64,000 nt of DNA from contig SAPZ01000013.1 in assembly GCA_004020875.1 (NCBI GenBank), forward strand, positions 114,325 through 178,324, given 5' to 3'. This stretch comes from Mesorhizobium sp. Lineage in GTDB: Bacteria; Pseudomonadota; Alphaproteobacteria; Rhizobiales; Rhizobiaceae. Positions 1-64,000 of this stretch are shown here, piece after piece. Under the pieces are notes generated by a model, which had not been told where the DNA came from, made no database searches, and was given only the letters and a program-made list of their open reading frames with translations. Position 1 is the first letter of the stretch; every line of letters begins with the position of its first letter. Position numbers and translations under genes: made by a program.

Positions 1-1233
1 TTGGATCGCCTTGTCGATGTTCCATTTGACGATCTGGCTGTCGAGGAACAGCGTGGTGTAGGCATTGCCCTTTCCGTCGAATGCGGTGTGGAGCGGGCCG
101 AGCCCCAGCTCAGGCTCTGCGACGACGACGTCACGTGGCTTGATCTTGTCGTCGAACAGGTCGTCGAAGCGGCGCACGTCCAGGAGCGTGACGGTCGGCG
201 AGAGCTTGCCGGCGATCGCAACGTGGATGCCATCGGGTGCTGTGTTGCAGCCGTGCGGATTGTTGCCTGCCGGGACGTAGCGCGTGTAGCGCGACCCGTG
301 CCGCCCGTCGACCACCGGAACACCGTTGATCTCCTTGTAGTCGCCCTTCTTGACGGCATCTTCGATGCGCTTGAGGTTGAAGATCACCATCCAGTCGCGG
401 TCCGCTGACGTCATGTCAGCAAGGGTCACGCCCCGCTCGGAGTTGTAGCAGGTCGAGAACGCGTACTTGCCCTGGTAGTCGGCATCGGTGTTGTCCAGAT
501 TGCCGTCGACCAGCACCTGCCATGCGATCTTCATCGTATCGCCGTCGATGGCCGTGAAGACCGACCAGTACTGTTTGGGATCGTCGAGGATCTTGCCGTC
601 GTTGGGGATCGGGATGATGTGCTCGCTGTTGGCGAACACGTAACCGGTCCGCGGATATTTCTGGACGCGCAATCCGTGGATGTCCGACGCATTCGGGATC
701 TCGATGACCTTGTCGCACTTCATCACGTCGCAGCGGATGCGCCCGACGCGGCAATTGGCCTTGTCGTTGACGAACAGATAGCGTCCGTCATAGGTGCCGT
801 CGGTGAAAGACATGTGCGGATGATGCAGGTCGCCGTTGAGGTATACGCCACCACGCTTGCCGAGGAACTCCTGCGTGGTCGGCATCAAGCCTTCCGTCAG
901 GATCTTCCGGCTCTCGTTGGTGAGGCCCCAACCTGTGGCGCTGCAGCGGTTGAACACCGGAATTCGCATCAGTTCGCGCATCGATGGCAAGCCGATGACG
1001 CGGACCTCGCCGCACTGGCCGCTTGAACTGAAGCCGTAATACTCGTCGAGGTCGCCTGGGCGGATCTCGCTGGTCGCCTCCTTGGCATGGGCGGGTCTGG
1101 TGAACCCGGCTACGCCGACGGCACCGCCGCCGGCCGCGCTGGCGAGGCCGGCCAATATGGCGGCTTTGCCGCTTCCGGTCAGGAGCTTGCGGCGGCTTAC
1201 TCCAGTCTCCTCCGGCCTGTCATCGTCTTTCAT
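1..1233 (-). CDS. nosZ: Nitrous-oxide reductase NosZ, N-terminal part (runs off the window)
   Basis: NosZ reduces N2O to N2 in the periplasm, the last step of denitrification. The 411 codons present read without a stop from ATG at 1233 to the window edge, so the C-terminal CuA domain is outside. The N-terminus has a twin-arginine signal (SRRKLL near residue 13, then an Ala/Gly-rich stretch ending AHA near residue 50). The CuZ-site motif [12 protein letters not shown] lies near residues 135-146, and a beta-propeller pattern follows. The start overlaps the nosR stop in an ATGA, so the two are translationally coupled and share the promoter upstream of nosR. Family assignment is very secure; only the missing C-terminus prevents a check for intactness. 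Confidence 0.96.
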
Positions 1234-3527
1234 TGGTTCTCTCCTTCAGTTGACGCGGCCTGGCTGGCCGCAGGCTTCCGTTCCACGGATTGTTCGCGAC
1301 CGTTGACGGTCACCAGGACCCTTGGCTTTCGCTTGGGTTCCGGCAGCATCGACGGCGACTGCAGAGCCAGGAATTTCTCACGCTTGATGCGCTTCTGGAT
1401 CACCACCGGGCAGCGTTGGTCGTCGTGGTAGAGCACCTGGCAGTTGAGGCACTGGATGCATTCGTTTGGATTGATGGTCCCCTCGGGATGGATCGCCTGG
1501 ACAGGACAATCATTGGCGCAACGCTGGCAGGGCGAGCCGCATTCCTTGTACCGTTTCAGCCAATCGAACATCCTCAGCCGGGCCGGGACCGCCAGCGCGC
1601 CGCCGAGCGGACACACGTAGCGGCAGTAGAAGCGCTCGATGAAGAGGCCGGGCGCAAGGCAGCCGACAGCGAACAGCACGAACCACCATTCGCGCGCGAA
1701 ATGTAGGATGATCGCGGTCTTGAACGGCTCCACCTCGGCCATCTCTTCGGCAAGTCCGAGCGATCCGAAGGACAGGCCGAAAAGCGCTAGGAAAATGATG
1801 TATTTGAAGGGCCACAGGCGCTGATGCAGCCAGAACGGGACACGCACCTGCGGGACATGTAGCCACCGGGCCACCCGGTTCGTCCACTCCTGTAGCGCGC
1901 CAAACGGGCAGAGCCAGCCGCAGTAGGCGCCGCGCCCCCAGAACAGCAGCGCGGCGGCTATGGCCGACCACAGGATGAAGACGAGCGGGTCGCGCAGGAA
2001 ATACTCCCAGCGGAAGTCGCCGCGCAGCGAGTTGAAGAATGTGAGAATGTTCACGACCGACAGCTGGGCGTGCTCGTACCAGCCAAGCCAGACGAGCGTG
2101 AACGCGAGGTAGCCAAGCCGGATGCGTTCGAAGGCGCGAGGCCACTTCACCAGGAAATCCTGGAAGAAGAAGATGGCGGTGAGCACGCCGATGGCCGCGA
2201 GCATGACGGCGATGTCGAGCTTCCGCGCCTGCCACATGCGCTGCCAGAGCGGCGGTTCGGCTTCTCCTGTTGCCGCCGTTTGAGCGGCAGCCGACAACGC
2301 CGGGCTCGTCACCAGCGGCGCAGCCGCTGGTGGTGCTGTTAGAAACTTTTCCGGGGTCGAGTAGTCGAGCCCCGTCGTAACGAATGCCTTGTCCAATGCA
2401 CCGGTCGCCCGCTGCACGAGAAGCTGGAACCGCCATGGCGCACCGGGACCGAGGTCGGATCCGTCAGGCGTGACGAAAACGCCGATCTCGGGAAAGTCCG
2501 GCGCGCCCGCGGCAGAAACCGCCCCGATACGCCTGTAGTTGCGATCGCGGAAGCGTATGCTGCTCTCGCTCTGGATCACCTCGATGCGATCGAAAATGCC
2601 GCCGCGCACATAACCGGAGCCGCGAAAGGAATAGGGCCCGTCGCCTGCGACGAGGATGGCCTGCTGGCCTGGCTTCAGATCCCGGCGAAGGCGGTCATAC
2701 TCAGCATCGCCGAGCAGTGATCGGCCGATCGTGGGCACGCTCGCCAGGGCAACGTAGATATTGACGAAGGAGGCGTTCGGGTCGCCCGTCTGAGGACGCG
2801 CGATCGCCGCGGCGTTGCCCGTCCGCTGAAACAGGTCGTCGAGATCCTTGTTGGTGATCGCAAGCCTGCGGACCGATCCGTCGCCGAGCAGGGCCTGCCA
2901 GCTTTCGACGCCGCTTATGGTCTGATCGACGGTGCGGCGGGCCGGTTGGGAAGCGACATCGGCAACACCCGCACCGAGGTTGCGCGACCGAGCGATCTTG
3001 ACCGCCGACTGCGTCATGCTGTCGGCAATAACCATCATGGTGACCGTCGCGCCGCTGACGATGTCGACCGGCATGCGGCTCTCCTCGCTCGGATCGAGGA
3101 CGCGCCGGCCGACGAAGCCGTCAATATAATGCTCGATTTTGGCTTGAGGGATGCCGACCAGGACGATCGGCTCGTGATGCTCGACAAGCTTTGCACCGGT
3201 AATCTTGCCGTCGAGATCGATGCCGACAACGATGTTGATGGGTTTGCCGGAATAGCCGGTCGAATCGACGACGTCGTTCGTCAGGAAGGCGTAGCCGACG
3301 AGCTGGCCATCTTTGAGCAGCTTCACCGCGGGCGGATTGCCCCCGACTTCGCCGAATCTGTCGGCCGCGGCGTCAATGTCCGAGGCCTTGATCCGGCCGA
3401 GGAACTCGCCGAGGCGGCCGGCCGCAATCGCTTCACACGACAGCCCAAGAACGGCGACAATGAGGATCAAGGCCGCCACTAGGCATCGCGCCATCAATCT
3501 CACTTCAAACCCGACCCTTGATTTCAT
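1230..3527 (-). CDS. nosR: NosR, membrane flavo-/iron-sulfur protein needed for nosZ expression and N2O reduction
   Basis: About 765 residues. After a signal/anchor segment ([13 protein letters not shown]) comes a periplasmic FMN-binding domain with the flavin-linkage type motif SGATVT near residue 165. Several membrane helices follow, with two CxxxCP motifs (CGWLCP and CRYVCP) of the NosR/NapH type. The cytoplasmic C-terminus carries two 4Fe-4S clusters ([13 protein letters not shown] and CIQCLNCQ). NosR is known to supply electrons to, or activate, NosZ and to be needed for nos transcription. The start is uncertain: ATGs at 3536, 3530, 3527 and 3494 are in frame, and the one at 3494 has a GAAGTGAG just upstream. 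The stop overlaps the nosZ start (ATGA). An FNR-type box lies about 80 bp upstream. Confidence 0.95.
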
Positions 3528-3601
3528 CATCGCCATCTGCTTGCTGCTCAGCCAACCGTGACCAAGCGCGCGACCTTTAGACGGCCGACAGGGGCCGATC
3601 T

Positions 3602-3615
3602 TTGATCCAGCGCAA
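3602..3615 (-). promoter_or_regulatory. FNR/NnrR-type box upstream of nosR
   Basis: Read on the minus strand the 14 bp are TTGCG-CTGG-ATCAA, one perfect FNR half-site (ATCAA) and one near match. The centre is about 80 bp upstream of the likely nosR start, a distance compatible with a class II activator site near -41.5 and a short leader. CRP/FNR-family regulators such as NnrR, FnrN and DNR commonly control denitrification genes; which one acts here cannot be read from this window. Confidence 0.6.
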
Positions 3616-3650
3616 TAAGATGCATTTTGTTGGCATGTTAATCGGCCCAC

Positions 3651-4195
3651 TCAGAGCCTCACGAGCTCACGAGCGGTCGGCATCGCGATGGAGCGAGTTG
3701 GCTGTCCGACAGATCGCCGAAACTTCAGCACACACTGGGGGTCGTCGATGGGCAAAGATCGCGATCCAACCCCTAAAGCGTTTCACCGTTTCACGGAAAC
3801 GGCGAACCGCTCTATCCCTTTGTTTTTACGCAATTCCGGACGGAGAACCGCTCGCACTTTTCCTGGAATTGCTCTTGGTCGGAGTGCCTCCAGTACTTTC
3901 GCCGATCTTGGGATCGCCTTGGGGATCGCGCATCGGAAAAAGACCGAGGAGGCCCACCGGAGACACTGCGGACGTGCTTGTGGAAGCTACATTCCCGCGG
4001 CTTCCCAGAGGATTTTCCGGTGTCAGGAATGCCAGTAGCCGGAACGGGGTCGCCCCGAGAAAAAGAGATGCAAACCCTCGTTGTTTCTCGGGGACAGGAA
4101 CAGGTGCTCGCCGCTCAACGGCAGCACCATATGTGCCTTGCAAAGAGTTGGCTAGCGGCTGATGAGCGCACCTCTAAAAAGGACTCAAACCCAGA
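3651..4195. repeat. Noncoding stretch with two palindromic repeat units and a long hairpin
   Basis: No gene is seen between nosR and the pseudoazurin gene. At 3775-3813 an imperfect palindrome pairs GTTTCACCGTTTC with GAAACGGCGAAC. At 3830-3872 a second one pairs GCAATTCCGG with CCTGGAATTGC. A variant of the second unit's left arm (GCAATTCCGGACGG) recurs at 39947-39960, so this is a dispersed element. A perfect 10-bp inverted repeat (CCCCGAGAAA at 4053-4062, TTTCTCGGGG at 4084-4093) with a 21-nt loop lies further on. From memory, similar palindromes are frequent between genes in Mesorhizobium. Confidence 0.55.
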
Positions 4196-4639
4196 TTATT
4201 GAACGACCTGTTTGAAGAGTTCGTCGAAGACTTTCTTTGCCTTGCCGGGCTGCTTGACCGACTTGGCCGCCTCTAGGTTGCTGCTCGGGTCGCCGACCAC
4301 AACAAGCGCCACCATGCCCATGCCATAGTGCGGATTGCATTTGACACCATAAACGCCCGGCTTGGTGAAGGTGACCGAAATATCCTTGTTCATCTCGCCC
4401 TTGAACGGCTGCGCACCTTCCGGCAGCATGCCGGGAATGGTTTCAACGTCGTGCCCCTTGTCCTTGGCGACGAAATGGACGGTATCGCCGGGAGCGACTT
4501 TGACGAAGGATGGCTCAAGCTGAAACATCCCCTGCTTGCCCATGTTCATCGTGTTGACTTCAATCTCCGCGGCATAAGCAGCTCCTGCCGCAATCATAGT
4601 GGCCGCCGCTACCGACAGCATAAGCCTTATCGAACGCAT
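4196..4639 (-). CDS. pazS: Pseudoazurin, periplasmic type I copper electron carrier
   Basis: 147 residues from the ATG at 4639, which has AGGA upstream; a longer upstream reading to 4798 lacks such support. Residues 1-24 form a Sec signal ending in AYA. The mature cupredoxin shows the type I copper ligands: His in KGHDVETIPG, then Cys, His and Met in KCNPHYGMGM. The length is normal for pseudoazurin, which donates electrons to periplasmic nitrite and nitrous-oxide reductases. Its place just upstream of nosRZ and an FNR-like box at a similar distance suggest it serves as the electron donor in this denitrification unit. Confidence 0.93.
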   Translation of the reverse strand: MRSIRLMLSVAAATMIAAGAAYAAEIEVNTMNMGKQGMFQLEPSFVKVAPGDTVHFVAKDKGHDVETIPGMLPEGAQPFKGEMNKDISVTFTKPGVYGVKCNPHYGMGMVALVVVGDPSSNLEAAKSVKQPGKAKKVFDELFKQVVQ

Positions 4640-5108
4640 TTTTCCGTGTCCTTGGTTGTTTGGATGAACCGCTGAAACGATCCGGGTCGTGTAATAGACG
4701 AAGCAGGGCACCGGACTTTGCGCTAGCTCAAACTCACGGCTGGAAGTGAGGACCCGCCGCAATCGTTCGGGGGCAAGAAGTGCCTGGAACGCAGCCACTC
4801 CGAATTTTCAAGAAGGTCTTTGGCCCTGCTGATGCATCCAGCCCCTCATCGACTTCCAAAAGATGTTCTCGACCGGCATCGTTCCCGGGATCGGGTCGCA
4901 GATCCCTTCTGCTCCCGGAACGGGATCAGGTGAAGGCAGGGGATACTCCGTCCGCATGCCCCCATAGAAGTCCGGGTGCCAGGCAACTGCTCACTGGGAT
5001 TTTCGTGGAACTTTGCGAGCCAATCGTGATGGATTATCTGGGCTGGGGAATGCGCCTCGCGGTCGGTGATGGCATGTGACGACGCGACGTTTTCAGTGGG
5101 TTGCCCAC
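4640..5108. other. Intergenic stretch without recognisable gene
   Basis: Apart from the FNR-like box at 4718-4731, I see no gene, RNA or repeat. A 100-aa open frame on the minus strand (4846-5148) has no domain I recognise and lies in decayed surroundings. Confidence 0.4.
4718..4731 (-). promoter_or_regulatory. FNR/NnrR-like box upstream of the pseudoazurin gene
   Basis: On the minus strand the sequence is TTGAG-CTAG-CGCAA, the TTGNN-N4-NNCAA pattern of CRP/FNR-type denitrification boxes. Its centre is about 85 bp upstream of the pseudoazurin start, nearly the same spacing as the nosR box to its gene. Co-regulation is inferred from this matching placement. Confidence 0.45.
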
Positions 5109-5323
5109 TCAGCTTGCCATAAGCGGCACCAGGCCGAATTCGGAGCAATCGACTTCGAATTCCTCGAGCACCTCCGCATATTTTCGCTTGGCCTCTTCAG
5201 GTCTTTCGTTCCGAGTGTCTTGTTCACTTCATTGCGGCCCGTCAACGCGGTGATGCCGGCTGGCAGGCGCTTCCGGAACCAGTAAACGCCAGTCTTACGA
5301 TGTGACAGGGCGGCTGACAGCAA
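5109..5323 (-). pseudogene. Tyrosine recombinase remnant, N-terminal DUF6538-type part
   Basis: The translation GVYWFRKRLPAG...GRNEVNKTLGTKD matches the N-terminal domain (DUF6538) common in rhizobial phage-type integrases. Near KDLKR the frame breaks; the next frame continues as EEAKRKYAEVLEEFEVDCSEF and stops at 5109-5111. The SAM-like and catalytic domains are missing. It is thus both frameshifted and truncated, a scar of an old integrative element beside the nos genes. Confidence 0.65.
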
Positions 5324-5735
5324 CGACCGTGTGTAGCGCTCGGGTATAAGAATATAATTTTGCTATTTTTCAGATGCGTCAACATCTTAAGAAGGTGATG
5401 GTGCCAGAGGCGGAAGCAAAACGAGAATCTGACTTTGTTTGAAATGCTTGGAGATTGCTTGCTGGCGAGTGGAGGCCAAACAAAAGATAACAACAAATAT
5501 TTATGTGTATTGGTCAGGTTCGCAAACTCTGCATCGACCGATGTCGCCGTATTTGGTTTCATGTAGTTCGGGGAAGATGTCGTTAGCCACCGCTTCTGTT
5601 GACAGATCTGCTGGTCTGCAATCCAAGCGGTTTGGATTCTAATAGGCCGGCACTCTGCCAGACACTGTCGTAACGTATCCGCCTCGGTCGGAGCGTGCTC
5701 GACAAGGCAGTCCGCATTCGCCATTCGGGAATCGC
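5324..5735. other. AT-richer noncoding stretch, nothing recognised
   Basis: This part is visibly richer in A and T than the flanks. Open frames here (for example 5242-5724 minus) have no recognisable domain and no clear ribosome binding site. It is most likely the decayed remainder of a mobile element between the integrase and permease remnants. Confidence 0.35.
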
Positions 5736-6116
5736 TTAATGGGTTTGCGCTCGAACGAGGTGCGCCGCCCCTATAAGTTCGAACACCGTGACCGTAGAGG
5801 CGAGTGCCGTTCCCTTCATAAGGAGGATTTTTGGGCCACCGATCGTCGGCAGCGCCAACCGAGACGCCTGGGGCAGTAGCACGGAAGTCATGATCGGCGT
5901 TTTCCAGAGATCGAGCGATTGGCCGGCCTCACACTGGCCGTCTGGAATCGACTTTATCGCGCCTCTCCATATTTCACCGCAATAGGCCCCGGTGTTGAGC
6001 AACAGGGTCAGAACGCACAGCAATAGGCGTCCCGCAACATCGGCCACAACGGGCTGCACCTTATTGCTAACCGGCCCCGCTCGTTCAAATTCATAACCTC
6101 TGGGAATGAACTTCAT
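5736..6116 (-). pseudogene. Polar amino-acid ABC transporter permease fragment
   Basis: The translation contains the conserved part of HisM/GlnP-type permeases: LNTGAYCGEIWRGAIKSIPDGQ, LPQASRLALP and LMKGTALASTVTVFELIGA, which includes the EAA loop that contacts the ATPase. Only about 100 residues remain of a normal 220-250, the first membrane helices are missing, and it stops soon after the last motif. It is a remnant; no intact partner ATPase or binding protein is nearby. It lies divergently next to the LysR gene, and its 5' part overlaps the LysR promoter region. Confidence 0.6.
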
Positions 6117-6196
6117 TCGCCTGACTATTGGAACACCGACCCCGGCCCGTTAACATTGGTTTTGTCCCGATCTATCGGTGTCCAGGGTAAGCGGCC

Positions 6197-7174
6197 ATGA
6201 AGTTCAGTGAAAAGGATCCGATCACTAGGGACGTGGAGTTCACGCCCCGTGAGATCGAGGTTTTCGCCTCAGTGATGCTGCATGGGACGACGACGAAGGC
6301 GGCCGACGCACTCGACATCACCCAGCCGGCCGTCAGCAAGATGCTGCAGCAACTCACCGAGAAGGCGGATTTCCAGCTGTTCAGGAAAAGTCGGCAGCGG
6401 CTGATCCCGACACCTGAGGCGCACATGCTTTATGCTGAAGTGCAGCGGGTTTTCGAATCCGCGCGCGGCATCTCCCGCGCCGCAAGGGAAATCCGTGAGC
6501 TGCGCAGCGGCAGGCTGAACATCTGCGCGCTTCCGGCCTTCGGTGCTACGCTGCTGCCGTCTGTCATAAGTAGCTTCTCACATCAGCATCCGTCCGTTTC
6601 CATCTCGCTGGATATTCGAAGCTCCGCGACAGTGGTGCAGCGGGCAAGCCGCAACCAACTCGACATCGGAATCGGCGTCACGGCGTCGGACGAGAACCCT
6701 TCCATCGTCAGGCGCGCGCTGACGGCGACGCCGCCCGTGTGCGTCATGCCGGCGGGCCACCGTCTATCGCAGATCGAAGTCGTCCAGGCGGACGACCTCG
6801 ACGGTCTCGACTTCATATCGCTGGGGTCTGCAGATCCGATGCGGAGGCAGCTCGATGCGCTATGCGAAGAGCGCGGTGTCAAGCGCCTGCTGAAGGTGGA
6901 AGCGAGTCTCTCCAGCGCATGCATCGCACTGGTGGCATCAGGCGCTGGCGTGACGGTGGTCGACCGTCTCTCCGCGTGGATGGCGCGCGATTTGCCGATC
7001 GAGATCAGGGATTTCCGGCCTCACCTCGATCTTAATCTCAGCGTGTACAGACCGTGGGGGGTCATCGCATCGACGGCGGCGGACGCGTTCACCGAGCATC
7101 TCATCCAGACAACGCGAACATTCATGAACGGTGTGGATGCGGGGATAAGTGCTCTGGGGACCAGGCGGAGTTAG
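6197..7174 (+). CDS. LysR-family transcriptional regulator (NocR/OccR-like)
   Basis: 325 residues. The N-terminal winged helix-turn-helix spans about residues 12-75 (FTPREIEVFASVML, TTKAADALDITQPAVSKMLQQL). A LysR substrate-binding domain follows to the end. The N-terminus resembles the opine-responsive OccR/NocR type (VML.G...AA..L.ITQPA.S). It converges with the aminotransferase gene (4-bp overlap of the 3' ends) and lies at the edge of a cluster for oxidation and import of an amino-acid-like compound, so it is the probable regulator of that cluster. The effector is unknown. A near copy of the cluster's TTCATAACTT element lies about 100 bp upstream, at 6090-6099. Confidence 0.88.
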   Translation: MKFSEKDPITRDVEFTPREIEVFASVMLHGTTTKAADALDITQPAVSKMLQQLTEKADFQLFRKSRQRLIPTPEAHMLYAEVQRVFESARGISRAAREIRELRSGRLNICALPAFGATLLPSVISSFSHQHPSVSISLDIRSSATVVQRASRNQLDIGIGVTASDENPSIVRRALTATPPVCVMPAGHRLSQIEVVQADDLDGLDFISLGSADPMRRQLDALCEERGVKRLLKVEASLSSACIALVASGAGVTVVDRLSAWMARDLPIEIRDFRPHLDLNLSVYRPWGVIASTAADAFTEHLIQTTRTFMNGVDAGISALGTRRS

Positions 7175-8319
7175 CCCTTTCGGAGTGGCAGGCTGCGGTA
7201 AAGGCGATCGATGTCGGCCTCGTCGTTGTAAACATGTGGCGACACGCGCATCTTGGTGCCACGAAGCGTGACATGCACATCAGCACGCTTCAACTCCTGT
7301 GCCGCATTTGGTGACAGCCGTTCGCCGATATCGAGGATCGAGATATGAGGCGTCGGGTGTCGTGGGCGCGCGACCGGCAGGCCGCGATTTTCCGCCTCGG
7401 CCCACACGAGTCCGTTGAGGTGATGAAGCCGCTCGAACACCCGGCTGACGGTCCATTCGCGGATGAGTGTCATGGCCGTGATCGCAATCGGCAGGACAGC
7501 GAAGTCCGAGCGTTCGCCCATGTCGAACCGCCGCGCGCCGGGAAGAAACTCCGCCACCGTTACCTTGTAGAAGTCGGACCGCTCGCCGCCGAGCCGGTTC
7601 CATGAATGGTGCTCCAGCGTGCGGCCTTCTTCGTGCCAACGCGGGTCGGCATAGAGGAAGGCGAGGCGATAGGGACCAAGCAGGAATTTGTAGGTGGCAA
7701 AGACCAGAAAATCCGGCCGCACGCGTCGAACGTCGAAGGGCACCGCGCCGACCCATTGGGTGCCGTCGACGACAAGCGCCGCTCCTGCCGACCGCGCGGC
7801 TTCCGCCACGGCCTCGAGGTCGATCGCCATGCCCTCGAACCAGTGGACGAGGGTGCCTGCAACGACCGCGACGGGACGGCTGGAACTGAGGATTGCCGCC
7901 ACGATTGCGCCGGTCCAGTCGCCGTCGGCCGGCTGCGCAACGATGTCGACGTGAGCGCCAGAGCGCCGCGCCAGATCGTACCAGATATATCGGTGCGAGG
8001 TGTGCTCGTTCTCCATGAGAAGGATGGCCGAGCCGGCCGGAACCGGCAAGTTGGCGGCCGCGATCGCCATGCCGTAGCTGGTGGCGGCGACGATGGCGAT
8101 GTCGTCGGTGGCGGCGCCGATCATCGAGGCGGCGAGCTGCCGCGCCTGCTCCACCTCGTCGTAATAGGACGCGATGGTCATCTTCCAGGGCTCGGCCTTC
8201 ACCCTGACGCCGGCCTCTCCGGCTGCGACCGCCGCGGTCGGGATCGGCGACATATAGGCGGCGTCGAGATAGGCCGTCTCGCGGGGGATGGAAAAGAGAT
8301 CGCGCTGGCAGCTCAGCAT
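7171..8319 (-). CDS. Aminotransferase class V family PLP enzyme
   Basis: 382 residues from the ATG at 8319, 4 nt after the stop of the upstream cyclodeaminase gene; the longer reading to 8445 would overlap it. The fold type I pattern is clear: YLDAAYMSPIP at the N-terminus, VDGTQWVGAVPFD with the Asp that holds the PLP ring nitrogen, and FATYKFLLGPY with the probable Schiff-base Lys. Family members are kynureninase/cysteine-desulfurase/transaminase-like, and the exact reaction cannot be told. With the cyclodeaminase and three-subunit oxidase it probably handles the amino-acid moiety released from an imported compound. Confidence 0.82.
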   Translation of the reverse strand: MLSCQRDLFSIPRETAYLDAAYMSPIPTAAVAAGEAGVRVKAEPWKMTIASYYDEVEQARQLAASMIGAATDDIAIVAATSYGMAIAAANLPVPAGSAILLMENEHTSHRYIWYDLARRSGAHVDIVAQPADGDWTGAIVAAILSSSRPVAVVAGTLVHWFEGMAIDLEAVAEAARSAGAALVVDGTQWVGAVPFDVRRVRPDFLVFATYKFLLGPYRLAFLYADPRWHEEGRTLEHHSWNRLGGERSDFYKVTVAEFLPGARRFDMGERSDFAVLPIAITAMTLIREWTVSRVFERLHHLNGLVWAEAENRGLPVARPRHPTPHISILDIGERLSPNAAQELKRADVHVTLRGTKMRVSPHVYNDEADIDRLYRSLPLRKG

Positions 8320-8323
8320 GGCG

Positions 8324-9325
8324 TCACAACCTGAAATCGATCGAAGTGCCCAGCCCGGCGTCGCGAGCGCGGGCATAGACCAGATTGGCGAGCTCGATGT
8401 CCTGGGCAGGAACGCCGAGGGACCGGTAAAGCGTGATGTCGGCATCGCCGGCGCGGCCGGGCTTCGTGCCCGCCAACACCTCGCCGATCTCGCCGCGAAT
8501 ATGGTCGCGGCCGATGTGGCCGCTCTCGATCGCCTCGGCTAGCTCTCCAGCGGCCACGAGCGCCATCGGCAGGTAATCGACCCAGATCTTCGATCTTCGC
8601 ACGCATTCGAGGTCGAGCTCCCGACATGAGGCGACGCTCGCGCCGACCGCGTTGATTTGCATGCCGGGGTGCAGCCATTTGCCGAACAGCACCGGCCGCT
8701 CGGAGGATGTGGTCGTGCATATGATGTCGGCTCCGCTGACGGCCTCGCCGGCCTCGCGATGCGCCTGCGCTTTGAAGCCGGCGACTGACAGGCTCTGCGC
8801 GAAGCGCTGTGCCTTGGCAGGATCACGGCCCCAGACATGAACCGCCCGGATCGGGCGCACCTGCGAAATTGCCTCGACGTGCCGGCGGGCCTGCTCGCCA
8901 TAGCCGAGGACGGTGAGCGTGGAGCTGTCGGGACGCGACAACGCTGTTGTGGCGACCGCGCTGGCCGCCGCGGTCCGCCAGGCCGTAAGCTCTCCGCCAT
9001 CGATCAAGGCCACAGGCCGCCCATCATTCTTGTCGAACAGGAAGACACCGCCGCGGTGAGAGGCAAGCCCATGCGCGAAGTTGTCGGGAAAGACCGACAG
9101 CACCTTCGCACCGAACAGCGGCCGGTCGTCCAGCGCGGCATACATCAGCGACAAGCAGCTGCCCGCGGCTCCCGGGAGATCGAGCGTGCGCCTGATCTGC
9201 TGGCGCGCCACGCCGTTCGAAGTCTTGAGCAGCGCCGCCTTGGTCGCCTCAAGCACCAGGGGAAGCGTCAATGCGTGGCGGATCGCGTCCTTGTCGATCA
9301 ACAGGAATTCGGCTTCGGCATTCAC
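8324..9325 (-). CDS. Ornithine cyclodeaminase / mu-crystallin family protein
   Basis: 333 residues, normal for the family. The Rossmann dinucleotide site reads LTVLGYGEQARRHVEAI (about residues 137-153), and conserved family stretches include AWRTAAASAVATTALSRPD and GADIICTTTSSERPV. Such enzymes convert ornithine to proline, or reduce cyclic or acyclic imino acids (delta1-pyrroline/piperideine carboxylate, N-alkyl amino acids). In opine loci they typically act on the released ornithine. It is the first gene of a two-gene operon with the aminotransferase. Two copies of TTCATAACTT lie upstream, in the region shared with the divergent RidA gene. Confidence 0.87.
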   Translation of the reverse strand: MNAEAEFLLIDKDAIRHALTLPLVLEATKAALLKTSNGVARQQIRRTLDLPGAAGSCLSLMYAALDDRPLFGAKVLSVFPDNFAHGLASHRGGVFLFDKNDGRPVALIDGGELTAWRTAAASAVATTALSRPDSSTLTVLGYGEQARRHVEAISQVRPIRAVHVWGRDPAKAQRFAQSLSVAGFKAQAHREAGEAVSGADIICTTTSSERPVLFGKWLHPGMQINAVGASVASCRELDLECVRRSKIWVDYLPMALVAAGELAEAIESGHIGRDHIRGEIGEVLAGTKPGRAGDADITLYRSLGVPAQDIELANLVYARARDAGLGTSIDFRL

Positions 9326-9631
9326 CTTGCTGTCGCTTCCATTTCACGCCCCATGAACGCCCGAGCGCACGCCAGGCTTCGCCAAACCTAGCACTGCGAT
9401 AGCAAGCTCTTGCCCGCGACTTTCATAACTTCGCGCGTGAAGGTTCCCGTGTCGGATCATGCACGGCGGATCGCGGAACGCGCTGGTTCATAACTTTTGG
9501 GCATCAAGGGCGGCGGCCAGTTCAATTGACCGTAGTTGTTTGGCTGTTACATTACGTTGGACAAACGTGGATCTCGCGCCGCGGTTATTATCTAAGTAAG
9601 TCGCGCGGATCTTCTTCCAACGACGGTTACT
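9326..9631. promoter_or_regulatory. Divergent promoter region, cyclodeaminase / RidA
   Basis: 306 bp without a gene. It holds two identical 10-mers TTCATAACTT (9422-9431 and 9487-9496) 65 bp apart. The second extends to an 11-mer whose reverse complement, AAAAGTTATGA, is at 13091-13101 in the other divergent promoter region of the cluster. These are candidate LysR binding elements. No further structure is seen. Confidence 0.45.
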
Positions 9632-9982
9632 ATGGCGAGAATTGAAAGATATGAGAAAAACGATCGGCTCAGTCGGATCGTCGTTCACAATGGAACGGTC
9701 TATCTTTCGGGGCTGACCGCCGATGACAAGGAAGCCGATACTGCCGGACAGACGCGGCAGATACTGAGAAGGGCCGACACCCTTCTATGCAGCGTTGGCG
9801 CTGACCGATCGACGCTGTTGCTCGCGCAGATCTGGCTGAAGGATGCTGCGGATTTCGACGCGATGAACAAGGTGTGGGTCGACTGGCTCGACGGCGCGGA
9901 ACCTCCCGCGCGCGCCACTGTCGGAGCAAACTTCGCCCTGCCAAATATTCGCGTCGAGATACAGTTCACCGCTGCAATCTGA
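9632..9982 (+). CDS. RidA family protein (YjgF/YER057c/UK114)
   Basis: 116 residues, the usual size. Typical stretches are VVHNGTVYLSGLTADD and the C-terminal ARATVGANFALPNIRVEIQ, where the Arg binds the carboxylate of imino acids. RidA proteins hydrolyse reactive enamine/imine intermediates from PLP enzymes and amino-acid oxidases. That fits this neighbourhood, where both a PLP enzyme and a FAD amine oxidase would release imines. No strong ribosome binding site precedes the ATG. Confidence 0.88.
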   Translation: MARIERYEKNDRLSRIVVHNGTVYLSGLTADDKEADTAGQTRQILRRADTLLCSVGADRSTLLLAQIWLKDAADFDAMNKVWVDWLDGAEPPARATVGANFALPNIRVEIQFTAAI

Positions 9983-10177
9983 CTGGCTAGCACTTCATGC
10001 AAGCAAGATATCGCCAGGATCAACATCGATCTGGCGGTCCGTTGACAGCAGCGAAGGGGCGAACCGGGAAATGTCACCAACTGGTGCTCCGAAAACGCCA
10101 ACCAAATCAGGGACGTCCTACAAGGCCGCTACCCGCCCCCATTGCGGCGAAAATGACCAATCGGTCGGCGCACAAGC

Positions 10178-11311
10178 TCAACCGTATGCGATTTCGCGTT
10201 CTTTGAGGCCCGGCTCGAAACGCGACAGCGCAAATGCTGCGGCTTCATCTGGCAGCGCCCCGTCGGCAATCCAGCTTGCGACCTTGCCGGCATGAATGGC
10301 AGCCAGAGAGACGCCGCTGTGGCAGGTGACGAGGAAAGCGCCGGGAGCGATCTCGTCATAAATCGGCGCATTGTCGGGAGCCAGGATGCGCAACGCGGAC
10401 CATGTGCGCATCAGCCGTACCTTTTCGAGGAAAGGGAAATAGCTCACGGCTTGTGCGGCAATATCGCGGGTTACCTCGAAGGTCGTCGAGGTGTCATAGC
10501 CAACATCTTCCCAGCTTCCACCCAGCAAGAACGTGCCGTCCATTGTTTGACGCACATGTTCACTGGGCGCCTTTAGGATGGACTCGTAGCGTTCGGTCAC
10601 CAAGATCTGACCGCGCATCGGCTTTATCGGCAAGGCTATACCTAGCCATTTCGCCAGACCGAGGTTGCCGAGTCCCGCCGCCAGTACCACTTTCTCGCTC
10701 GTGACCATTCCGGCTGGCGTCGTGATCCGATATCCGCCCGATGTCCGTTCGATCCGTTCAGCGCGCGCCTCGCGCCGGAGGGCGCCTTCAGTTGCCGAGA
10801 TGGCAGCATGCAAGGCGCGCAGCAATTTCAGCGGATTGGCGGCTCCGTCGATCTCGCAAAAAATGGCGCCGGCCACATTGCTAGAGACACCCGGCATGAG
10901 CCGCGCAATCTCCGCGGGTTCCATCACGTCGAAATCGAGGCCACTCTTGCGCTTCAGGCGCTCCATCATGTCGATGCGCTCTTTCAGCGCAAGCGGCCCG
11001 GCGCAAAAGACAAATCCGCCATTTTGTTCCAATTCGAGATCGATGCCGGTCTCGGCGATCAGGTTCCTGGCAAATTCCGCCCAGACGTGAACGCCTTGCA
11101 GGGCCCACGGCGCATAATCCTCGAGCTTGTCGCCCTTGCCGGCGGCGCAGACCAAACCGAAATTTCCGCGGCTGGCACGGATGGCGGTGTCTCCTTCGTC
11201 GAGAAGAACGACGCTAAGGCCCTTTTTAATGAGTCCATAGGCGACAGCCGCGCCTACGAGGCCGCCGCCAATCACCGCAATCTCGACGCCGATTTCATGC
11301 CTGCTTGTCAT
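10178..11311 (-). CDS. FAD-dependent amine/amino-acid oxidase, beta-type subunit (DAO family)
   Basis: 377 residues. The N-terminal FAD site is VAVIGGGLVGAAVAYGL-like (residues 11-27), and the C-terminal DAO signature region has RTWSALRILAPDNAPI and TCHSGVSLAAIHAGKVASWI. It belongs with the catalytic subunits of octopine/nopaline oxidase (OoxB/NoxB), HcnC and D-hydroxyproline dehydrogenase, which oxidise the C-N bond of a secondary amine. The start overlaps the alpha-subunit stop (ATGA). The neighbouring 2Fe-2S subunits make a three-part dehydrogenase passing electrons to the respiratory chain likely. Substrate unknown. Confidence 0.87.
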   Translation of the reverse strand: MTSRHEIGVEIAVIGGGLVGAAVAYGLIKKGLSVVLLDEGDTAIRASRGNFGLVCAAGKGDKLEDYAPWALQGVHVWAEFARNLIAETGIDLELEQNGGFVFCAGPLALKERIDMMERLKRKSGLDFDVMEPAEIARLMPGVSSNVAGAIFCEIDGAANPLKLLRALHAAISATEGALRREARAERIERTSGGYRITTPAGMVTSEKVVLAAGLGNLGLAKWLGIALPIKPMRGQILVTERYESILKAPSEHVRQTMDGTFLLGGSWEDVGYDTSTTFEVTRDIAAQAVSYFPFLEKVRLMRTWSALRILAPDNAPIYDEIAPGAFLVTCHSGVSLAAIHAGKVASWIADGALPDEAAAFALSRFEPGLKEREIAYG

Positions 11312-12699
11312 GCGACAATTTCCTCAACTGCGTCACGAACGGTGGCGATCTGCCCGAGTGGCAACGGCTTGAGCGGCGCGCGGATGTCGTGCCTTCCAAT
11401 TTCGCCGATGCTTTGTCCGGTTTCGCTGGCAAGGATTTCGGCCACCGCCATTGCGCAGCTTCGGCCCTGGCATGGACCCATGCCGCAACGGGTGAAGCTC
11501 TTGAGCTGGTCCGGGCCGGAGGCGCCTTGGCGGATGGCCAGACGGATTTCGCCGGCGGTCACTGTCTCGCAGCGGCAGATCACCGTGTCATCATGGGCGA
11601 ACTCGGCGCGGGAAAGCGTTGGAGGAAAATGGGTTTCGACAAAGGGGCGGAATGCGACTTGCCGGGCGCGCTGGCGCAAGGGCTCGGCGGCGCGCCGGTC
11701 ACGCTCATCGGCGTTGATGAAGCCAAGTTGGCGGGCAATCTCGATGGCCGCGATCTCCCCCGACCTGCGGGCCGCCTCGACACCCCAGATCCCCGTGCAG
11801 TCTCCAGCGGCGAAAATGCCCTTCCGACTGGTCTCTCCCCATTGATCCACCGTCGTGTTGAAACAATGCTGGCGGGGGTTCCAGGTTTCTTTGCACTTGA
11901 GCTGGCGCGCGACATGATCGTTGGGGATGACCCCGTCATGGAGCAAGATGAGATCGGCCATGATGGTATGGCGCCGACCGTGCCGGTCGGTGAAGGTTAC
12001 GCTCCCCGCCTTGTCCCTGCCGGAAATGAAGATACCAGACGCCTGTCGGTGCCAGGCCATCGAGCTCTTCCTCAGAGCGCTGCGAAAGCTAAGACCCTCG
12101 GACAGGAGTGCCGGCACCTTGAGTGCCGAGGGCAGGCTCCTGGCTGTCGTCAGCAGTCCTGCACGAGGCGTCGTCTCGATCATTGCGGCGAGTGCTGCGC
12201 CTTGGCCCAGCAATTGCTTGGCGAGCAGGAGAAGCAGCGGCCCGCTTCCAACGAGAACGGCACGCCCGGCCGGGATGCTGCCGAAGGTCTTGAGCATGAG
12301 TTGCGCTGCGCCGGCGTACATGACGCCGGGCAGCAGGGCGCCGGGGATCGGCACCGGACGCTCCTGGGCACCGGTGGCGATCAGCAGACGGCGTGGCGAT
12401 ATCCGACCGACCTTACTGGCCGGGTCGATGAAATAGGTCTTGCCGTCCGGTTCGATCCGCCAGGCAAAGGCTCCGTTGTGCATGCGCGGCCCGTTCGCCT
12501 TGCGCAACAGGTCCGCTCCTTGCGCATAGCCTTCGCCGAGCCTGCCAGCCGATGGATTTCCCGCGCCGGCAAAATAATTCCCGCCAAAGGCAGGGCGCTC
12601 GTCCAGCAACTCGACCGACAAGCCCAACTCGCGTGCGATGATCGCCGCAGATAGTCCGGCCGCGCCGCCGCCGACAATCAGGAGGTCTGGGGCACTCAT
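11308..12699 (-). CDS. Opine-oxidase-like alpha subunit (FAD/NAD(P)-binding, 2Fe-2S C-terminus)
   Basis: 463 residues from the ATG at 12699, chosen because GGAG lies 8 nt upstream and the start overlaps the preceding small subunit (ATGA); the longer reading to 12825 is not supported. It has a dinucleotide-binding site LLIVGGGAAGLSAAI at the N-terminus, a second Rossmann site near AVLVGSGPLLLLLA and an FAD site IFAAGDCTGIWG. The C-terminus has a BFD-like 2Fe-2S cluster with Cys in VICRCET and RCGMGPCQGRSC. This is the OoxA/NoxA/HcnB architecture. Confidence 0.88.
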   Translation of the reverse strand: MSAPDLLIVGGGAAGLSAAIIARELGLSVELLDERPAFGGNYFAGAGNPSAGRLGEGYAQGADLLRKANGPRMHNGAFAWRIEPDGKTYFIDPASKVGRISPRRLLIATGAQERPVPIPGALLPGVMYAGAAQLMLKTFGSIPAGRAVLVGSGPLLLLLAKQLLGQGAALAAMIETTPRAGLLTTARSLPSALKVPALLSEGLSFRSALRKSSMAWHRQASGIFISGRDKAGSVTFTDRHGRRHTIMADLILLHDGVIPNDHVARQLKCKETWNPRQHCFNTTVDQWGETSRKGIFAAGDCTGIWGVEAARRSGEIAAIEIARQLGFINADERDRRAAEPLRQRARQVAFRPFVETHFPPTLSRAEFAHDDTVICRCETVTAGEIRLAIRQGASGPDQLKSFTRCGMGPCQGRSCAMAVAEILASETGQSIGEIGRHDIRAPLKPLPLGQIATVRDAVEEIVA

Positions 12700-13028
12700 T
12701 GCCGTTCTCCACGGGGGAATTGGCGGCGGATGGTCATGCCGCTGCGCACGCGCACGAGGCATGCTTGCTCGTTCCTCTGCCCGTCGATCTCGACAAGGCA
12801 TTCGAAGCACACCCCCATCATGCAAAGCGGGGCGCGTGGCTCGCCAGACACCGCCGATCGGCGGAATTGGCCAGGATCGATTTGGCGGAGCATGAGGCTC
12901 GCCACCGTCTCGTGAGAATGCGCGGCAAGTTGCTCGCCGTCGAGATCCACGACGATCCCCCCAGGCGCGTCGCTGAGCAGGCGGTACAGGGGAAAATGGG
13001 AGGATGCGGGCTTGTTTTGCTGCGTCAT
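12696..13028 (-). CDS. Small 2Fe-2S ferredoxin-like subunit of the opine-oxidase-like complex
   Basis: 110 residues of the Fer2_4/HcnA type. Cys residues in PLCMMGVCFECLVEIDG and the later QACLVRV fit a plant-type 2Fe-2S cluster; the first Cys of the usual four is not obvious in the RSAVSGEPRAPLC stretch. The gene opens the minus-strand operon small-alpha-beta with two successive ATGA overlaps, so fixed stoichiometry is likely. It diverges from the ABC importer operon. Confidence 0.8.
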   Translation of the reverse strand: MTQQNKPASSHFPLYRLLSDAPGGIVVDLDGEQLAAHSHETVASLMLRQIDPGQFRRSAVSGEPRAPLCMMGVCFECLVEIDGQRNEQACLVRVRSGMTIRRQFPRGERQ

Positions 13029-13377
13029 GGCGGGAAGCTAGATGGCGAATTCCCGCTTCGCAAATTCCATTGAATGGGAAGCGACGGCTGAAAAGTTATG
13101 ACCGCCAACTCTGAGAGTCATACGAGGCCGGCATTGGCACCGATGGCAGCGCGCATCATTGCAGGTCAGCGGCGTCTTAACATGCATTCTGGCGCCACAA
13201 TCGCCTCATTACCTCGCGTTATAAACTCAATGGAACAAGGCATTTGACCCGCTGAGCACCGGCCGTAATGTCGATACACATAACAAAAAATCTCTGGCGT
13301 CGTGACCCGGAGAAGAATTCGGGAACAGAAAGCACGGCATTCACCAAAGCCAATCACGAAATGGGAGTCTGGCGGTT
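13029..13377. promoter_or_regulatory. Divergent promoter region, oxidase operon / ABC importer operon
   Basis: About 350 bp without a gene. AAAAGTTATGA at 13091-13101 repeats, in inverted orientation, the 11-mer at 9488-9498. A possible sigma70 promoter for the importer is TTGACC (13244-13249), 16 nt, TAATGT (13266-13271); this is a weak match. A LysR-regulated bidirectional promoter is inferred. Confidence 0.4.
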
Positions 13378-14940
13378 ATGAATATTTCGCGTCGAACAGT
13401 GCTGATCGGTACGACAACACTTAGTGGTCTGTTGGCGATGGGCTTGGGTGGCTCTCCAGCCTTCGCAATGGACGGTCCAAAAACGTTGCGTCTGCCTTTG
13501 GCGAGGCCGGCAGGCAATCTCGATCCACAGCGTTATGTCGGTATCTTCGCTATCCAGGACATGATCTTCGATCCCTTGGTGCAATATACGCGCGGTGGCA
13601 AGATTGAGCCTGGCCTAGCCGAATCCTGGACCATCTCGGAAGACCACAAAGTCTACACGTTCAAACTCCGCCCGAACGTCGTCTTCACCGATGGTGAGCC
13701 TTGGAACGCCGAAGCGATGAAGTGGAATCTCGATCGATGGATGCCTAAGGCCGATTATAACTGGCTTCAAGTCTCCGCCAACCTCGATAAGATCGAAGTT
13801 ATCGACCCGATGACGGTTGCAATTCATTTCAAGCAAGTGACCCCGACCGCGCTAATCGAGTTCTCCTATGTTCGGCCCGTTCGCTTCTTGAGCCCGAGGG
13901 CGGTTGAGGCCGACGGTTCCTACAAAAGCCCGATCGGCACCGGCGCCTGGAAGGTCGACAGCGATACCCCGGAAGGAACCGATCTCGTTCCCAATGACAA
14001 GTACTGGGGTGCCAAACCGACGCTTGACAAGGTGTCGCTCGTCGTAATCCCGGATGCACGCAGTCGGATGTCGGCACTGCTCGCCGGCGATATCGATGCC
14101 GCCGGTGGCGCGTTCATTGCGGCAGTCAGCCCTCAGGACGCGACTACACTGAAGTCGGGCGGCATCACTATCGCAACGGATACCGGAACAGACACGATGA
14201 TCCTCGGGTTCAACCCGCGCCGCGAACTTTTCAAGGATATCAAGGTCCGCGAGGCGTTCAACCTGCTCATTGATCGCGAAGCCATTTGCACCGCCTTGAT
14301 GAAGGGCTACGCCACCCCGACGATGAATCTCTATCCGGACGTCATCGCCTATTCCGGCAAGCGCTTCGACGTCCCCAAGCGTGATGTGGAGCGAGCCAAG
14401 AAGCTGCTCGACGAGGCAGGATGGGTTGGCGAAGGCACCCGTTCGAAGGACGGCAAGCCATTGAATGTCGAACTCGTCATCTCGGAGGATGCGGTCGCAA
14501 ATTCTCGGGCGCTCGGCGAAGTGTTGCAGGCCGAGTTCTCGGAGGCAGGTATAGGACTGACCCTCCGGAACGTCGACCATGCCGCGCGCCATGGCGATAT
14601 CCCGCAGTTCAAGTACGATATCTCCCTGTTCATCACCAACGGTGCGCCATACGATCCCTACAATACGCTCGGGCTGATGATCTTGTCCTCGGTCGAGCCA
14701 GGAACTGACGGCAAGCTCTGGGAGGATCCCGCTGTCGATCCCCTGATTATGAGGGCTCTCTCCGCTCCCGAAGCAGAGAGACCCGAAGCATTTCAGGCGG
14801 TTGCAACATGGCTGCACGACAACTGGGCCATTGCGCCGCTCTATCACGCCCAGCGCATCTGGGCACATGGGGACAGGGTAAAGACATTCGTTGTTCCCGC
14901 AACGGAGTACGAGATGCCCATCAAAGGAATTTCACTGTAG
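13378..14940 (+). CDS. ABC transporter substrate-binding protein, family 5 (peptide/opine/nickel type)
   Basis: 520 residues. The N-terminus has a twin-arginine-like signal (SRRTVLIG, then a hydrophobic stretch ending AFA near residue 30). The SBP_bac_5 pattern follows: NLDPQRYVG, IFDPLVQYTRGGKIEPGLAESWTIS-like, VYTFKLRPNVVFTDGEPW. Family members bind di/oligopeptides, nickel, opines or glycosides in the periplasm. It is the first gene of a five-gene importer operon. A small hairpin (AGCGCG-GCCA-CGCGCT, 14939-14954) sits at its stop codon. The substrate is presumably that of the divergent oxidase. Confidence 0.9.
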   Translation: MNISRRTVLIGTTTLSGLLAMGLGGSPAFAMDGPKTLRLPLARPAGNLDPQRYVGIFAIQDMIFDPLVQYTRGGKIEPGLAESWTISEDHKVYTFKLRPNVVFTDGEPWNAEAMKWNLDRWMPKADYNWLQVSANLDKIEVIDPMTVAIHFKQVTPTALIEFSYVRPVRFLSPRAVEADGSYKSPIGTGAWKVDSDTPEGTDLVPNDKYWGAKPTLDKVSLVVIPDARSRMSALLAGDIDAAGGAFIAAVSPQDATTLKSGGITIATDTGTDTMILGFNPRRELFKDIKVREAFNLLIDREAICTALMKGYATPTMNLYPDVIAYSGKRFDVPKRDVERAKKLLDEAGWVGEGTRSKDGKPLNVELVISEDAVANSRALGEVLQAEFSEAGIGLTLRNVDHAARHGDIPQFKYDISLFITNGAPYDPYNTLGLMILSSVEPGTDGKLWEDPAVDPLIMRALSAPEAERPEAFQAVATWLHDNWAIAPLYHAQRIWAHGDRVKTFVVPATEYEMPIKGISL

Positions 14941-15012
14941 CGCGGCCACGCGCTTCGACATCAACCTGGCGGAGCGCAACCTTTTCAGCGCGAGTGCCAA
15001 AGGGAGCCATCC

Positions 15013-15951
15013 ATGTTGAGGATAGCCTTGAACCGCGCCATGTCGGCGCTCGTTCTCGTAGTCATTGCTTCTGTCTTTTCCTTCATCCTGGTTGCTGCAT
15101 TCCCCGGCAATGTGGCCGCTTTGATTGCGGAGTTGCGTGGCGGCTTCGTCTCGCAAGCCGTTGTCGACAAAGTCGCAGAGGAATACAGGCTGCACGATCC
15201 TCTTCTGTATCGCTACGGTTATTGGGTTGCCGATGTCATGCATGGGGATTTGGGCAAATCGCTTCGCACCGGCGAAGAAGTGTCAAAGGCCATCGAAAAG
15301 CGGCTTGAGCCGACGCTCGTGATGATCGCAGGTGGTGGTATCGTGATGCTGGTTGTCGGCCTCGTTCTCAGCTTCTGCGGCGCCATGTGGCCAGGCGGAG
15401 TGATCGACAGGTTCATTCGCATGCTCGCCGTCGTGAATATCTCGATTCCAAAATTTTTTCTCGCGGCCATGCTCATCTACGCGTTTGGCGTGATGATGAA
15501 TCTCTTGCCAACGTTCGGCTTCCGCGGCCCCAGCTCCTGGATCCTTCCGAGCATAGCCATCGGCCTGGTGCCGGGTGCGTTGCTCAGCCGCGTGGCACGT
15601 GTGTCTCTCGAGGAGACCATGAGCAGGCCCTTCGTCATAACAGCGATGAGCAAAGGTTTCGGGCGACGACGAATTCTGTTCCGGGATGCTCTTCCCAACA
15701 TTGTTCCAGTCGTTCTGACCGCCTTCGGCATGAACCTGGCATTCATGATCCAGTCGGCAATCGTCATCGAGCCAATCTTTGCGTGGCAGGGCATCGGCGC
15801 GTATTTCGTCGATGCCGCGCGCTTCCGCGACCTGCCGGTGCTCCAATCCTGCCTGCTGCTGTTTTCAGTACTTTTCATCATCGTAAATCTCGTCGTCGAC
15901 CTGCTGGTGATGGTGGTCGACCCCCTGCAGCGCCGAGCAATGCGAGGCTGA
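15013..15951 (+). CDS. ABC transporter permease, DppB/OppB type
   Basis: 312 residues with about six membrane helices. The first is near residues 8-30, then a long periplasmic loop. The cytoplasmic EAA loop reads RVARVSLEETMSRPFVITAMSKGFGRRRI, followed by DALPNIVPV. AGGGAG stands 7 nt upstream of the ATG. It partners with the DppC-type permease 1 nt downstream. Confidence 0.92.
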   Translation: MLRIALNRAMSALVLVVIASVFSFILVAAFPGNVAALIAELRGGFVSQAVVDKVAEEYRLHDPLLYRYGYWVADVMHGDLGKSLRTGEEVSKAIEKRLEPTLVMIAGGGIVMLVVGLVLSFCGAMWPGGVIDRFIRMLAVVNISIPKFFLAAMLIYAFGVMMNLLPTFGFRGPSSWILPSIAIGLVPGALLSRVARVSLEETMSRPFVITAMSKGFGRRRILFRDALPNIVPVVLTAFGMNLAFMIQSAIVIEPIFAWQGIGAYFVDAARFRDLPVLQSCLLLFSVLFIIVNLVVDLLVMVVDPLQRRAMRG

Positions 15952-15952
15952 C

Positions 15953-16828
15953 GTGAAAGCGATCAAGGATCTCTACAAAGCCGTCGGTCTGCCGATCTGT
16001 CTCCTGATCGGCTTCTTCATCTTCATCGCTGTGTTCGGCAAGTATCTCAGCCCATACGATCCGAATGCCCAGAACCTGCTGAAGGCAAGCCAGACGTTCG
16101 GTGCCGAGCACTGGTTTGGAACGGACAATCTCGGGCGCGATACCTTGAGCCGCCTGATAGCAGGTGCCCGCACTACGCTCTTCGGCGTGACCCTCGTCCT
16201 GCTGATGGCCGGTACAGTGGGCATGCTGATTGGTACGATCTCCGGATATTTTGGCGGCTGGATCGATGAAATTCTCATGCGGATCATCGATTTCGGTCTC
16301 AGCGTGCCAAGCCTGGTCGTTGCATTGGCGATCGTCGGCGTATTCGGACCCGACTTCTGGAACATGATCATCGCGCTTGCTATCGCATGGGTTCCCATCT
16401 ATGCGCGTTTGACGCGCGGAGTCGTCGCCGCTGCCGTTAATCAACCCTACATCGAGAGCCTGCGCGTCCTCGGCGCCAGCCGAACCCGCATCATCGTCAA
16501 GCACCTCACGCCCGCGGCTCTTGGATCGGTCTTGATTTACGCCAGCGCCGACGCAGGTGTCTTAGCGCTTAACATCGCCAATCTCAGCTTCCTCGGCCTG
16601 GGCGTTCAGCCGCCTCAGGCGGAATGGGGACAAATGCTTGTCGCCGCTCTGCCCTATCTTGAGGAAGCGCCGCGACTGGTCATCCTTCCTGGCCTGTCGC
16701 TGACCGTCATGGTCATCGGTTTTAATCTCCTCGGGGAGGCGATCGCCCTGGCGAAGAATCCACGCCCCATGAGCAAGCGGCGCCTCTTCCAGCGTCGTCG
16801 AGAGTTCCTGAAGGAAATTGCGGCATGA
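15953..16828 (+). CDS. ABC transporter permease, DppC/OppC type
   Basis: 291 residues starting at GTG one base after the preceding stop. The N-terminal OppC segment precedes HWFGTDNLGRDTLSRLIAGARTT, the hallmark of this family. Further helices and the EAA loop (VNQPYIESLRVLGASRTRIIVKHLTP) follow. Its stop overlaps the next ATPase start (ATGA). Confidence 0.92.
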   Translation: MKAIKDLYKAVGLPICLLIGFFIFIAVFGKYLSPYDPNAQNLLKASQTFGAEHWFGTDNLGRDTLSRLIAGARTTLFGVTLVLLMAGTVGMLIGTISGYFGGWIDEILMRIIDFGLSVPSLVVALAIVGVFGPDFWNMIIALAIAWVPIYARLTRGVVAAAVNQPYIESLRVLGASRTRIIVKHLTPAALGSVLIYASADAGVLALNIANLSFLGLGVQPPQAEWGQMLVAALPYLEEAPRLVILPGLSLTVMVIGFNLLGEAIALAKNPRPMSKRRLFQRRREFLKEIAA

Positions 16829-17847
16829 TCCAGACAGTCGGCTCCGCGAGCCCCATCCTCGATGTCCGCAACCTGACCGTTACACTGCATACGCCGAAAA
16901 CGAGTGTTCGGCCGGTCGACAGGGTGTCCTACACGGTCAACAGGGGCGAGGTTCTGGCCATCGTCGGCGAGAGCGGCAGTGGCAAGACCATCCTCAACCT
17001 GGCTCCTCTCGGTCTTCTGCCCGCCGGCGTTGATTCCGATCTTGAAGGTTCGGTCAAATTCGAAGGTCAGGATCTGCTTACATCGGGCGAATACAAGCTC
17101 CGCGCGGTTCGGGGCGGCGGCATCGGGGTGATATTCCAGGACCCCCTAAGTGCGCTCAATCCAGTTCGGAAAATCGGTCGGCAGATCGCTGAAGTGGCCG
17201 AAGAGCACTTGAAGCTGACACCTCGCGCCGCCGAGCAGCGCGCAGGGGAACTGCTTTCGCTCGTTGGGCTTCCTGACCCTTTGAGCAGACTACAGCAATA
17301 TCCACATGAACTTTCGGGCGGACAAAGGCAGCGCGTCGGTATTGCGATCAGCATCGCAGGCGAGCCGCGGCTACTGATCGCGGATGAGCCAACCACCGCG
17401 CTCGACGTTACGGTTCAGGCGCAGATCATCAGCCTTCTTAAGGATCTTCAGCGCCGCCTGAAGATGGCCATTGTTATCATCACCCATGACATCGGGGTCG
17501 TGTCCGGCTTGGCGAGCAAGGTGGCAGTCATGTATGCGGGCCGGTTGGCGGAGATTGGCTCGGTGGACGACGTGCTGACTCGCTCGGTCCACCCCTACAC
17601 GCTGGGCCTGCTCAATTCAGTTCCGACGCTGAAGGCACCGATCGGCAGCCGGTTCTCCGGCTTGCCGGGATCGCCGCCTGATCTTTCGCGCCGAATCGAT
17701 GGCTGCGCCTTCACGCCTCGCTGCAGCCACGCGATCCCTGGTTGCGAGCGCGGGCGTCCGCCTTTGGTGCATGCTCCGGGAGATGGTCCCGAGCATCTGG
17801 CCGCCTGCCCCGTGGTCATGAACAAGCTGGCCTTGGAGTTGGCATGA
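16825..17847 (+). CDS. ABC transporter ATP-binding protein, DppD/OppD type
   Basis: 340 residues. Walker A is GESGSGKT (about residues 50-57), the signature is LSGGQRQRVGIA and Walker B is LLIADEPTTALDVT. The C-terminal oligopeptide-transporter extension has Cys residues in DGCAFTPRCSHAIPGC, typical of DppD/DppF. It pairs with the next gene to form the two motor domains. Confidence 0.93.
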   Translation: MIQTVGSASPILDVRNLTVTLHTPKTSVRPVDRVSYTVNRGEVLAIVGESGSGKTILNLAPLGLLPAGVDSDLEGSVKFEGQDLLTSGEYKLRAVRGGGIGVIFQDPLSALNPVRKIGRQIAEVAEEHLKLTPRAAEQRAGELLSLVGLPDPLSRLQQYPHELSGGQRQRVGIAISIAGEPRLLIADEPTTALDVTVQAQIISLLKDLQRRLKMAIVIITHDIGVVSGLASKVAVMYAGRLAEIGSVDDVLTRSVHPYTLGLLNSVPTLKAPIGSRFSGLPGSPPDLSRRIDGCAFTPRCSHAIPGCERGRPPLVHAPGDGPEHLAACPVVMNKLALELA

Positions 17848-18830
17848 TGTCTGGCGGTCTGATCAATATTGTGGATTTGAAGACGCATTTTCGCGATCGC
17901 CGCACCGGTGCGGAGGTTAAGGCTTGCGATGGCGTGACTGTCTCAATTGGTGAAGGCGAGATCGTCGGCCTTGTCGGCGAATCCGGCTGCGGCAAGTCGA
18001 CCCTGGGACGGACAATAGTAGGCCTGGAGCGTCCCACCTCCGGCAAGATCATCTTTCGTGGCGAGGATCTCCTATCGCTGCGCGGTCGTCGTCTCGCAGA
18101 GTCGAGACGCCAGATTCAGTACATCTTCCAGGACCCCTATTCCTCTCTCAGCACGCGACAGACGATTGGCCAGGCGATCGACGAAGCGCTGGTGATCAAT
18201 GGTGAAAAGAATGCCAAGGCGCGGCGGAAGCGCACCGAAGAACTGCTCGCCGCCGTCGGTCTGCCGACCCAGATCATGGATCGCTATTCGCGCGAGATGT
18301 CAGGTGGCCAGCGCCAGCGCGTCTGTATCGCCCGGGCATTGGCGGCCAACCCAAAGGTGCTGATCTGCGACGAGCCGGTCAGTTCTCTCGACGTTTCCAT
18401 CCGCGCCCAGATCATGAACTTGTTCCTGCAATTGCGCGACGAAATGGGTATGGCCTGCCTATTGATCGCGCATGATCTAGCGGTAGTGCGCCAGGCAGCC
18501 CAGCGCGTCTACGTGATGTACCTCGGACGGTTGATGGAAATCGGCGAGAGCGGCGCACTCTACGGCACGCCGTCTCATCCTTATACCCAGGCGCTTCTGA
18601 GCGCGATACCGGATACCGATCCGAGGCAGGAGCGGGCGCGTCAGCGCGTCCTGCTCAACGGCGACGTGCCAAGCCCTGTCAATCCACCAACGGGCTGCCG
18701 GTTCCGCACTCGATGTCCCACCGCCCAGGCAATTTGTGAGACGTCCCCACCAGCAAAGGTAATGGGACCGGATCATATTGCCGCCTGTCATTTCGCTGGC
18801 GAAGTGAATCTCGCTCCGACCCAACACTAA
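17844..18830 (+). CDS. ABC transporter ATP-binding protein, DppF/OppF type
   Basis: 328 residues from the ATG at 17844, which overlaps the previous stop; an ATG at 17847 is equally possible, while the far upstream reading to 17742 is not. Walker A GESGCGKST, signature MSGGQRQRVCIARAL, Walker B LICDEPVSSLDVS, and the C-terminal Cys motif GCRFRTRCPTAQAIC. It is the last gene of the importer operon. Confidence 0.92.
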   Translation: MMSGGLINIVDLKTHFRDRRTGAEVKACDGVTVSIGEGEIVGLVGESGCGKSTLGRTIVGLERPTSGKIIFRGEDLLSLRGRRLAESRRQIQYIFQDPYSSLSTRQTIGQAIDEALVINGEKNAKARRKRTEELLAAVGLPTQIMDRYSREMSGGQRQRVCIARALAANPKVLICDEPVSSLDVSIRAQIMNLFLQLRDEMGMACLLIAHDLAVVRQAAQRVYVMYLGRLMEIGESGALYGTPSHPYTQALLSAIPDTDPRQERARQRVLLNGDVPSPVNPPTGCRFRTRCPTAQAICETSPPAKVMGPDHIAACHFAGEVNLAPTQH

Positions 18831-18923
18831 CGTAAGGCGCATCTTCATGCGGTCGCGGAAACGATTGTAGTGATAGCCATTGTCGTCGCTCACTTTTCGG
18901 CGATCTCCCTCGCATGTCGGCGC

Positions 18924-19940
18924 TCATGCCGGGACCGGAGCGTCTTCCCGCAGCAGCCCGTTCTTCTTCAGGTCCTGCCAGAACTCGCCGGGGATCGGGT
19001 AACTGAACCAGGCCAGGTTCTGCTCGAGTTGCTGGACGGTACGGGTGCCGGCGCAGAAGGACGGGATGGCCGGATGCGCCACCACGAACTGCAAGGCGGC
19101 GGCCGGCAGCGGCACGCCATGCGCGCGGCAGACCTCCTCGATCTTCGCCACTTTCTCCATGATCGGTTTTGGCGCCGGCGAATAGTTATACTTTGCGCCG
19201 GGAACGGCGCCGGTGGCCAGGATGCCGGAATTGAAGCCCCCGCCGACCAGCACCGCCGCGCCGCGCTCGACGCAAAGCGGCAGGAACTCGTTGAGGGCTT
19301 CCTGTTCGAGCAGCGTATAGCGGCCCGCCAGCAGAAAGCAGTCTAAGTCGCGCTGCTTCAGTGCCTCGTGGCAAACCTGCCATTCGTTGACCCCGACGCC
19401 GATCGCCTTCACGAGGCCTTCGGAGCGCAGTTTCTCCAATGCCCGCCAGCAGCCATCCATCGCCTGCCGGAAGACCTCCGGCTGCTCGTCTCCACGGGTG
19501 AACCGATCGATGTCATGGATGAACAGCATGTCGATATGTTCGAGCGCCAGGCGCTGCAGCGAATCCTCGAACGACCGCATGGTGCCGTCGTAGGAGTAGT
19601 CGAAATTCATGGTGTTCGGGGCGGCGTTCGACCACGGCGCGAAGTCGATCTCGGAGCGTTTCGCGGGCTTCAGCACCCGGCCCACCTTGCTGGCGAGGAC
19701 GAACTCGTCGCGCTTCTTCCAGCGCAGCGAATGCCCGGCCCGCAGTTCCGAAAGGCCGTGGCCGTACATCGGCGCCGTGTCGTAGAAACGTATGCCGGCG
19801 TCCCAGGCGGTCTGAACCATGGCATCCGCGGTCTGCTCGTCTATGGGCTGAAGGAAATTGCCGATAGGAGCGGTTCCGAACGCGAAGGCCGTTACGTTGA
19901 GGCCGGATCGGCCGAATACGCGCTTATCAGACGGCTTCAT
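18924..19940 (-). CDS. Aldo/keto reductase, L-fucose / D-threo-aldose dehydrogenase-like
   Basis: 338 residues. The AKR tetrad is visible: Asp and Tyr in FYDTAPMYGHG, Lys in FVLASKVGRV and His in MLFIHDID. The length and the RAGHSLRW and SYDGTMRSFEDSLQRL stretches resemble the dehydrogenases that oxidise aldoses such as L-fucose at C1. GAGAGGATATC precedes the ATG. A TAACC-N4-GGTTA operator is 16 bp upstream and a second site 130 bp upstream, shared with the divergent acyl-CoA dehydrogenase operon. Confidence 0.87.
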   Translation of the reverse strand: MKPSDKRVFGRSGLNVTAFAFGTAPIGNFLQPIDEQTADAMVQTAWDAGIRFYDTAPMYGHGLSELRAGHSLRWKKRDEFVLASKVGRVLKPAKRSEIDFAPWSNAAPNTMNFDYSYDGTMRSFEDSLQRLALEHIDMLFIHDIDRFTRGDEQPEVFRQAMDGCWRALEKLRSEGLVKAIGVGVNEWQVCHEALKQRDLDCFLLAGRYTLLEQEALNEFLPLCVERGAAVLVGGGFNSGILATGAVPGAKYNYSPAPKPIMEKVAKIEEVCRAHGVPLPAAALQFVVAHPAIPSFCAGTRTVQQLEQNLAWFSYPIPGEFWQDLKKNGLLREDAPVPA

Positions 19941-19955
19941 GATATCCTCTCTTAG

Positions 19956-19969
19956 TAACCATCTGGTTA
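19956..19969. promoter_or_regulatory. TAAC-N6-GTTA operator, site 1
   Basis: TAACC-ATCT-GGTTA, a perfect 5-bp inverted repeat around ATCT. It lies 16 bp upstream of the aldo/keto reductase start. It has the same pattern as sites 2-5 in this window. Presumed operator of the TetR-type regulator at 36578-37237. Confidence 0.6.
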
Positions 19970-20068
19970 TTTCTAGTTAAGTTCGGCCGGCGCCGCAAGC
20001 GCTTGTAATGGCAACGCATCCCGAACCGAAGTCCACCGCTTGACGCCGGCGACGATTCCAGCGTAGGA

Positions 20069-20084
20069 GTAACTAGATAGTTAC
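20069..20084. promoter_or_regulatory. TAAC-N6-GTTA operator, site 2
   Basis: GTAACTA-GA-TAGTTAC, a 7-bp perfect inverted repeat. It lies 17 bp upstream of the acyl-CoA dehydrogenase GTG start, where a bound protein would block transcription or translation start. Its 14-bp core is identical to that of site 3. Confidence 0.65.
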
Positions 20085-20100
20085 ATAGGGGAGATCGGCC

Positions 20101-21246
20101 GTGCCGCTGAGCGAAACGCAGCAGCAGGTGCGCGAGATGGCGCGCCAATTTGCCGAGGACGTCATTCGTCCGGTTGCCGAGGCACTCGACCGGGATGAGC
20201 GCTTTCCCGGCGAGATATATGAGCAGATGGGCGAGCTCGGTCTCTTCGGTATCGGCGTTCCGGAGGCCATGGGCGGCCCCGGCTTCGACACGCTTACCTA
20301 TGCGCTGGTGATGGAAGAACTGTCGCGCGGCTATGCGTCCGTCGCCGATCAATGCGGCCTCGTCGAGCTGATCAGCACCTTGCTTGTTCAACATGGCAGC
20401 GAGCTGCAGCGGCAACAGTGGTTGGGTCCGGTCATGCGCGCCGACAAGAAGGCTGCCTACTGTATCACCGAGCCTGAAGCGGGCACCGACGTTTCCGGGA
20501 TACGCACCACCGCGACGCGCGACGGGGATGGATGGCGGCTGAACGGCGGCAAGATCTGGATCCACAACGCGCCGGTCGCCGACGTCGGTTTCGTGCTGGC
20601 GCGCACCGACAAGGATGCAGGCCATCGCGGCATGTCGATCTTCATCGTCGACCTGCACGCCAAGGGAATAGAGCGCGGGCCGAAGGAACATAAGATGGGG
20701 CAGCGGGCCAGCCAGGTCGGCGCGCTCAATTTCAACGATGTCGTCCTGGGTCCCGAAGCGCTGCTGGGCGAACAAGGTCGCGGTTTCCACATGATGATGA
20801 GCGTACTCGACAAGGGGCGTGTCGGCATCGCCTCGCTGGCCGTCGGCATTGCGCAGGCCGGGCTCGAGGCGGCGGTCGACTATGCGCAGCAGCGGCGTCA
20901 GTTCGGCAAGCCGATTGCCGACTTCCAGGGCGTGCAGTGGCTGCTTGCCGACATGGCGAAGGACATCGAGGCGGCCCGTCTGCTCGTGCGCAGCGCCGCC
21001 GAGAAGATCGACGCGGGGGAGAATGCGACCAAGGCCTGCTCGATCGCCAAATGTTTCGCGGGAGACATGGCCGTGGCACGCACCGCCGATGCCGTGCAGG
21101 TCTTCGGCGGCTCCGGCTACATACGCGGCTTCGAGGTCGAGCGGCTCTATCGGGATGCCAAGATCACGCAGATCTATGAAGGCACCAACCAGATCCAGCG
21201 CATGATCATCGCCCGCGAGCTCCTCAAGCATGGAGCCCGGGCGTGA
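20101..21246 (+). CDS. Acyl-CoA dehydrogenase
   Basis: 381 residues starting at GTG with GGGGAG 8 nt upstream. Typical motifs are YCITEPEAGTDVSGI (FAD/substrate contact), MGQRASQVGALNFNDV, and the C-terminal ITQIYEGTNQIQRMIIAREL, where the Glu is the usual catalytic base. It introduces an alpha,beta double bond into an acyl-CoA, passing electrons to ETF. It starts a four-gene operon with SDR, DUF993 and TIM-barrel genes; its stop overlaps the SDR start (GTGA). Acyl-CoA specificity is unknown, but the mix with sugar-type genes is unusual. Confidence 0.92.
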   Translation: MPLSETQQQVREMARQFAEDVIRPVAEALDRDERFPGEIYEQMGELGLFGIGVPEAMGGPGFDTLTYALVMEELSRGYASVADQCGLVELISTLLVQHGSELQRQQWLGPVMRADKKAAYCITEPEAGTDVSGIRTTATRDGDGWRLNGGKIWIHNAPVADVGFVLARTDKDAGHRGMSIFIVDLHAKGIERGPKEHKMGQRASQVGALNFNDVVLGPEALLGEQGRGFHMMMSVLDKGRVGIASLAVGIAQAGLEAAVDYAQQRRQFGKPIADFQGVQWLLADMAKDIEAARLLVRSAAEKIDAGENATKACSIAKCFAGDMAVARTADAVQVFGGSGYIRGFEVERLYRDAKITQIYEGTNQIQRMIIARELLKHGARA

Positions 21247-22025
21247 GTGCCGGATCGCGTCATGCGGCCTTCGTCACGGGATCGAGCCGCGGGATCGGGC
21301 TGGCGGCTGCATTGGAGCTCGCGCGGCGCGGGTTCGGCGTGGCGCTCAACGGTCCGGCCGATGACGAGGAATTGAAATCCGCCGAAGCCGCAGTCGCTGC
21401 GCTCGGCGTTCCGGTCGCGCGTGTCGCGGGCGACGTCGCAGATCTGGGCGGCCACGAAAGCATGCTCGAAGCCGCCGAGGCCGCAATCGGTCCCCTGTCG
21501 ACGCTGATCAACAATGCCGGCGTGTCGGTCATCTCGCGCGGCGACCCGCTCGACGTCACGGAGGAGAGCTATGACCGCTGCCAGGCAATCAACACGAAGG
21601 CCCAGTTCTTCCTGTCGCAGCGTTGGGCCAGGCGGCTGCTTGCCCGCGAGCGCGATGACGGCCGCTTCTACAGCCTGATCAACGTCTCTTCCTCAAATGC
21701 CACGGCGGTGGCGGAGCCGCGCGCCGAATATTGCGTGTCCAAGGCCGGATCCGCGATGGTCAGCCAGGTCTTCGCCGTCCGCCTCGGCCGCGAGAACATC
21801 GCCGTCTACGACATCAGGCCTGGCCTGATCGAAACGGCCATGACCAAGGCGGTCAGCGAGACTTACCAGCGCCGCATCGACGAGGAAGGGCTGACACTGA
21901 TCCGCCGCCTCGGCAAGCCGGAAGATGTCGGTCGCGTCATGGCGACGCTCGCCACGGGCGAGCTGCCCTATACGACCGGCCATGTCATTGCCGTCGATGC
22001 GGGCATGCTGGTGCCGCGGTTCTGA
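21243..22025 (+). CDS. Short-chain dehydrogenase/reductase (3-oxoacyl-ACP reductase-like)
   Basis: 260 residues from GTG at 21243. The cofactor site is FVTGSSRGIGLAAALEL, then INNAGVSV, and the catalytic Ser-Tyr-Lys in INVSSSNATAV and YCVSKAG. C-terminal ...TGHVIAVDAGM is typical of classical SDRs. It could act on a hydroxyacyl-CoA or on a polyol/sugar; the coupled position after an acyl-CoA dehydrogenase does not decide this. Confidence 0.88.
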   Translation: MSAGSRHAAFVTGSSRGIGLAAALELARRGFGVALNGPADDEELKSAEAAVAALGVPVARVAGDVADLGGHESMLEAAEAAIGPLSTLINNAGVSVISRGDPLDVTEESYDRCQAINTKAQFFLSQRWARRLLARERDDGRFYSLINVSSSNATAVAEPRAEYCVSKAGSAMVSQVFAVRLGRENIAVYDIRPGLIETAMTKAVSETYQRRIDEEGLTLIRRLGKPEDVGRVMATLATGELPYTTGHVIAVDAGMLVPRF

Positions 22026-22052
22026 CCGCGGCGCAGCGTCAGGGAGAACGCC

Positions 22053-23201
22053 ATGATCATCCAGCTGCCGGATAGCACGGGCAGACTTTCCGACTACCGT
22101 CTTCAGGGCAAGACAATACCGGCCGCGCGATTGTCCCTCGATGCGCCACGTACCGTGCTGTCGGCGGCCCATGTTGTGGCCGATCCTTTCAGCGTCAGCG
22201 ATCCCGGCGGCCCCGCCGCCATCGACTGGAAGGCCACGATGGCATTCAGGCGCCATCTTCACGGCCTCGGCCTCGGCATCGCCGAGGCGATGGACACCGC
22301 GCAGCGTGGCATGGGCCTCGACTGGCCTTCGGCCTTGGAGCTCATCCGCAGGACCAGGAGCGAGCTGCCCGAAACGCTCGTCTTCAACGGCGCCGGCACC
22401 GATCAGCTCGGACCGGCCGATGCACGTTCGCTCGACGATGTCCGCCGAGCCTATTTCGAGCAGATCGAGGCCATCCAGCAGGTCGGCGGCAGATTGATCG
22501 TCATGGCCAGCCGGGCGTTGGCGGTCGTGGCGCGATCGCCCCTCGATTATGTTTCGATCTATGGCGACGTGCTCGCGCGCTGCGACAGGCCGGTGATCCT
22601 GCACTGGCTGGGCGAGATGTTCGATCCAGCCCTCACGGGTTATTGGGGTGCCGGCCGCTTCGAGGACGCGCTCGAGACGGTCTTGGCGATTATCGGAAAC
22701 AACACCGCCAGGGTCGACGGCATCAAGATCTCGCTTCTCGACAAGGAGAAGGAAATCGCGATGCGCCGCCGTCTGCCCGCCGGCGTGAAGATGTATACCG
22801 GCGACGACTTCAATTATCCGGAGCTGATCGCGGGTGACGAGCAGGGTTTCTCGCATGCCCTTCTTGGTATCTTCGATCCTCTGGCGCCGGCCGCCGCCTA
22901 CGCCATCGATCGGCTCGGCCGAGGCGATACCCAAGGCTTCCACGCCACGCTGGATCCGACCGTTCCGCTCGCGCGCCTGATCTTTCGAGCGCCCACGCAA
23001 TACTACAAGACCGGGGTCGTGTTCCTTGCCTGGCTGAACGGGTTCCAGGATCATTTCATCATGCTGGGAGGCGCTCAGTCGATGCGGCCGCTGCCCTATT
23101 TCGTGGAGGTATTCAAGTTGGCCGATAGCTGCGGCCTCCTGGCGGATCCCGAACTGGCCGCCGCGCGCATGCGCAAGTTGCTTGCCCTTTACGGTCTCTG
23201 A
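22053..23201 (+). CDS. DUF993 family protein (dihydrodipicolinate synthase/aldolase-like)
   Basis: 382 residues, normal for DUF993. Recognisable stretches are MGLDWPSALELIRRTRSE, VILHWLGEMFDPALTGYWG, and the Lys-containing VDGIKISLLDKEKEI, at the place where a Schiff-base Lys stands in DHDPS-like TIM barrels. GGGAG stands 8 nt before the ATG. No function is established for DUF993 as far as I know; the fold and context point to an aldolase or retro-aldol step on a sugar-like intermediate. Such genes tend to occur with the isomerase type found immediately downstream (8-bp gap). Confidence 0.8.
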   Translation: MIIQLPDSTGRLSDYRLQGKTIPAARLSLDAPRTVLSAAHVVADPFSVSDPGGPAAIDWKATMAFRRHLHGLGLGIAEAMDTAQRGMGLDWPSALELIRRTRSELPETLVFNGAGTDQLGPADARSLDDVRRAYFEQIEAIQQVGGRLIVMASRALAVVARSPLDYVSIYGDVLARCDRPVILHWLGEMFDPALTGYWGAGRFEDALETVLAIIGNNTARVDGIKISLLDKEKEIAMRRRLPAGVKMYTGDDFNYPELIAGDEQGFSHALLGIFDPLAPAAAYAIDRLGRGDTQGFHATLDPTVPLARLIFRAPTQYYKTGVVFLAWLNGFQDHFIMLGGAQSMRPLPYFVEVFKLADSCGLLADPELAAARMRKLLALYGL

Positions 23202-23209
23202 TCAGCACT

Positions 23210-24070
23210 ATGCGCGATTTTGCGAAGGATCATTCCGCACTGGCGCTGAACACAGCGACGCTCGGCCATAATCTGGACGGGCACGGCGCAGGCTGGCCCA
23301 TCGAGCGTGTGATCGAGGCCTGTGCCGAACGTGGGCTGGGTGGCATAGTCTTCTGGCGCCGTGAAATCGGCGGCCGCGCCGTCGAGATAGGCGAGCGGGT
23401 TCGCGCGGCCGGCCTGAGTGTCGTCGGCCTGTGCCGCGCGCCTTATCTCACCGGCCCGTTGGCGCTGCCTGGCCGCGCGGCGATCATGGACGATTTCCGT
23501 GGCGCAATCGACATGGCTGCCGGTCTTGGCGCGCCTGTCCTGACCGTCGTCGCCGGTGGGGTGGAGCCGGGGACGAAAGGCATCGGCGAAAGCCTCAAGC
23601 TGGTTGCGGATCGTGTCGCCGAAGCGGCGCCCTACGCGGCGACCAGCAACGTTCGCCTGGCTATCGAGCCGTTGCACCCGGTTTACGGCGGCGATCGGTC
23701 CTGCCTGGTGACGATGCGCGACGCGGTCGATCTTTGCCTTGCCATTGATGCGCCCAATGTTGGCGTCGCGGTAGACGTCTACCACGTCTGGTGGGATTGC
23801 AGGCTGGCCGGCGAACTGCTGCGGGCCGGGCCGAAACGCATTTTCGGCTATCACCTTTGCGATTGGCTGGCGCAGACAGGCGACGTGCTGCTCGACCGCG
23901 GCATGATGGGAGACGGCGTGGCCGACCTGAAGGCGATCCGCGCGGCGGTGGAAGCGGCCGCCTATGACGGATCGTGCGAGGTGGAGGTGTTCTCGGCGCG
24001 GAACTGGTGGAAGCGTGACCCCCGGGACGTGCTGGATATTTGCGTGGAGCGCTTCCGCTCCGTTTGTTGA
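23210..24070 (+). CDS. Sugar phosphate isomerase/epimerase-like TIM-barrel protein
   Basis: 286 residues of the AP_endonuc_2/xylose-isomerase-like superfamily. The metal-site pattern includes Glu in LAIEPLHPVYGGDRS, Asp/His in VAVDVYHVWWD, His in GYHLCDW and a late Glu in CEVEVFSA. It probably isomerises or epimerises a sugar or keto-acid. It is the last gene of the acyl-CoA dehydrogenase operon and converges with the enoyl-CoA hydratase gene across 125 bp of noncoding DNA. Confidence 0.82.
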   Translation: MRDFAKDHSALALNTATLGHNLDGHGAGWPIERVIEACAERGLGGIVFWRREIGGRAVEIGERVRAAGLSVVGLCRAPYLTGPLALPGRAAIMDDFRGAIDMAAGLGAPVLTVVAGGVEPGTKGIGESLKLVADRVAEAAPYAATSNVRLAIEPLHPVYGGDRSCLVTMRDAVDLCLAIDAPNVGVAVDVYHVWWDCRLAGELLRAGPKRIFGYHLCDWLAQTGDVLLDRGMMGDGVADLKAIRAAVEAAAYDGSCEVEVFSARNWWKRDPRDVLDICVERFRSVC

Positions 24071-24195
24071 AGACAGAGGCTGGATAACCGGGCACGGCTC
24101 GCAGCCCTGCGGGGATCCCAGGTTCGAGGGACTGTTTAGCGGTCAGCCACCACCCTGTGAAACAGACTTATAGCGTCTTCAGATCGGGCCCGGGG

Positions 24196-24966
24196 TCAAT
24201 CCCCCGATCGGCGGCCCTTTTCCCGGAAGGCAGCCAGGCCCGCCCGAAGGTCATCGCTGCCAGCGGCGATCCGTCCGGCAAACGCATCCAGGACACGCTC
24301 CCGTTCCTCGCCTTCGGCAGCGTTGAGGAGCATCTTGGCGAGCTCCGTGGCGGTGGCGGACCGGCTTGCAACGATAGCTGCAAGTTCCTCGGCCGCCGCG
24401 AGGCCGCCACCCTTGCCGACGACCTTGTCGACGAGCGACAATCTCAAGGCCTCTTCGGCGGAATAGACCTCGCCGAAGAGCGACATGCGGCGGATCAACT
24501 GGGTGCCGAAACGGCGAGCCGTGCGCTGGGTGCCCGACCAGCCCGGTATGATCCCAAGGCCGGTTTCAGGCAGACCGATGCGGGCGTGGCTCTCGGCGAT
24601 CCGATAGTCGGCGCAGGCCGCAAGCTCCAGGCCTCCGCCAAGGCAGTGGCCGTTGAGGACGGCAATGACCGGTTGCGAGAGCCTGGCGAGAGCGTCGAAG
24701 CCGGCATGGCCGTCGCGGATCCAGTGGCGCGCGAACTCCGCCGGGTCGAGCGCGCTCCAGGCGGCCACGTCCCCGCCCGCGCAGAATGACTTCTCGCCCT
24801 CGCCGGTCAGGATCAGCACCTTGGCCGCGGAACGCTCCACCGCCCTGCACAGCGGAACGAGCGCATCGACCATCGCGGCATCGAGCGCGTTGAGCTTCTC
24901 AGGCCGGCGGATCGTCATTCGCGCCACCGGCCCGTCGAAGCTGAGGTCGAGGCGGGGATCGCTCAC
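24196..24966 (-). CDS. Enoyl-CoA hydratase/isomerase family protein
   Basis: 256 residues from the GTG at 24966, which overlaps the CoA-transferase stop (GTGA); a longer frame upstream belongs to the transferase region. Oxyanion-hole motifs are KSFCAGGDVAAW and NGHCLGGGLELAACADYRIA, and the second active-site region is LPETGLGIIPGWSGTQRTAR. It likely hydrates the enoyl-CoA made by the acyl-CoA dehydrogenase of the same regulon. Confidence 0.9.
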   Translation of the reverse strand: MSDPRLDLSFDGPVARMTIRRPEKLNALDAAMVDALVPLCRAVERSAAKVLILTGEGEKSFCAGGDVAAWSALDPAEFARHWIRDGHAGFDALARLSQPVIAVLNGHCLGGGLELAACADYRIAESHARIGLPETGLGIIPGWSGTQRTARRFGTQLIRRMSLFGEVYSAEEALRLSLVDKVVGKGGGLAAAEELAAIVASRSATATELAKMLLNAAEGEERERVLDAFAGRIAAGSDDLRAGLAAFREKGRRSGD

Positions 24967-26534
24967 AGCCGCAACCCTATCGGTTGGTCGAGGAACAGTG
25001 CCTCGTCCATCTGCTTCAGTCCCGGCGAGACCGCCAGAGGAGACGCCGCCTGCCGCAGGACATCGCGTTCGAGGTCGAGCCCGGGAGCTATTTCGGTGAC
25101 GACCAGGCCGTCGGCCGCCAGGCGGATGACGCATCTTTCCGTCACATAGGTGACGTCCTGGCCCTGGCTGACGGCGCGCGCGCCTGAGAAGCTGACCTGG
25201 TCCACCTTCGGAACGATCTTGGCGACCTTGCCTTCCTTGTCGATGACCAGCTTGCCGTTCTCCAGCCGCATCTTCGCGCCGGCGTTGAAGTTGCCGGAGA
25301 ACACAATCTTGCGCGCTCGCGAGGTTATGTCCACGAAGCCGCCGGCGCCGGCGGTGCGATGCGGCGTCGAGGAAAGACGCGAGACGTTGACGGATCCGTC
25401 GGAGCCGATTTCGAGGAATGACAGCAAGGAGCAGTCGAAGCCCCCGGCCTGGAAGTAGGTGAAAAGGTGCGGGGAGGCGACGAAGGCCTCTGCGTTGGAG
25501 GCGCAGCCGAACTTGAAATCGAGCAATGGCACGCCGCCCACCGGACCCTGCTCGATCACCCAGGTGACGGCGCCGTACAGGCCCTCTTCGATCAGGATGC
25601 GCGGCACGTTGGCCGAGATGCCGAAGCCGATATTGACCGCCCAGCCCGCTCGAAGCTCCTGCGCGACGCGGCGCGCGATGACCTTGGAGACATTGTATTC
25701 CGGGGTGCGGAACGTGTGCAGCGGCCGGAACAGTTCTCCCGATATCGCCGGGTCATAAGCCGTCGCCGTGGTCTGCAGCTGATCCGGCGCCTCGACGATG
25801 AAATCCACCAGGATACCAGGCACATGCACATCATGCGGCCGCAGCGTGCCCTGAGCCGCGACGCGCTTGACCTGGGCAATGACGATGCCGCCGCAGTTGC
25901 GCGCCGCAAGCGCCATTTCCATCGCGCCGAGCGTCGCGCCTTCCTGCTCGAAGGTGAGGTTTCCCTTCTCGTCCGCCGTGGTCGCGCGGATGATCGCCAC
26001 ATCCGGCCTAAGGGGAGGGAAGTGGAGCCAGGTCTCGCCGTTGAATTCGACGCGCCGCACGATCGGCGCCTTCCGGGCCGAAGCGTTCATGGCTCCGCCC
26101 TCGAGTATCGGATCGACAAATGTGTCCATGCCGACCTTGGTCAACACGCCCGGACGCTGCGCCGCGCCCTCGCGCAGCATGTCGAACACGATTCCGGAGG
26201 GGAAGTTCCAAGCCGCCACATCTTCGGCCACGATACGCTGCCAGATCAGCGGCGGCTCGGCATTGGTGGGTCCTGAGGGATATGAGCCGCCGATGATGCG
26301 GCTGATCAGGCCCGGCAGGGCGATGTGGTCGACCCCCTTGGTGCCGAACATGTCGCCGGCGGCAATCGGATGGATGGTGGTGATGTTGCGCGGCGCCCCT
26401 TCGGCCGCGAAGCGTTTGCCAAGGGCTTCAAGCACGGCGTCCGGGCAAAGCAGGCCGGACGACGAATTGACCGCTACCACCGCTGCGTCGCGAATCTGAG
26501 CGACGGCCTCCGCCGCGGACCTGACCTTGCTCAC
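24963..26534 (-). CDS. Acetate/propionate-type CoA-transferase (family I)
   Basis: 523 residues from the GTG at 26534, preceded by GGAGAGG; the open frame upstream to 26954 crosses the promoter and is not coding. Both halves of a fused alpha/beta CoA-transferase are present. The catalytic Glu is probably that in TWVIEQGPVGGVPLLD, near residue 325. The length matches propionate CoA-transferase (about 520). It would activate or exchange a carboxylic acid onto CoA for the beta-oxidation-like enzymes. Operator site 3 lies 29 bp upstream. Confidence 0.9.
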   Translation of the reverse strand: MSKVRSAAEAVAQIRDAAVVAVNSSSGLLCPDAVLEALGKRFAAEGAPRNITTIHPIAAGDMFGTKGVDHIALPGLISRIIGGSYPSGPTNAEPPLIWQRIVAEDVAAWNFPSGIVFDMLREGAAQRPGVLTKVGMDTFVDPILEGGAMNASARKAPIVRRVEFNGETWLHFPPLRPDVAIIRATTADEKGNLTFEQEGATLGAMEMALAARNCGGIVIAQVKRVAAQGTLRPHDVHVPGILVDFIVEAPDQLQTTATAYDPAISGELFRPLHTFRTPEYNVSKVIARRVAQELRAGWAVNIGFGISANVPRILIEEGLYGAVTWVIEQGPVGGVPLLDFKFGCASNAEAFVASPHLFTYFQAGGFDCSLLSFLEIGSDGSVNVSRLSSTPHRTAGAGGFVDITSRARKIVFSGNFNAGAKMRLENGKLVIDKEGKVAKIVPKVDQVSFSGARAVSQGQDVTYVTERCVIRLAADGLVVTEIAPGLDLERDVLRQAASPLAVSPGLKQMDEALFLDQPIGLRL

Positions 26535-26562
26535 GCTTCCTCTCCATAAGGCTTGGCAATAA

Positions 26563-26578
26563 GTAACTAGATAGTTAT
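26563..26578. promoter_or_regulatory. TAAC-N6-GTTA operator, site 3
   Basis: GTAACTAGATAGTTAT, with the same 14-bp core (TAACTAGATAGTTA) as site 2 some 6.5 kb away. It lies between the divergent CoA-transferase (start 29 bp away) and aldo/keto reductase (start 71 bp away) genes, so one bound regulator could control both. Confidence 0.65.
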
Positions 26579-26648
26579 AAACGTGATATAGCCGCCTGCG
26601 GCTTGCAAGGCAAGCTCCGCGCCGACGGCAACGAGTGGGAGGATTTCG

Positions 26649-27470
26649 ATGAACATCATGTTCCAGAAGACGAACCAGCGGATGTTTGGAACTTTCCCTC
26701 TGAAGGGGGATACGTTGCGCTCCGCGATCGCGGCAGCGATCGATGCGGGTTACCGCGCATTCGACACGGCTCAGGCTTATGGCAATGAAGCCGACACCGG
26801 CCTGGCCTTGGTCGAGAGCGGCATAGCCAGGGACGAGCTCTGCATCACGACAAAGGTCACCGTGGAGAATTTCTCGCAAGAGCGGTTCATGCGATCCGTC
26901 GAACAATCGTTGCAGGATTTGAAGTTGGATCGTGTCGACATTCTGTTGCTTCACTGGCCGACGCCGGGAGGCGACATCAAGCTCTCACTTGAACTGCTTC
27001 AGGAGGCACAGGAACGGGGTTTCGCCGGCACCATTGGAGTTTCGAACTACACGGCGGCGATGATGCGCCAGGCGAAGCAGATCAGCGGCGTGCCGCTGGT
27101 AACCAATCAGGTGGAATTCCATCCGCTTCTTGACCAGCGCAAACTGCTGGCGGCCGCGAGTGAAACAGGTATCCCGCTGTCATCCTACTGCTCGGTCGCG
27201 CGCGGCGAGGTCTTCAAGCATCCGCTTTTCGCCGATATCGGCGCGGCATACGGCAAGTCGGCCGCCCAGGTCGTGCTGCGCTGGATCCTGCAGAAGGGTT
27301 TGCCGATCAACACGATGTCCACCAAGCCGGACAACATCCGCTCGAATTTCGACGTGATGGACTTCACCTTGTCGAGTATCGACATGGGCCGCATTGACGC
27401 CATGAATGCCGTCGGTTATCGCGTTGTCGGGAAACGGCTGATCCCATATGCGCCGGATTTCGACGTCTGA
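26649..27470 (+). CDS. Aldo/keto reductase, 2,5-diketo-D-gluconate reductase-like
   Basis: 273 residues with GGGAGG ahead of the ATG. The AKR tetrad is Asp/Tyr in AFDTAQAYGNE, Lys in CITTKVTVEN and His in DILLLHWP. The NADPH-binding region near the C-terminus (INTMSTKPDNIRSNF) is present. It acts on carbonyls of sugars or small aldehydes. It is transcribed divergently from the CoA-transferase and convergently to the GMC oxidoreductase. Confidence 0.88.
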   Translation: MNIMFQKTNQRMFGTFPLKGDTLRSAIAAAIDAGYRAFDTAQAYGNEADTGLALVESGIARDELCITTKVTVENFSQERFMRSVEQSLQDLKLDRVDILLLHWPTPGGDIKLSLELLQEAQERGFAGTIGVSNYTAAMMRQAKQISGVPLVTNQVEFHPLLDQRKLLAAASETGIPLSSYCSVARGEVFKHPLFADIGAAYGKSAAQVVLRWILQKGLPINTMSTKPDNIRSNFDVMDFTLSSIDMGRIDAMNAVGYRVVGKRLIPYAPDFDV

Positions 27471-27516
27471 GAGCGCGAACGGGGAGAGCGATTAGGTCCG
27501 AGGCGACCGGCAAACG

Positions 27517-29121
27517 CTAGCGGTTGCCTCGGATAAGGTCCGACGCATGCTCGCCGATCATGATCGTCGCCGCGTTGGTGTTCGATCCGACCAGCGACGG
27601 CATCACCGAGCTGTCGCATATGCGGATGCCGTCGAGCCCATGCACCCGCAGTTGAGGGTCGACCACCGACATCGCATCCTTTCCCATCTTACAGGTGCAA
27701 GTCGGGTGATAGGAGGTACGACCGTAGCGTCGCGCATAGGCTTCATAGTCTGACTGCGAGCGCACGCTTATGTCAGGGAAACGTAGCTCCTTGATTAATT
27801 TGCGCAGCGACGGCTGATTGAATATCTCCCGGCTGATCTTGATGCCTTCGACCGATATTCTGAGATCGTCGGGGTCAGCGAGGAAATTGGGGTCGACGAT
27901 CGGATTGTCGCGCGGGTCCGGCGAGCGGAGCGTCACACTCCCACGCGATTTCGGGCGCAGCGTATAGCTGTTCAACGTGATCCCGGATGATCCCTTCGGA
28001 ACTGACGGCACGCCCGCTTCAGCGCCGGCTCCCGCCAGGAAATGGAACTGCAGATCGGGAACCGACCCCGCATGGTTCCCTGAGGAATGCCAGAAGGCGC
28101 CACCCTCGACCACGTTTGACGTTATCGGTCCACTCTTGAACAGCGTGTATTGGATGCCGGCCCATAGCATCCATTGCATCCTGTTGTACTTGTCGAGTGA
28201 ATCGTGGCCTTTCAGCTCCGCCACGATGTCGATGCCAAAATGATCATGAAGGTTTTGCCCGACACCCGGAAGATCCTGGATCGCTTCGATGCCGTGGTGA
28301 CGGAGGTGATCGGCAGCGCCGACGCCTGACAGCATCATCAGCTTCGGCGTGCCGATCGCCCCTGAGGTCACCAGCACCTCGCTGTCGGCGCTGACGACCC
28401 GGCGCGAGCGGCCAACCGAGCATTCGACACCGACCGCCCGTCTGCCTTTGAAGACGATGCGATGGACCAGAGCTCCTGTGATCAGCGTAAGGTTCGAGCG
28501 CCCGAGGGCGGGCTTGAGGTAGCCCACGGCCGCCGAGCAACGTCGGTTGTTCCGTGTCGTGAGCTGATAGATTCCGGCGCCTTCCTGTTTTGTCCCGTTG
28601 AAGTCGGGATTATACGGCAGCCCGTATTCCTGACAGCTTTGGACAAAAGCGCGCGAGGCGATATTCGGGTCGGGTATGTTCGACACACCGAGCGGCCCGT
28701 CGGTGCCGTGCAGGCTGCCGGAGAGGATGGAGTTGCCCTCCGAACGCAGAAAGTACTTCTGGACGTCCTTGAACGCCCAACCGTCCGCGCCTTCCTCGTT
28801 TGCCCAGCGGTCGTAATCGGTCTGGTGCCCGCGCGTATAGACCTCGGCATTGATGGACGAACCGCCGCCAAGCACCTTTGCCTGCGCGTAAAGAATTTCA
28901 CGATTGTCGGCGTGCTTCTGCGGTGCCGTGACCAGTCCCCAGGTGAGCGGCCCCGTGGTCATCTTGGCGAAGCCGACCGGCATATGGATGTAGGGATGGC
29001 TGTCCTTGCCGCCAGCCTCGATGACGCAGACCCTGACAGCCGGATTCTCGGACAAGCGTGCGGCAAGCACGCAACCCGACGAGCCTGCGCCGACGATCAC
29101 ATAGTCGAAACCTGTCGTCAT
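27517..29121 (-). CDS. GMC-family FAD oxidoreductase (choline/alcohol dehydrogenase-like)
   Basis: 534 residues from the ATG at 29121, which shares one base with the ALDH stop; the frame upstream of it is inside the ALDH gene. FAD site YVIVGAGSSGCVLAARLSE, GMC signature region KVLGGGSSINAEVYTRG, second signature GAIGTPKLMMLSGVG, and the catalytic His in TSYHPTCTCKMG. Members oxidise primary alcohols or sugar hydroxyls. Together with the aldehyde dehydrogenase directly upstream it could oxidise an alcohol to a carboxylic acid, which the CoA-transferase could then activate. Confidence 0.9.
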   Translation of the reverse strand: MTTGFDYVIVGAGSSGCVLAARLSENPAVRVCVIEAGGKDSHPYIHMPVGFAKMTTGPLTWGLVTAPQKHADNREILYAQAKVLGGGSSINAEVYTRGHQTDYDRWANEEGADGWAFKDVQKYFLRSEGNSILSGSLHGTDGPLGVSNIPDPNIASRAFVQSCQEYGLPYNPDFNGTKQEGAGIYQLTTRNNRRCSAAVGYLKPALGRSNLTLITGALVHRIVFKGRRAVGVECSVGRSRRVVSADSEVLVTSGAIGTPKLMMLSGVGAADHLRHHGIEAIQDLPGVGQNLHDHFGIDIVAELKGHDSLDKYNRMQWMLWAGIQYTLFKSGPITSNVVEGGAFWHSSGNHAGSVPDLQFHFLAGAGAEAGVPSVPKGSSGITLNSYTLRPKSRGSVTLRSPDPRDNPIVDPNFLADPDDLRISVEGIKISREIFNQPSLRKLIKELRFPDISVRSQSDYEAYARRYGRTSYHPTCTCKMGKDAMSVVDPQLRVHGLDGIRICDSSVMPSLVGSNTNAATIMIGEHASDLIRGNR

Positions 29122-30617
29122 CACTTGATCCAGTGCGCACGCTTGCCGACCTCGATGTGGACGGACTTGACCTGTGTGTACTCTTCCACTCCGTACATTC
29201 CGGCCTCTCTTCCCCAGCCGGATTGCTTGAACCCGCCGAGCGGCATCTCCGGCCCGCCGGCCATGATCGTATTCACCCAAAACCGGCCGGCGCGCACGCG
29301 CCGCGTCACCACCAGCGCCTTGTCGATGTTCTTGGTCCATACGCTGGCAGCCAGGCCATAGACGGTATCGTTCGCAAGACTGATTGCCTCCTCGATCGTG
29401 TCGAAGTGGAAGGAAGAGAGGACGGGCCCGAAGATTTCGTCGCGGGCAATCGACATTCCGGGCGTGACCCCGGAAAACAATGTCGGCGCGATATACTGGC
29501 CGCCACCAAGGTCCACGGCCTGTCCGCCGGCGACAAGCATCGCGCCTTCGGCTTTGCCCTTGTCGATATAGCTCAAGATGATCGAATTCTGCGCGTCTGT
29601 GGTGATGGCGCCGACCTGCGTCTTCGTTTGCAGCGGATCGCCGACGATTATCTTAGCCATCTTGGCGGCGAGGATTTCCTCGAACTCGCGGGCAACCGAG
29701 CGCTCCACGATGACGCGGCTCGACGAAACGCAGCACTGACCCGTGTTGAAGCTTATGCCGAAAGCCGCGCCGTCTGCCGCATCCTCGAGATCGCTGTCCG
29801 CGAACACGATGATCGGATTCTTGCCGCCGAGTTCCAGGCCGAGTTTCTTGAAGTTGGAATCGGCGGCCGCATGGACACATGAGCGTCCGACGGATGTCGA
29901 TCCGGTGAAAGACAGCATGTCGACGTCGGGATGCTCCGTCAGGGCCTGGCCGATCGTTCGCCCCGAGCCGGTGACGACGTTATAGACACCGTCCGGCGCG
30001 CCGGCTTCGGAAAGGATCTCGCCAAGCAGCAGCGTGGTCGCGGATGTGACCTCCGAAGGCTTGACGACAACAGTGCATCCGCTGGCCAGGATGAAGGGAA
30101 TGCGCTCGCACAGGATCAGGAAGGGGAAATTCCAGGGCGTGATGAGCCCGACCACGCCGACCGGCTCGCGCAGCACCATGCCGAAAAGGCCATCGCCGAG
30201 ACTATTGAAGCTGTCGCCGTGCAACAGCCTTCCAGCGCCCGCGCCGACCTCGAAGCATGCAATGCAGTGATCGATCTCGCCGCGCGCCTGGGAGATCGGC
30301 TTGCCGTTTTCGAGGACTTCCCAATAGGCGATTTCGTCGCGGCGGCGGCGCAGGATATCGGCGGTCCTCAGAAGCACCGCCGCGCGGTCGGCCCCCGGCA
30401 GTCCGGCCCACCGGCGATCCTCGAATGCACGGCGCGCCGCGGCGACGGCCGCGTTGAGGTCGTCGACCGTACATCTGGGCGTAAGCGTCACCGGCACGCC
30501 GTGGGCCGGCGACCGGCGTTCGAACATGGCGCCGCCCTTGCGCCAGGATCCGTCCGACCAGAAACCGAATTCTCGCGGCGCATCCGGCAGGGTCGCGCGG
30601 TCAGTGAAATCAAGCAT
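29121..30617 (-). CDS. Aldehyde dehydrogenase (NAD(P)-dependent, betaine-aldehyde type)
   Basis: 498 residues. Catalytic Glu is in LELGGKNPIIVF, catalytic Cys in NTGQCCVSSSRVIVE, and the cofactor site is FTGSTSVGR. The C-terminal GREAGMYGVEEYTQVKSVH is typical of BADH/aminobutyraldehyde-type enzymes. It sits in the long minus-strand operon between the alcohol dehydrogenase and the GMC enzyme and likely makes the acid used by the CoA-transferase. Confidence 0.92.
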   Translation of the reverse strand: MLDFTDRATLPDAPREFGFWSDGSWRKGGAMFERRSPAHGVPVTLTPRCTVDDLNAAVAAARRAFEDRRWAGLPGADRAAVLLRTADILRRRRDEIAYWEVLENGKPISQARGEIDHCIACFEVGAGAGRLLHGDSFNSLGDGLFGMVLREPVGVVGLITPWNFPFLILCERIPFILASGCTVVVKPSEVTSATTLLLGEILSEAGAPDGVYNVVTGSGRTIGQALTEHPDVDMLSFTGSTSVGRSCVHAAADSNFKKLGLELGGKNPIIVFADSDLEDAADGAAFGISFNTGQCCVSSSRVIVERSVAREFEEILAAKMAKIIVGDPLQTKTQVGAITTDAQNSIILSYIDKGKAEGAMLVAGGQAVDLGGGQYIAPTLFSGVTPGMSIARDEIFGPVLSSFHFDTIEEAISLANDTVYGLAASVWTKNIDKALVVTRRVRAGRFWVNTIMAGGPEMPLGGFKQSGWGREAGMYGVEEYTQVKSVHIEVGKRAHWIK

Positions 30618-30688
30618 GGAATGCCTCCGTTCCGACGGGTACGCCGGCCGTTCGCAATCGCCGTCTCGGCGAGACGCGCCGGCCTGCC

Positions 30689-31732
30689 TTAGTTGAATAG
30701 GATCTGCGTCTTCAGATCCTGTGGCCGTTCGGCCAAAGTCTCGAAGACGCGCTGGATCTGATCGAGAGGAAAGGCCGCGCGCGTGAATGCCTCGGTCCGA
30801 AAGCGGCCGTGCGATAAAAGTGTCAGCGCATCGTGCATGTCTTCTCCCATGCCGGCGACGGAGCCCTTGAGACTGTTTTCCTCAAGGATTGTGCGTAGGA
30901 TATCGACCGGCACCGTGTCCTTGGGCTCGGTAAGGCCGAAGAAAGCGACATGGCCGCCCTTGCGGATGAGCTCGAATGCGAGCGTGTAAAGCCGCGGCGA
31001 ACCAACGCTCTCAATCACGAGATCCGCGCCGCGCCCGCCGGTCCTTTTCAGGACCTCCGCCTTGAGCTGGGCAGGATCGGCGACGGCTGCATCCGCACCG
31101 GCTTCAAGAGCAAGGCGGCAACGGTCTTCCGACAGATCGGCGACGATGATTGGCGCGGCGCCGCACAGGCGCATCATCTGGACGTGAAGGTTACCGATCG
31201 GCCCAGCGCCGAGAATGACGACGGATTGGCCGAAGGTCGTGCGTGCCTTGCGCGCGGCGCGCACCACGCAGGAGACCGGCTCGGTAAGGGCAAGCACCTC
31301 AGCCGGCACATTGTCCGGAGCCGGTATGACAAGCCTGGCCGGCACGCACACATATTCCGCGAAGGCGCCGTCGCGTCCGATTCCCACCTGCGTCATAGAC
31401 GGGCAGTTCAGAATCTCGTTGCGGCGGCACCAATAGCACTCACCACAACCGATGTTGACGTCCGCGACGCAAGTCGTGCCGGGCTTGATGTGCTTCACAT
31501 GCGCACCCGTCTCGGCGACGGTCCCGGCAAACTCGTGGCCAGGCACCAGCGGCAGCCGGTCGGCGGCATAGTGCCCGTTGAAGATATGGATGTCGGTGCC
31601 GCATATGCCGGTCCGCGAGACGCGGATCAAGGCGTCGTCGGGGCCCACTTCCGGAACGGCGACCTCGCGCAGATCGAAACGGTGCGGAGCGGTCAGGACG
31701 GCGGCGCGCATTGTTGCCATGGCTTGTGTCAC
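30689..31732 (-). CDS. Zinc-dependent medium-chain alcohol/polyol dehydrogenase
   Basis: 347 residues. Catalytic-zinc motifs are GICGTDIHIFNGHY and GHEFAGTVAETG, and the structural-zinc Cys cluster is CGECYWCRRNEILNC. The Rossmann site is VVILGAGPIGNLHVQM. It resembles sorbitol/threonine dehydrogenase-type enzymes that oxidise a secondary hydroxyl. Its start overlaps the upstream permease stop (ATGA), tying it to transport of the substrate. Confidence 0.9.
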   Translation of the reverse strand: MTQAMATMRAAVLTAPHRFDLREVAVPEVGPDDALIRVSRTGICGTDIHIFNGHYAADRLPLVPGHEFAGTVAETGAHVKHIKPGTTCVADVNIGCGECYWCRRNEILNCPSMTQVGIGRDGAFAEYVCVPARLVIPAPDNVPAEVLALTEPVSCVVRAARKARTTFGQSVVILGAGPIGNLHVQMMRLCGAAPIIVADLSEDRCRLALEAGADAAVADPAQLKAEVLKRTGGRGADLVIESVGSPRLYTLAFELIRKGGHVAFFGLTEPKDTVPVDILRTILEENSLKGSVAGMGEDMHDALTLLSHGRFRTEAFTRAAFPLDQIQRVFETLAERPQDLKTQILFN

Positions 31733-32670
31733 TTCACCGTGCGAAGCTTGGAGCGGTCGATGGTCAAGGCGATGGCTGCGATCAGCACCAGGCCGAAAAC
31801 CATCTGTTGCTGCGTCGCCGCGATGCCGAAATAGAGCATCGAGGCGCGGATGACCGCCACGATCAGCGTGCCGATCGCGGTGTTGAGCACACCGCCGACG
31901 CCGCCCGTCAGCGGCGTTCCGCCGACAAGCACCGCGACGATGGCCGGCAGCAGGAAGCCGTTGGCGATCGTCGGCGCGCCGCCGGACAGCTTGACGGAGA
32001 ACAGCAGCCCGGCCACGGCGGCCAGCCCTCCGGATATCGCGAAGGCGAGGATTTTATAGCGGGCGACATTGAGGCCGGATGCGGCCGCGGCCAGTTCGCC
32101 GGCGCCCACGGCCTTCAGAGCGCGGCCGAGGACCGTGCGCCGTTCTATGAGCAGGCAGATCGCCAGCAGGCCGATGGCGATGAAGAGCTCGTGCGGCACG
32201 ATGCCGGTTCGACCGATCATCCAGCCGAACGTCTCGTTGCGCTGGGTGGCGTCCATGTTCAGGGCGCGGTTGCCGGAAAGCCATTGCGCCACCGAAAAGC
32301 AGATGCCGCCGACGGCCAGCGTTGAGATGAAGGATGGCACGTACATGCGGGTGGTCAGGTAGCCGGAGAGCGTTCCCAGCGTGAATCCGGCAAGAATGCA
32401 CAGCGCCGCCACCCAGATCCCCAGTGGCGCCAGACAGACCGAGGCGACGACGGTGATCATGTTCGCCATCGACTGTGCCGACAGGTCGATGCCGCCGATG
32501 TAGATCGCGAAGGTCAGTCCCAGCGCCATGATGAACAGCGGCACGATATCGCCTGCAAGGCTCAGCAGATTGGCGGGCTTGAGGAAGCTGGGATCGGCGA
32601 TGCCGACGATCGTGACCAGGACCAGGAGGGTGATCCAGGGGAAGTGCGGCTTGAGGCGTTGGATGTCCAT
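31729..32670 (-). CDS. Ribose-type ABC transporter permease (second of two)
   Basis: 313 residues with about 8-10 hydrophobic segments of the RbsC/BPD_transp_2 type, including the family stretch IGGIDLSAQSMANMITVVA and the late GGVGGVLNTAIGTLIVAVI. It pairs with the permease at 34193-35158 for a heterodimeric channel. It lies between the ATPase and the alcohol dehydrogenase gene. Confidence 0.9.
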   Translation of the reverse strand: MDIQRLKPHFPWITLLVLVTIVGIADPSFLKPANLLSLAGDIVPLFIMALGLTFAIYIGGIDLSAQSMANMITVVASVCLAPLGIWVAALCILAGFTLGTLSGYLTTRMYVPSFISTLAVGGICFSVAQWLSGNRALNMDATQRNETFGWMIGRTGIVPHELFIAIGLLAICLLIERRTVLGRALKAVGAGELAAAASGLNVARYKILAFAISGGLAAVAGLLFSVKLSGGAPTIANGFLLPAIVAVLVGGTPLTGGVGGVLNTAIGTLIVAVIRASMLYFGIAATQQQMVFGLVLIAAIALTIDRSKLRTVK

Positions 32671-32679
32671 GGAGGCCCC

Positions 32680-34185
32680 TCAGATCATGTAGTGCAGAAG
32701 GTCGTAGAGCGTCGGCTTGGAACCGGGCACGCAGTCGAAGCGCTTCTGGATCTGACCGTCCTTGATCACGACGATGGTGTGGGAGAGGCCGATCGCCTCT
32801 TCAAGCGTGTCGGCGACCAGGGCAACGCCGACCCCGTCGTCGCACATCTCCCTGATCATGTCGTACACATCCTCCTTGGCGCCGATGTCCAGGCCTCGGG
32901 TCGGATGATCGAGCAGCATGATGTCGGAGCCGCCCGACCGCCATTTGGCAAGCACGACCTTCTGCTGGTTGCCGCCGGAAAGGTTGCCGCAGTCGGCATA
33001 TTCGGAGCTTGCCTTGATGGCGAGCTTGCCGATCCATTTCCTGGCAAGGGCACGCTCGTCGGCCACGTCGAGCCAGCCCATCCGCGCGTAGTGCGGCATT
33101 TGCGAGAGCGTCATGTTCTCGTAGACATTCATGCCGGCCACGATGCCCTCGATCTTGCGCTCGCGCGGCACATATCCGACGCCGCGCTCCACCGCTCCCC
33201 GGGCAGTAAGCCTGGAGACGGTCTCGCCCTTGATCTTCAGCGTGCCCTTGGTGGGCGTCCGCATGCCGTAGATTGTTCGAAGGATCGCTTCACGGCCGGA
33301 GCCTTCAGTGCCGACCAGGCACAAGACCTCGCCGGCATGAAGCGTCAGCGAGATGTCGCGGACCCGTCCGGGCAGGCTGACGTCCGACAGCTCGACCAGA
33401 GGCCTCGCCGGATCGTAGGGCCTCTGCTTCTGTTCCCGGTAATACTCCTTGTCGACATGGCGTCCGACCATCTTGTGCTGGATCGCCTCCGGTGTCGCCG
33501 CGCCGCGCGAGACGACGTCGACCACCTGGCCATCCTTCATCACGTAGATGCGGTCGGAGAGCTCCATGACCTCGTCCATGCGATGGGACACGAAGATGAA
33601 GGAAGCGCGCGTCGTCAGCTCCCGCACGAGCTTGAACAAAAGCTTTACTTCTTCCTCCGCCAGCACCGAGGTCGGCTCGTCGAGCAGGACGACCAGATGA
33701 CCCTGCACCCGCTCCTCCAGGGTCAGCACCTTGGCCAGTTCCACAAGCTGGCGCTGCGCGAAGGAAAGGCTTGAGGTGATCGTGCGAGGATCGATATCGA
33801 GCTTGACCTTTGCAAGCTGCTTCCGGGCGGCTTTGGCCATCGCCTTCCAGTTGACCACGCCGAGGCGTGAGAACTGGTCTTCACAGCCCAGGAATATGTT
33901 TTCCATCACGGACAGGTTGGTGATCAGCGATTGCTCCTGAAACACCATCCCGATGCCACGCTCCATGGCGTCGCGCGGGCCGTTGAACCGGACAGGCTTG
34001 CCATCGATGAGGATCTCGCCGCCATCGGGCTGGTAGGCGCCGTAGATCACCTTCATGAGCGTGGATTTGCCCGCGCCATTCTCGCCCACCAGCCCGACGA
34101 TCTCGCCGCGGCTGATGGAGAAGTCGACCGATTTCAGTGCGCGGACGCCCGGAAACTTCTTTTCAACGGCCTTCAATTCGTACAT
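32680..34185 (-). CDS. Ribose/sugar ABC transporter ATP-binding protein (two NBDs, RbsA/MglA type)
   Basis: 501 residues from the ATG at 34185; the longer frame to 34293 lies within the permease gene. The N-terminal domain has Walker A GENGAGKST (about residues 37-45), LSFAQRQLVELAKVL and VVLLDEPTSVL. The second domain has GTEGSGREAI and NLSGGNQQKVVLAKW with MLLDHPTRGLDIG. The degenerate second Walker A is normal for this family. Confidence 0.92.
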   Translation of the reverse strand: MYELKAVEKKFPGVRALKSVDFSISRGEIVGLVGENGAGKSTLMKVIYGAYQPDGGEILIDGKPVRFNGPRDAMERGIGMVFQEQSLITNLSVMENIFLGCEDQFSRLGVVNWKAMAKAARKQLAKVKLDIDPRTITSSLSFAQRQLVELAKVLTLEERVQGHLVVLLDEPTSVLAEEEVKLLFKLVRELTTRASFIFVSHRMDEVMELSDRIYVMKDGQVVDVVSRGAATPEAIQHKMVGRHVDKEYYREQKQRPYDPARPLVELSDVSLPGRVRDISLTLHAGEVLCLVGTEGSGREAILRTIYGMRTPTKGTLKIKGETVSRLTARGAVERGVGYVPRERKIEGIVAGMNVYENMTLSQMPHYARMGWLDVADERALARKWIGKLAIKASSEYADCGNLSGGNQQKVVLAKWRSGGSDIMLLDHPTRGLDIGAKEDVYDMIREMCDDGVGVALVADTLEEAIGLSHTIVVIKDGQIQKRFDCVPGSKPTLYDLLHYMI

Positions 34186-34192
34186 TGCAGCC

Positions 34193-35158
34193 TCACTTGA
34201 CGAACGCGACCGCGCGCCGGTCCGTCGACAGGATGACCGCGATGATGACCAGTAGCCCGAGAACGGCGGCCTGCAGGAAATCGGGCAGGCCAATGACCAC
34301 CATGCCGTTGTTGATGACGGCGACGATCAAGACGCCGACGAGCGTGTTCCATACGCCGCCGATGCCACCCCAGAGCGCCACGCCGCCGACCACCACTGAC
34401 GTGATGGACATGAACATGAAGTTGGATCCGGTGACGGATTCGGCCTGGCCGAGCTTCGCCACCTGCAGGATCGCCGCGATCGCGTAAAAGAAGCCAGCAA
34501 GCGAGAAGCCGGCCATCCTCACATGTTGCACCCGCACGCCCGAGGCATGGGCGAGTTCCTCGCCGCCGCCGACCGCATAAAAGTAACGCCCAAGTCGGGT
34601 CTGGGCCTGGATGAACCAGGCGAGGACGAGGCAGAGGCCCGCGACATAGACCATCAGCGGAAAGCCGAGGATGCGCCAGGTCAGCAGGGCGCGGAACGTC
34701 GGATCGTTGAATTTGACGATGTCGCCGCCGGTCAGCAGGATCGCGGCGCCCGTGCCGACGAATCCGAGCGCGAGGCTCGCCATGAAGGATGGTATCTTCA
34801 GCTTGACGTGGATGAAACCGTTCACCAGGCCGATCGCGGCCCCGACGACGAGAATGACCGGGATTGCGATCCAGCCGCCCGACGCGAGCGTTCCGCCGAG
34901 CGCCAGCATCAGGAAGCAAAAAAGGACGGCCGTCAGGGAGACGACGCCCTCCATGGAGAGGTCGATGGAACCCATCACGATGATGAAGGTCACGCCGACC
35001 GCCACCATGAGCGCGGGCGCCGCCGCGATTGCGATGCGCGCGAAGTTGCGTTGCGACAGGAACGAGGGGTTTATGGCCGTGAACAGCACTATGAGCGCGA
35101 GAAGCACCATGAAGGGCGCCCAGCGGATCGCGTTCTCCCGCGTGAGGATGCGTGGCAA
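34193..35158 (-). CDS. Ribose-type ABC transporter permease (first of two)
   Basis: 321 residues from TTG at 35158, chosen because GGGAGG stands just upstream; another in-frame TTG at 35176 lacks a binding site. The family stretch IIVMGSIDLSMEGVVSLTAV and GGIGGVWNTLVGVLIVAVI are seen, with about 8-10 membrane segments. It follows the binding-protein gene after a 71-bp gap that contains a strong hairpin. Confidence 0.88.
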   Translation of the reverse strand: MPRILTRENAIRWAPFMVLLALIVLFTAINPSFLSQRNFARIAIAAAPALMVAVGVTFIIVMGSIDLSMEGVVSLTAVLFCFLMLALGGTLASGGWIAIPVILVVGAAIGLVNGFIHVKLKIPSFMASLALGFVGTGAAILLTGGDIVKFNDPTFRALLTWRILGFPLMVYVAGLCLVLAWFIQAQTRLGRYFYAVGGGEELAHASGVRVQHVRMAGFSLAGFFYAIAAILQVAKLGQAESVTGSNFMFMSITSVVVGGVALWGGIGGVWNTLVGVLIVAVINNGMVVIGLPDFLQAAVLGLLVIIAVILSTDRRAVAFVK

Positions 35159-35191
35159 CTCCGGCCTCCCGTCCAAGCGTGCCGTGTAGGG

Positions 35192-35215
35192 GAGCGGCCC
35201 GTTTCAGGGCCGCTC
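35192..35215 (-). terminator. Intercistronic hairpin after the sugar-binding-protein gene
   Basis: A perfect 9-bp stem (GAGCGGCCC / GGGCCGCTC) with a 6-nt loop and no T-run after it. Such hairpins between the binding-protein gene and the permease genes often protect the upstream mRNA or partly terminate, giving an excess of binding protein. A similar hairpin follows the binding-protein gene of the second sugar locus (45342-45368). Confidence 0.6.
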
Positions 35216-35229
35216 GATCGAGCTTCGTA

Positions 35230-36342
35230 TCACTTGTACTTGATCTGGCCGTTGCTCGGTCCCCAGAAATCCTTCCAATTGTAGGAAGGAACGGCGTCCA
35301 GATATTTGGCCTTGAAATCCGCGGCGTCCTTTTTGGTGACGAGGACCGTCGGGCCGTAGAATTCGCGGTGCTCCTTCGGTTCCTCCGAAGGCTTGAAGGC
35401 GCCGGTCGCGGCGTAATAGGCGAGCGCCGCCGTGATGCCGCCGCCCCAGTGCGGATTGGTGAAGACGGTCGCAAGGAGCTTGCCCTCCATCACCAGCTTC
35501 ACGGCCTCCGGATTTCCGTCATAGGCGACGATCGGCATATTCTCGATACCCTCGGCGCGCAGCGCCTCGATCACGCCATAGGCGATGTTGTCGTTGGCGC
35601 AGTGCACGCCGGTGATCTTGTCGCCGAAGCGCGTCAGGAAAGACGCCATCAGCTCCGTGCCCTTGGTCGTGTCCCAGTCGGCGGGCTGAGCATCGAGAAG
35701 CTCGATATCGGGAAAATCCTTCAAGGCGTTCTTCAAGCCGTTCAGACGCTCGATTGCCGGGTTGTTGGCGGCGATGCCACCCAGATGCACGACGCCACCC
35801 TTGCCGCCCATGGCATCGAACAGGATCCGCGCCGTCTGCTCGGCCGGCTTCTCGTCCGACCAGGTCATGTGCGAGACGTAATTGTCGCCGACGTCCCACG
35901 GGTGCAGGTCGTCGGTCTTGTTCCAGATCGTGGAAATGTAGGCGCCGGCATCATGCACAGCCTCAACCACCGGACGGGCGTTCGGGCTGTCATTGGCATC
36001 GCAGGCGATAGCGCACTTGCCGCCGGTCTTGGCCAGGAACGCCTTGATGTCGGCCAGCGACTTTTCGGAAGACCCTTCGTTGATCAGCGAGACGAGGGAA
36101 TCCTTGGGCTTGCCGAGGGATTCCACGAATGCCTCGCCGCCCGAAACGATCGAGTTCCAGTAAGCCGAGGCGCGGTCGCGGTACGACCAGGCGATTGCCG
36201 GGTCACTGATCGCCGCCCCGGCAGCGCCGCCGCCGAAGGCGAACGGCACGGCCATCGCTCCCATGCCGGCGGCCGTGGCGAGCAGGAAATTGCGCCGGTT
36301 AACGGTCTCGCGTTCGATGAAATCCTTGATGAAAGTCGACAT
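35230..36342 (-). CDS. Sugar ABC transporter substrate-binding protein (periplasmic, ribose type)
   Basis: 370 residues from the ATG at 36342 with GGGAGGT upstream. The N-terminus has a twin-arginine-like signal (NRRNFLLATAAGMGAMAV). The Peripla_BP_4 pattern includes GVHCANDNIAYGVIEALRAEG and PIVAYDGNPEAVKLVMEGKL. It is the first gene of the long minus-strand operon (binding protein, permease, ATPase, permease, alcohol DH, aldehyde DH, GMC). Two operator-like sites lie 62 and 95 bp upstream. The ligand is unknown, likely sugar- or polyol-like. Confidence 0.9.
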   Translation of the reverse strand: MSTFIKDFIERETVNRRNFLLATAAGMGAMAVPFAFGGGAAGAAISDPAIAWSYRDRASAYWNSIVSGGEAFVESLGKPKDSLVSLINEGSSEKSLADIKAFLAKTGGKCAIACDANDSPNARPVVEAVHDAGAYISTIWNKTDDLHPWDVGDNYVSHMTWSDEKPAEQTARILFDAMGGKGGVVHLGGIAANNPAIERLNGLKNALKDFPDIELLDAQPADWDTTKGTELMASFLTRFGDKITGVHCANDNIAYGVIEALRAEGIENMPIVAYDGNPEAVKLVMEGKLLATVFTNPHWGGGITAALAYYAATGAFKPSEEPKEHREFYGPTVLVTKKDAADFKAKYLDAVPSYNWKDFWGPSNGQIKYK

Positions 36343-36403
36343 GCTACCTCCCAGTTGGCACGGCCCGCAGGGGCGCGGGCAACTATTGAGCAATCGGGAA
36401 TCC

Positions 36404-36417
36404 TAACCATCCAGTTC
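36404..36417. promoter_or_regulatory. TAAC-N6-GTTA operator, site 4 (diverged)
   Basis: TAACCATCCAGTTC, matching site 1 in the left half and with two changes plus an imperfect end in the right half. It lies 62 bp upstream of the sugar-binding-protein start and 33 bp centre to centre from site 5, about three helical turns. Confidence 0.45.
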
Positions 36418-36436
36418 GCTCTTCCGATCGCTTAAT

Positions 36437-36450
36437 GCACCATCTAGTTA
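36437..36450. promoter_or_regulatory. TAAC-N6-GTTA operator, site 5 (diverged)
   Basis: GCACCATCTAGTTA, with one good half (CTAGTTAC including the next base). It lies in the divergent region between the binding-protein operon and the TetR-type regulator gene, allowing control of both. Confidence 0.45.
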
Positions 36451-36577
36451 CTTCCTTAGAACGGGTGAGTCAAGCGGCGGGGCGATCGATGGCCTGTTGA
36501 CTTCTCCTCCAATTGAACTGACTTTCAGACATCAGCATCGTCGCTGCGCGGGATCGGTAACCAAAGGAGCGGCCGAA

Positions 36578-37237
36578 GTGGACGCCACGTCCGGGAAGTC
36601 AAAAAATGGTGTCAGGAAGGGGCGACTGCGGGATGCCGAAGCAACCAAGCTTCGCATCTTGGTGGCGGCAAAAAGCGATTTCGCCAAGAATGGCCTCGGC
36701 GGCGCACGCGTTGATGTCATCGCAGCAAAGGCCAAAGCCAACAAGCGCATGATTTACCATTACTTCGGCAGTAAGGATAATCTATTCCAGGCCGTAATTG
36801 AGAATGCTTACCACGACATTCGGACGGCTGAACAGAAGCTTAATCTTGATGATTTGGATCCGAAGGACGCTCTTGAGCGCCTTGTTCGGTTCACATGGCA
36901 ATATTACTTGAAGAATCCTGAGTTTATAACTTTGGTAAACAGCGAAAATCTCCATCGTGCCAAACATGTGAAGAGGTCTGAGCTGATCAAGGCGGAGACC
37001 CGAAAATTTGTTGCCATGGTCTCTGGTATACTCGAAAGGGGCGTGAGCAGCGGAGATTTTCGTGCCGGGATCGACCCCGTGCAGTTGAACATCACGATCG
37101 CGGCGATCGGATACTATTATCTGACAAACCGATTCACCGGTTCGATTATTTTCGAGCGTGACCTGATGGAGAAGGATGCTCTGAATGAGCGCCTGGAATT
37201 CAATATCGACACCATTATGAGACTTGTGAGCGCGTGA
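36578..37237 (+). CDS. TetR-family transcriptional regulator
   Basis: 219 residues from GTG at 36578, preferred because AAAGGAG stands 9 nt upstream; an ATG at 36497 would add 27 residues. The N-terminal TetR helix-turn-helix is about residues 20-68 (ATKLRILVAAKSDFAKNGL, GARVDVIAAKAKANKRMIYHYFGSKDNLFQAV). The C-terminus is a TetR ligand-binding domain. It is divergent from the sugar transporter operon, with two operator-like sites between. It is the only regulator gene within the 18.9-37.2 kb block, so it is the obvious candidate for the TAAC-N6-GTTA sites. Confidence 0.88.
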   Translation: MDATSGKSKNGVRKGRLRDAEATKLRILVAAKSDFAKNGLGGARVDVIAAKAKANKRMIYHYFGSKDNLFQAVIENAYHDIRTAEQKLNLDDLDPKDALERLVRFTWQYYLKNPEFITLVNSENLHRAKHVKRSELIKAETRKFVAMVSGILERGVSSGDFRAGIDPVQLNITIAAIGYYYLTNRFTGSIIFERDLMEKDALNERLEFNIDTIMRLVSA

Positions 37238-37401
37238 CGCCGCCTCTGGGCACCATCCCCTCGTCTCTCGACACTCGCTTTCGTCGAACCTTCTACGCTT
37301 CGGTCTCGGCAAATCACTGAATTTGCTTATCTTTTCGGCAAGAAAGATGCTCTTGGGCGAATTTCATCGCAGTCCGGCAAATTTCGTCCAACGGAGCGAG
37401 G

Positions 37402-37440
37402 TGTTGGTATTTTTGTTGGTATCTGAGACCCTGTTGGTAT
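37402..37440 (+). repeat. Three GTTGGTAT repeats before the integrase remnant (possible arm sites)
   Basis: GTTGGTAT occurs at 37403-37410, 37415-37422 and 37433-37440, just before the integrase arm-binding domain remnant. A nearly identical pair in inverted orientation is at 38386-38408 (ATACCAAC form). Short direct repeats next to a DUF4102-type integrase gene are the expected form of arm-type recombination sites. Confidence 0.4.
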
Positions 37441-37449
37441 CGAAGCGCC

Positions 37450-37780
37450 AAAAAAGTTCTCCGACGTGAAACGCCTCAACGCCCGGCCCGCGTCCAAACT
37501 CCAAAAGCTATCCGACGGCGGCGGGCTGCAGCTATGGGTCCAGCCATCGGGAACAAGGTTATGGCGAAGCTACCGCCCACGGTTTTCGAGCAACTGCGTC
37601 AACTCTGCTAAATGAGCGCGGTAAGTGGCATCCCGACGCGATAGAGAGACAGCTGGCCCATATTGAGAAACAACGATGTCCGTCGCGCCTACGCCCGAGC
37701 AGAGCACTGGGAAGAGCGGGTTCGGAGGATGCGATGGTGGGCCGATTATCTTGATGAAACAAAGCGCAAAGACGCGTGTG
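37450..37780 (+). pseudogene. P4-type tyrosine integrase remnant (N- and C-terminal ends only)
   Basis: The first part reads KKFSDVKRLNARPASKLQ and KLSDGGGLQLWVQPSGTRLWR, the arm-binding DUF4102 domain, then a stop at 37612-37614. Directly after, GKWHPDAIERQLAHIE and, in another frame, NNDVRRAYARAEHWEERVRR plus MRWWADYLDETK give the C-terminal end of the same family. Everything between, including the catalytic core, is deleted, and at least one further frameshift is present. It marks the former edge of an integrative element. Confidence 0.75.
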
Positions 37781-38778
37781 TGATCTCAATCGCGGGATGC
37801 GGCAAGCCTGCTGTCCATGCATCATCGCGAGGGTCCACTGTGAACCAAACGGCGACGGGTCACCAGACGCTGGGACAAATACCCGACGCCGCAAAGCGCG
37901 CTTACGTTCAAAAACGCCGCCCATTTTGAACGGCCCAATGGCGGGACAGAAAAACTAAAGAAGTTATCGTCTTATTAGTGCATCGCGAGCGATCGGAGGC
38001 TTTCCAGTACTGTGCCCTGGTCCGCTGTTCCTAAATTCGATGGCGGCAGGGGAGCGCTATTTGTCTGTTTCGGGCCGGCAGCGGAACGATTGTTTTTGGA
38101 TGGCGGGGTAAGGAACCGGACGCAAACCACCGGATCTGCCGACACGTCCTCTGTCTTTGCCGGAACGCCTGCATGCCGGGATACTCCGGATCTGCGCGCC
38201 AGAACTCCCGCTAGTCCACCGAAATATCGGCGACATGGGAAAGCAAGGTTCTGGAAAGGGTGACGCGGTCGGCCTAAATCCGTGTGAGACGGTCGTAAGG
38301 ACGTCAGCGTCCCAGAGGCGGAATCCAAGTAAAGAAAATCCTATTTTACTTTCAGATGCTTAGAGGTGGGTCAGCCGCAGTTGCTACCAACAGAAATACC
38401 AACAAAATATTCCTGTGGATAGGTTCGGTTCCCGATTAGGACCGTCGGGCCCAAGCCACTGTATCTGAGATGGCGCGTTTGGATCGAGCCAGTGGTCCGC
38501 TATCCTCCTCGATCCTTCGAGGCAGCGCATCCGAATTTGAACCCTGACCATTTCGGAACTGGCGGAGAGAGCGTCTTGCGATCCTGGGCCTATGGCATTG
38601 AAAAGATTTAGCTTTTTGTTCGGGTTGTTACGCTTTGTTACACGGCCGGGGTGACAGGTTGGCTTCCATGAGCTCGCTGCTCCGAGAAGCGCCCGTATAG
38701 ACCCCAGGTCACAGAAGTCCATTCGATCGGCTTAGGTGCGGCCACGAAGCGCAAGTCTTTATCACCGGGGAGGCCATC
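37781..38778. other. Noncoding stretch with one inverted integrase-site-like repeat
   Basis: About 1 kb without a supported gene. Apart from the ATACCAAC pair at 38386-38408, I see no RNA gene, IS or conserved frame. Open frames here (for example 38384-38722 minus) lack any recognisable domain. Probably decayed mobile-element DNA. Confidence 0.4.
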
Positions 38779-39873
38779 GTGCCTGCCTGCAAATCGATGT
38801 TAAGACAAGGCCAAGACGGGAGTAACGTCGATTACCAAGGAATAGGGGTCATTGTGAAACCTTTGCGCTGGATAAGGGACAGGTTCCATCGGCCTATAAG
38901 CCAGAACCGGCGCTCGATTGCGCTTAGTGGACTCCCTCGGTTCCTGTTTGAAACCCACGGTCCGAAAGATATCTACGTCTCTCAGTCGATCATTCACGGC
39001 GGCATGTGGGAGAAGGCCACGACCGCCCTGCTCATTGAGTTGCTCCGGAATGACGTGGATTTAATTGATGTCGGTGCCAACATTGGCTGGCACAGTGTAG
39101 TCGCCGGCCACCAACTTGGCGCGAGAGGGCAAGTTCATAGTTTCGAGCCGGAGCAGCAGAACCTTGAGAAACTGCGCACGAACGTCGCACTAAGCGGCCT
39201 CGGAAATGTCGTCGTAAACGAATGGGCGCTGTCGGATAGCAGTCGTGTCGATATCCTGAATCTGAGCGCGGACAACCTGGGGGATCACCGGCTGGGACCG
39301 TTGCGTGCCGGGCGTCGCACCGTGAGTGTAGAGGTCCGCCGCCTCGACGACTATACCGGCGTCCGTTGCCGACCGCTCGTCATCAAGCTCGACGTGCAGG
39401 GGAGCGAATGGCACGTTCTTCGCGGCAGCCTGAATCTGCTCAGCACCCATCAACACGAGATCATACTGCTTTGCGAAATAGCCCCGATAATGCTCAAGGA
39501 ATGCGGAGCGAGTGTAGATGATCTCTGCGAGTTGCTTGTGGCAAACGGCTTCGCGGCGGCTATCATAGATCAGAACGCCGGTTCCATCGAACCAATTGGA
39601 TGGGAGCGCTTGATGGTGCGCTTGGCCGAGCGGAACGATCCGGAATTCTCCGAGGACATTGTCGCCTTCCGACGCCCTGACGGCCTTATGCGGCCATTGT
39701 TGGAAAAAAAGCCTGCCGGCTTTGGAGCACCACATAGTTGGTGCGGGAACAGCCGAACTCGCTATCAAGGGTGGTGTCGACAGTCGAAGCGAAGCGCCGG
39801 CGGCAAGGCGACCTCGCCGGCCAAATTTCGGCTTTCGGGTCTGATACGGACCTTGCTTGAACTGCGTGGTTAG
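38779..39873 (+). CDS. FkbM-family SAM-dependent methyltransferase
   Basis: 364 residues starting at GTG with GGGGAGG 5 nt upstream; a GTG at 38854 is an alternative. The Methyltransf_21 domain begins near DIYVSQSIIHGGMWEK, with the SAM site LIDVGANIGWHSVVAG (about residues 96-111), HSFEPEQQNLEKLR and VIKLDVQGSEWHVLRG. FkbM proteins methylate hydroxyls of sugars or polyketides. The last ~50 residues after MRPLLEKK are low in conserved pattern and may be read-through into repeat DNA. No glycan-synthesis neighbours are present, so its role is open. Confidence 0.8.
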   Translation: MPACKSMLRQGQDGSNVDYQGIGVIVKPLRWIRDRFHRPISQNRRSIALSGLPRFLFETHGPKDIYVSQSIIHGGMWEKATTALLIELLRNDVDLIDVGANIGWHSVVAGHQLGARGQVHSFEPEQQNLEKLRTNVALSGLGNVVVNEWALSDSSRVDILNLSADNLGDHRLGPLRAGRRTVSVEVRRLDDYTGVRCRPLVIKLDVQGSEWHVLRGSLNLLSTHQHEIILLCEIAPIMLKECGASVDDLCELLVANGFAAAIIDQNAGSIEPIGWERLMVRLAERNDPEFSEDIVAFRRPDGLMRPLLEKKPAGFGAPHSWCGNSRTRYQGWCRQSKRSAGGKATSPAKFRLSGLIRTLLELRG

Positions 39874-40669
39874 CATTTGATGCTACTTCGATGGCCGAGG
39901 AAACCGACACGGCTCGTTGGCCAGCATTATCTCTTTGTTTTTTTGCGCAATTCCGGACGGAAAAAAGCTCACATTTGATCTAACCGTCACTTTTGGCCGG
40001 CGATCATCGCGCCGTTTAATTAGCCGCAATGTTAGCATTGGTGGCTCGCCGGATGCTGGCTCCCGGCGGGGGGTCCTCACCGGCAGGGAGCGAGGGATCG
40101 ACGGGCGCGGCTGCTGGCGAGCTACATTCGCGCTCGCAGAAAACGTGCGAACGAAGCTAACCTCGCCCCGTTGTAGTTTCGAGGCATGCCCTACCGGATC
40201 ACGAGGCGCTAAATGTCAGCTATCGGATGGCTATTCGTAGTCGTCGGTTCAAGCCATAGATTAGCAACATCCATGAAGCCAAGACCTTCCCCCTGCAGTC
40301 CGGCGCTGGCCGCCGTGATCGCTGTTCATTGAGCTTTGGCCGCTTGCGGTTTGAGCCGCCCATTGCATACACATACTTCCAAGCCAGCCTCTTATAACCG
40401 GCGCATGCATGCTGTTGCTTCGACCGCTAAAGGGTTGGCTTGTGTGTCCCCAGTACCCCACGGCGGCAAGGGCTTCGATTGATAGCGATTGGCATGCCCC
40501 TGAAAACATCACGTCGAAAATTGCAATTGCACGACTAAAGAGGGAACGCCAAATCTCATGCTCTTTTGTGACCAGCGAGGCGAGAGCACTGGTCGCCGCG
40601 CCTTTGAAAACCGCGCGCCTTAAGCCCACGAGCTTTAACCATCAGATCTCCGCGGTCACTTGCTTGTCG
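39874..40669. other. Noncoding stretch with dispersed repeats
   Basis: About 800 bp without a supported gene. GCAATTCCGGACGG at 39947-39960 repeats the palindrome arm found at 3830-3843. The direct repeat copy A follows at 40001-40050. The remainder up to the binding-protein gene has only short frames (for example 40261-40629 minus) without domains. Confidence 0.45.
40001..40050 (+). repeat. Direct repeat copy A flanking the ROK/sugar locus
   Basis: The core GCCGTTTAATTAGCC plus CAATGTTAGCAT and GGTGGC matches, with a few changes, 49931-49980 in the same orientation. The two copies are 9.9 kb apart and enclose the second sugar transporter locus. Confidence 0.65.
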
Positions 40670-41683
40670 CTAAGTCATGTTCGTTCGCGGATTGCGCGCC
40701 CTAAGTAAGGCGGTAGGAGCCGGGGCGCGCCAGACGACCTGATAGGCCTCCACCACGTTGCTCGCGGTGACGCTGAAACCGGGAAGTGCGATCCATGGTG
40801 GCGGCTGGCGCTCGAGCAAACCCAGAACGGTGGCGATGCCGGCGGCAACGCCTTGATCGTAAGGCAGCTGCGCGGCAATGCCCTTGATGAGGCCGCCGCC
40901 GGCAAGGTCGGCCGCGACATCGTTGCCGAGGTCGACGGTGGTAACAGGGATCGCTTTTCCCGCATCGCGGATCGCGGCGACGGCGCCGGTCGCCGGTACG
41001 TCCCAGACAGCGAACAGGCCTGAAAGATCGGGATTGGCCTGCAGCAGACCAGCGGACGCAGCCTTCGCTTGCGACACGTCGGCGAACTTGCCGCGCACGA
41101 GCGAGAGATCCGGCCGGTGGGCAGCCATCCACTTACGGAAAGCAATCTCGCGCTCGTGCGTGGCGAAGAAATCCACGCCATAGGCCAGAACGCCGATCTT
41201 GCCGCCCTGTGGCACATGCGGCGCCAGCAGCTCCGCGCCGATTTGCCCCAGGCCGAAATTGTCCGTGGAGATGACGCTGACATAGTCTTTGCCAGGCAGC
41301 ATGCCGGTCGGGGCGTTGTCTAGCAGCAACAGCTTCTTTCCAGCCGCCGGTATCGCACGGTGAGCATCAGCGGCCCGACTGCTGCCGATCGGAATGGAAA
41401 CCACCGCCTCGACCGGTTCGCTCGCAAGTCGCAGCAACTCGGATACCTGCCTGTCGATGTCGAAGTCGCAGTCAACGACCTCGACAACTGCCGCGCCATA
41501 GCGGCCGAGCGTCGTGACGATTCCGGCTAGTTCCTGCTTGGCCCAGTCACTCGCGGTGGTGTGGAGAACGACGGCGACCGAAAAGCGCCGATTGCGCGCC
41601 GCCTCGGCATCGCCATCGGATACTCTGACCTGATCGGCCGGAACTGCTCTTTCCCCGTGCGGCCCAAGGCCCGTAATCGCCAT
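40670..41683 (-). CDS. Leaderless periplasmic-binding-protein-like sugar sensor/binding protein
   Basis: 337 residues, with GGGAG before the ATG at 41683. The whole length aligns with the exported sugar-binding protein at 44213-45334: DYVSVISTDNFG against DYVSVVSADNYG, DLSGLFAVWDVPATGAV against TINGIWAVWDVPAEGV, and PYDQGVAAG against PFDQGVTEA. Unlike that protein it has no hydrophobic signal; the N-terminus is polar (MAITGLGPHGERAVPADQ). It lacks a helix-turn-helix too. It lies 48 bp downstream of the ROK regulator gene, in the same operon. It may be a cytoplasmic ligand sensor or a decayed exported protein. Confidence 0.75.
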   Translation of the reverse strand: MAITGLGPHGERAVPADQVRVSDGDAEAARNRRFSVAVVLHTTASDWAKQELAGIVTTLGRYGAAVVEVVDCDFDIDRQVSELLRLASEPVEAVVSIPIGSSRAADAHRAIPAAGKKLLLLDNAPTGMLPGKDYVSVISTDNFGLGQIGAELLAPHVPQGGKIGVLAYGVDFFATHEREIAFRKWMAAHRPDLSLVRGKFADVSQAKAASAGLLQANPDLSGLFAVWDVPATGAVAAIRDAGKAIPVTTVDLGNDVAADLAGGGLIKGIAAQLPYDQGVAAGIATVLGLLERQPPPWIALPGFSVTASNVVEAYQVVWRAPAPTALLRARNPRTNMT

Positions 41684-41731
41684 TCCCCGATCTCCCTACA
41701 CTGTCGCGGCGTTAAGTCGATTTGGCAGATG

Positions 41732-43090
41732 CTAGCCCGGCATCCTTGCCGGCGGCCGAGGTCTGGCCGGCCGTATGCTGGTTTCGACTGTAGCCTGCTC
41801 CAGGAACTCTTTGAATTCGGGATGCTCGCGCGGCGAGCCAAGCGTAATCCAGCCCTGAAGGAATCTTGCATCGAACAGTGATTCCGCTACGACCTGTGCG
41901 GCACCGACTAGGCCGGCCGATCCGCCCATCTGTGAGCGCAGGATGCGCAGGTCGCGAGTGACAACCGGATGTGCCTGGCGGTAAACCGCCTCGCGCACCG
42001 CCGCCAGCAGGATATCCCCGGTCTCGGCCACCTTACCGCCAAGCACGATCAGCGACGGGTTAAGAAGATTGGCAAGCGGCGCAAGAACCTCGCCAACGGC
42101 GCGGCCGCAGCGGCCCAGAAGATCGATGCAAAAAGCATCACCCAGTTGCGCACCATGGCCGGCATCAGTGACGCTGACTTCGCCTGCTCGCTCCAGAACC
42201 TCGGCGAGGTAGGCGCTACGTCCGCTTTCCGCTGCCAAGCGGGCCTCGCGTTCCAGCACATCGCTGCCTGCGGCGCCCTCGAGGGTTCCGCCATCGATGA
42301 AAGTATGGCCTACCATGCCGGCGGCACCGTGTGCGCCTCGGTGCAGTGCGCCTTCCGATATCACTCCGGCGCCGATTGAGCGTCCAAGCTTGACGAAAAT
42401 CATGTCCGTCAGGCCGATGCCGCTGCCGGATTTCAACTCGCCCATGGTCATCATCTGAACACCGCTTCGTACCCAAACGGGTGCGCCAACGGCGGTGGCA
42501 AGTCGCTCAACAAAGGGAAAACCGTCCCAGTTCTGGAAAGCGGTCAGCGCTGGAGCGAACAGCCGCTGGCCATCCGGTTTCTCGACCGCTCCCGGCACCG
42601 CAAGACCTACGCCCCAGATACCAGCCGCGCTGCCATGCTCCTCAAGCATCCAGGCAAACAACGTCGCCAACCGTTGGACCACCGGTTCGGGTCCTCCCGC
42701 AAGTTCCACGGCCTCATGATGCTCTGCCAGCAGGCCGCCCGAAAGATCGGATACCCCAACCGCAAGCGACGAATGATCCAGAACCGCAACGAGGATCATC
42801 CCCATACGCGGCCGGAAACGAACATGGCGGGGTGCGCGGCCACCGATTGCCGGCCCGAGCTCGCCTTCCTCGATCAGCCCAAGCCGAAGCAACGTGGCCA
42901 AGCGGTCGGCAACGACGGCGCGCCCAAGTTCCGACTGGCTCTCCAGTTCCTGCCGAGTAGTTGCCGCCCCTGTCCGCACAAGGTTGAGAAGAGTGGCCAA
43001 ACTTCCATGCGCGGACTCGCTGGCGCGCGGCCGGCCTGCTGTCCGCCGTGGCTTGGCAATCTCTCCGGCCGCCGTGCTGCCCTGGTCCAT
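41732..43090 (-). CDS. ROK-family transcriptional regulator
   Basis: 452 residues. An N-terminal winged helix (about residues 28-85: LATLLNLVRTGAATTRQELESQSELGRAVVADRL) is followed by a ROK sugar-kinase-like domain with GVGLAVPGAVEK and GRSIGAGVISEGALHRGAHGAAGMVGH. The usual zinc-binding CxCGxxGC cluster is absent (HTFIDGGTLEGAAGSD), and ASKHA-type catalytic residues appear incomplete, as in ROK repressors that only sense sugars. It is divergent from the sugar isomerase/transport operon, with a strong palindrome between. Confidence 0.9.
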   Translation of the reverse strand: MDQGSTAAGEIAKPRRTAGRPRASESAHGSLATLLNLVRTGAATTRQELESQSELGRAVVADRLATLLRLGLIEEGELGPAIGGRAPRHVRFRPRMGMILVAVLDHSSLAVGVSDLSGGLLAEHHEAVELAGGPEPVVQRLATLFAWMLEEHGSAAGIWGVGLAVPGAVEKPDGQRLFAPALTAFQNWDGFPFVERLATAVGAPVWVRSGVQMMTMGELKSGSGIGLTDMIFVKLGRSIGAGVISEGALHRGAHGAAGMVGHTFIDGGTLEGAAGSDVLEREARLAAESGRSAYLAEVLERAGEVSVTDAGHGAQLGDAFCIDLLGRCGRAVGEVLAPLANLLNPSLIVLGGKVAETGDILLAAVREAVYRQAHPVVTRDLRILRSQMGGSAGLVGAAQVVAESLFDARFLQGWITLGSPREHPEFKEFLEQATVETSIRPARPRPPARMPG

Positions 43091-43167
43091 ACCGCTGTAG
43101 CGCCTGTTCGCTTGCCTCTAGCTAATTTGGCATGGGTAACCCGCACCCATTTACGGATCAAGTAATA

Positions 43168-43206
43168 ACTTTTGCTGATTTTCAACAAAAGTTTGCCGAC
43201 TTTTGC
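43168..43206. promoter_or_regulatory. Candidate ROK operator: ACTTTTG-N11-CAAAAGT palindrome plus a third half-site
   Basis: At 43168-43192 ACTTTTG and CAAAAGT flank an 11-bp centre that also pairs (TGA/TCA), giving a 25-bp inverted repeat with few mismatches. A further ACTTTTGC stands at 43199-43206. It lies in the divergent region between the ROK gene (start 43090) and the isomerase gene (start 43346). Confidence 0.55.
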
Positions 43207-43345
43207 ATTTTAATGATTGACGACGCTGGAGAAGTGCGCAAAAGTACAAGGCGCGGCTGGGGAGAAGTCGCTTCCAAGCTCGGTCCGACACACTGCTGAT
43301 GCGACCCGAGGCTTACGGCCTGGCAGGTTGCGGGAGGAGATAAGC

Positions 43346-44173
43346 ATGCGAGTGAAGCTGGCCTACCATGCCAATTGCTGGGGTCCGCTCGGCGGCAATG
43401 CCGTCGGTGTCACCTCGATCACCCAGCTCACCTATCGCACCTTCGGTGACATGGAGCGGGCGATCCGCGAAATAGGTGAGGCCGGATTTGCCGGCACCGA
43501 ACTCTTCGACGGCAATCTTCTGGACTACGCAGGGCGCTATAGCGACCTACGTGCCGCCTTGAACCAATCCGGCGTCGCGCTCGTCGCCGGTTATTGCGGC
43601 GCCAATTTCATCTTCGACGACATCCTCGCTGAGGAACTGGCACGCATCGAACGCGCCGCCGCGGCAGCGGCCGAACTCGGCGCCGAGCATCTGGTCGTGG
43701 GTGGCGGCGCAAAGCGCGCCGGGGGCCGGCAGTCGGACGATTTCAAGCGCCTTGGCGCTGCCCTCGACAAGGTGGTCGACATCGCGGGGAGGGCGGGCTT
43801 GCGAGCACACTATCATCCGCATCTGTCGACGATCGTAGAAGGTCCGGACGAAGTGCGTGAAGTATTCAAACACACCGCGATCGATTTCTGCCCCGACACT
43901 GCGCATCTGGCTGCCGCCGGAGGGGATCCGGCCGCTCAGATCCGTGAATTCAGGGAGCGTATCAGCTACGTGCATCTCAAGGGCTGGCAGCGCGAACCCT
44001 TCGCCTTCACGCCACTCGACCGCGGCGACCTCAATATGGCGCCGATCATCGACGCGCTGCGCGAGACGGAATTTTCCGGCTGGATCGCCACCGAGCTTGA
44101 TGCATGGCCAGACCCGAAACAAGGGGCAGAAGTCAGCATGAAATATCTGAAACAGGCCACAAGGCCGAATTGA
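43346..44173 (+). CDS. Sugar phosphate isomerase/epimerase (IolE-like TIM barrel)
   Basis: 275 residues from the ATG at 43346 with GGGAGGAG upstream; the frame to 43217 runs into the operator region. The AP_endonuc_2 fold shows HANCWGP at the N-terminus, AHYHPHLSTIVEGPDE (metal His/Glu), FCPDTAHLAAAGGDP, YVHLKGW and a C-terminal IATELDAW with the last Glu. Related proteins (IolE, IolH, 3-keto-sugar processing) act in inositol or rare-sugar pathways. First gene of the plus-strand sugar operon. Confidence 0.87.
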   Translation: MRVKLAYHANCWGPLGGNAVGVTSITQLTYRTFGDMERAIREIGEAGFAGTELFDGNLLDYAGRYSDLRAALNQSGVALVAGYCGANFIFDDILAEELARIERAAAAAAELGAEHLVVGGGAKRAGGRQSDDFKRLGAALDKVVDIAGRAGLRAHYHPHLSTIVEGPDEVREVFKHTAIDFCPDTAHLAAAGGDPAAQIREFRERISYVHLKGWQREPFAFTPLDRGDLNMAPIIDALRETEFSGWIATELDAWPDPKQGAEVSMKYLKQATRPN

Positions 44174-44212
44174 ACCACGGGCATCACGCCCGTCATCAGG
44201 GAGGAGACCCAC

Positions 44213-45334
44213 ATGACGCGATTCAGGACACTAGCCGGGGCTTTCACGGCGGTATTGCTGGCCAGCAGCCTCTACACTGCCGCACTGGCCTTCGCCGATC
44301 CGGATTCGGAACTGGCAAAACTCCAAGGCACCGTGTTGTCGAAAGGCCCCAATAGGGAAACGCCGGCGGCGGCCTCAACCGTCACACTGACGGCTGAGGA
44401 GCTAGCCAAGATTAAGGACATGAAGGCAACGGCAGCGATCGTCATGCACTATGGTGGCAACGACTGGTCACGCGCTCAAGTAGCCGGCCTCAAGGACCAG
44501 TTTGGCAAGATGGGCATTGAGGTCATCGCAGTGACCGATGCCGGCTTCAAGCCCGAAAAACAGGTCGCCGACCTCGAGACGGTGATGGCGCAGAACCCGA
44601 AGATCATCGTGTCGATCCCGACCGATCCGTCAGCCACGGCATCGGCCTACAAGGCTGCCGCAGACAAAGGTGCCAAACTGGTGTTCATGGACAACGTTCC
44701 TGCGGGCTTCGCAGCGGGCAAGGATTACGTCTCCGTGGTCTCCGCCGACAATTACGGCAACGGTGTCGCGGCCGCGCATCTGATGGCCAAGGCGCTGGGC
44801 GGCAAGGGCGAGATCGGCCTCGTCTTCCATGCCGCCGATTTCTTCGTCACCAGGCAGCGCTATGACGGCTTCAAAAAGACGATCGCCGACTTCTATCCCG
44901 ACATCAAGATCGTCGCCGAGCAGGGCATTGGCGGGCCGGACTTTACCGGCGATGCCGACAAGGCGGCGTCCGCGATCCTTACCTCGCATCCGACCATCAA
45001 CGGCATCTGGGCGGTGTGGGACGTGCCGGCCGAAGGCGTGATCTCGGCGGCGCGCACCGCTGGCCGCGACGATCTCGTCATTACCACCTGCGATCTCGGC
45101 GAGAACGTCGCCATCAACATGGCAAGCGGCGGCTTCGTGAAGGGGCTGGGCACCCAGCGGCCGTTCGACCAGGGCGTCACCGAAGCAAAGCTTGCCGGCT
45201 ATGGCCTGCTCGGCAAGGAGGCGCCGGCTTTCGTCGCCCTGCCGGCGCTGCCGGTCACCAAGGACACGCTGCTGGAAGGCTGGAAGTCCGTCTACCACGC
45301 CGAGGCTACCGATAAGATCAAGGGCAGCATGTAG
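44213..45334 (+). CDS. Sugar ABC transporter substrate-binding protein
   Basis: 373 residues with GGGAGGAG before the ATG. A Sec signal covers about residues 1-28 (LAGAFTAVLLASSLYTAALAFA). The Peripla_BP_4 domain includes IVMHYGGNDWSRAQVAGL, VSIPTDPSATASAY and GIWAVWDVPAEGV. Its leaderless paralogue is encoded behind the ROK regulator. A perfect 10-bp hairpin follows the stop. Confidence 0.92.
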   Translation: MTRFRTLAGAFTAVLLASSLYTAALAFADPDSELAKLQGTVLSKGPNRETPAAASTVTLTAEELAKIKDMKATAAIVMHYGGNDWSRAQVAGLKDQFGKMGIEVIAVTDAGFKPEKQVADLETVMAQNPKIIVSIPTDPSATASAYKAAADKGAKLVFMDNVPAGFAAGKDYVSVVSADNYGNGVAAAHLMAKALGGKGEIGLVFHAADFFVTRQRYDGFKKTIADFYPDIKIVAEQGIGGPDFTGDADKAASAILTSHPTINGIWAVWDVPAEGVISAARTAGRDDLVITTCDLGENVAINMASGGFVKGLGTQRPFDQGVTEAKLAGYGLLGKEAPAFVALPALPVTKDTLLEGWKSVYHAEATDKIKGSM

Positions 45335-45341
45335 CGGTCCT

Positions 45342-45368
45342 GCGGCCGGCGCACTCCCCGCCGGCCGC
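45342..45368 (+). terminator. Intercistronic hairpin after the sugar-binding-protein gene
   Basis: GCGGCCGGCG and CGCCGGCCGC form a perfect 10-bp stem with a 7-nt loop and no U-run. It lies between the binding-protein gene and the Gfo/Idh gene. Likely an mRNA-stabilising or partially terminating element raising binding-protein levels; compare 35192-35215. Confidence 0.6.
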
Positions 45369-45396
45369 TCCTTCTCAGCTCAATCTGGAGGCTAGC

Positions 45397-46566
45397 ATGA
45401 CCCGAACGCTCAATGTGGCGATGATCGGCGGTGGTTTCATGGGTAAGGCCCATGCCATGGCCTATGCGGCAATGCCGATGTTCTTCTGGCCGGCGCCCGC
45501 CATTCCCATGCGCAAGGTCGTGGTCGACGTCACCGAGGCCTTGGCCGACGAAGGCCGCCGCCGCTACGGTTTCGAGGAATCGTCCGGCAACTGGCGCGCG
45601 GTGGTGAAGCGCCCGGACATCGACGTTGTCGACATCGTCACGCCGAACGACAGCCATGCCGCAATTGCCATCGCCGCGGCAGAAGCGGGCAAGCACATCA
45701 TCTGCGAAAAGCCGCTGGCGCGCGGCGGTGACGAAGCAAAGACCATGCTCGACGCGGTAAACAAGGCCGGCGTCATCCACATGGTGGCCTTCAACTACCG
45801 GCGCACGCCTGCGGTGGCGCTCGCCCGCCAGTACATAGAGGAGGGCCGCATCGGCAAGATCCTCAATTTCCGCGGCACCTATCTGCAGGACTGGTCCGCG
45901 GATCCGGATTCCCCGCTCTCCTGGCGCTTCCAGAAGAAGATCGCCGGCTCAGGCTCGATCGGTGACATCGGCACGCATGTTGTCGATCTTGCCCGCTACC
46001 TTGTCGGCGAGATCGCAGAGGTCAGCGCGCTGGTGCGCACCTACAACAAGACCCGTCCGGTCCAGAGTGGCAATCTCGACAGGCTAGGCGCCGCCGAAAG
46101 GAACACCGGCGCGCAACGGGCCGAGGTCGATGTCGACGATGAGGTGGTTACGTTGCTCAAATTCGCCGACGGCGCCATCGGCTCCCTCGAGGCGACCCGC
46201 AATGCCTATGGCCGCAACAATTTCATCACTTTCGAGATCCATGGCACCAAGGGCTCCATTGCCTTCAACTACGAACGGCGCGACGAATTGCAGGTTATGT
46301 TTGCCGATGATCCTGCCGACGCGCGTGGTTTCAGGACCGTCTATTCCGGTCCCGCGCATCCCTATGGTTCAGGCCTGTGGCCAATCCCGGCGCTTGGCAT
46401 CGGTTATTCCGAGACCAAGATCGTCGAGTGCTTCGACTTCTTCTCGGCCATCGCTTCGGGCAAACAGCCATCGCCGAACTTCGAAGACGGCTACAAGACG
46501 GAGCGGGTCGCCGACGCCTTGATCGAATCCGGTGAGAGCGGCCATTGGGTGAAGGTCCGGCCATGA
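45397..46566 (+). CDS. Gfo/Idh/MocA-family NAD(P)-dependent oxidoreductase
   Basis: 389 residues with TGGAGG before the ATG. The Rossmann site is VAMIGGGFMGKAHAMAY; ICEKPLARGGDEAK carries the conserved EKP, and the catalytic-domain motif is SGSIGDIGTHVVDLARYLVGE with the His. Members oxidise or reduce inositols, glucosides or amino sugars, often giving 3-keto sugars, which suits the neighbouring TIM-barrel isomerase. The stop overlaps the ATPase start (ATGA). Confidence 0.92.
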   Translation: MTRTLNVAMIGGGFMGKAHAMAYAAMPMFFWPAPAIPMRKVVVDVTEALADEGRRRYGFEESSGNWRAVVKRPDIDVVDIVTPNDSHAAIAIAAAEAGKHIICEKPLARGGDEAKTMLDAVNKAGVIHMVAFNYRRTPAVALARQYIEEGRIGKILNFRGTYLQDWSADPDSPLSWRFQKKIAGSGSIGDIGTHVVDLARYLVGEIAEVSALVRTYNKTRPVQSGNLDRLGAAERNTGAQRAEVDVDDEVVTLLKFADGAIGSLEATRNAYGRNNFITFEIHGTKGSIAFNYERRDELQVMFADDPADARGFRTVYSGPAHPYGSGLWPIPALGIGYSETKIVECFDFFSAIASGKQPSPNFEDGYKTERVADALIESGESGHWVKVRP

Positions 46567-48149
46567 TCGACGGGACGCCCGTTCATGCGGTGGAGATGAA
46601 GGGCGTCAGCAAATCCTTCGGGGGCGTCAAGGCGCTGATCGATGTCGACCTGCAGGTGGAGAAGGGTGAGATCCATGCCCTGCTCGGCGGCAACGGTGCA
46701 GGCAAGTCGACCATCCTCAAAGTGCTTAACGGCGTGCATGTGCCCGACAGCGGCACCATCCTTGTCGACGGCAAGCCGTTGAGCGAAATCTCGCCCGAGG
46801 CTTCGCGCCGGGCGGGCATCGCCATGATCTTCCAAGAGATGAGCCTGATCCCGACATTGACCGTGGCGCAGAACGTGTTTCTCATCCGCGAACCCAAGGG
46901 CGCGTTCGGCCTGATAGACGATCGCGCCGCCGAGCGGCGCGCCCGGGATCTGTTCGCCATGCTCGAGGTCGAGGTCGATCCGAAGGCCATCGTCGGCGAT
47001 CTCGGCGCCGGCCAGCGGCAATTGACCGAGATCGTCAAGGCGATATCGCAGAACGCCAAGGTGCTGGTGCTCGACGAGCCATCGACGGCACTGGCGGTCT
47101 CCGATGTCGAGCGGCTCTTCGCCTTCCTGCGCAAGCTGAGGTCGGAGGGCGTCGCAATCATCTATGTCTCTCACCGCATGGATGAGATCGCGCGCATCGC
47201 CGACCGCGCCACCATCCTGCGCGATGGCCGCCACGTGATCACAGCACCGCTGTCGGAATTGCCAATCGAGGCGATGATCGAGCACATCGTCGGCAAACGC
47301 TCACGGGGACTGTCAGACGTCGTGCGCGGCGAATCCAGTGTCGGCGCGCCTCTGCTCGAACTCAACAATGTTTCGGGCGCGTTGAAGCCGAAAAATGCAA
47401 GCTTCGTCGTCAACAGCGGCGAAGTTGTCGGCCTTGCCGGCCTGCTCGGCTCCGGTCGTTCGTCGATCGCGCGCGTCATTGCCGGCATCGACCCAATCGT
47501 TGAGGGAGAGATCCGCATCGCCGGCAAACCGGTCGCGATCACCAGGCCAAGCAATGCCATCGAGGCCGGTGTGGCGCTGGTGCCCGAGGACCGCTTGCGC
47601 CAGGGCGTCATCGCCGAGCATTCAGTTGCCTCCAACATGACGCTCGCCGTGCTCGACCGGCTGAGCAGCAAGATGTTTGTGTCCAGGAAAAAGGTACGCG
47701 ACGTAACCGACGACCAGATCGCAAGACTGCGAGTCAAGACCGCTTCGCGCGACGCCGCGGTGCGCACGCTTTCGGGCGGCAACCAGCAAAAGGTCGTCAT
47801 CGGCAAATGGCTGTCGACCGAGCCGCAAATCCTTGTCCTCGATGAGCCGACTTCCGGCATCGACATCGGCTCGAAGTCGGAGATCATCATCCTGGTGCGC
47901 GAACTCGCCAAGGCCGGCAAGGCGATCATCATGATTTCTTCTGAGTTGTCCGAGATGCTCTCCGCCTGCGACCGCATCATCGTCATCTCGGAAGGCCGTG
48001 TCATGGGCGACATCAGCCGAGGCGATCTCGACGATCCGTCTGCGCCCGCAGACGATCCGATCGGGCAGTTGCAGGCGGCCGAGCGCAAGTTGCAGATCGT
48101 CATCCAGAATGCTCTGACCAAGAGCCAGGGAGGAACACATGCCCGCTAG
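46563..48149 (+). CDS. Sugar ABC transporter ATP-binding protein (two NBDs)
   Basis: 528 residues from the ATG at 46563. Walker A GGNGAGKST, LGAGQRQLTEIVKAI and LVLDEPSTALAV in the first domain; GLLGSGRSSIARVI and LSGGNQQKVVIGKW with LVLDEPTSGIDIG in the second. Typical RbsA/MglA architecture. It overlaps the permease gene by 11 bp. Confidence 0.93.
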   Translation: MIDGTPVHAVEMKGVSKSFGGVKALIDVDLQVEKGEIHALLGGNGAGKSTILKVLNGVHVPDSGTILVDGKPLSEISPEASRRAGIAMIFQEMSLIPTLTVAQNVFLIREPKGAFGLIDDRAAERRARDLFAMLEVEVDPKAIVGDLGAGQRQLTEIVKAISQNAKVLVLDEPSTALAVSDVERLFAFLRKLRSEGVAIIYVSHRMDEIARIADRATILRDGRHVITAPLSELPIEAMIEHIVGKRSRGLSDVVRGESSVGAPLLELNNVSGALKPKNASFVVNSGEVVGLAGLLGSGRSSIARVIAGIDPIVEGEIRIAGKPVAITRPSNAIEAGVALVPEDRLRQGVIAEHSVASNMTLAVLDRLSSKMFVSRKKVRDVTDDQIARLRVKTASRDAAVRTLSGGNQQKVVIGKWLSTEPQILVLDEPTSGIDIGSKSEIIILVRELAKAGKAIIMISSELSEMLSACDRIIVISEGRVMGDISRGDLDDPSAPADDPIGQLQAAERKLQIVIQNALTKSQGGTHAR

Positions 48150-49113
48150 CCAGGCTGCCGCACTGACGTCTTCGCTCGCGGCGAAGCTTGGCCTCACCAA
48201 CTGGCGGCAGAATATCATCTACATCGGCTTCGTCGTGATCTTCATCGTTTTCGCGGTCACGCTGTTCGACAAAGGCTTCCTCAACCCCAACAACCTGCTC
48301 AACATCGTACGCCAGACGGCAATGATCGCGGTGATGGCGATCGCCATGACCTATGTGCTGTCGGCTGGCGAGATCGACCTGTCCGTTGGGGCGGTGGCGG
48401 GACTGGCGTCGGTGACGACGGCAATGGCGATCGACGCCGGCGGACCGGTCACTGGTGTGATGGCCGGTCTAGCCACCGGCGTCGGCGTCGGCACCTTCAA
48501 CGGCCTGCTGACGACGCGGATCGGTATTCCATCCTTCCTCACCACGCTTGCCATGATGGGCATCGCCACCGGCACCGCCATGTGGATCAGCGACACGGCG
48601 GCGGTGCCGATCATCTCCAAGAGCTATTCCTGGATTTTTGGTGGCGGCAACGCAGGGCCGGTGCCGGTGCTTCTGATCTGGATGCTGGTGCTGGGCGCGG
48701 TCGGCCATGTCGTGCTGAGGCGCACGAGCTTCGGCCGGCGCGTGCTAGCCACCGGCGGCGGCGAGATCGCGGCCCGCTATTCCGGCATCGACACCAAGTC
48801 GATCAAATTCCGCGTCCTAATCATCTCAGCCATGGCGGCAGCACTCGCCGGTATGCTCTATGCCGGGCGGCTGCAATCCGGGCGGTTCCAACTCGGCCAG
48901 GGTGACGAACTGTCGGTCATCGCCGCCGCGGTGCTTGGCGGCACCAGCCTGTTCGGCGGTTCCGGCACGGTGATAGGCACGATTGTCGGCGCGCTAATGA
49001 TCGGTCTCATCAACAATGGCCTGATCCTGATGGGCCTGGAGTTCAGCCAGCAGCTGATCGCACGCGGCACCATCATTATCCTTGCTGTTGCATTGAGCCA
49101 GGGAAGGAAATGA
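48139..49113 (+). CDS. Sugar ABC transporter permease (RbsC type)
   Basis: 324 residues with GGGAGGA before the ATG. Family stretches YVLSAGEIDLSVGAVAGLASV and GGSGTVIGTIVGALMIGLINNG, with about eight membrane segments. It is the only permease gene in this operon, so the channel is probably a homodimer. Confidence 0.92.
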   Translation: MPASQAAALTSSLAAKLGLTNWRQNIIYIGFVVIFIVFAVTLFDKGFLNPNNLLNIVRQTAMIAVMAIAMTYVLSAGEIDLSVGAVAGLASVTTAMAIDAGGPVTGVMAGLATGVGVGTFNGLLTTRIGIPSFLTTLAMMGIATGTAMWISDTAAVPIISKSYSWIFGGGNAGPVPVLLIWMLVLGAVGHVVLRRTSFGRRVLATGGGEIAARYSGIDTKSIKFRVLIISAMAAALAGMLYAGRLQSGRFQLGQGDELSVIAAAVLGGTSLFGGSGTVIGTIVGALMIGLINNGLILMGLEFSQQLIARGTIIILAVALSQGRK

Positions 49114-49114
49114 T

Positions 49115-49423
49115 ATGACGGCTCCCTACACGATTATCGGCACTGTCGTTGCCAAACCCGAAACTCGCGAGGAACTGCAGGAAATTCTGTCAGGCTTCGT
49201 CGCGCCGACACGGGCCGAGGAGGGCTGCATCAACTATGACTTTCATGTCGACCCCGCAGACCCTTGCGTGTTCATGTTCTACGAGAACTGGCGCTCGAAG
49301 GACGATCTTGATCAGCATCTGGCAATGCCCCATCTCAAGCCGCTGTTCGGGCGTCTCGATCAACTGTTGGCGAGGCCAGTGGAGATTCGGAACTATGTAA
49401 TGCTGAGCCAGATAGCCGGCTGA
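49115..49423 (+). CDS. ABM-domain (antibiotic biosynthesis monooxygenase-like) small protein
   Basis: 102 residues, one base after the permease stop, with GGGAAGGA upstream. The pattern TIIGTVVAKPETREELQEIL, EEGCINYDFHVDPADP and FMFYENWRSKDDLDQHLAMPHLK is that of dimeric ferredoxin-like ABM proteins (YgiN type). In sugar operons such proteins may be quinol or keto-sugar handling enzymes; the role here is not known. Confidence 0.88.
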   Translation: MTAPYTIIGTVVAKPETREELQEILSGFVAPTRAEEGCINYDFHVDPADPCVFMFYENWRSKDDLDQHLAMPHLKPLFGRLDQLLARPVEIRNYVMLSQIAG

Positions 49424-49484
49424 CGTTTCGGCATATCAGCCCGCCTATACTGTCCAAAAATGATGCCTCCCAAACGGTGACTCG

Positions 49485-49880
49485 ATGAGCAGTCGTTTCG
49501 AATCCATTCGTCTCGGCATGGTTGGCGGCGGGCAGGGCGCCTTCATCGGCGCGGTGCATCGCATTGCGGCGCGCATGGACAACGACTTCGTGCTGGTGGC
49601 CGGCGCGCTGTCGTCGGACCCGGCGCGGGCGAAGGCTTCCGCCGCCGAGCTCGGACTGGATCCGCAGCGCAGCTACAGCTCCTATGCCGAGATGGCCAAG
49701 GCCGAAGCCAAGCGTCCCGACGGCATCGAGGCGGTGGCGATCGTCACCCCCAACAATGTGCATGTGCTCGCGGCTAAGGCCTTCCTTGAGGCGGGTATCT
49801 TCTGCGACAAGCCGCTGGTGACGTCGCTCGCCGAGGCGAAGAAGCTTGCCGCCCTGGTCGAGAAGACCGGCAAGGTTCTA
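49485..49880 (+). pseudogene. Gfo/Idh/MocA oxidoreductase, 3'-truncated
   Basis: About 130 residues of a second Gfo/Idh dehydrogenase: LGMVGGGQGAFIGAVHR at the N-terminus, AIVTPNNVHVLAAKAFLEAG and FCDKPLVTSLAEAKKLAALVEKTGKV. The family pattern then stops near 49877 and continues as unrelated sequence to a stop at 49955, inside direct repeat copy B. About 250 residues, the whole substrate domain, are missing. It looks cut by the event that placed the repeat. Confidence 0.8.
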
Positions 49881-49930
49881 CTAAAACGCAGACCATCCGC
49901 TCCCGGCCCCTTAACGGCCCTTCCGCGCCT

Positions 49931-49980
49931 CGATTATCGCTCGCCGTTTAATTAGCCACAATGTTAGCATGGGTGGCCCA
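49931..49980 (+). repeat. Direct repeat copy B, at the truncated end of the sugar locus
   Basis: Matches 40001-40050 in the same orientation (TCGCCGTTTAATTAGCC, CAATGTTAGCAT). The truncated dehydrogenase ends just before it, so it marks a rearrangement point. Confidence 0.65.
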
Positions 49981-50060
49981 CCCACAATTTGTCCACTTTT
50001 CGACCCTGAGCAGCTACCGATCTGGATGATGGGAATGTCATATAAATGTGGGGAGCTACA

Positions 50061-50225
50061 CTACGGTCCCGTCGAAAGGCGGCTCCACAACGCTTGCACC
50101 GCCTCCTGCGAAAGGGGCGCCCTTTCGTCTGACAGGAAGAACAGAACCTCGGAGACACCCGCGTCCACAAAGTTGAAGTCGTCGCTCATGATCAGTGCGT
50201 CGGCGATGTAGGCAGCTGCTTGCAC
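50061..50225 (-). CDS. Possible small unknown protein or remnant
   Basis: A frame with protein-like composition starts at a GTG at 50225 (VQAAAYIADALIMSDDFN), continues FVDAGVSEVLFFLSDE and ends at 50061 (54 residues); an ATG at 50189 is in frame. I recognise no family. It lies between pseudogenes and may itself be a fragment. Confidence 0.25.
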   Translation of the reverse strand: MQAAAYIADALIMSDDFNFVDAGVSEVLFFLSDERAPLSQEAVQALWSRLSTGP

Positions 50226-50251
50226 GGGTAGCCATCCGCCAGCCCACTAAC

Positions 50252-50911
50252 CAGCACCTTCGTCGTGCGTCTTGTCGATGGTGGACTATGGTAATGGTGG
50301 CCAGTCGAAAGGACGGCAGCGATTGAGGACGAGATTCGGGCGCTGGGCCCTGTTCTGCATATCGTCAGCCCCAACAAGCTGCACTACCTGTTTCTGGGCG
50401 AGTGGCAGGCCGCATTCCCGGAGGCGAATTTGTGGGCGACGGCGGCGACCATCGCCAAGTGCAGGGCACTCCGCTTTTCCGGGGTGCTGGCCGACGATCC
50501 GCCCGCCGAATGGAACGGGCAGATCGACCAGTTCTATTTCACCAATTCGCCTTTCATGGACGACTGATCTTCTTTCACCGCGCGTCGCGCACCGCGATCA
50601 TCGCGGACCTCTCGCAGACCTTCAGTGCGACGTTCTTGAAACGCCATTGGCCTTGGTGGATGCGGTCAATCGCAAAACTTTCGAAAATGATCGAGGGGTG
50701 GGGTTATCGCCCGATTGATTATCGGATCAGTTTCCGCAACCGCGCAACCGCGCGCCCAAAGATTCGTGAGTTGATCGGAAAACATCCCGAGCACGTCGTC
50801 GTGGCGCATGGTGAGGTTGTCAGGGCGGGTGGCGAAGCCTTTTTGCGGCGTGCCTTTTCATGGCTGCTCCAGACAACGTCGGCAGTTGGGCGGTCGCCGA
50901 ATGGCAGCTAA
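50252..50911 (+). pseudogene. DUF4336 protein, broken by a stop and a frameshift
   Basis: Family stretches are FVVRLVDGGLW, then a TAA, then ALGPVLHIVSPNKLHYLFLGEW and FYFTNSPFMDD in one frame. After a one-base loss near 50567 the next frame continues IFFHRASRTAIIADLSQTF and HPEHVVVAHGEVV to a stop at 50911. DUF4336 proteins resemble metallo-beta-lactamase-fold enzymes of unknown function. Two separate lesions make it a clear pseudogene. Its N-terminus is also incomplete. Confidence 0.7.
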
Positions 50912-51043
50912 CCGGTGATCTTACACAATAGTAGACCGTCGGCCCCAAATCGGCCTGCCCGGAACGGCGCTTCAGCCGCTCGCGCTTTAACATATATCGA
51001 TCTGGTTGATGACCGCCATGCAATCCCCGCTGATTGCATTGAA

Positions 51044-51153
51044 CGCCATACAGAATTCTGCCGCAATCCGGAGATGCGATCAGTCCGATTGGAGGACGCT
51101 ATTGAACCAACGGAACTTGGGATTGTTCGTTTCTGCCGCGGCATTCGCCGGGA
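51044..51153 (+). repeat. 110-bp direct repeat, left copy
   Basis: Identical to 63891-64000 except for one base seen (GACGCTATTG here, GACCCTATTG there). The right copy reaches the window edge, so the repeat may be longer. It contains the ribosome binding site and first codons of the Cys-repeat secreted protein. Confidence 0.85.
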
Positions 51154-51581
51154 TCGCTGCGGCAACCTCCGCGGACGCAAAGTGTCTCGCACCGAATGGT
51201 GAGTTCGAGTTGGGCCAGTATTCCTGTCTTGCGGCAGGCCCCAATTATCTCGCTCGCTGCGAAACCGACCAGAACGTCTTTTCCTGGAACAGGATCGCCG
51301 ATTATTGTCCGGGCGGAGCAACTCGGATACCGACGGCTGCTTTGGCCTCTTCATGTCGGGGCGACGGCCAGATGTTTCCGGTGGGAAGTTACGCTTGTTT
51401 GGCTGTCGCGGGGCAGGGCCACCTCGCGCGCTGCGACGTGGTGCTTAATAGTCCTTCATGGACGAAAATGCAGGAAAGTTGCTCGGCGATGCCTTCCCCG
51501 AAAGCTGCCGTAGTCCCGCCACGCAGCCGCTGGCTCAAGAAGGCGTTGGATCTTCCTCGTGGCCTGCTGAATCGCTTCTGA
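51102..51581 (+). CDS. Secreted protein with two Cys-containing repeats, function unknown
   Basis: 159 residues from TTG at 51102, with GGAGG 6 nt upstream; the open frame from 51006 has no binding site. A Sec signal (LGLFVSAAAFAGIAAATSADA) ends near residue 27. The mature part holds two units of about 45 residues: one with GQYSCLAAGPNYLARC and FSWNRIADYC, the other with GSYACLAVAGQGHLARC and PSWTKMQESC. The C-terminus is basic (SRWLKKALDLPRGLLNRF). No family name is known to me. A second copy of the gene start lies at the right window edge. Confidence 0.65.
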   Translation: MNQRNLGLFVSAAAFAGIAAATSADAKCLAPNGEFELGQYSCLAAGPNYLARCETDQNVFSWNRIADYCPGGATRIPTAALASSCRGDGQMFPVGSYACLAVAGQGHLARCDVVLNSPSWTKMQESCSAMPSPKAAVVPPRSRWLKKALDLPRGLLNRF

Positions 51582-52074
51582 TTGCGGCCAAACTGTCAGT
51601 CAGCAACGCGCCCAATCTCGGCCGTAGAGGTCGGCTTCGCTGCTTCCTCAAAGCGGACCCTGCCGGGCGATTAGGAGGTCGTGGTTGCGCAAAAAACGGA
51701 CGATCAGCCATTGGCGTGCGATGCAGCCGTTGCCTATGTCCTACAGATCGCCGACTGCTTGAGATCGAGCAGGTGGCGCCCCAATCGCCGGCCCACGCGA
51801 CGAGTTGAGATCAGTGACCTCTCACCCCTCACATTGCGCGATGATTGCGGTGACCTATAGCAGGAGGGCCTTGGCGCGGTAGCCCCGACTTCCGGAAAAG
51901 GAAGGGCGGCAGCGCTTCGGCGACTGGTATGGAAATAGCCCGGGGACAACCCGGAACCCCGCAATTGCATCGTTAAGCTGGCTGCATTCAAAGAAGATGC
52001 TAATTATTCGTTTGCCTGTCGTTTGCCGTTCCAGACGCGGGTCGTTGAATGCGGTTAACGTCCAGGGGGACGGC
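51582..52074. other. Noncoding stretch, nothing recognised
   Basis: About 490 bp between the Cys-repeat protein and the ketopantoate reductase remnant. Several short frames exist, none with a domain or a convincing ribosome binding site. No repeat or RNA gene was seen. Confidence 0.35.
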
Positions 52075-52200
52075 ATGTGCATCGCAATCATAGGAGCGGG
52101 CGGCATTGGCGGATATATCGGCGCCAGGCTTGCCCAGGCAGGTGGGGACGTGAGCTTCATTGCAGCGCGCTACGGGCAGCCGGATTGCCAGGATAGCTTG
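52075..52200 (+). pseudogene. Ketopantoate reductase (PanE/ApbA) N-terminal fragment
   Basis: The frame from the ATG at 52075 reads MCIAIIGAGGIGGYIGARL and AQAGGDVSFIAAR, the NADP-binding start of the PanE/ApbA family. After about 35 residues the family pattern is lost. The rest of the roughly 300-residue enzyme is missing; the sequence runs toward the HlyD-like gene end. Confidence 0.6.
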
Positions 52201-52328
52201 GATGGCCCAGTGCTGCCGGTGCCCACCTTGCGCGCTGCCGTGCGAATAGTCGAACGCAACACACCACATCGGGCCGTCGTACTCGATAGCAGCCGTCCGT
52301 GGATCTCAAGCATGAGATGTTGCGTGAC

Positions 52329-53651
52329 TCAGGGTTCGCGGATGCTTTCGTCGAGACCACGCAGGAGCGGATAGAGGAAATAGGACATGATCGTGCGGTT
52401 GCCCACCTTGATCTCCGCGGATACCGCCATGCCGGGGATCAAGCGAAAACTGCTCGGCACATCACGCAGGTCGGTCGCGGTCAACTCTACCCGTGCCTTG
52501 TAATAAGGACGCTGCTGCCCACCATTCTTCGGATCCGGCGTGAAGGTGTCGTCGGAGACGGTTCGAACCTTACCCGACAGGGTACCGTGCTTCTGGAAGG
52601 GCCACGCCTCGAGTTTCAGGCGAACTTCGCTGCCAGGCTCGACATGGCCGACATCCAGCCCCTGGACGGAGACTTCTGCCTCCAACGGGGAGCCCAGGGG
52701 TACAAGGGTGTAGAGCGGCTCAGCTTCTTTCAAGACCGAGCCAACAGAGCGCTGCGCCACTTCGAGCACGATCGCGTCGGCTGGTGCGGTCAGCACCGTG
52801 ACAGCCTTCCGCCGCACCGCCTTGTCGAGTTCCCTGGCCGCGGCGTCGTGATCGCGGCGCGCTTGGACCAGTTCCTCGGCGGTCTTCTGGCGGAACTCTG
52901 CGAGGTAAGCCGCTTCCTCGGCCTTTAGGCGTTCCACATTCTCCTCGAGCTCAGCCATGTTGTTGCCCGCAAGCAGCATTTCCTGCTCGACCTGCAGCCG
53001 CTGGCCTTTGGCAGACAGATAGTCGATCTTCGAGCCGACCTCCCTCTTCAGCAGAACGTCCCGCATCGTCTCGAGATCCTTCGCCACGCCCAGGCGTACC
53101 TCCAATGCCTCGCGATCGGCGCTCTTGGTCGTCATCTGGGCTTGAACATTGCGGATCTGCCGATCGTAAGACGCCAGCTTCGCCTTGTTCTCCTCGATCC
53201 TCCGGATCCATATCGTCGACTGCAGGCGCGCTTCGTCATCCAGGTTTTGAGGCTGGTAAGGCCGGTCGTCGAGCTCGGACTCGAGCCGCTCGATTTGCGC
53301 GGCGAGGCTCGCGACCTTTCCCCGCAATTGATCGGCATCGGCTTCGCTGAAGGTCGCGTCGAGAGTAGCCAATGCGTCGCCTTTCCGCACGATGTCGCCC
53401 ACCTTGGCGTCGATGCTGCGCACGGTCGAGATCTCGAGCGGCTGCACCACAATCGTCGAGGCCGTCGTCACCAGCTTGCCCGGTGCGACCACGATCTGGT
53501 CGACCTTGGCCACCGACGCCCAAATGCCTGCGATCATGATGACCGCGACAAGCACGTAGAGCGTGGCCCCCACGACCCAGGGCGGGCGCCGCTCGTCGAT
53601 CTTGCGGGCATCGCTTTGAAAGTCTCTCACCGCCGGAAGGAGCGTGCTCAT
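52329..53651 (-). CDS. HlyD-family type I secretion membrane-fusion (adaptor) protein
   Basis: 440 residues from the ATG at 53651, overlapping the exporter stop (ATGA). One N-terminal membrane helix (VVGATLYVLVAVIMIAGIWA, about residues 25-45), then a lipoyl half-motif VVQPLEISTVRSIDAKVGDIV, a long coiled coil (about residues 90-260), a second lipoyl half APADAIVLEVAQRSVGSV and a C-terminal beta-barrel ending with the typical GMAVSAEIKVGNRTIMSYF. It links the inner-membrane exporter to a TolC-like outer channel, which is not encoded here. Confidence 0.92.
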   Translation of the reverse strand: MSTLLPAVRDFQSDARKIDERRPPWVVGATLYVLVAVIMIAGIWASVAKVDQIVVAPGKLVTTASTIVVQPLEISTVRSIDAKVGDIVRKGDALATLDATFSEADADQLRGKVASLAAQIERLESELDDRPYQPQNLDDEARLQSTIWIRRIEENKAKLASYDRQIRNVQAQMTTKSADREALEVRLGVAKDLETMRDVLLKREVGSKIDYLSAKGQRLQVEQEMLLAGNNMAELEENVERLKAEEAAYLAEFRQKTAEELVQARRDHDAAARELDKAVRRKAVTVLTAPADAIVLEVAQRSVGSVLKEAEPLYTLVPLGSPLEAEVSVQGLDVGHVEPGSEVRLKLEAWPFQKHGTLSGKVRTVSDDTFTPDPKNGGQQRPYYKARVELTATDLRDVPSSFRLIPGMAVSAEIKVGNRTIMSYFLYPLLRGLDESIREP

Positions 53652-56005
53652 CGGGCAAGATGCCTGTTCTGCTGGTTCCATAGCTGTCGGTAAGTCATGC
53701 AGCGGGACAGAAGTTCGCCATGTTTCCCGTGATCGACGATACGGCCGCGATCGAGCACGACAATGGCGTCCGCTGCGACGAGCGAGGACAGACGGTGCGA
53801 AACCATGACGACGGTTCGCCCCTCGGCAATGCGGGCAAGGTTTGCCTGGACGATCGCCTCGCTCTCGGGATCAAGCGCGGAAGTCGCCTCGTCCAGGATG
53901 AGGATGCGCGGTTGGCGCAGCAAGGCACGGGCGATCGACAGGCGCTGCTGCTGGCCGCCCGACAGGTTGGTGCCGCCCTCCTCGAGCAAGGTGTCGTAGC
54001 CCTGCGGCAGAAGCTTGATGAATTCGTCGGCGCCCGCCATCGTCGCGGCGTGGACGATCTCCTCCAGGGTCGCATCTGGCCTGGTCGCTCCGATGTTCTC
54101 GCGGACGGTGCCGCGGAACAGAAAGCACTGCTGCATCACGACGCCGACATTGCTGCGCAGATGCGGGAGGTCGAGCTCGCGAATTTCATGACCATCTATC
54201 CGCACCGAGCCGTGCTGGATCGGGTACATGCCGCGCATCAGCCGCGTCAATGTCGACTTGCCCGAGCCGCTGCGCCCAACGATGCCGAAAACCGAACCGG
54301 CTGGAATGGTCAGCGACACGTCGTTCAGGGCCGGCGGAGCGCTTTCGCTGTAGCGGAAGCTCACATGCTCGAACTCGACAGTGCCCGCGATCGGCGGGCG
54401 CAGGCCGCGCACATTCGGTGGCCGTTCCGGACTGCGGTTCATGATGTTGCCGAGCATTCTCACCGAGAGGCCGGCCTCCTGGTAGCCTTGCACCAGACCC
54501 ACGATCTGTGAGAGCGGCGTGGTGACCCGACCCGACAGCATGTTGAACGCGATCAGCGCGCCCACCGTCATCTGGTTGTCGAAGACCAGCAGGGCGCCGA
54601 AGCCGACGACCGCAACCGTCAGCAGCTTTTCGAGAAACCCGATCACCGCCTGCGCCGAGGTCGAAATCCGCCCGACCTCGAACCGCGACTCAGCGGCCTG
54701 GGCGCAGAGCGCGTCCCAGTCGCGCTGGCGCAAGGGCTCGGTCGCCAACCCTTTGACCGTTTCCATGCCGTGGATGGTCTCGACGAGATAGGCCTGACGC
54801 TGCCCTTCGGCCTCGTAAAGAACGCGCAACTTGCGGCGGTAGAGCGGGATCAGCCCGCCGATCACACAAGCGGTGAGGGCGGAAAAGCCGAGCACCATTA
54901 TGGCGAGGCGGCCGCTGTAGAGGAACAGCAGCGGCACGATGACCAGCAGCGAGGTGGCGTCGAGCAACGTCAGGAAGAGGCGGCCGGTCAGAAACTCCCG
55001 GATCTTCTCGACCTGCTGCATGTGCTTGGTGATGACGCCGGCCGAGGCGCGCTCGAAGAAATCGATCGGCAAGGACAGCAGGCGGGCGAAGGTCCGGATC
55101 GAGGTGCGCACATCGATTCGCGCCGAGGCGTAGACCAGCAGAATGCGCCTGAGATAGTTGAAAATCGCGTCGAACAAAACCGCGGCGCTGACTCCGATGG
55201 CGAGCACAGCGAGCGTGGTGTAGGCTTGGTGCACGAGCACCTTGTCGACCGTGATCTGGATGAAGATCGGCAGAGCAAGCGCCAGCACCTGCAGCGCGAC
55301 CGCGGCCACCGCTATGTCGCGGAACATCGCGCCGTTGCGGATGACCTCCGGGAGGAACCAGGTAAAGCCGAAGGGCCGGCTCTCATCCCCCAGCGCGAAG
55401 GTGCGGCGCAGCAACAGGAGCTCGCCGGCCCATTTTCTGCAGAACGTCGCCTCATCGAGGGGCAATACGTCGAGGCAGTCAGCAAGGGGGTCGAGGACGC
55501 CGACCTTGTTCTCGTTGAAGCCAAGTAGGATGACGCTGTTGCCGTTTGTCAGCCGCGCGATCACCGGATAGGCGTCGCCGAGGCGTTGCAGGTCCTTCCA
55601 GCCGACCTTCAATTTGCGGCTGCGCATGCCGCTGCTGCGGGCGATCTTCGGCAGTAGCCGGGTAATGTCGTCATCGGGCCTCAGCGCAAAGTCGTGCTTG
55701 ATGCGCTCAGGGGAAAGATCGATGCCGTAGTGCCGCCCGATGGCGACAAGGCACTGCAGTGCTGTTTCGACTGGAGATCCTTCCACGGTGCCGCGCAGAT
55801 AACTCGCAGTGTCACCCATGAGCGCCAAGGGACGCGTTCGGGTCATCCAGGTCAGGACGAGCCATACCAACACGGTACACAGCAGGAACTGAGCCGGGGG
55901 GGGCGGCCTTTGGAGCCACTCGGCGACCGGCCCGTGCCCGGCGGCGACGAGCGTGGCGAGCGCATCGGACAACCAGCGATTCAGTTCGCCATAGAGATCG
56001 TTCAT
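53648..56005 (-). CDS. Type I secretion ABC exporter with degenerate C39-like domain
   Basis: 785 residues from the ATG at 56005. An N-terminal extension with a hydrophobic segment precedes a C39-like domain at about residues 75-210. Where bacteriocin exporters have the catalytic Cys (DCGLACL), this protein reads ETALQCL, so it is a non-cleaving docking domain as in HlyB. Six membrane helices follow, then the ATPase with Walker A GRSGSGKST, signature LSGGQQQRLSIARAL and Walker B ILILDEATSALDPES. It probably exports the RTX-like protein encoded two genes upstream. Confidence 0.92.
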   Translation of the reverse strand: MNDLYGELNRWLSDALATLVAAGHGPVAEWLQRPPPPAQFLLCTVLVWLVLTWMTRTRPLALMGDTASYLRGTVEGSPVETALQCLVAIGRHYGIDLSPERIKHDFALRPDDDITRLLPKIARSSGMRSRKLKVGWKDLQRLGDAYPVIARLTNGNSVILLGFNENKVGVLDPLADCLDVLPLDEATFCRKWAGELLLLRRTFALGDESRPFGFTWFLPEVIRNGAMFRDIAVAAVALQVLALALPIFIQITVDKVLVHQAYTTLAVLAIGVSAAVLFDAIFNYLRRILLVYASARIDVRTSIRTFARLLSLPIDFFERASAGVITKHMQQVEKIREFLTGRLFLTLLDATSLLVIVPLLFLYSGRLAIMVLGFSALTACVIGGLIPLYRRKLRVLYEAEGQRQAYLVETIHGMETVKGLATEPLRQRDWDALCAQAAESRFEVGRISTSAQAVIGFLEKLLTVAVVGFGALLVFDNQMTVGALIAFNMLSGRVTTPLSQIVGLVQGYQEAGLSVRMLGNIMNRSPERPPNVRGLRPPIAGTVEFEHVSFRYSESAPPALNDVSLTIPAGSVFGIVGRSGSGKSTLTRLMRGMYPIQHGSVRIDGHEIRELDLPHLRSNVGVVMQQCFLFRGTVRENIGATRPDATLEEIVHAATMAGADEFIKLLPQGYDTLLEEGGTNLSGGQQQRLSIARALLRQPRILILDEATSALDPESEAIVQANLARIAEGRTVVMVSHRLSSLVAADAIVVLDRGRIVDHGKHGELLSRCMTYRQLWNQQNRHLAR

Positions 56006-56132
56006 GGCTCTCGCTCCGCGGCGTGCTGGCTGGTCGGCGCGTGAACGGGCGCCGTGGCGCAAACAGGGCTCCCGCCGCGCCATGTAGGACGGGGAGGGGC
56101 TCTGTGCGACATGAGGCACTGACGCATTTCGG

Positions 56133-56528
56133 CTATTGCTCGTCGCTGAAGTTCGGCGATTTCGGCCGCCGCCGCGCCGTTGCCGCGGGCGTTGCCGCTG
56201 CAGGCAATGCCGGCTGCGGCATCAGCCGCACCACGGTCGCCCCAGCTTCTACCGTTTCCTCCCCGGCCGGCGGGGGAGACGTGGGCTCGGAGCCCGGCTC
56301 GGCTCCCGGCGACGGCTGCTGCGACCGCATCATGCCCGCCTTCTCGAGCTGTTCGCGCATGCCGTTCTGCGTCTGCAGCATTTGAGAGAAGGCCTGCAGG
56401 CTGGTGATCAGCCGCTGCGTCACGCGCGGCTCGGAGCCCGACAGGGACACCAGCTCGATGCGGATCATGCCGTGCTTGAGCGAGATCTCGCCAAACGCGT
56501 CGACAAAGGTTTCAGGTACTGTGTCCAT
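56133..56528 (-). CDS. Small unknown protein of the type I secretion locus
   Basis: 131 residues from the ATG at 56528. A structured-looking N-terminal half (TVPETFVDAFGEISLKHGMI, RIELVSLSGSEPRVTQRLI, SLQAFSQMLQTQNGM) is followed by a Pro/Ala/Glu-rich tail. No signal peptide and no named family. It lies between the secreted substrate and the exporter in the same direction, so it may be a chaperone or regulator of secretion; this is inference from position only. Confidence 0.65.
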   Translation of the reverse strand: MDTVPETFVDAFGEISLKHGMIRIELVSLSGSEPRVTQRLITSLQAFSQMLQTQNGMREQLEKAGMMRSQQPSPGAEPGSEPTSPPPAGEETVEAGATVVRLMPQPALPAAATPAATARRRPKSPNFSDEQ

Positions 56529-56593
56529 TGCCCAAGCCCCTGTTTTTACAAGAAAGGCGGCCGGGCGAGTGCCCGGCCGCGGATGGTGCACCG

Positions 56594-59500
56594 TCAGGCG
56601 AGAGTGATCGAGAACGGGTCCTGCTTGGTGTCGTTATCCCCGTCGGTGAGAGTCGCCGTCAGGTTCATGGCGAGCTGTTGCGGCAAGAACGCCTGCCGGA
56701 TGCTGAACTGGATTACCGGGACCTTGATCGTGCCGTTGGCCATCGTCAGCTGGACAGCGTCGATCTGAGGCCCGCCCAGGACGTCCGAGATTTCGAACGA
56801 CTTGCCGCCGTTGGCGACCCCCGACGTGACAGGGCTAAGATCGCCCGCCTGGACCTTCTTATATGCACTGACTGTTCCGTCGCTATAATAGACGCGGTAT
56901 TCGAGGTCCTCCGTGGTCGGGTCGTAACCACCCACCGAGTTGTCGATGAACACTTTAACCTTGTCCACCAGCTGCGAGGGATTGACGACGAAGCTTTCGT
57001 CGGTCGATTGGATCCCGGCCCCCGAACCGTCCAGGTTGTTGTTGTTGATGCCGATACCCGAGGTCGACACGTTCATCTGTGTCGAGCCGTTGATTAGGGT
57101 CGGGATCTGATTGGTCGGCTTGAGCAAAGCATCGATCTGCGCCTTGGTCAGGTCGGGTTGCCCGACTTCCACCAAGTCGAAGATGTCGTTGTTGGCGCCA
57201 GTCGTCGGACCTGGATCGGCGGTTGCCACGGCGCCGAAGAACACTACGCTCTGTCCGGCCGCGGGTCCGCTCGAGAAGGTCAGTGTCTGCACTGGGTCGG
57301 GGCCTCCCGGCGCCAGTGAACCCTGCGACGTGTCGAAAGTAATGATCGTCGAGGGTTGGCTCGTCACGTCGATCTTGTAGGTGTTGTCCGTCGGATTGAA
57401 TGTCAGCTTGAACGACACGGCGTCCGAGGTGCCGTCATTGTTGAAATCGGCATTGATCGTCCCGTTGAAGACGTAGTTGCCGTTCGCGTCGGTTGTCGTA
57501 TCGGTCCCAAGCAAACTGTTGACGGTCACGGTAGGATGGGAGTCGATCGTGTAGTCGTTCAGTGTTACCGCCAGTGACTTGAAACCGTCGGCGCCGGGAG
57601 CTTCGCTCCAGGTTCCGTTCCCACCTCCCGTGTAGGTCCCGCTCCCGATGTCATTGACCGCAATCGTCGGGCCGACATCGGTGAACTGGAGCTGCGGCGT
57701 GAGATCGAGCGGGGTTGAAGCGGAGTCGCCATCGCCGTCGGTTGCCGTCGCCGTCAGCACCACCAGATTGCTGCCGGTGAGCCCGATCCCCTCGCCGGTG
57801 TCCGGATTGCTCCCGGTCGCCTGCACCACGGCACGGCTCTGGGTCAGCGTCACCTGGCCGGTGCCGTCGACGCTGACCGTGAACACGGTGGTAGTGCCGT
57901 TGTTGATGGTCCCGACGATCTGGCTGCCGACCTTCGACAATTGCACATGCTGGCCGGTCAAGGTGTCGATCAGCCCGGAGTCGCCACCGGGGGTCGATAG
58001 CGCGTAGGTCGTCGGGTTCGAGGCCGCCGGTCCGTCGGCCTTGTAGTCAACGGTGAACTGGCCGCCAAAGGCCCCGCTGCTGGGTGTGCCCAGTGTCGCC
58101 TCGCTGACCGTCAGCGTCGGCTCGTTCGTCGTGCTCGCCGAGATCGTCGGGCCGCCGTCCTCGAACAGCAGGTTGCCGCCGACGGCGGTTTGCTCGGTCC
58201 CGCTTGTCGTGCTCGAGATGTTGAATGTGAAATTGCCGGCGTCGAAGCTGACATTGGATCCGCTCGGCTGGGCGTTGCCGACCACGAAGCGGTCCATGTG
58301 GTCGCTTTGATTGACCTGAAAATCGACGGTGTAATTCTTCTTCAGGCCCGAGATGATGAAAGATTTCCCGTCCGGAGCAGCGGTAACGGTTATACCGTTC
58401 GCAGCCAAGTCGAGCGGATTGCCGCTCTTGGTCAGGTTGTCCCATACCTTGATCGAGCTTTGGATGATCTGGACCAGCGTCTGGTCGTTGCCGGTCAACC
58501 CGCCGCTGCCAATGCTGGCCGACGAGACAAGAGCAGCGCCCTGAAGATTGCTTAGTTCGTTGAAGGCCCAAATATGCACGGCAACCGTGGTCTTCGAGCT
58601 GCCAGGATTCACCTGAGTGATCGAGAAGCTCCCCTCCGTCACCGCATCAACATGCGAGGTGTAGCTGAGCTTCGACAGATCGTGCACGTCCGGATTCGTC
58701 AAAGGGAAGTCGGGGTAGTTTACGTGGTTGACGACGTCGACGCGCACCGCCTCCCCGGAATTGAGCGCCTGCGAGTTGTTGCCGAGGCCTTGTGTGCTGA
58801 CGGTCACCTTCGAGCCCGACGCCAAGCCAGTGATGATCATATCGGGATCGTTGGCGTCCGTCCCTGCATTCTTGGTCTGCTCGATGGCTGCCCATTCGTC
58901 AGAGCCAGAGGGCACGTGGCTGAAATCGCCGAAATTGGCGGTCGTTGTCGAGGTGAAGATGGCCTTGACATCCACGAGGCCCGAAAGGCTACTCGTGTCG
59001 GCGTCATCGATGCCGCTGGTATTGGGCTGCTTCAGCGCCTCGTACTGGATGGTCCAGACGTTGCCACCCGTCACGTTGGTCCCGTTGGTGGTATCGTCCA
59101 TCACGATCGCGAAGGCGACGGTGCCCGTGGAACTGGCGGTCCAGGTTAGGCCACCGTCTGACGAGGTGCCCTCACGCCCATACACGATGTTGTTGCTGGC
59201 ATCGGCGTAGAGGAAGATTTGCGCGCCGTTATGGGTGGCGAAAATCTGGGTCGCCGTGCCGTCGGCGATTTTATTCCCGTTGGAGTCCGAGAACTGCAGG
59301 TCCGTTATGGTGTTCGTGTTGAGCTGGATGAAATCGCTGCTGGTGCTGCCGATCGTCCGCACGGCCGCTTGTGGAAATGTCGCGCTCGTATCGCCCGCAG
59401 TTTCGCCGTTGGCAGGCAGAAGGGTGAGCGCGTCGAGCTCGGCCTTGAGCCCCGAGCTCATGTTAGCAAGCAGGGTCTGCCACGCAACTTCGTTGTCGGG

Positions 59501-59602
59501 TCCCGCCGTCACGCCCGTATCATTGTCGGTGGCGCTGGTCTGAACGCTTGCTGATTCATCGATGATCAGATTGCCGTTGATGGTAAAGGTCGTCGTCGCC
59601 AT
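56594..59602 (-). CDS. Large RTX/VCBS-like secreted protein, probable type I secretion substrate
   Basis: 1002 residues with GGGAGG before the ATG. It is acidic, Gly/Asn/Asp/Thr-rich and almost without Cys, with no N-terminal signal. Two DUF5801-like (RTX-associated) stretches are visible, LLFEDGGPTISASTTNEPTL and TATDGDGDSASTPLDL with TDVGPTIAVND. The C-terminus ends LTDGDNDTKQDPFSITLA, a plausible type I secretion signal. Calcium-binding GGxGxDxxx nonapeptides are not obvious. Likely an adhesin or surface/matrix protein exported by the adjacent HlyB/HlyD pair. Confidence 0.8.
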   Translation of the reverse strand: MATTTFTINGNLIIDESASVQTSATDNDTGVTAGPDNEVAWQTLLANMSSGLKAELDALTLLPANGETAGDTSATFPQAAVRTIGSTSSDFIQLNTNTITDLQFSDSNGNKIADGTATQIFATHNGAQIFLYADASNNIVYGREGTSSDGGLTWTASSTGTVAFAIVMDDTTNGTNVTGGNVWTIQYEALKQPNTSGIDDADTSSLSGLVDVKAIFTSTTTANFGDFSHVPSGSDEWAAIEQTKNAGTDANDPDMIITGLASGSKVTVSTQGLGNNSQALNSGEAVRVDVVNHVNYPDFPLTNPDVHDLSKLSYTSHVDAVTEGSFSITQVNPGSSKTTVAVHIWAFNELSNLQGAALVSSASIGSGGLTGNDQTLVQIIQSSIKVWDNLTKSGNPLDLAANGITVTAAPDGKSFIISGLKKNYTVDFQVNQSDHMDRFVVGNAQPSGSNVSFDAGNFTFNISSTTSGTEQTAVGGNLLFEDGGPTISASTTNEPTLTVSEATLGTPSSGAFGGQFTVDYKADGPAASNPTTYALSTPGGDSGLIDTLTGQHVQLSKVGSQIVGTINNGTTTVFTVSVDGTGQVTLTQSRAVVQATGSNPDTGEGIGLTGSNLVVLTATATDGDGDSASTPLDLTPQLQFTDVGPTIAVNDIGSGTYTGGGNGTWSEAPGADGFKSLAVTLNDYTIDSHPTVTVNSLLGTDTTTDANGNYVFNGTINADFNNDGTSDAVSFKLTFNPTDNTYKIDVTSQPSTIITFDTSQGSLAPGGPDPVQTLTFSSGPAAGQSVVFFGAVATADPGPTTGANNDIFDLVEVGQPDLTKAQIDALLKPTNQIPTLINGSTQMNVSTSGIGINNNNLDGSGAGIQSTDESFVVNPSQLVDKVKVFIDNSVGGYDPTTEDLEYRVYYSDGTVSAYKKVQAGDLSPVTSGVANGGKSFEISDVLGGPQIDAVQLTMANGTIKVPVIQFSIRQAFLPQQLAMNLTATLTDGDNDTKQDPFSITLA

Positions 59603-60277
59603 AATATCCTCCCGCTGCCAGCCAGATCGAAGGCCAGCATGCTTAACGTTAAAGGAAACTAGGTGGTGGATTGGCTCAGGGGGTAGAGGGTGTGGGGGGA
59701 GCCGCCGCTACGCCTCCGTCCGTGCCCCGTTAGGCATTGCTGGGCGGATGCGTCCTATGCGCATCGGCAACCCGCCAGTGGCGGGCACCAAGGATCGACA
59801 ATGAGGGCATACTTAACCCCGCCCCTCTTAGCAGGCATGACTGCCTGCACGCCTCCTGCTCATTACACGAGCAAGGAAAAGTTTACGCTTATTTGTGGAA
59901 ATTTCAATTCGGACTATTGCTTTTTAACAAAACGTGTGAGCGGGACTATCGGTCATTCGGTCATAAGGACTTTTGTCCGGTGGTGATTCGAACTGGGGAG
60001 TGATCGATCCGCAATCGGAAGTTCTCAGCCTGGCCTTGGGCGAAGGCAAGATCACTGTCTGAAGATTGGCGCACTTTCGAAAGCAGGGGCAAGGCTCGGT
60101 AACCAAATTGGGAGGAAGCCATGCCTGACCTGGGCTCACCGCTCTTGGAGTCTGGAAGAAGGACAGTCAGCCCGCGGCTTTAGGAGCGCTTTCCGCGCGC
60201 TTGCGCGGGGTCGTCCCTACCGAGAATGATGCGGATATCAAGGCCGCGGTCAACCGCCATGCCGGCGCCAGCGTGTT
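59603..60277. other. Noncoding stretch upstream of the RTX-like gene
   Basis: About 670 bp. It must hold the promoter of the minus-strand RTX-like gene, but I cannot assign it. No conserved frame was found. It ends at the left TA of the IS630 element. Confidence 0.35.
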
Positions 60278-60286
60278 AGAGTCTTT

Positions 60287-60545
60287 CACTTTTTGACGGA
60301 AGCGTATCCGGCGTTTGCGAAGTAGTTGTTGCATTCGGCTGCCTCGATGGTTTCGACGAGGTGGCCGATGTGGCGCCAAGTATCCTCGACGGTGCGTTTC
60401 TGCGCCTGACGCATCCAGTGTTTGATCTTTGCGAAGGCCTGCTCGATCGGGTTGAGGTCTGGTGAGTAGGGCGCAGGTACCAGAGCCTGGCGCCAGCGGC
60501 CTTGATCGCCTGCCTGATGGCCGCCGACTTATGGCTTCCAAGATT
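60287..60545 (-). pseudogene. IS630 transposase orfB, C-terminal part
   Basis: Reads LGSHKSAAIRQAIKAAGARL, then after a one-base loss YSPDLNPIEQAFAKIKHWMR and ending NNYFANAGYASVKK. It contains the last acidic residue of the DDE triad (the Glu in NPIEQ). It is cut from its N-terminal part by the nested element and also frameshifted. Confidence 0.8.
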
Positions 60546-60620
60546 GATGGGGTGGACGCCCCCTCACAGCATCGCTGTGCCAAAGTGGTGTCGTTGATCA
60601 TCACTTGAACGGAGGCGTCC

Positions 60621-61646
60621 ATGTTGGAAGTTAGCACAATCGGGTTGGATCTGGCGAAGAACGTGTTCCAGATGCACGGCGCGGATGGATCGGGAGCCGT
60701 GGCCTTCCGCAAGAAACTGCGTCGTGACCAGGTGCTCAAGTTTCTTGCCGCGCAGCCTGCTTGCACGGTGGCCATGGAGGCCTGCGCCGGCGGTCATTAC
60801 TGGGCGCGGGAGATTGCGAGGCTTGGGCACGATGCCCGGCTAATCGCTCCGGGATATGTGAAGCCTTTCGTGAAGCGGCAGAAGAACGATGCCGCTGACG
60901 CTGAGGCGATCTGCGAAGCAGCTCAGAGGCCTACCATGCGGTTCGTAGCGGCAAAGAGCGAAGAGCAGCAGGCCGCGGCAATGGTGTTCCGCGTCCGCGA
61001 TCTTATGGTTCGTCAGCGGACCCAGACCATCAATGCGATACGGGGCCATCTTGCCGAATTCGGACTCGTGGCTGCACAGGGTCTCTTCCATGCCGCCAAG
61101 CTTGTCGCGGCGATTGAGGACAAAGGTACCGCCATCCCCGAAGCTGCCCGTCCGATCCTGTCTCTGCTCGTTGCACAGCTGCGGGCGCTGGACGAGAGAT
61201 TGGCCGTGCTCGACCGCGAGATCGCCCGGCGTGCCAAGGAGGATGCAGAAGCCAGGCGATTAATGACTATTCCCGGCATAGGGCCGATCACCGCGACGGC
61301 ACTTGCTGCTCTGGCTCCATCGGCGACAACCTTCAAGAGGGGGCGGGACTTCGCGGCCTGGCTCGGCCTCACGCCGCTGCAACGCTCCTCAGGCGGCAAG
61401 CAGAAGCTCGGCGAGACGTCCCGGATGGGTGAACGAACTCTGCGACGGCTGCTGATCATCGGGGCGAGCGCCGCCGTGCGCTGGGCCATGCGGAAGGGAT
61501 CGACGGGGGATCCTTGGCTCTCGCGGATGCTTGAGCGCAAGCCGCCCATGCTGGTGATCGTCGCCCTGGCCAACAAGACGGCGCGCATCGCGTGGGCGTT
61601 GATGGCGAAAGGGGGAACTTATAGGGCCCCGGCGGTAGCGGGATAA
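60621..61646 (+). CDS. IS110-family transposase (DEDD recombinase)
   Basis: 341 residues with GGAGG before the ATG, apparently intact. The N-terminal RuvC-like DEDD domain shows Asp in TIGLDLAKNVFQ, Glu in AMEACAGGHYWA, and Asp residues in KNDAADAEAICEA. The C-terminal Tnp_20 domain has the helix-hairpin-helix IPGIGPITATALAAL and the Ser-containing GLTPLQRSSGGKQKLG. The element may still be mobile. Confidence 0.95.
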   Translation: MLEVSTIGLDLAKNVFQMHGADGSGAVAFRKKLRRDQVLKFLAAQPACTVAMEACAGGHYWAREIARLGHDARLIAPGYVKPFVKRQKNDAADAEAICEAAQRPTMRFVAAKSEEQQAAAMVFRVRDLMVRQRTQTINAIRGHLAEFGLVAAQGLFHAAKLVAAIEDKGTAIPEAARPILSLLVAQLRALDERLAVLDREIARRAKEDAEARRLMTIPGIGPITATALAALAPSATTFKRGRDFAAWLGLTPLQRSSGGKQKLGETSRMGERTLRRLLIIGASAAVRWAMRKGSTGDPWLSRMLERKPPMLVIVALANKTARIAWALMAKGGTYRAPAVAG

Positions 61647-61895
61647 TATCGCTGCTGGGCTTGAAGGTGTGAGAAGGTCCAAAGGAGAGTATGGCGCCAC
61701 GGTCAACGAGACGGGATCGGGAAAACCAGATCATGGATACGCGCCTTGAGCGCGCCAGATTGTTTTGGACCCGCTCCGCGAACTCCCATACAGGCCCGCG
61801 GCATGTGACAGCCGCAACAGAGGCCGGACACATGTCAGCACCGACCACGCTCCGTGCTCTTCGAAAGATTCTCTTGCACCAACGGGGGCGTCCAC
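61647..61895 (+). ncRNA. Candidate guide (seek/bridge) RNA region of the IS1111-like element
   Basis: In IS1111-type elements a guide RNA that binds target and donor DNA is encoded in the noncoding end beyond the transposase gene. This element has its long noncoding end there. Within it AGATTGT (61757-61763) matches the joined target across the insertion point, and CATGGA (61732-61737) is complementary to the right target flank TCCATG. Both matches are short and could be chance; the RNA itself is inferred. Confidence 0.35.
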
Positions 61896-61899
61896 ACAT

Positions 61900-62243
61900 G
61901 TCCATGACGACAATGTCGCCGGGCTTCAGCACGGTGATGAGCTGCTGCTCGACGTATGCGCGGAAGCATTGGCCGTTGATCGGTCCGTCGAAGACGCAAG
62001 GCGCCGCGAGCCGATCGCAGCGCAGCGCGCCGAGGAAGGTCAGTGTGCGCCAGTGGCCATGTGGAGCCAGGCCCCGCAGCCGCTTGCCCTTCGGCCCCCA
62101 ACCGCGCAGCGGAGCCATGTTGGTCTTGATCCAGGTCTCGTCGATGAAGACCAGGCATTGGGGATCGAGGCCGGCCTGCCAGGATCGCCATCGCTGGCGC
62201 CTGCGAGCAATATCGGCGCGCGCCTGCTCAAGGGCGAACAGCG
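61900..62243 (-). pseudogene. IS630 transposase orfB, N-terminal part
   Basis: Reads TLFALEQARADIARRRQRW, LVFIDETWIKTNMAPLRGWG (first DDE Asp) and ends LKPGDIVVMD (second Asp) at the nested element boundary. It continues from orfA through a frame change at eight A residues (62244-62251 on the plus strand as T). Confidence 0.8.
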
Positions 62244-62587
62244 TTTTTTTTGAAGCTCAGCCCCTCTCGGCGCAGGAACTGCCACACCGCATTGTGCGAG
62301 ACCTTGACCCCGCGTGCGGCCAACTCGTCCTTCAGCCGATGCAGCGACAGATCAGAGGTCTTGTTGATCCGCTCCATGATGAAGGCCCGGTGCGGTTCCA
62401 GAACCCGCTTACGGTGGCCACCCATCTTGCCCGGCGCCACCGAGCCGGTTGCCTGATGGCGCTGCAACAACTTCACGGCTGTCGAATTTGCAATACCGAA
62501 CCGTTTGGCGGCCGACCGGCGGCTCTCGCCACTCAAAACCGCCGCAACAACCCGCTCGCGTAAATCATCGGAAAGAGGTCGAACCAT
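62228..62587 (-). CDS. IS630 transposase orfA (helix-turn-helix part)
   Basis: 119 residues from the ATG at 62587 (MVRPLSDDLRERVVAAVLSG). It carries the Tc1/IS630-type helix-turn-helix (SRRSAAKRFGIANSTAVKLLQRH) and a second helix-turn-helix ending RREGLSFKK at the A8 run. In many IS630 elements orfA and orfB are joined by frameshifting at such a run. Confidence 0.82.
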   Translation of the reverse strand: MVRPLSDDLRERVVAAVLSGESRRSAAKRFGIANSTAVKLLQRHQATGSVAPGKMGGHRKRVLEPHRAFIMERINKTSDLSLHRLKDELAARGVKVSHNAVWQFLRREGLSFKKNAVRP

Positions 62588-62830
62588 CAGATGCTGGCCT
62601 CCTATCCAGCCAGCATCTTGAATCACAAATCAGACCAAGCCGGAATCCCTTCCGATTCAATAAAGCTAGGAAACGCTCTAGCGTGTCCAACTTGGATTGT
62701 TTTGTGAGCACGTCGAGACAGTCAGGCCGGGTGCCTCTACGTTGTCATCGACCGTTTCAACGTACGCACCCGCTGTCGACGTGAAGGACATGCAAGGCTG
62801 GCTAGTGGCAAGCCAGACTTTGTAATTGGA

Positions 62831-63079
62831 TTAGTCTGAAATTCCTGGGCTAGCGACCGGCCTGCCAAATTCAATTCTGAACTGCATGATCTGTCTTCCG
62901 TCAAAGTCGCGGACCGTGCAAACCACATCGCGGTACTCAGTGGGGGGCGGCCCGGCCACTAGTTTGCGGACCATTTCGAGAGCCCGTTCTTTGGCCGACT
63001 CAGTGCCCAGTAGGAGGGCTCCGCGTGTGTCGTGATAGACATCTCCGGTGTCGGAAAGATCGAAGAAGAATCTGGGCAT
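62831..63079 (-). CDS. DUF6894 family small protein
   Basis: 82 residues. MPRFFFDLSDTGDVYHDTRG at the N-terminus, AKERALEMVRKLVAG in the middle and a C-terminal strand pattern VCTVRDFDGRQIMQFRI match the DUF6894 type common in Hyphomicrobiales. The function is unknown. It stands alone between the IS and a noncoding stretch. Confidence 0.72.
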   Translation of the reverse strand: MPRFFFDLSDTGDVYHDTRGALLLGTESAKERALEMVRKLVAGPPPTEYRDVVCTVRDFDGRQIMQFRIEFGRPVASPGISD

Positions 63080-63554
63080 GACAGCTTATAACGCAGAATG
63101 GGCAAGAGGTTTACCTAATTCATGAATTAGGCTCGCTGCCAGAATGTGCGCCGGCCGTATATCCGCCAAGGTCCGCCCATTTCCTGCTGGACATCGCGAA
63201 CGAGCCATTTTCCGCCTGCTTGCGCGAATAAGAGACGATCAAGATACCTTGGCCACCCAGCGCCGTGAATCGATCTCCACCCGGTCCAACCTAGCTCGCG
63301 AAGAATCCCTTGACGGAGGCGTTTGATTATAGCCGGGTTGGCCAGCGCCCAGGAAAAAGGCGAAGAAGTTCATGCTCATTGGCGCCAAGCCCCCAGGATG
63401 TCGCAACCGCATCGAACCTCCATTCAGGTCAGCACGTCCGAAGCGTCCGTCTCGGTCTTCCCATTACTACAAGCTGACTGTCCGATTCCGACCCCAGAGC
63501 TTAAGCACCTCAATCGTTTTCCTCTTCGGCCAATCAAGGCCAAGGAGAACGAAG
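63080..63554. other. Noncoding stretch before the integrase fragment
   Basis: On the minus strand a protein-like frame without a start (LRQGILRELGWTGWRSIHG, FAQAGGKWLVRDVQQEMGG) ends at a stop at 63127-63129; I cannot assign it to a family and it may be a remnant. AAGGAG before the integrase ATG lies at the right end. Nothing else is recognised. Confidence 0.3.
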
Positions 63555-63893
63555 ATGGGTTACTCACGCTATGATCCCGCCGTGCAAGGTCGCGCGGCAT
63601 GGAACGCTGGCAAAGCCGTTGGTACAAAGCGACCACTTACCCAGAAACAGATCTGGGCAATCCGCTTCTTCCTCGACCGGGAAAGATGCCTGCGCGATCG
63701 TGCGCTTTTCGACCTGGCAATCGACCGCAAGCTGCGCGGGTGCGATTTGATCAAAATCAAGATTGGCGATGTCGTTGCAGGTGCAGACGTACGGACACGA
63801 GCCATAGTGGTGCAGCAGAAGACCGGCCGACCAGTCCAATTCGAATTGACCTCCGATGTGCGCTCCAGCCTATTGGCGTGGCTCGAACGTCGC
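63555..63893 (+). pseudogene. Tyrosine-type integrase, N-terminal half only
   Basis: The ATG at 63555 has AAGGAG upstream. The frame reads KRPLTQKQIWAIRFFLDRE, RDRALFDLAIDRKLRGCDLI (with the first catalytic-domain Arg region), KIKIGDVVAGADVRTRAIVV, QQKTGRPVQFELTSDVRSSL and LAWLERR. There the family pattern ends and the 110-bp repeat begins; the frame stays open to the window edge. The His-x-x-Arg and Tyr end of the catalytic domain is lost, so it cannot be active. Confidence 0.8.
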
Positions 63894-64000
63894 CATACAG
63901 AATTCTGCCGCAATCCGGAGATGCGATCAGTCCGATTGGAGGACCCTATTGAACCAACGGAACTTGGGATTGTTCGTTTCTGCCGCGGCATTCGCCGGGA
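63891..64000 (+). repeat. 110-bp direct repeat, right copy (continues past the window)
   Basis: Copy of 51044-51153 with one mismatch, beginning exactly where the integrase family pattern ends. The two copies enclose about 12.7 kb with the type I secretion locus and the nested IS. Confidence 0.85.
63949..64000 (+). CDS. Second copy of the Cys-repeat secreted protein gene, first codons only
   Basis: GGAGG and the TTG start are the same as in the gene at 51102. The visible codons read LNQRNLGLFVSAAAFAG, the signal peptide. Whether the rest is intact cannot be seen, since the window ends at 64000. Confidence 0.5.
   Translation, partial: MNQRNLGLFVSAAAFAG

Follow-up and report, generated by a model that had tools for sequence, protein, structure and literature searches.

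The TetR-family regulator encoded at 36578-37237 (plus strand) of the window, the 64,000-nucleotide stretch of Mesorhizobium sp. DNA analyzed here, is very probably a dedicated local repressor that would occlude three promoter regions, serving six units, until released by an inducer. Comparison of related genomes suggests that the protein binds GTAACYAnnTRGTTAC palindromes, together with an asymmetric GTAACYAnnTRGTGCnTTA form, in three divergent promoter regions. Bound on the -10 region or immediately downstream of it, the protein would keep RNA polymerase from these promoters, and an imported substrate or a pathway intermediate would release it. The six units, with their putative boundaries, would be AKR1; ACAD-SDR-DUF993-TIM; CoA transferase-ECH; AKR2; SBP-permease-ATPase-permease-ADH-ALDH-GMC; and tetR, and would together specify a sugar-type importer and a CoA-dependent oxidative pathway. 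Such a switch is of an ordinary kind; its apparent backing from related genomes is unusually strong, and the local TetR regulon proposed in the first-pass annotation finds support there.

The block begins with AKR1, encoding an aldo/keto reductase (18924-19940, minus strand; PF00248). Four co-directional genes follow on the plus strand, the first being ACAD (acyl-CoA dehydrogenase, 20101-21246; profile matches), followed by SDR (3-ketoacyl-ACP reductase-like, 21243-22025; above the NCBIfam cut-off for NF009386), a DUF993 protein (22053-23201; PF06187, 2.7e-176, with the solved relative 4dnh) and a xylose-isomerase-like TIM barrel (23210-24070) related to SMc04130 (3ju2). DUF993 had no match in the literature searched. 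On the minus strand lie an enoyl-CoA hydratase gene (ECH, 24196-24954; start approximate, the ORF opening at 25134) and a YdiF-like CoA transferase gene (24963-26534), and on the plus strand AKR2, a DkgB-like aldo/keto reductase (26649-27470), all assigned by profile matches. The remaining run is on the minus strand and, listed from its distal end, comprises a GMC oxidoreductase (27517-29112; start approximate), an aldehyde dehydrogenase (ALDH, 29121-30617), a zinc-type alcohol dehydrogenase (ADH, 30689-31732), an ABC sugar permease (31729-32670), a sugar ABC ATPase (32680-34293, ORF bounds, with the true start probably inside), a second ABC sugar permease (34193-35176) and, as its first gene, the periplasmic sugar-binding protein SBP (35230-36342; in one search matched as a longer ORF); these rest on profile matches. 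The TetR protein has 219 aa and a GTG start. A profile search of the longer ORF (36497-37237) identified a TetR_N helix-turn-helix (PF00440, 43.2 bits against a cut-off of 24) and a TetR_C_29 domain (PF17938, 141.8 against 26.2 bits). RutR was its best NCBIfam match (TIGR03613), but was rejected as an identity, the score lying far below the cut-off (54.7 vs 368 bits). Pfam found no further regulator among the ORFs scanned, in agreement with the earlier reading that TetR is the only one in the block.

Five palindromes of one form had been reported at first, and three of them are exact, unstranded copies of TAAC-N6-GTTA. Putative operator 1 (TAACCATCTGGTTA, 19956-19969) is located at the AKR1 start, putative operator 2 (TAACTAGATAGTTA, 20070-20083) in the promoter of the ACAD operon, and putative operator 3 (26564-26577) between the CoA transferase gene and AKR2; the 14-mer is indeed the same in operators 2 and 3, at positions one base from those first given (20069 and 26563). 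Three exact copies in the window compare with 0.02 expected, and none of 100 shuffles reached three. The remaining two, at 36404-36417 (TAACCATCCAGTTC, unstranded) and 36437 (GCACCATCTAGTTA), each have two mismatches to the refined motif TAACYAKMTRGTTA. Read on the minus strand, the 36437 site is GTAACTAGATGGTGCATTA, the asymmetric putative operator 4 (36433-36451) of the SBP/TetR region, and a TTGACT at 36473-36468 on the same strand ends 17 nt before its TAACTA. Four of the five proposed operators are thus supported, that at 36437 as a conserved asymmetric form. The 36404 site was rejected: it is not conserved in L107, L108, L282 or L284 (the last two being the only ones of nine relatives in one comparison to align properly here), and its exact 14-mer has a second copy on contig C15.

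All four supported sites lie within the three divergent intergenic regions, as had been claimed. Sites 1 and 2 are 15 and 17 bp from the start codons of AKR1 and ACAD, within the 20 bp first noted, and some 71 bp separate operator 3 from the AKR2 start. A sigma-70 promoter scan of the three divergent regions found none. The position of the sites bears on the possibility that TetR, at some of the promoters, binds them as an activator or in a mixed role. Two divergent genes would share operator 3, and at its distance from AKR2, which would be controlled from the shared site, occlusion is less obvious. However, the sites of the ACAD, AKR1 and SBP promoters are near the start codon or over a predicted -10 hexamer, which suits repression, and TetR-family members are mostly repressors. 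We consider activation very improbable and repression the better reading. Whether tetR regulates itself is uncertain: operator 4 belongs by position to the SBP promoter, and L151, in which SBP and TetR are not neighbors, keeps the asymmetric site at SBP.

In the 6.66-Mb genome, a scan for the many copies that would speak against a local regulon gave only ten places with TAAC-N6-GTTA, three of them in this cluster. The refined motif occurs with no mismatch at the three cluster sites only, at one further place with one mismatch and at 20 with two. The operator 4 form GTAACYANNTRGTGCNTTA, with at most one mismatch, has a single match in its own genome, at the 36437 site. The place with one mismatch is on contig C50 (L041), some 120 bp upstream of a ClpP-like ORF, and was read as probably due to chance; apart from this possible site, the palindromic operator is confined to the promoters of the adjacent cluster. 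Neither pattern is over-represented genome-wide, the reversed-pattern controls matching more often (38 vs 10 for TAAC-N6-GTTA, 66 vs 24 for the refined motif). This, and the chance-like appearance of the 36404 site among the five reported, could suggest that the palindromes are chance or structural repeats devoid of regulatory function. Against that explanation, which we regard as practically negligible, stand their retention in promoter regions of related clusters and their absence from 1.35 Mb of mapped genes.

The conservation and promoter placement of the sites are clear in these relatives. With the window left out, a de novo dyad count placed TAAC-N6-GTTA first among all 4-Nk-4 dyads (k = 0-14). 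It is present in 54/54 AKR1/ACAD regions and 67/69 CoA-transferase/AKR2 regions of the relatives, as expected under the comparison proposed in the first-pass annotation, against means of 0.13 and 0.17 in 30 shuffles of the two sets. GTAAC-N6-GTGC is found in 64 of 65 SBP/TetR regions, window included; in the aligned set, a TTGAC is conserved 23 nt upstream of it. For these counts, intergenic regions of identical sequence were merged (65 to 55, 81 to 70 and 76 to 65), and regions above 1500 bp skipped. Across 94 loci, 1,349,821 bp of mapped genes contained no site, whereas 240 lay in the 224,734 bp outside; the set excludes loci with fewer than six mapped genes and those identical to another over the first 500 mapped bases, and the same locus from two sources or in two orientations was not always collapsed. 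At least two exact sites occur in 33 of 55 AKR1/ACAD regions (window included), and the first of them mostly lies 14-21 nt from the AKR1 match; the distance from the ACAD match to the start of the ACAD-side site is 30-59 nt. The 33 spacings of paired sites range from 76 to 156 bp, with no clear preference by eye.

Sites also follow their promoters when genes move. The ACAD module is inverted in L107, ACAD has moved beside TetR in L132, and it is divergent from TetR in G063; in each case the site accompanies the promoter. The ADH/ALDH gap holds a site of either form in 12 of 70 loci. The two exceptions to conservation of operator 3, L142 and L149, each carry GTAAC-N6-GTGC instead. Six of 80 related loci lack either exact form (L131, L157, L165, L166, L169 and L170); L165 retains GTAAC-N6-GTGC without the trailing TTA, L157, L166 and L170 have a one-mismatch site, and L169 has none. 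As the genomes of L157, L169 and L170 possess a TetR orthologue, the operator has probably drifted, or the link been lost, in these Acetobacteraceae.

The sites are associated with this TetR protein and with its recognition helix. Among 146 genomes of the genus, the orthologue occurs in 16 and the motif in 18; the motif is found somewhere in 16/16 genomes with the orthologue and in 2/130 without it (Fisher 1.8e-19). For G385, G424 and G444, the motif places listed and TetR are on different contigs. The recognition helix reads NKRMIYHYF, with N55, K56, R57, M58, Y60, H61 and Y62 invariant in an alignment of 39 proteins. Distant homologues (n = 94) were taken mostly in rank order of the match list, not at random, with identical proteins collapsed and the N6 form alone counted; the motif lies within 700 bp in 21/29 of those with NKRM[IL]YHYF and 2/65 of the others (Fisher 1.8e-12), both of the latter being NKRMIYHYW. 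The eight NKRM[IL]YHYF homologues with no exact motif within 700 bp have no one-mismatch TAAC-N6-GTTA within 300 bp either. Since helix type covaries with clade and the genomes are related, the Fisher values overstate independence. On the homologue tree the motif label requires 5 changes, against a shuffled mean of 21.6; the window TetR is placed beside L213 and L224, both lacking the motif, outside the main motif clade. Of 96 orthologue rows, which were not de-duplicated and in part lie at contig ends, only 75 have either site form within 700 bp of the gene. Among 41 SKRM-type homologues no alternative operator stood out. Genus co-occurrence and helix association form independent links, drawn from genome comparison, between motif and protein.

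These links weigh on a further explanation, that the sites are bound by a regulator encoded elsewhere, either another TetR or a global factor, the adjacent TetR having a separate target. Some relatives have sites and no TetR gene in the fetched stretch, two motif-positive genomes of the genus (G368 and G388) have no orthologue, and about 126 bp separate the tetR start from its nearest supported site. However, when the genomes of eight loci with no TetR mapped were searched, an intact orthologue (64-76%) was found in five and a split one in another, and the remaining two had nothing above 46%. Motif tracks orthologue within the genus, and distant homologues that have this helix lie next to the motif too, with partly different genes around them. 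A global factor is disfavored because the genome has only three refined-motif copies. A regulator elsewhere is therefore improbable, and the adjacent TetR is the preferred candidate.

The importer operator may be deliberately imperfect to tune repression, and the helix NKRM[IL]YHY[FW] may be a code predicting TAAC-N6-GTTA operators across catabolic clusters, a tentative and somewhat doubtful proposal. The right half of operator 4 is GTGCnTTA rather than GTTAC in nearly all relatives with the region, in one orientation, and its left half could double as a -10 hexamer. If so, the importer would leak enough for inducer entry while the catabolic operons stay tightly shut. The importer-specific part is weakened because the GTGC form is found in other places as well: L142 and L149 have it before the CoA transferase, L147 before ALDH and AKR2, and L172 between GMC and the CoA transferase.

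The proposed system resembles local TetR/AcrR-family catabolic repressors in its TetR_N HTH and TetR_C_29 domains, its dimer-size palindromic operator and a gene divergent from a controlled operon. For this widespread catabolic cluster of Alphaproteobacteria, it names a regulator, an operator and a set of genes that can be put to the test. The extent of the regulon suggests the enzymes that share one pathway, the helix association could allow operators to be predicted from protein sequence for a TetR group, and the regulator-operator pair could be used for inducer screening and hence for finding the substrate. A literature search with six operator 14-mers gave one match, which was unrelated, one with SMa locus numbers gave nothing relevant, and one with SMc numbers a single paper.

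As far as the available part of its description goes, the deoxyribonate pathway cluster (PMC6365646) is similar in its CoA-bound intermediates, its CoA transferase and a glycerate kinase, the last found in relatives of the window cluster. The deoxyribonate cluster further encodes a CoA synthetase, a thiolase and MFS transporters, whereas the block has ACAD, DUF993, TIM-barrel, GMC/ALDH/ADH and a sugar-type ABC importer, and no thiolase or CoA synthetase was recognized among the ORFs scanned. From what that part of the source describes, the deoxyribonate pathway was rejected as the identity and kept as an analogue only. Equivalent clusters lie on S. meliloti pSymA (L106, L279) and on a plasmid of Paracoccus kondratievae (L105); their genes are the same, and their TetR is 75% identical. 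L105 and L106 have exact TAAC-N6-GTTA sites, as in the window. They differ in an annotated glycerate kinase inside and ETF beside the cluster, neither found in the window block, and the AKR1-to-TIM module of the window is inverted relative to all three.

By Pfam and NCBIfam assignment, the block at 18924..37237 encodes an aldo/keto reductase (AKR1), an acyl-CoA dehydrogenase (ACAD), an SDR, a DUF993 protein, a TIM-barrel isomerase-like protein (TIM), an enoyl-CoA hydratase, a CoA transferase, a second aldo/keto reductase (AKR2), a GMC oxidoreductase, aldehyde and alcohol dehydrogenases (ALDH, ADH) and a sugar-type ABC importer consisting of a sugar-binding protein (SBP), two permeases and an ATPase. 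The closest solved relative of SBP by sequence is 2rjo. A TetR protein (36578..37237, plus strand) is the only regulator recognised. Gene direction and spacing suggest six transcription units, fed by three divergent regions.

The first-pass annotation had described five palindromes of one form in this block. Exact TAAC-N6-GTTA was found at 19956, 20070 and 26564 (0.02 sites expected in the window; at least three in 0 of 100 dinucleotide shuffles), while those at 36404 and 36437 are inexact, with two mismatches each to TAACYAKMTRGTTA. We retain four predicted operators rather than five, one of them (36437) being a conserved asymmetric variant. A whole-genome scan (6.66 Mb) located TAAC-N6-GTTA at 10 places, three of them inside the block; taking the other seven as background, the Poisson probability of at least three sites in 18.3 kb is ~1e-6. 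At zero mismatches the three window sites were the sole copies of TAACYAKMTRGTTA; one mismatch added a single place (contig C50), and two mismatches gave 20 places, including 36404 and 36437. Over the genome as a whole there is no excess of the motif: the reversed control was commoner for both TAAC-N6-GTTA (38 versus 10) and TAACYAKMTRGTTA (66 matches versus 24). Its peculiarity is clustering in the block, not genome-wide abundance.

Related loci were collected from several sources. Among 297 family genomes, own included, 21 besides our own had a match to TetR at 63-77% identity; no match at E <= 1e-20 came from the four genomes of the same genus in this draw. Loci centred on the GMC gene (best 80 of 186) came from Mesorhizobium, Shinella, Ensifer, Paracoccus, other Rhodobacteraceae, Gluconobacter, Gluconacetobacter and Komagataeibacter, among others, and the window GMC protein shares 93% identity with that of a Mesorhizobium MAG, which makes it probable that the window genome too belongs to Mesorhizobium. 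A plasmid collection also yielded copies, on S. meliloti pSymA and Paracoccus plasmids. One pSymA copy carries an annotated ParDE-like toxin-antitoxin pair within the cluster, between AKR2 and GMC (L279:9981-10587).

All perfect 4-Nk-4 dyads (k 0 to 14) were counted in de-duplicated divergent regions of the relatives, with the window left out. TAAC-N6-GTTA was the top dyad in both the AKR1/ACAD (54/54) and the AKR2/CoA transferase regions (67/69), against means of 0.13 and 0.17 over 30 shuffles, in which no dyad exceeded 4. The two AKR2/CoA transferase exceptions (L142, L149) have the asymmetric form instead. In the SBP/TetR region the N6 form occurred in just 11 of 64, and GTAAC-N6-GTGC, mostly followed by one base and TTA, in 64 of 65 when the window is counted; on the minus strand, site 36437 has this form. 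The comparison of related clusters proposed earlier thus found the motif conserved. Exact sites numbered 240 across the 94 loci mapped (a set not completely de-duplicated), every one of them in the 224,734 bp outside mapped genes; the 1,349,821 bp inside such genes had none. TAAC-N6-GTTA or GTAAC-N6-GTGC-N-TTA was present in 74 of the 80 GMC-centred loci and absent from L131, L157, L165, L166, L169 and L170, of which L165 has GTAAC-N6-GTGC without TTA.

The sites also follow their promoters through rearrangement. The AKR1-ACAD-SDR-DUF993-TIM module of the window (18924-24070) is inverted relative to the Shinella, S. meliloti and Paracoccus copies. In L107, inverted like the window, sites still lie between AKR1 and ACAD. 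Where the ACAD upstream region adjoins the 3' end of TetR (L132), or ACAD and TetR are divergent (G063), a site is present there. SBP of L151, apart from TetR, retains the asymmetric site. This form also occurs upstream of ALDH and AKR2 (L147) and between GMC and CoA transferase (L172). A site of either form was found in the ADH/ALDH gap in 12 of 70 loci.

To what extent motif and regulator occur together was surveyed in 146 genomes of the genus. The TetR orthologue (E <= 1e-60) was present in 16, own included, and GTAACYANNTRGTTA in 18; all 16 orthologue genomes were motif-positive (Fisher 1.8e-19, the genomes being related and not independent samples). G368 and G388 are motif-positive and lack the orthologue. 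In G385, G424 and G444 the motif places, among the matches listed, are on contigs other than that of the TetR match. The reversed control occurred in 11 of the 146. The genomes behind eight loci lacking a mapped TetR were searched, as were those of L157 and L180, despite TetR being present in these two loci. This returned an intact orthologue (64-76%) for five of the eight (L147, L151, L169, L170, L174) and a split match for L158. The L148 and L131 genomes gave no TetR match above 46%; the L148 locus, which starts near a contig end, contains the motif, and L131 does not. Either site form lay within 700 bp of the gene in 75 of 96 orthologue rows (identity >=62%, not de-duplicated).

Of 94 distinct homologues (38-56% identity), 29 carry NKRM[IL]YHYF, which corresponds to the recognition helix of TetR-family proteins; 21 of these have the exact N6 motif within 700 bp, against 2 of the 65 with other helices, both NKRMIYHYW. 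N55, K56, R57, M58, Y60, H61 and Y62 are invariant in a 39-sequence alignment. Mapped onto a 95-protein tree, the motif label required 5 changes, fewer than in any of 500 shuffles (mean 21.6). The window TetR was placed beside L213 and L224, both without the motif, such placements being unsure on long branches. A separate group of homologues with helix TNKRMIYHY[FW] (L187, L188, L191, L197, L219-L222, L225, L226, L228) has two TAAC-N6-GTTA sites each within 700 bp; in the first four, the pair flanks the homologue gene, ~0.8-0.9 kb apart.

At the SBP promoter, aligned relatives share a TTGAC starting 23 nt upstream of the G in the operator's GTAAC. The window has TTGACT (36473-36468, minus strand) and, beyond a 17-nt spacer, TAACTA, the operator left half; a repressor bound here would mask the -10 hexamer. 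The ACAD operator starts 30-59 nt upstream of the ACAD match start across relatives and ends 17 bp upstream of the start codon in the window; on our own reading, given an 18-nt spacer from TTGACG at 20040, it would lie at or just after the -10. Scanned against a stricter sigma-70 consensus, the three divergent regions gave no promoter. Because the operators appear to sit on or near the -10 at SBP and ACAD, repression by occlusion seems the likeliest mode. The tetR start is ~126 bp from the closest supported site.

No published account of this regulon was found in the open-licence literature searched, where the sole match to six operator 14-mers was a paper on Zymomonas genome engineering. The first-pass finding is right in substance, and the predicted regulon is, at sequence level, a new and well-supported instance of a common type of switch.

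Judging by its enzymes, the block would take up a sugar or polyol, oxidise it to an acid, load this onto CoA, and then dehydrogenate and hydrate the CoA-bound intermediate. Some relatives have additional genes for glycerate kinase (one a MOFRL-domain protein), ETF and a MaoC-like protein, which makes glycerate a candidate product; no glycerate kinase was recognised in the window block. DUF993 is unnamed in the open-licence literature searched. The K. michiganensis deoxyribonate pathway, as presented in PMC6365646, is an analogue only of the predicted pathway.

Elsewhere in the window, 37238-39873 encodes an FkbM methyltransferase and three small ORFs without Pfam match, in DNA of lower G+C (0.557 for 36001-40000). 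A second sugar-type cluster (40670-48149) comprises two periplasmic binding proteins, a ROK protein, a Gfo/Idh oxidoreductase and an ABC ATPase. At 52329-59602, adjacent genes for an HlyD-like protein, a C39-peptidase ABC transporter and a 1002-aa DUF5801 protein resemble a type I secretion locus.
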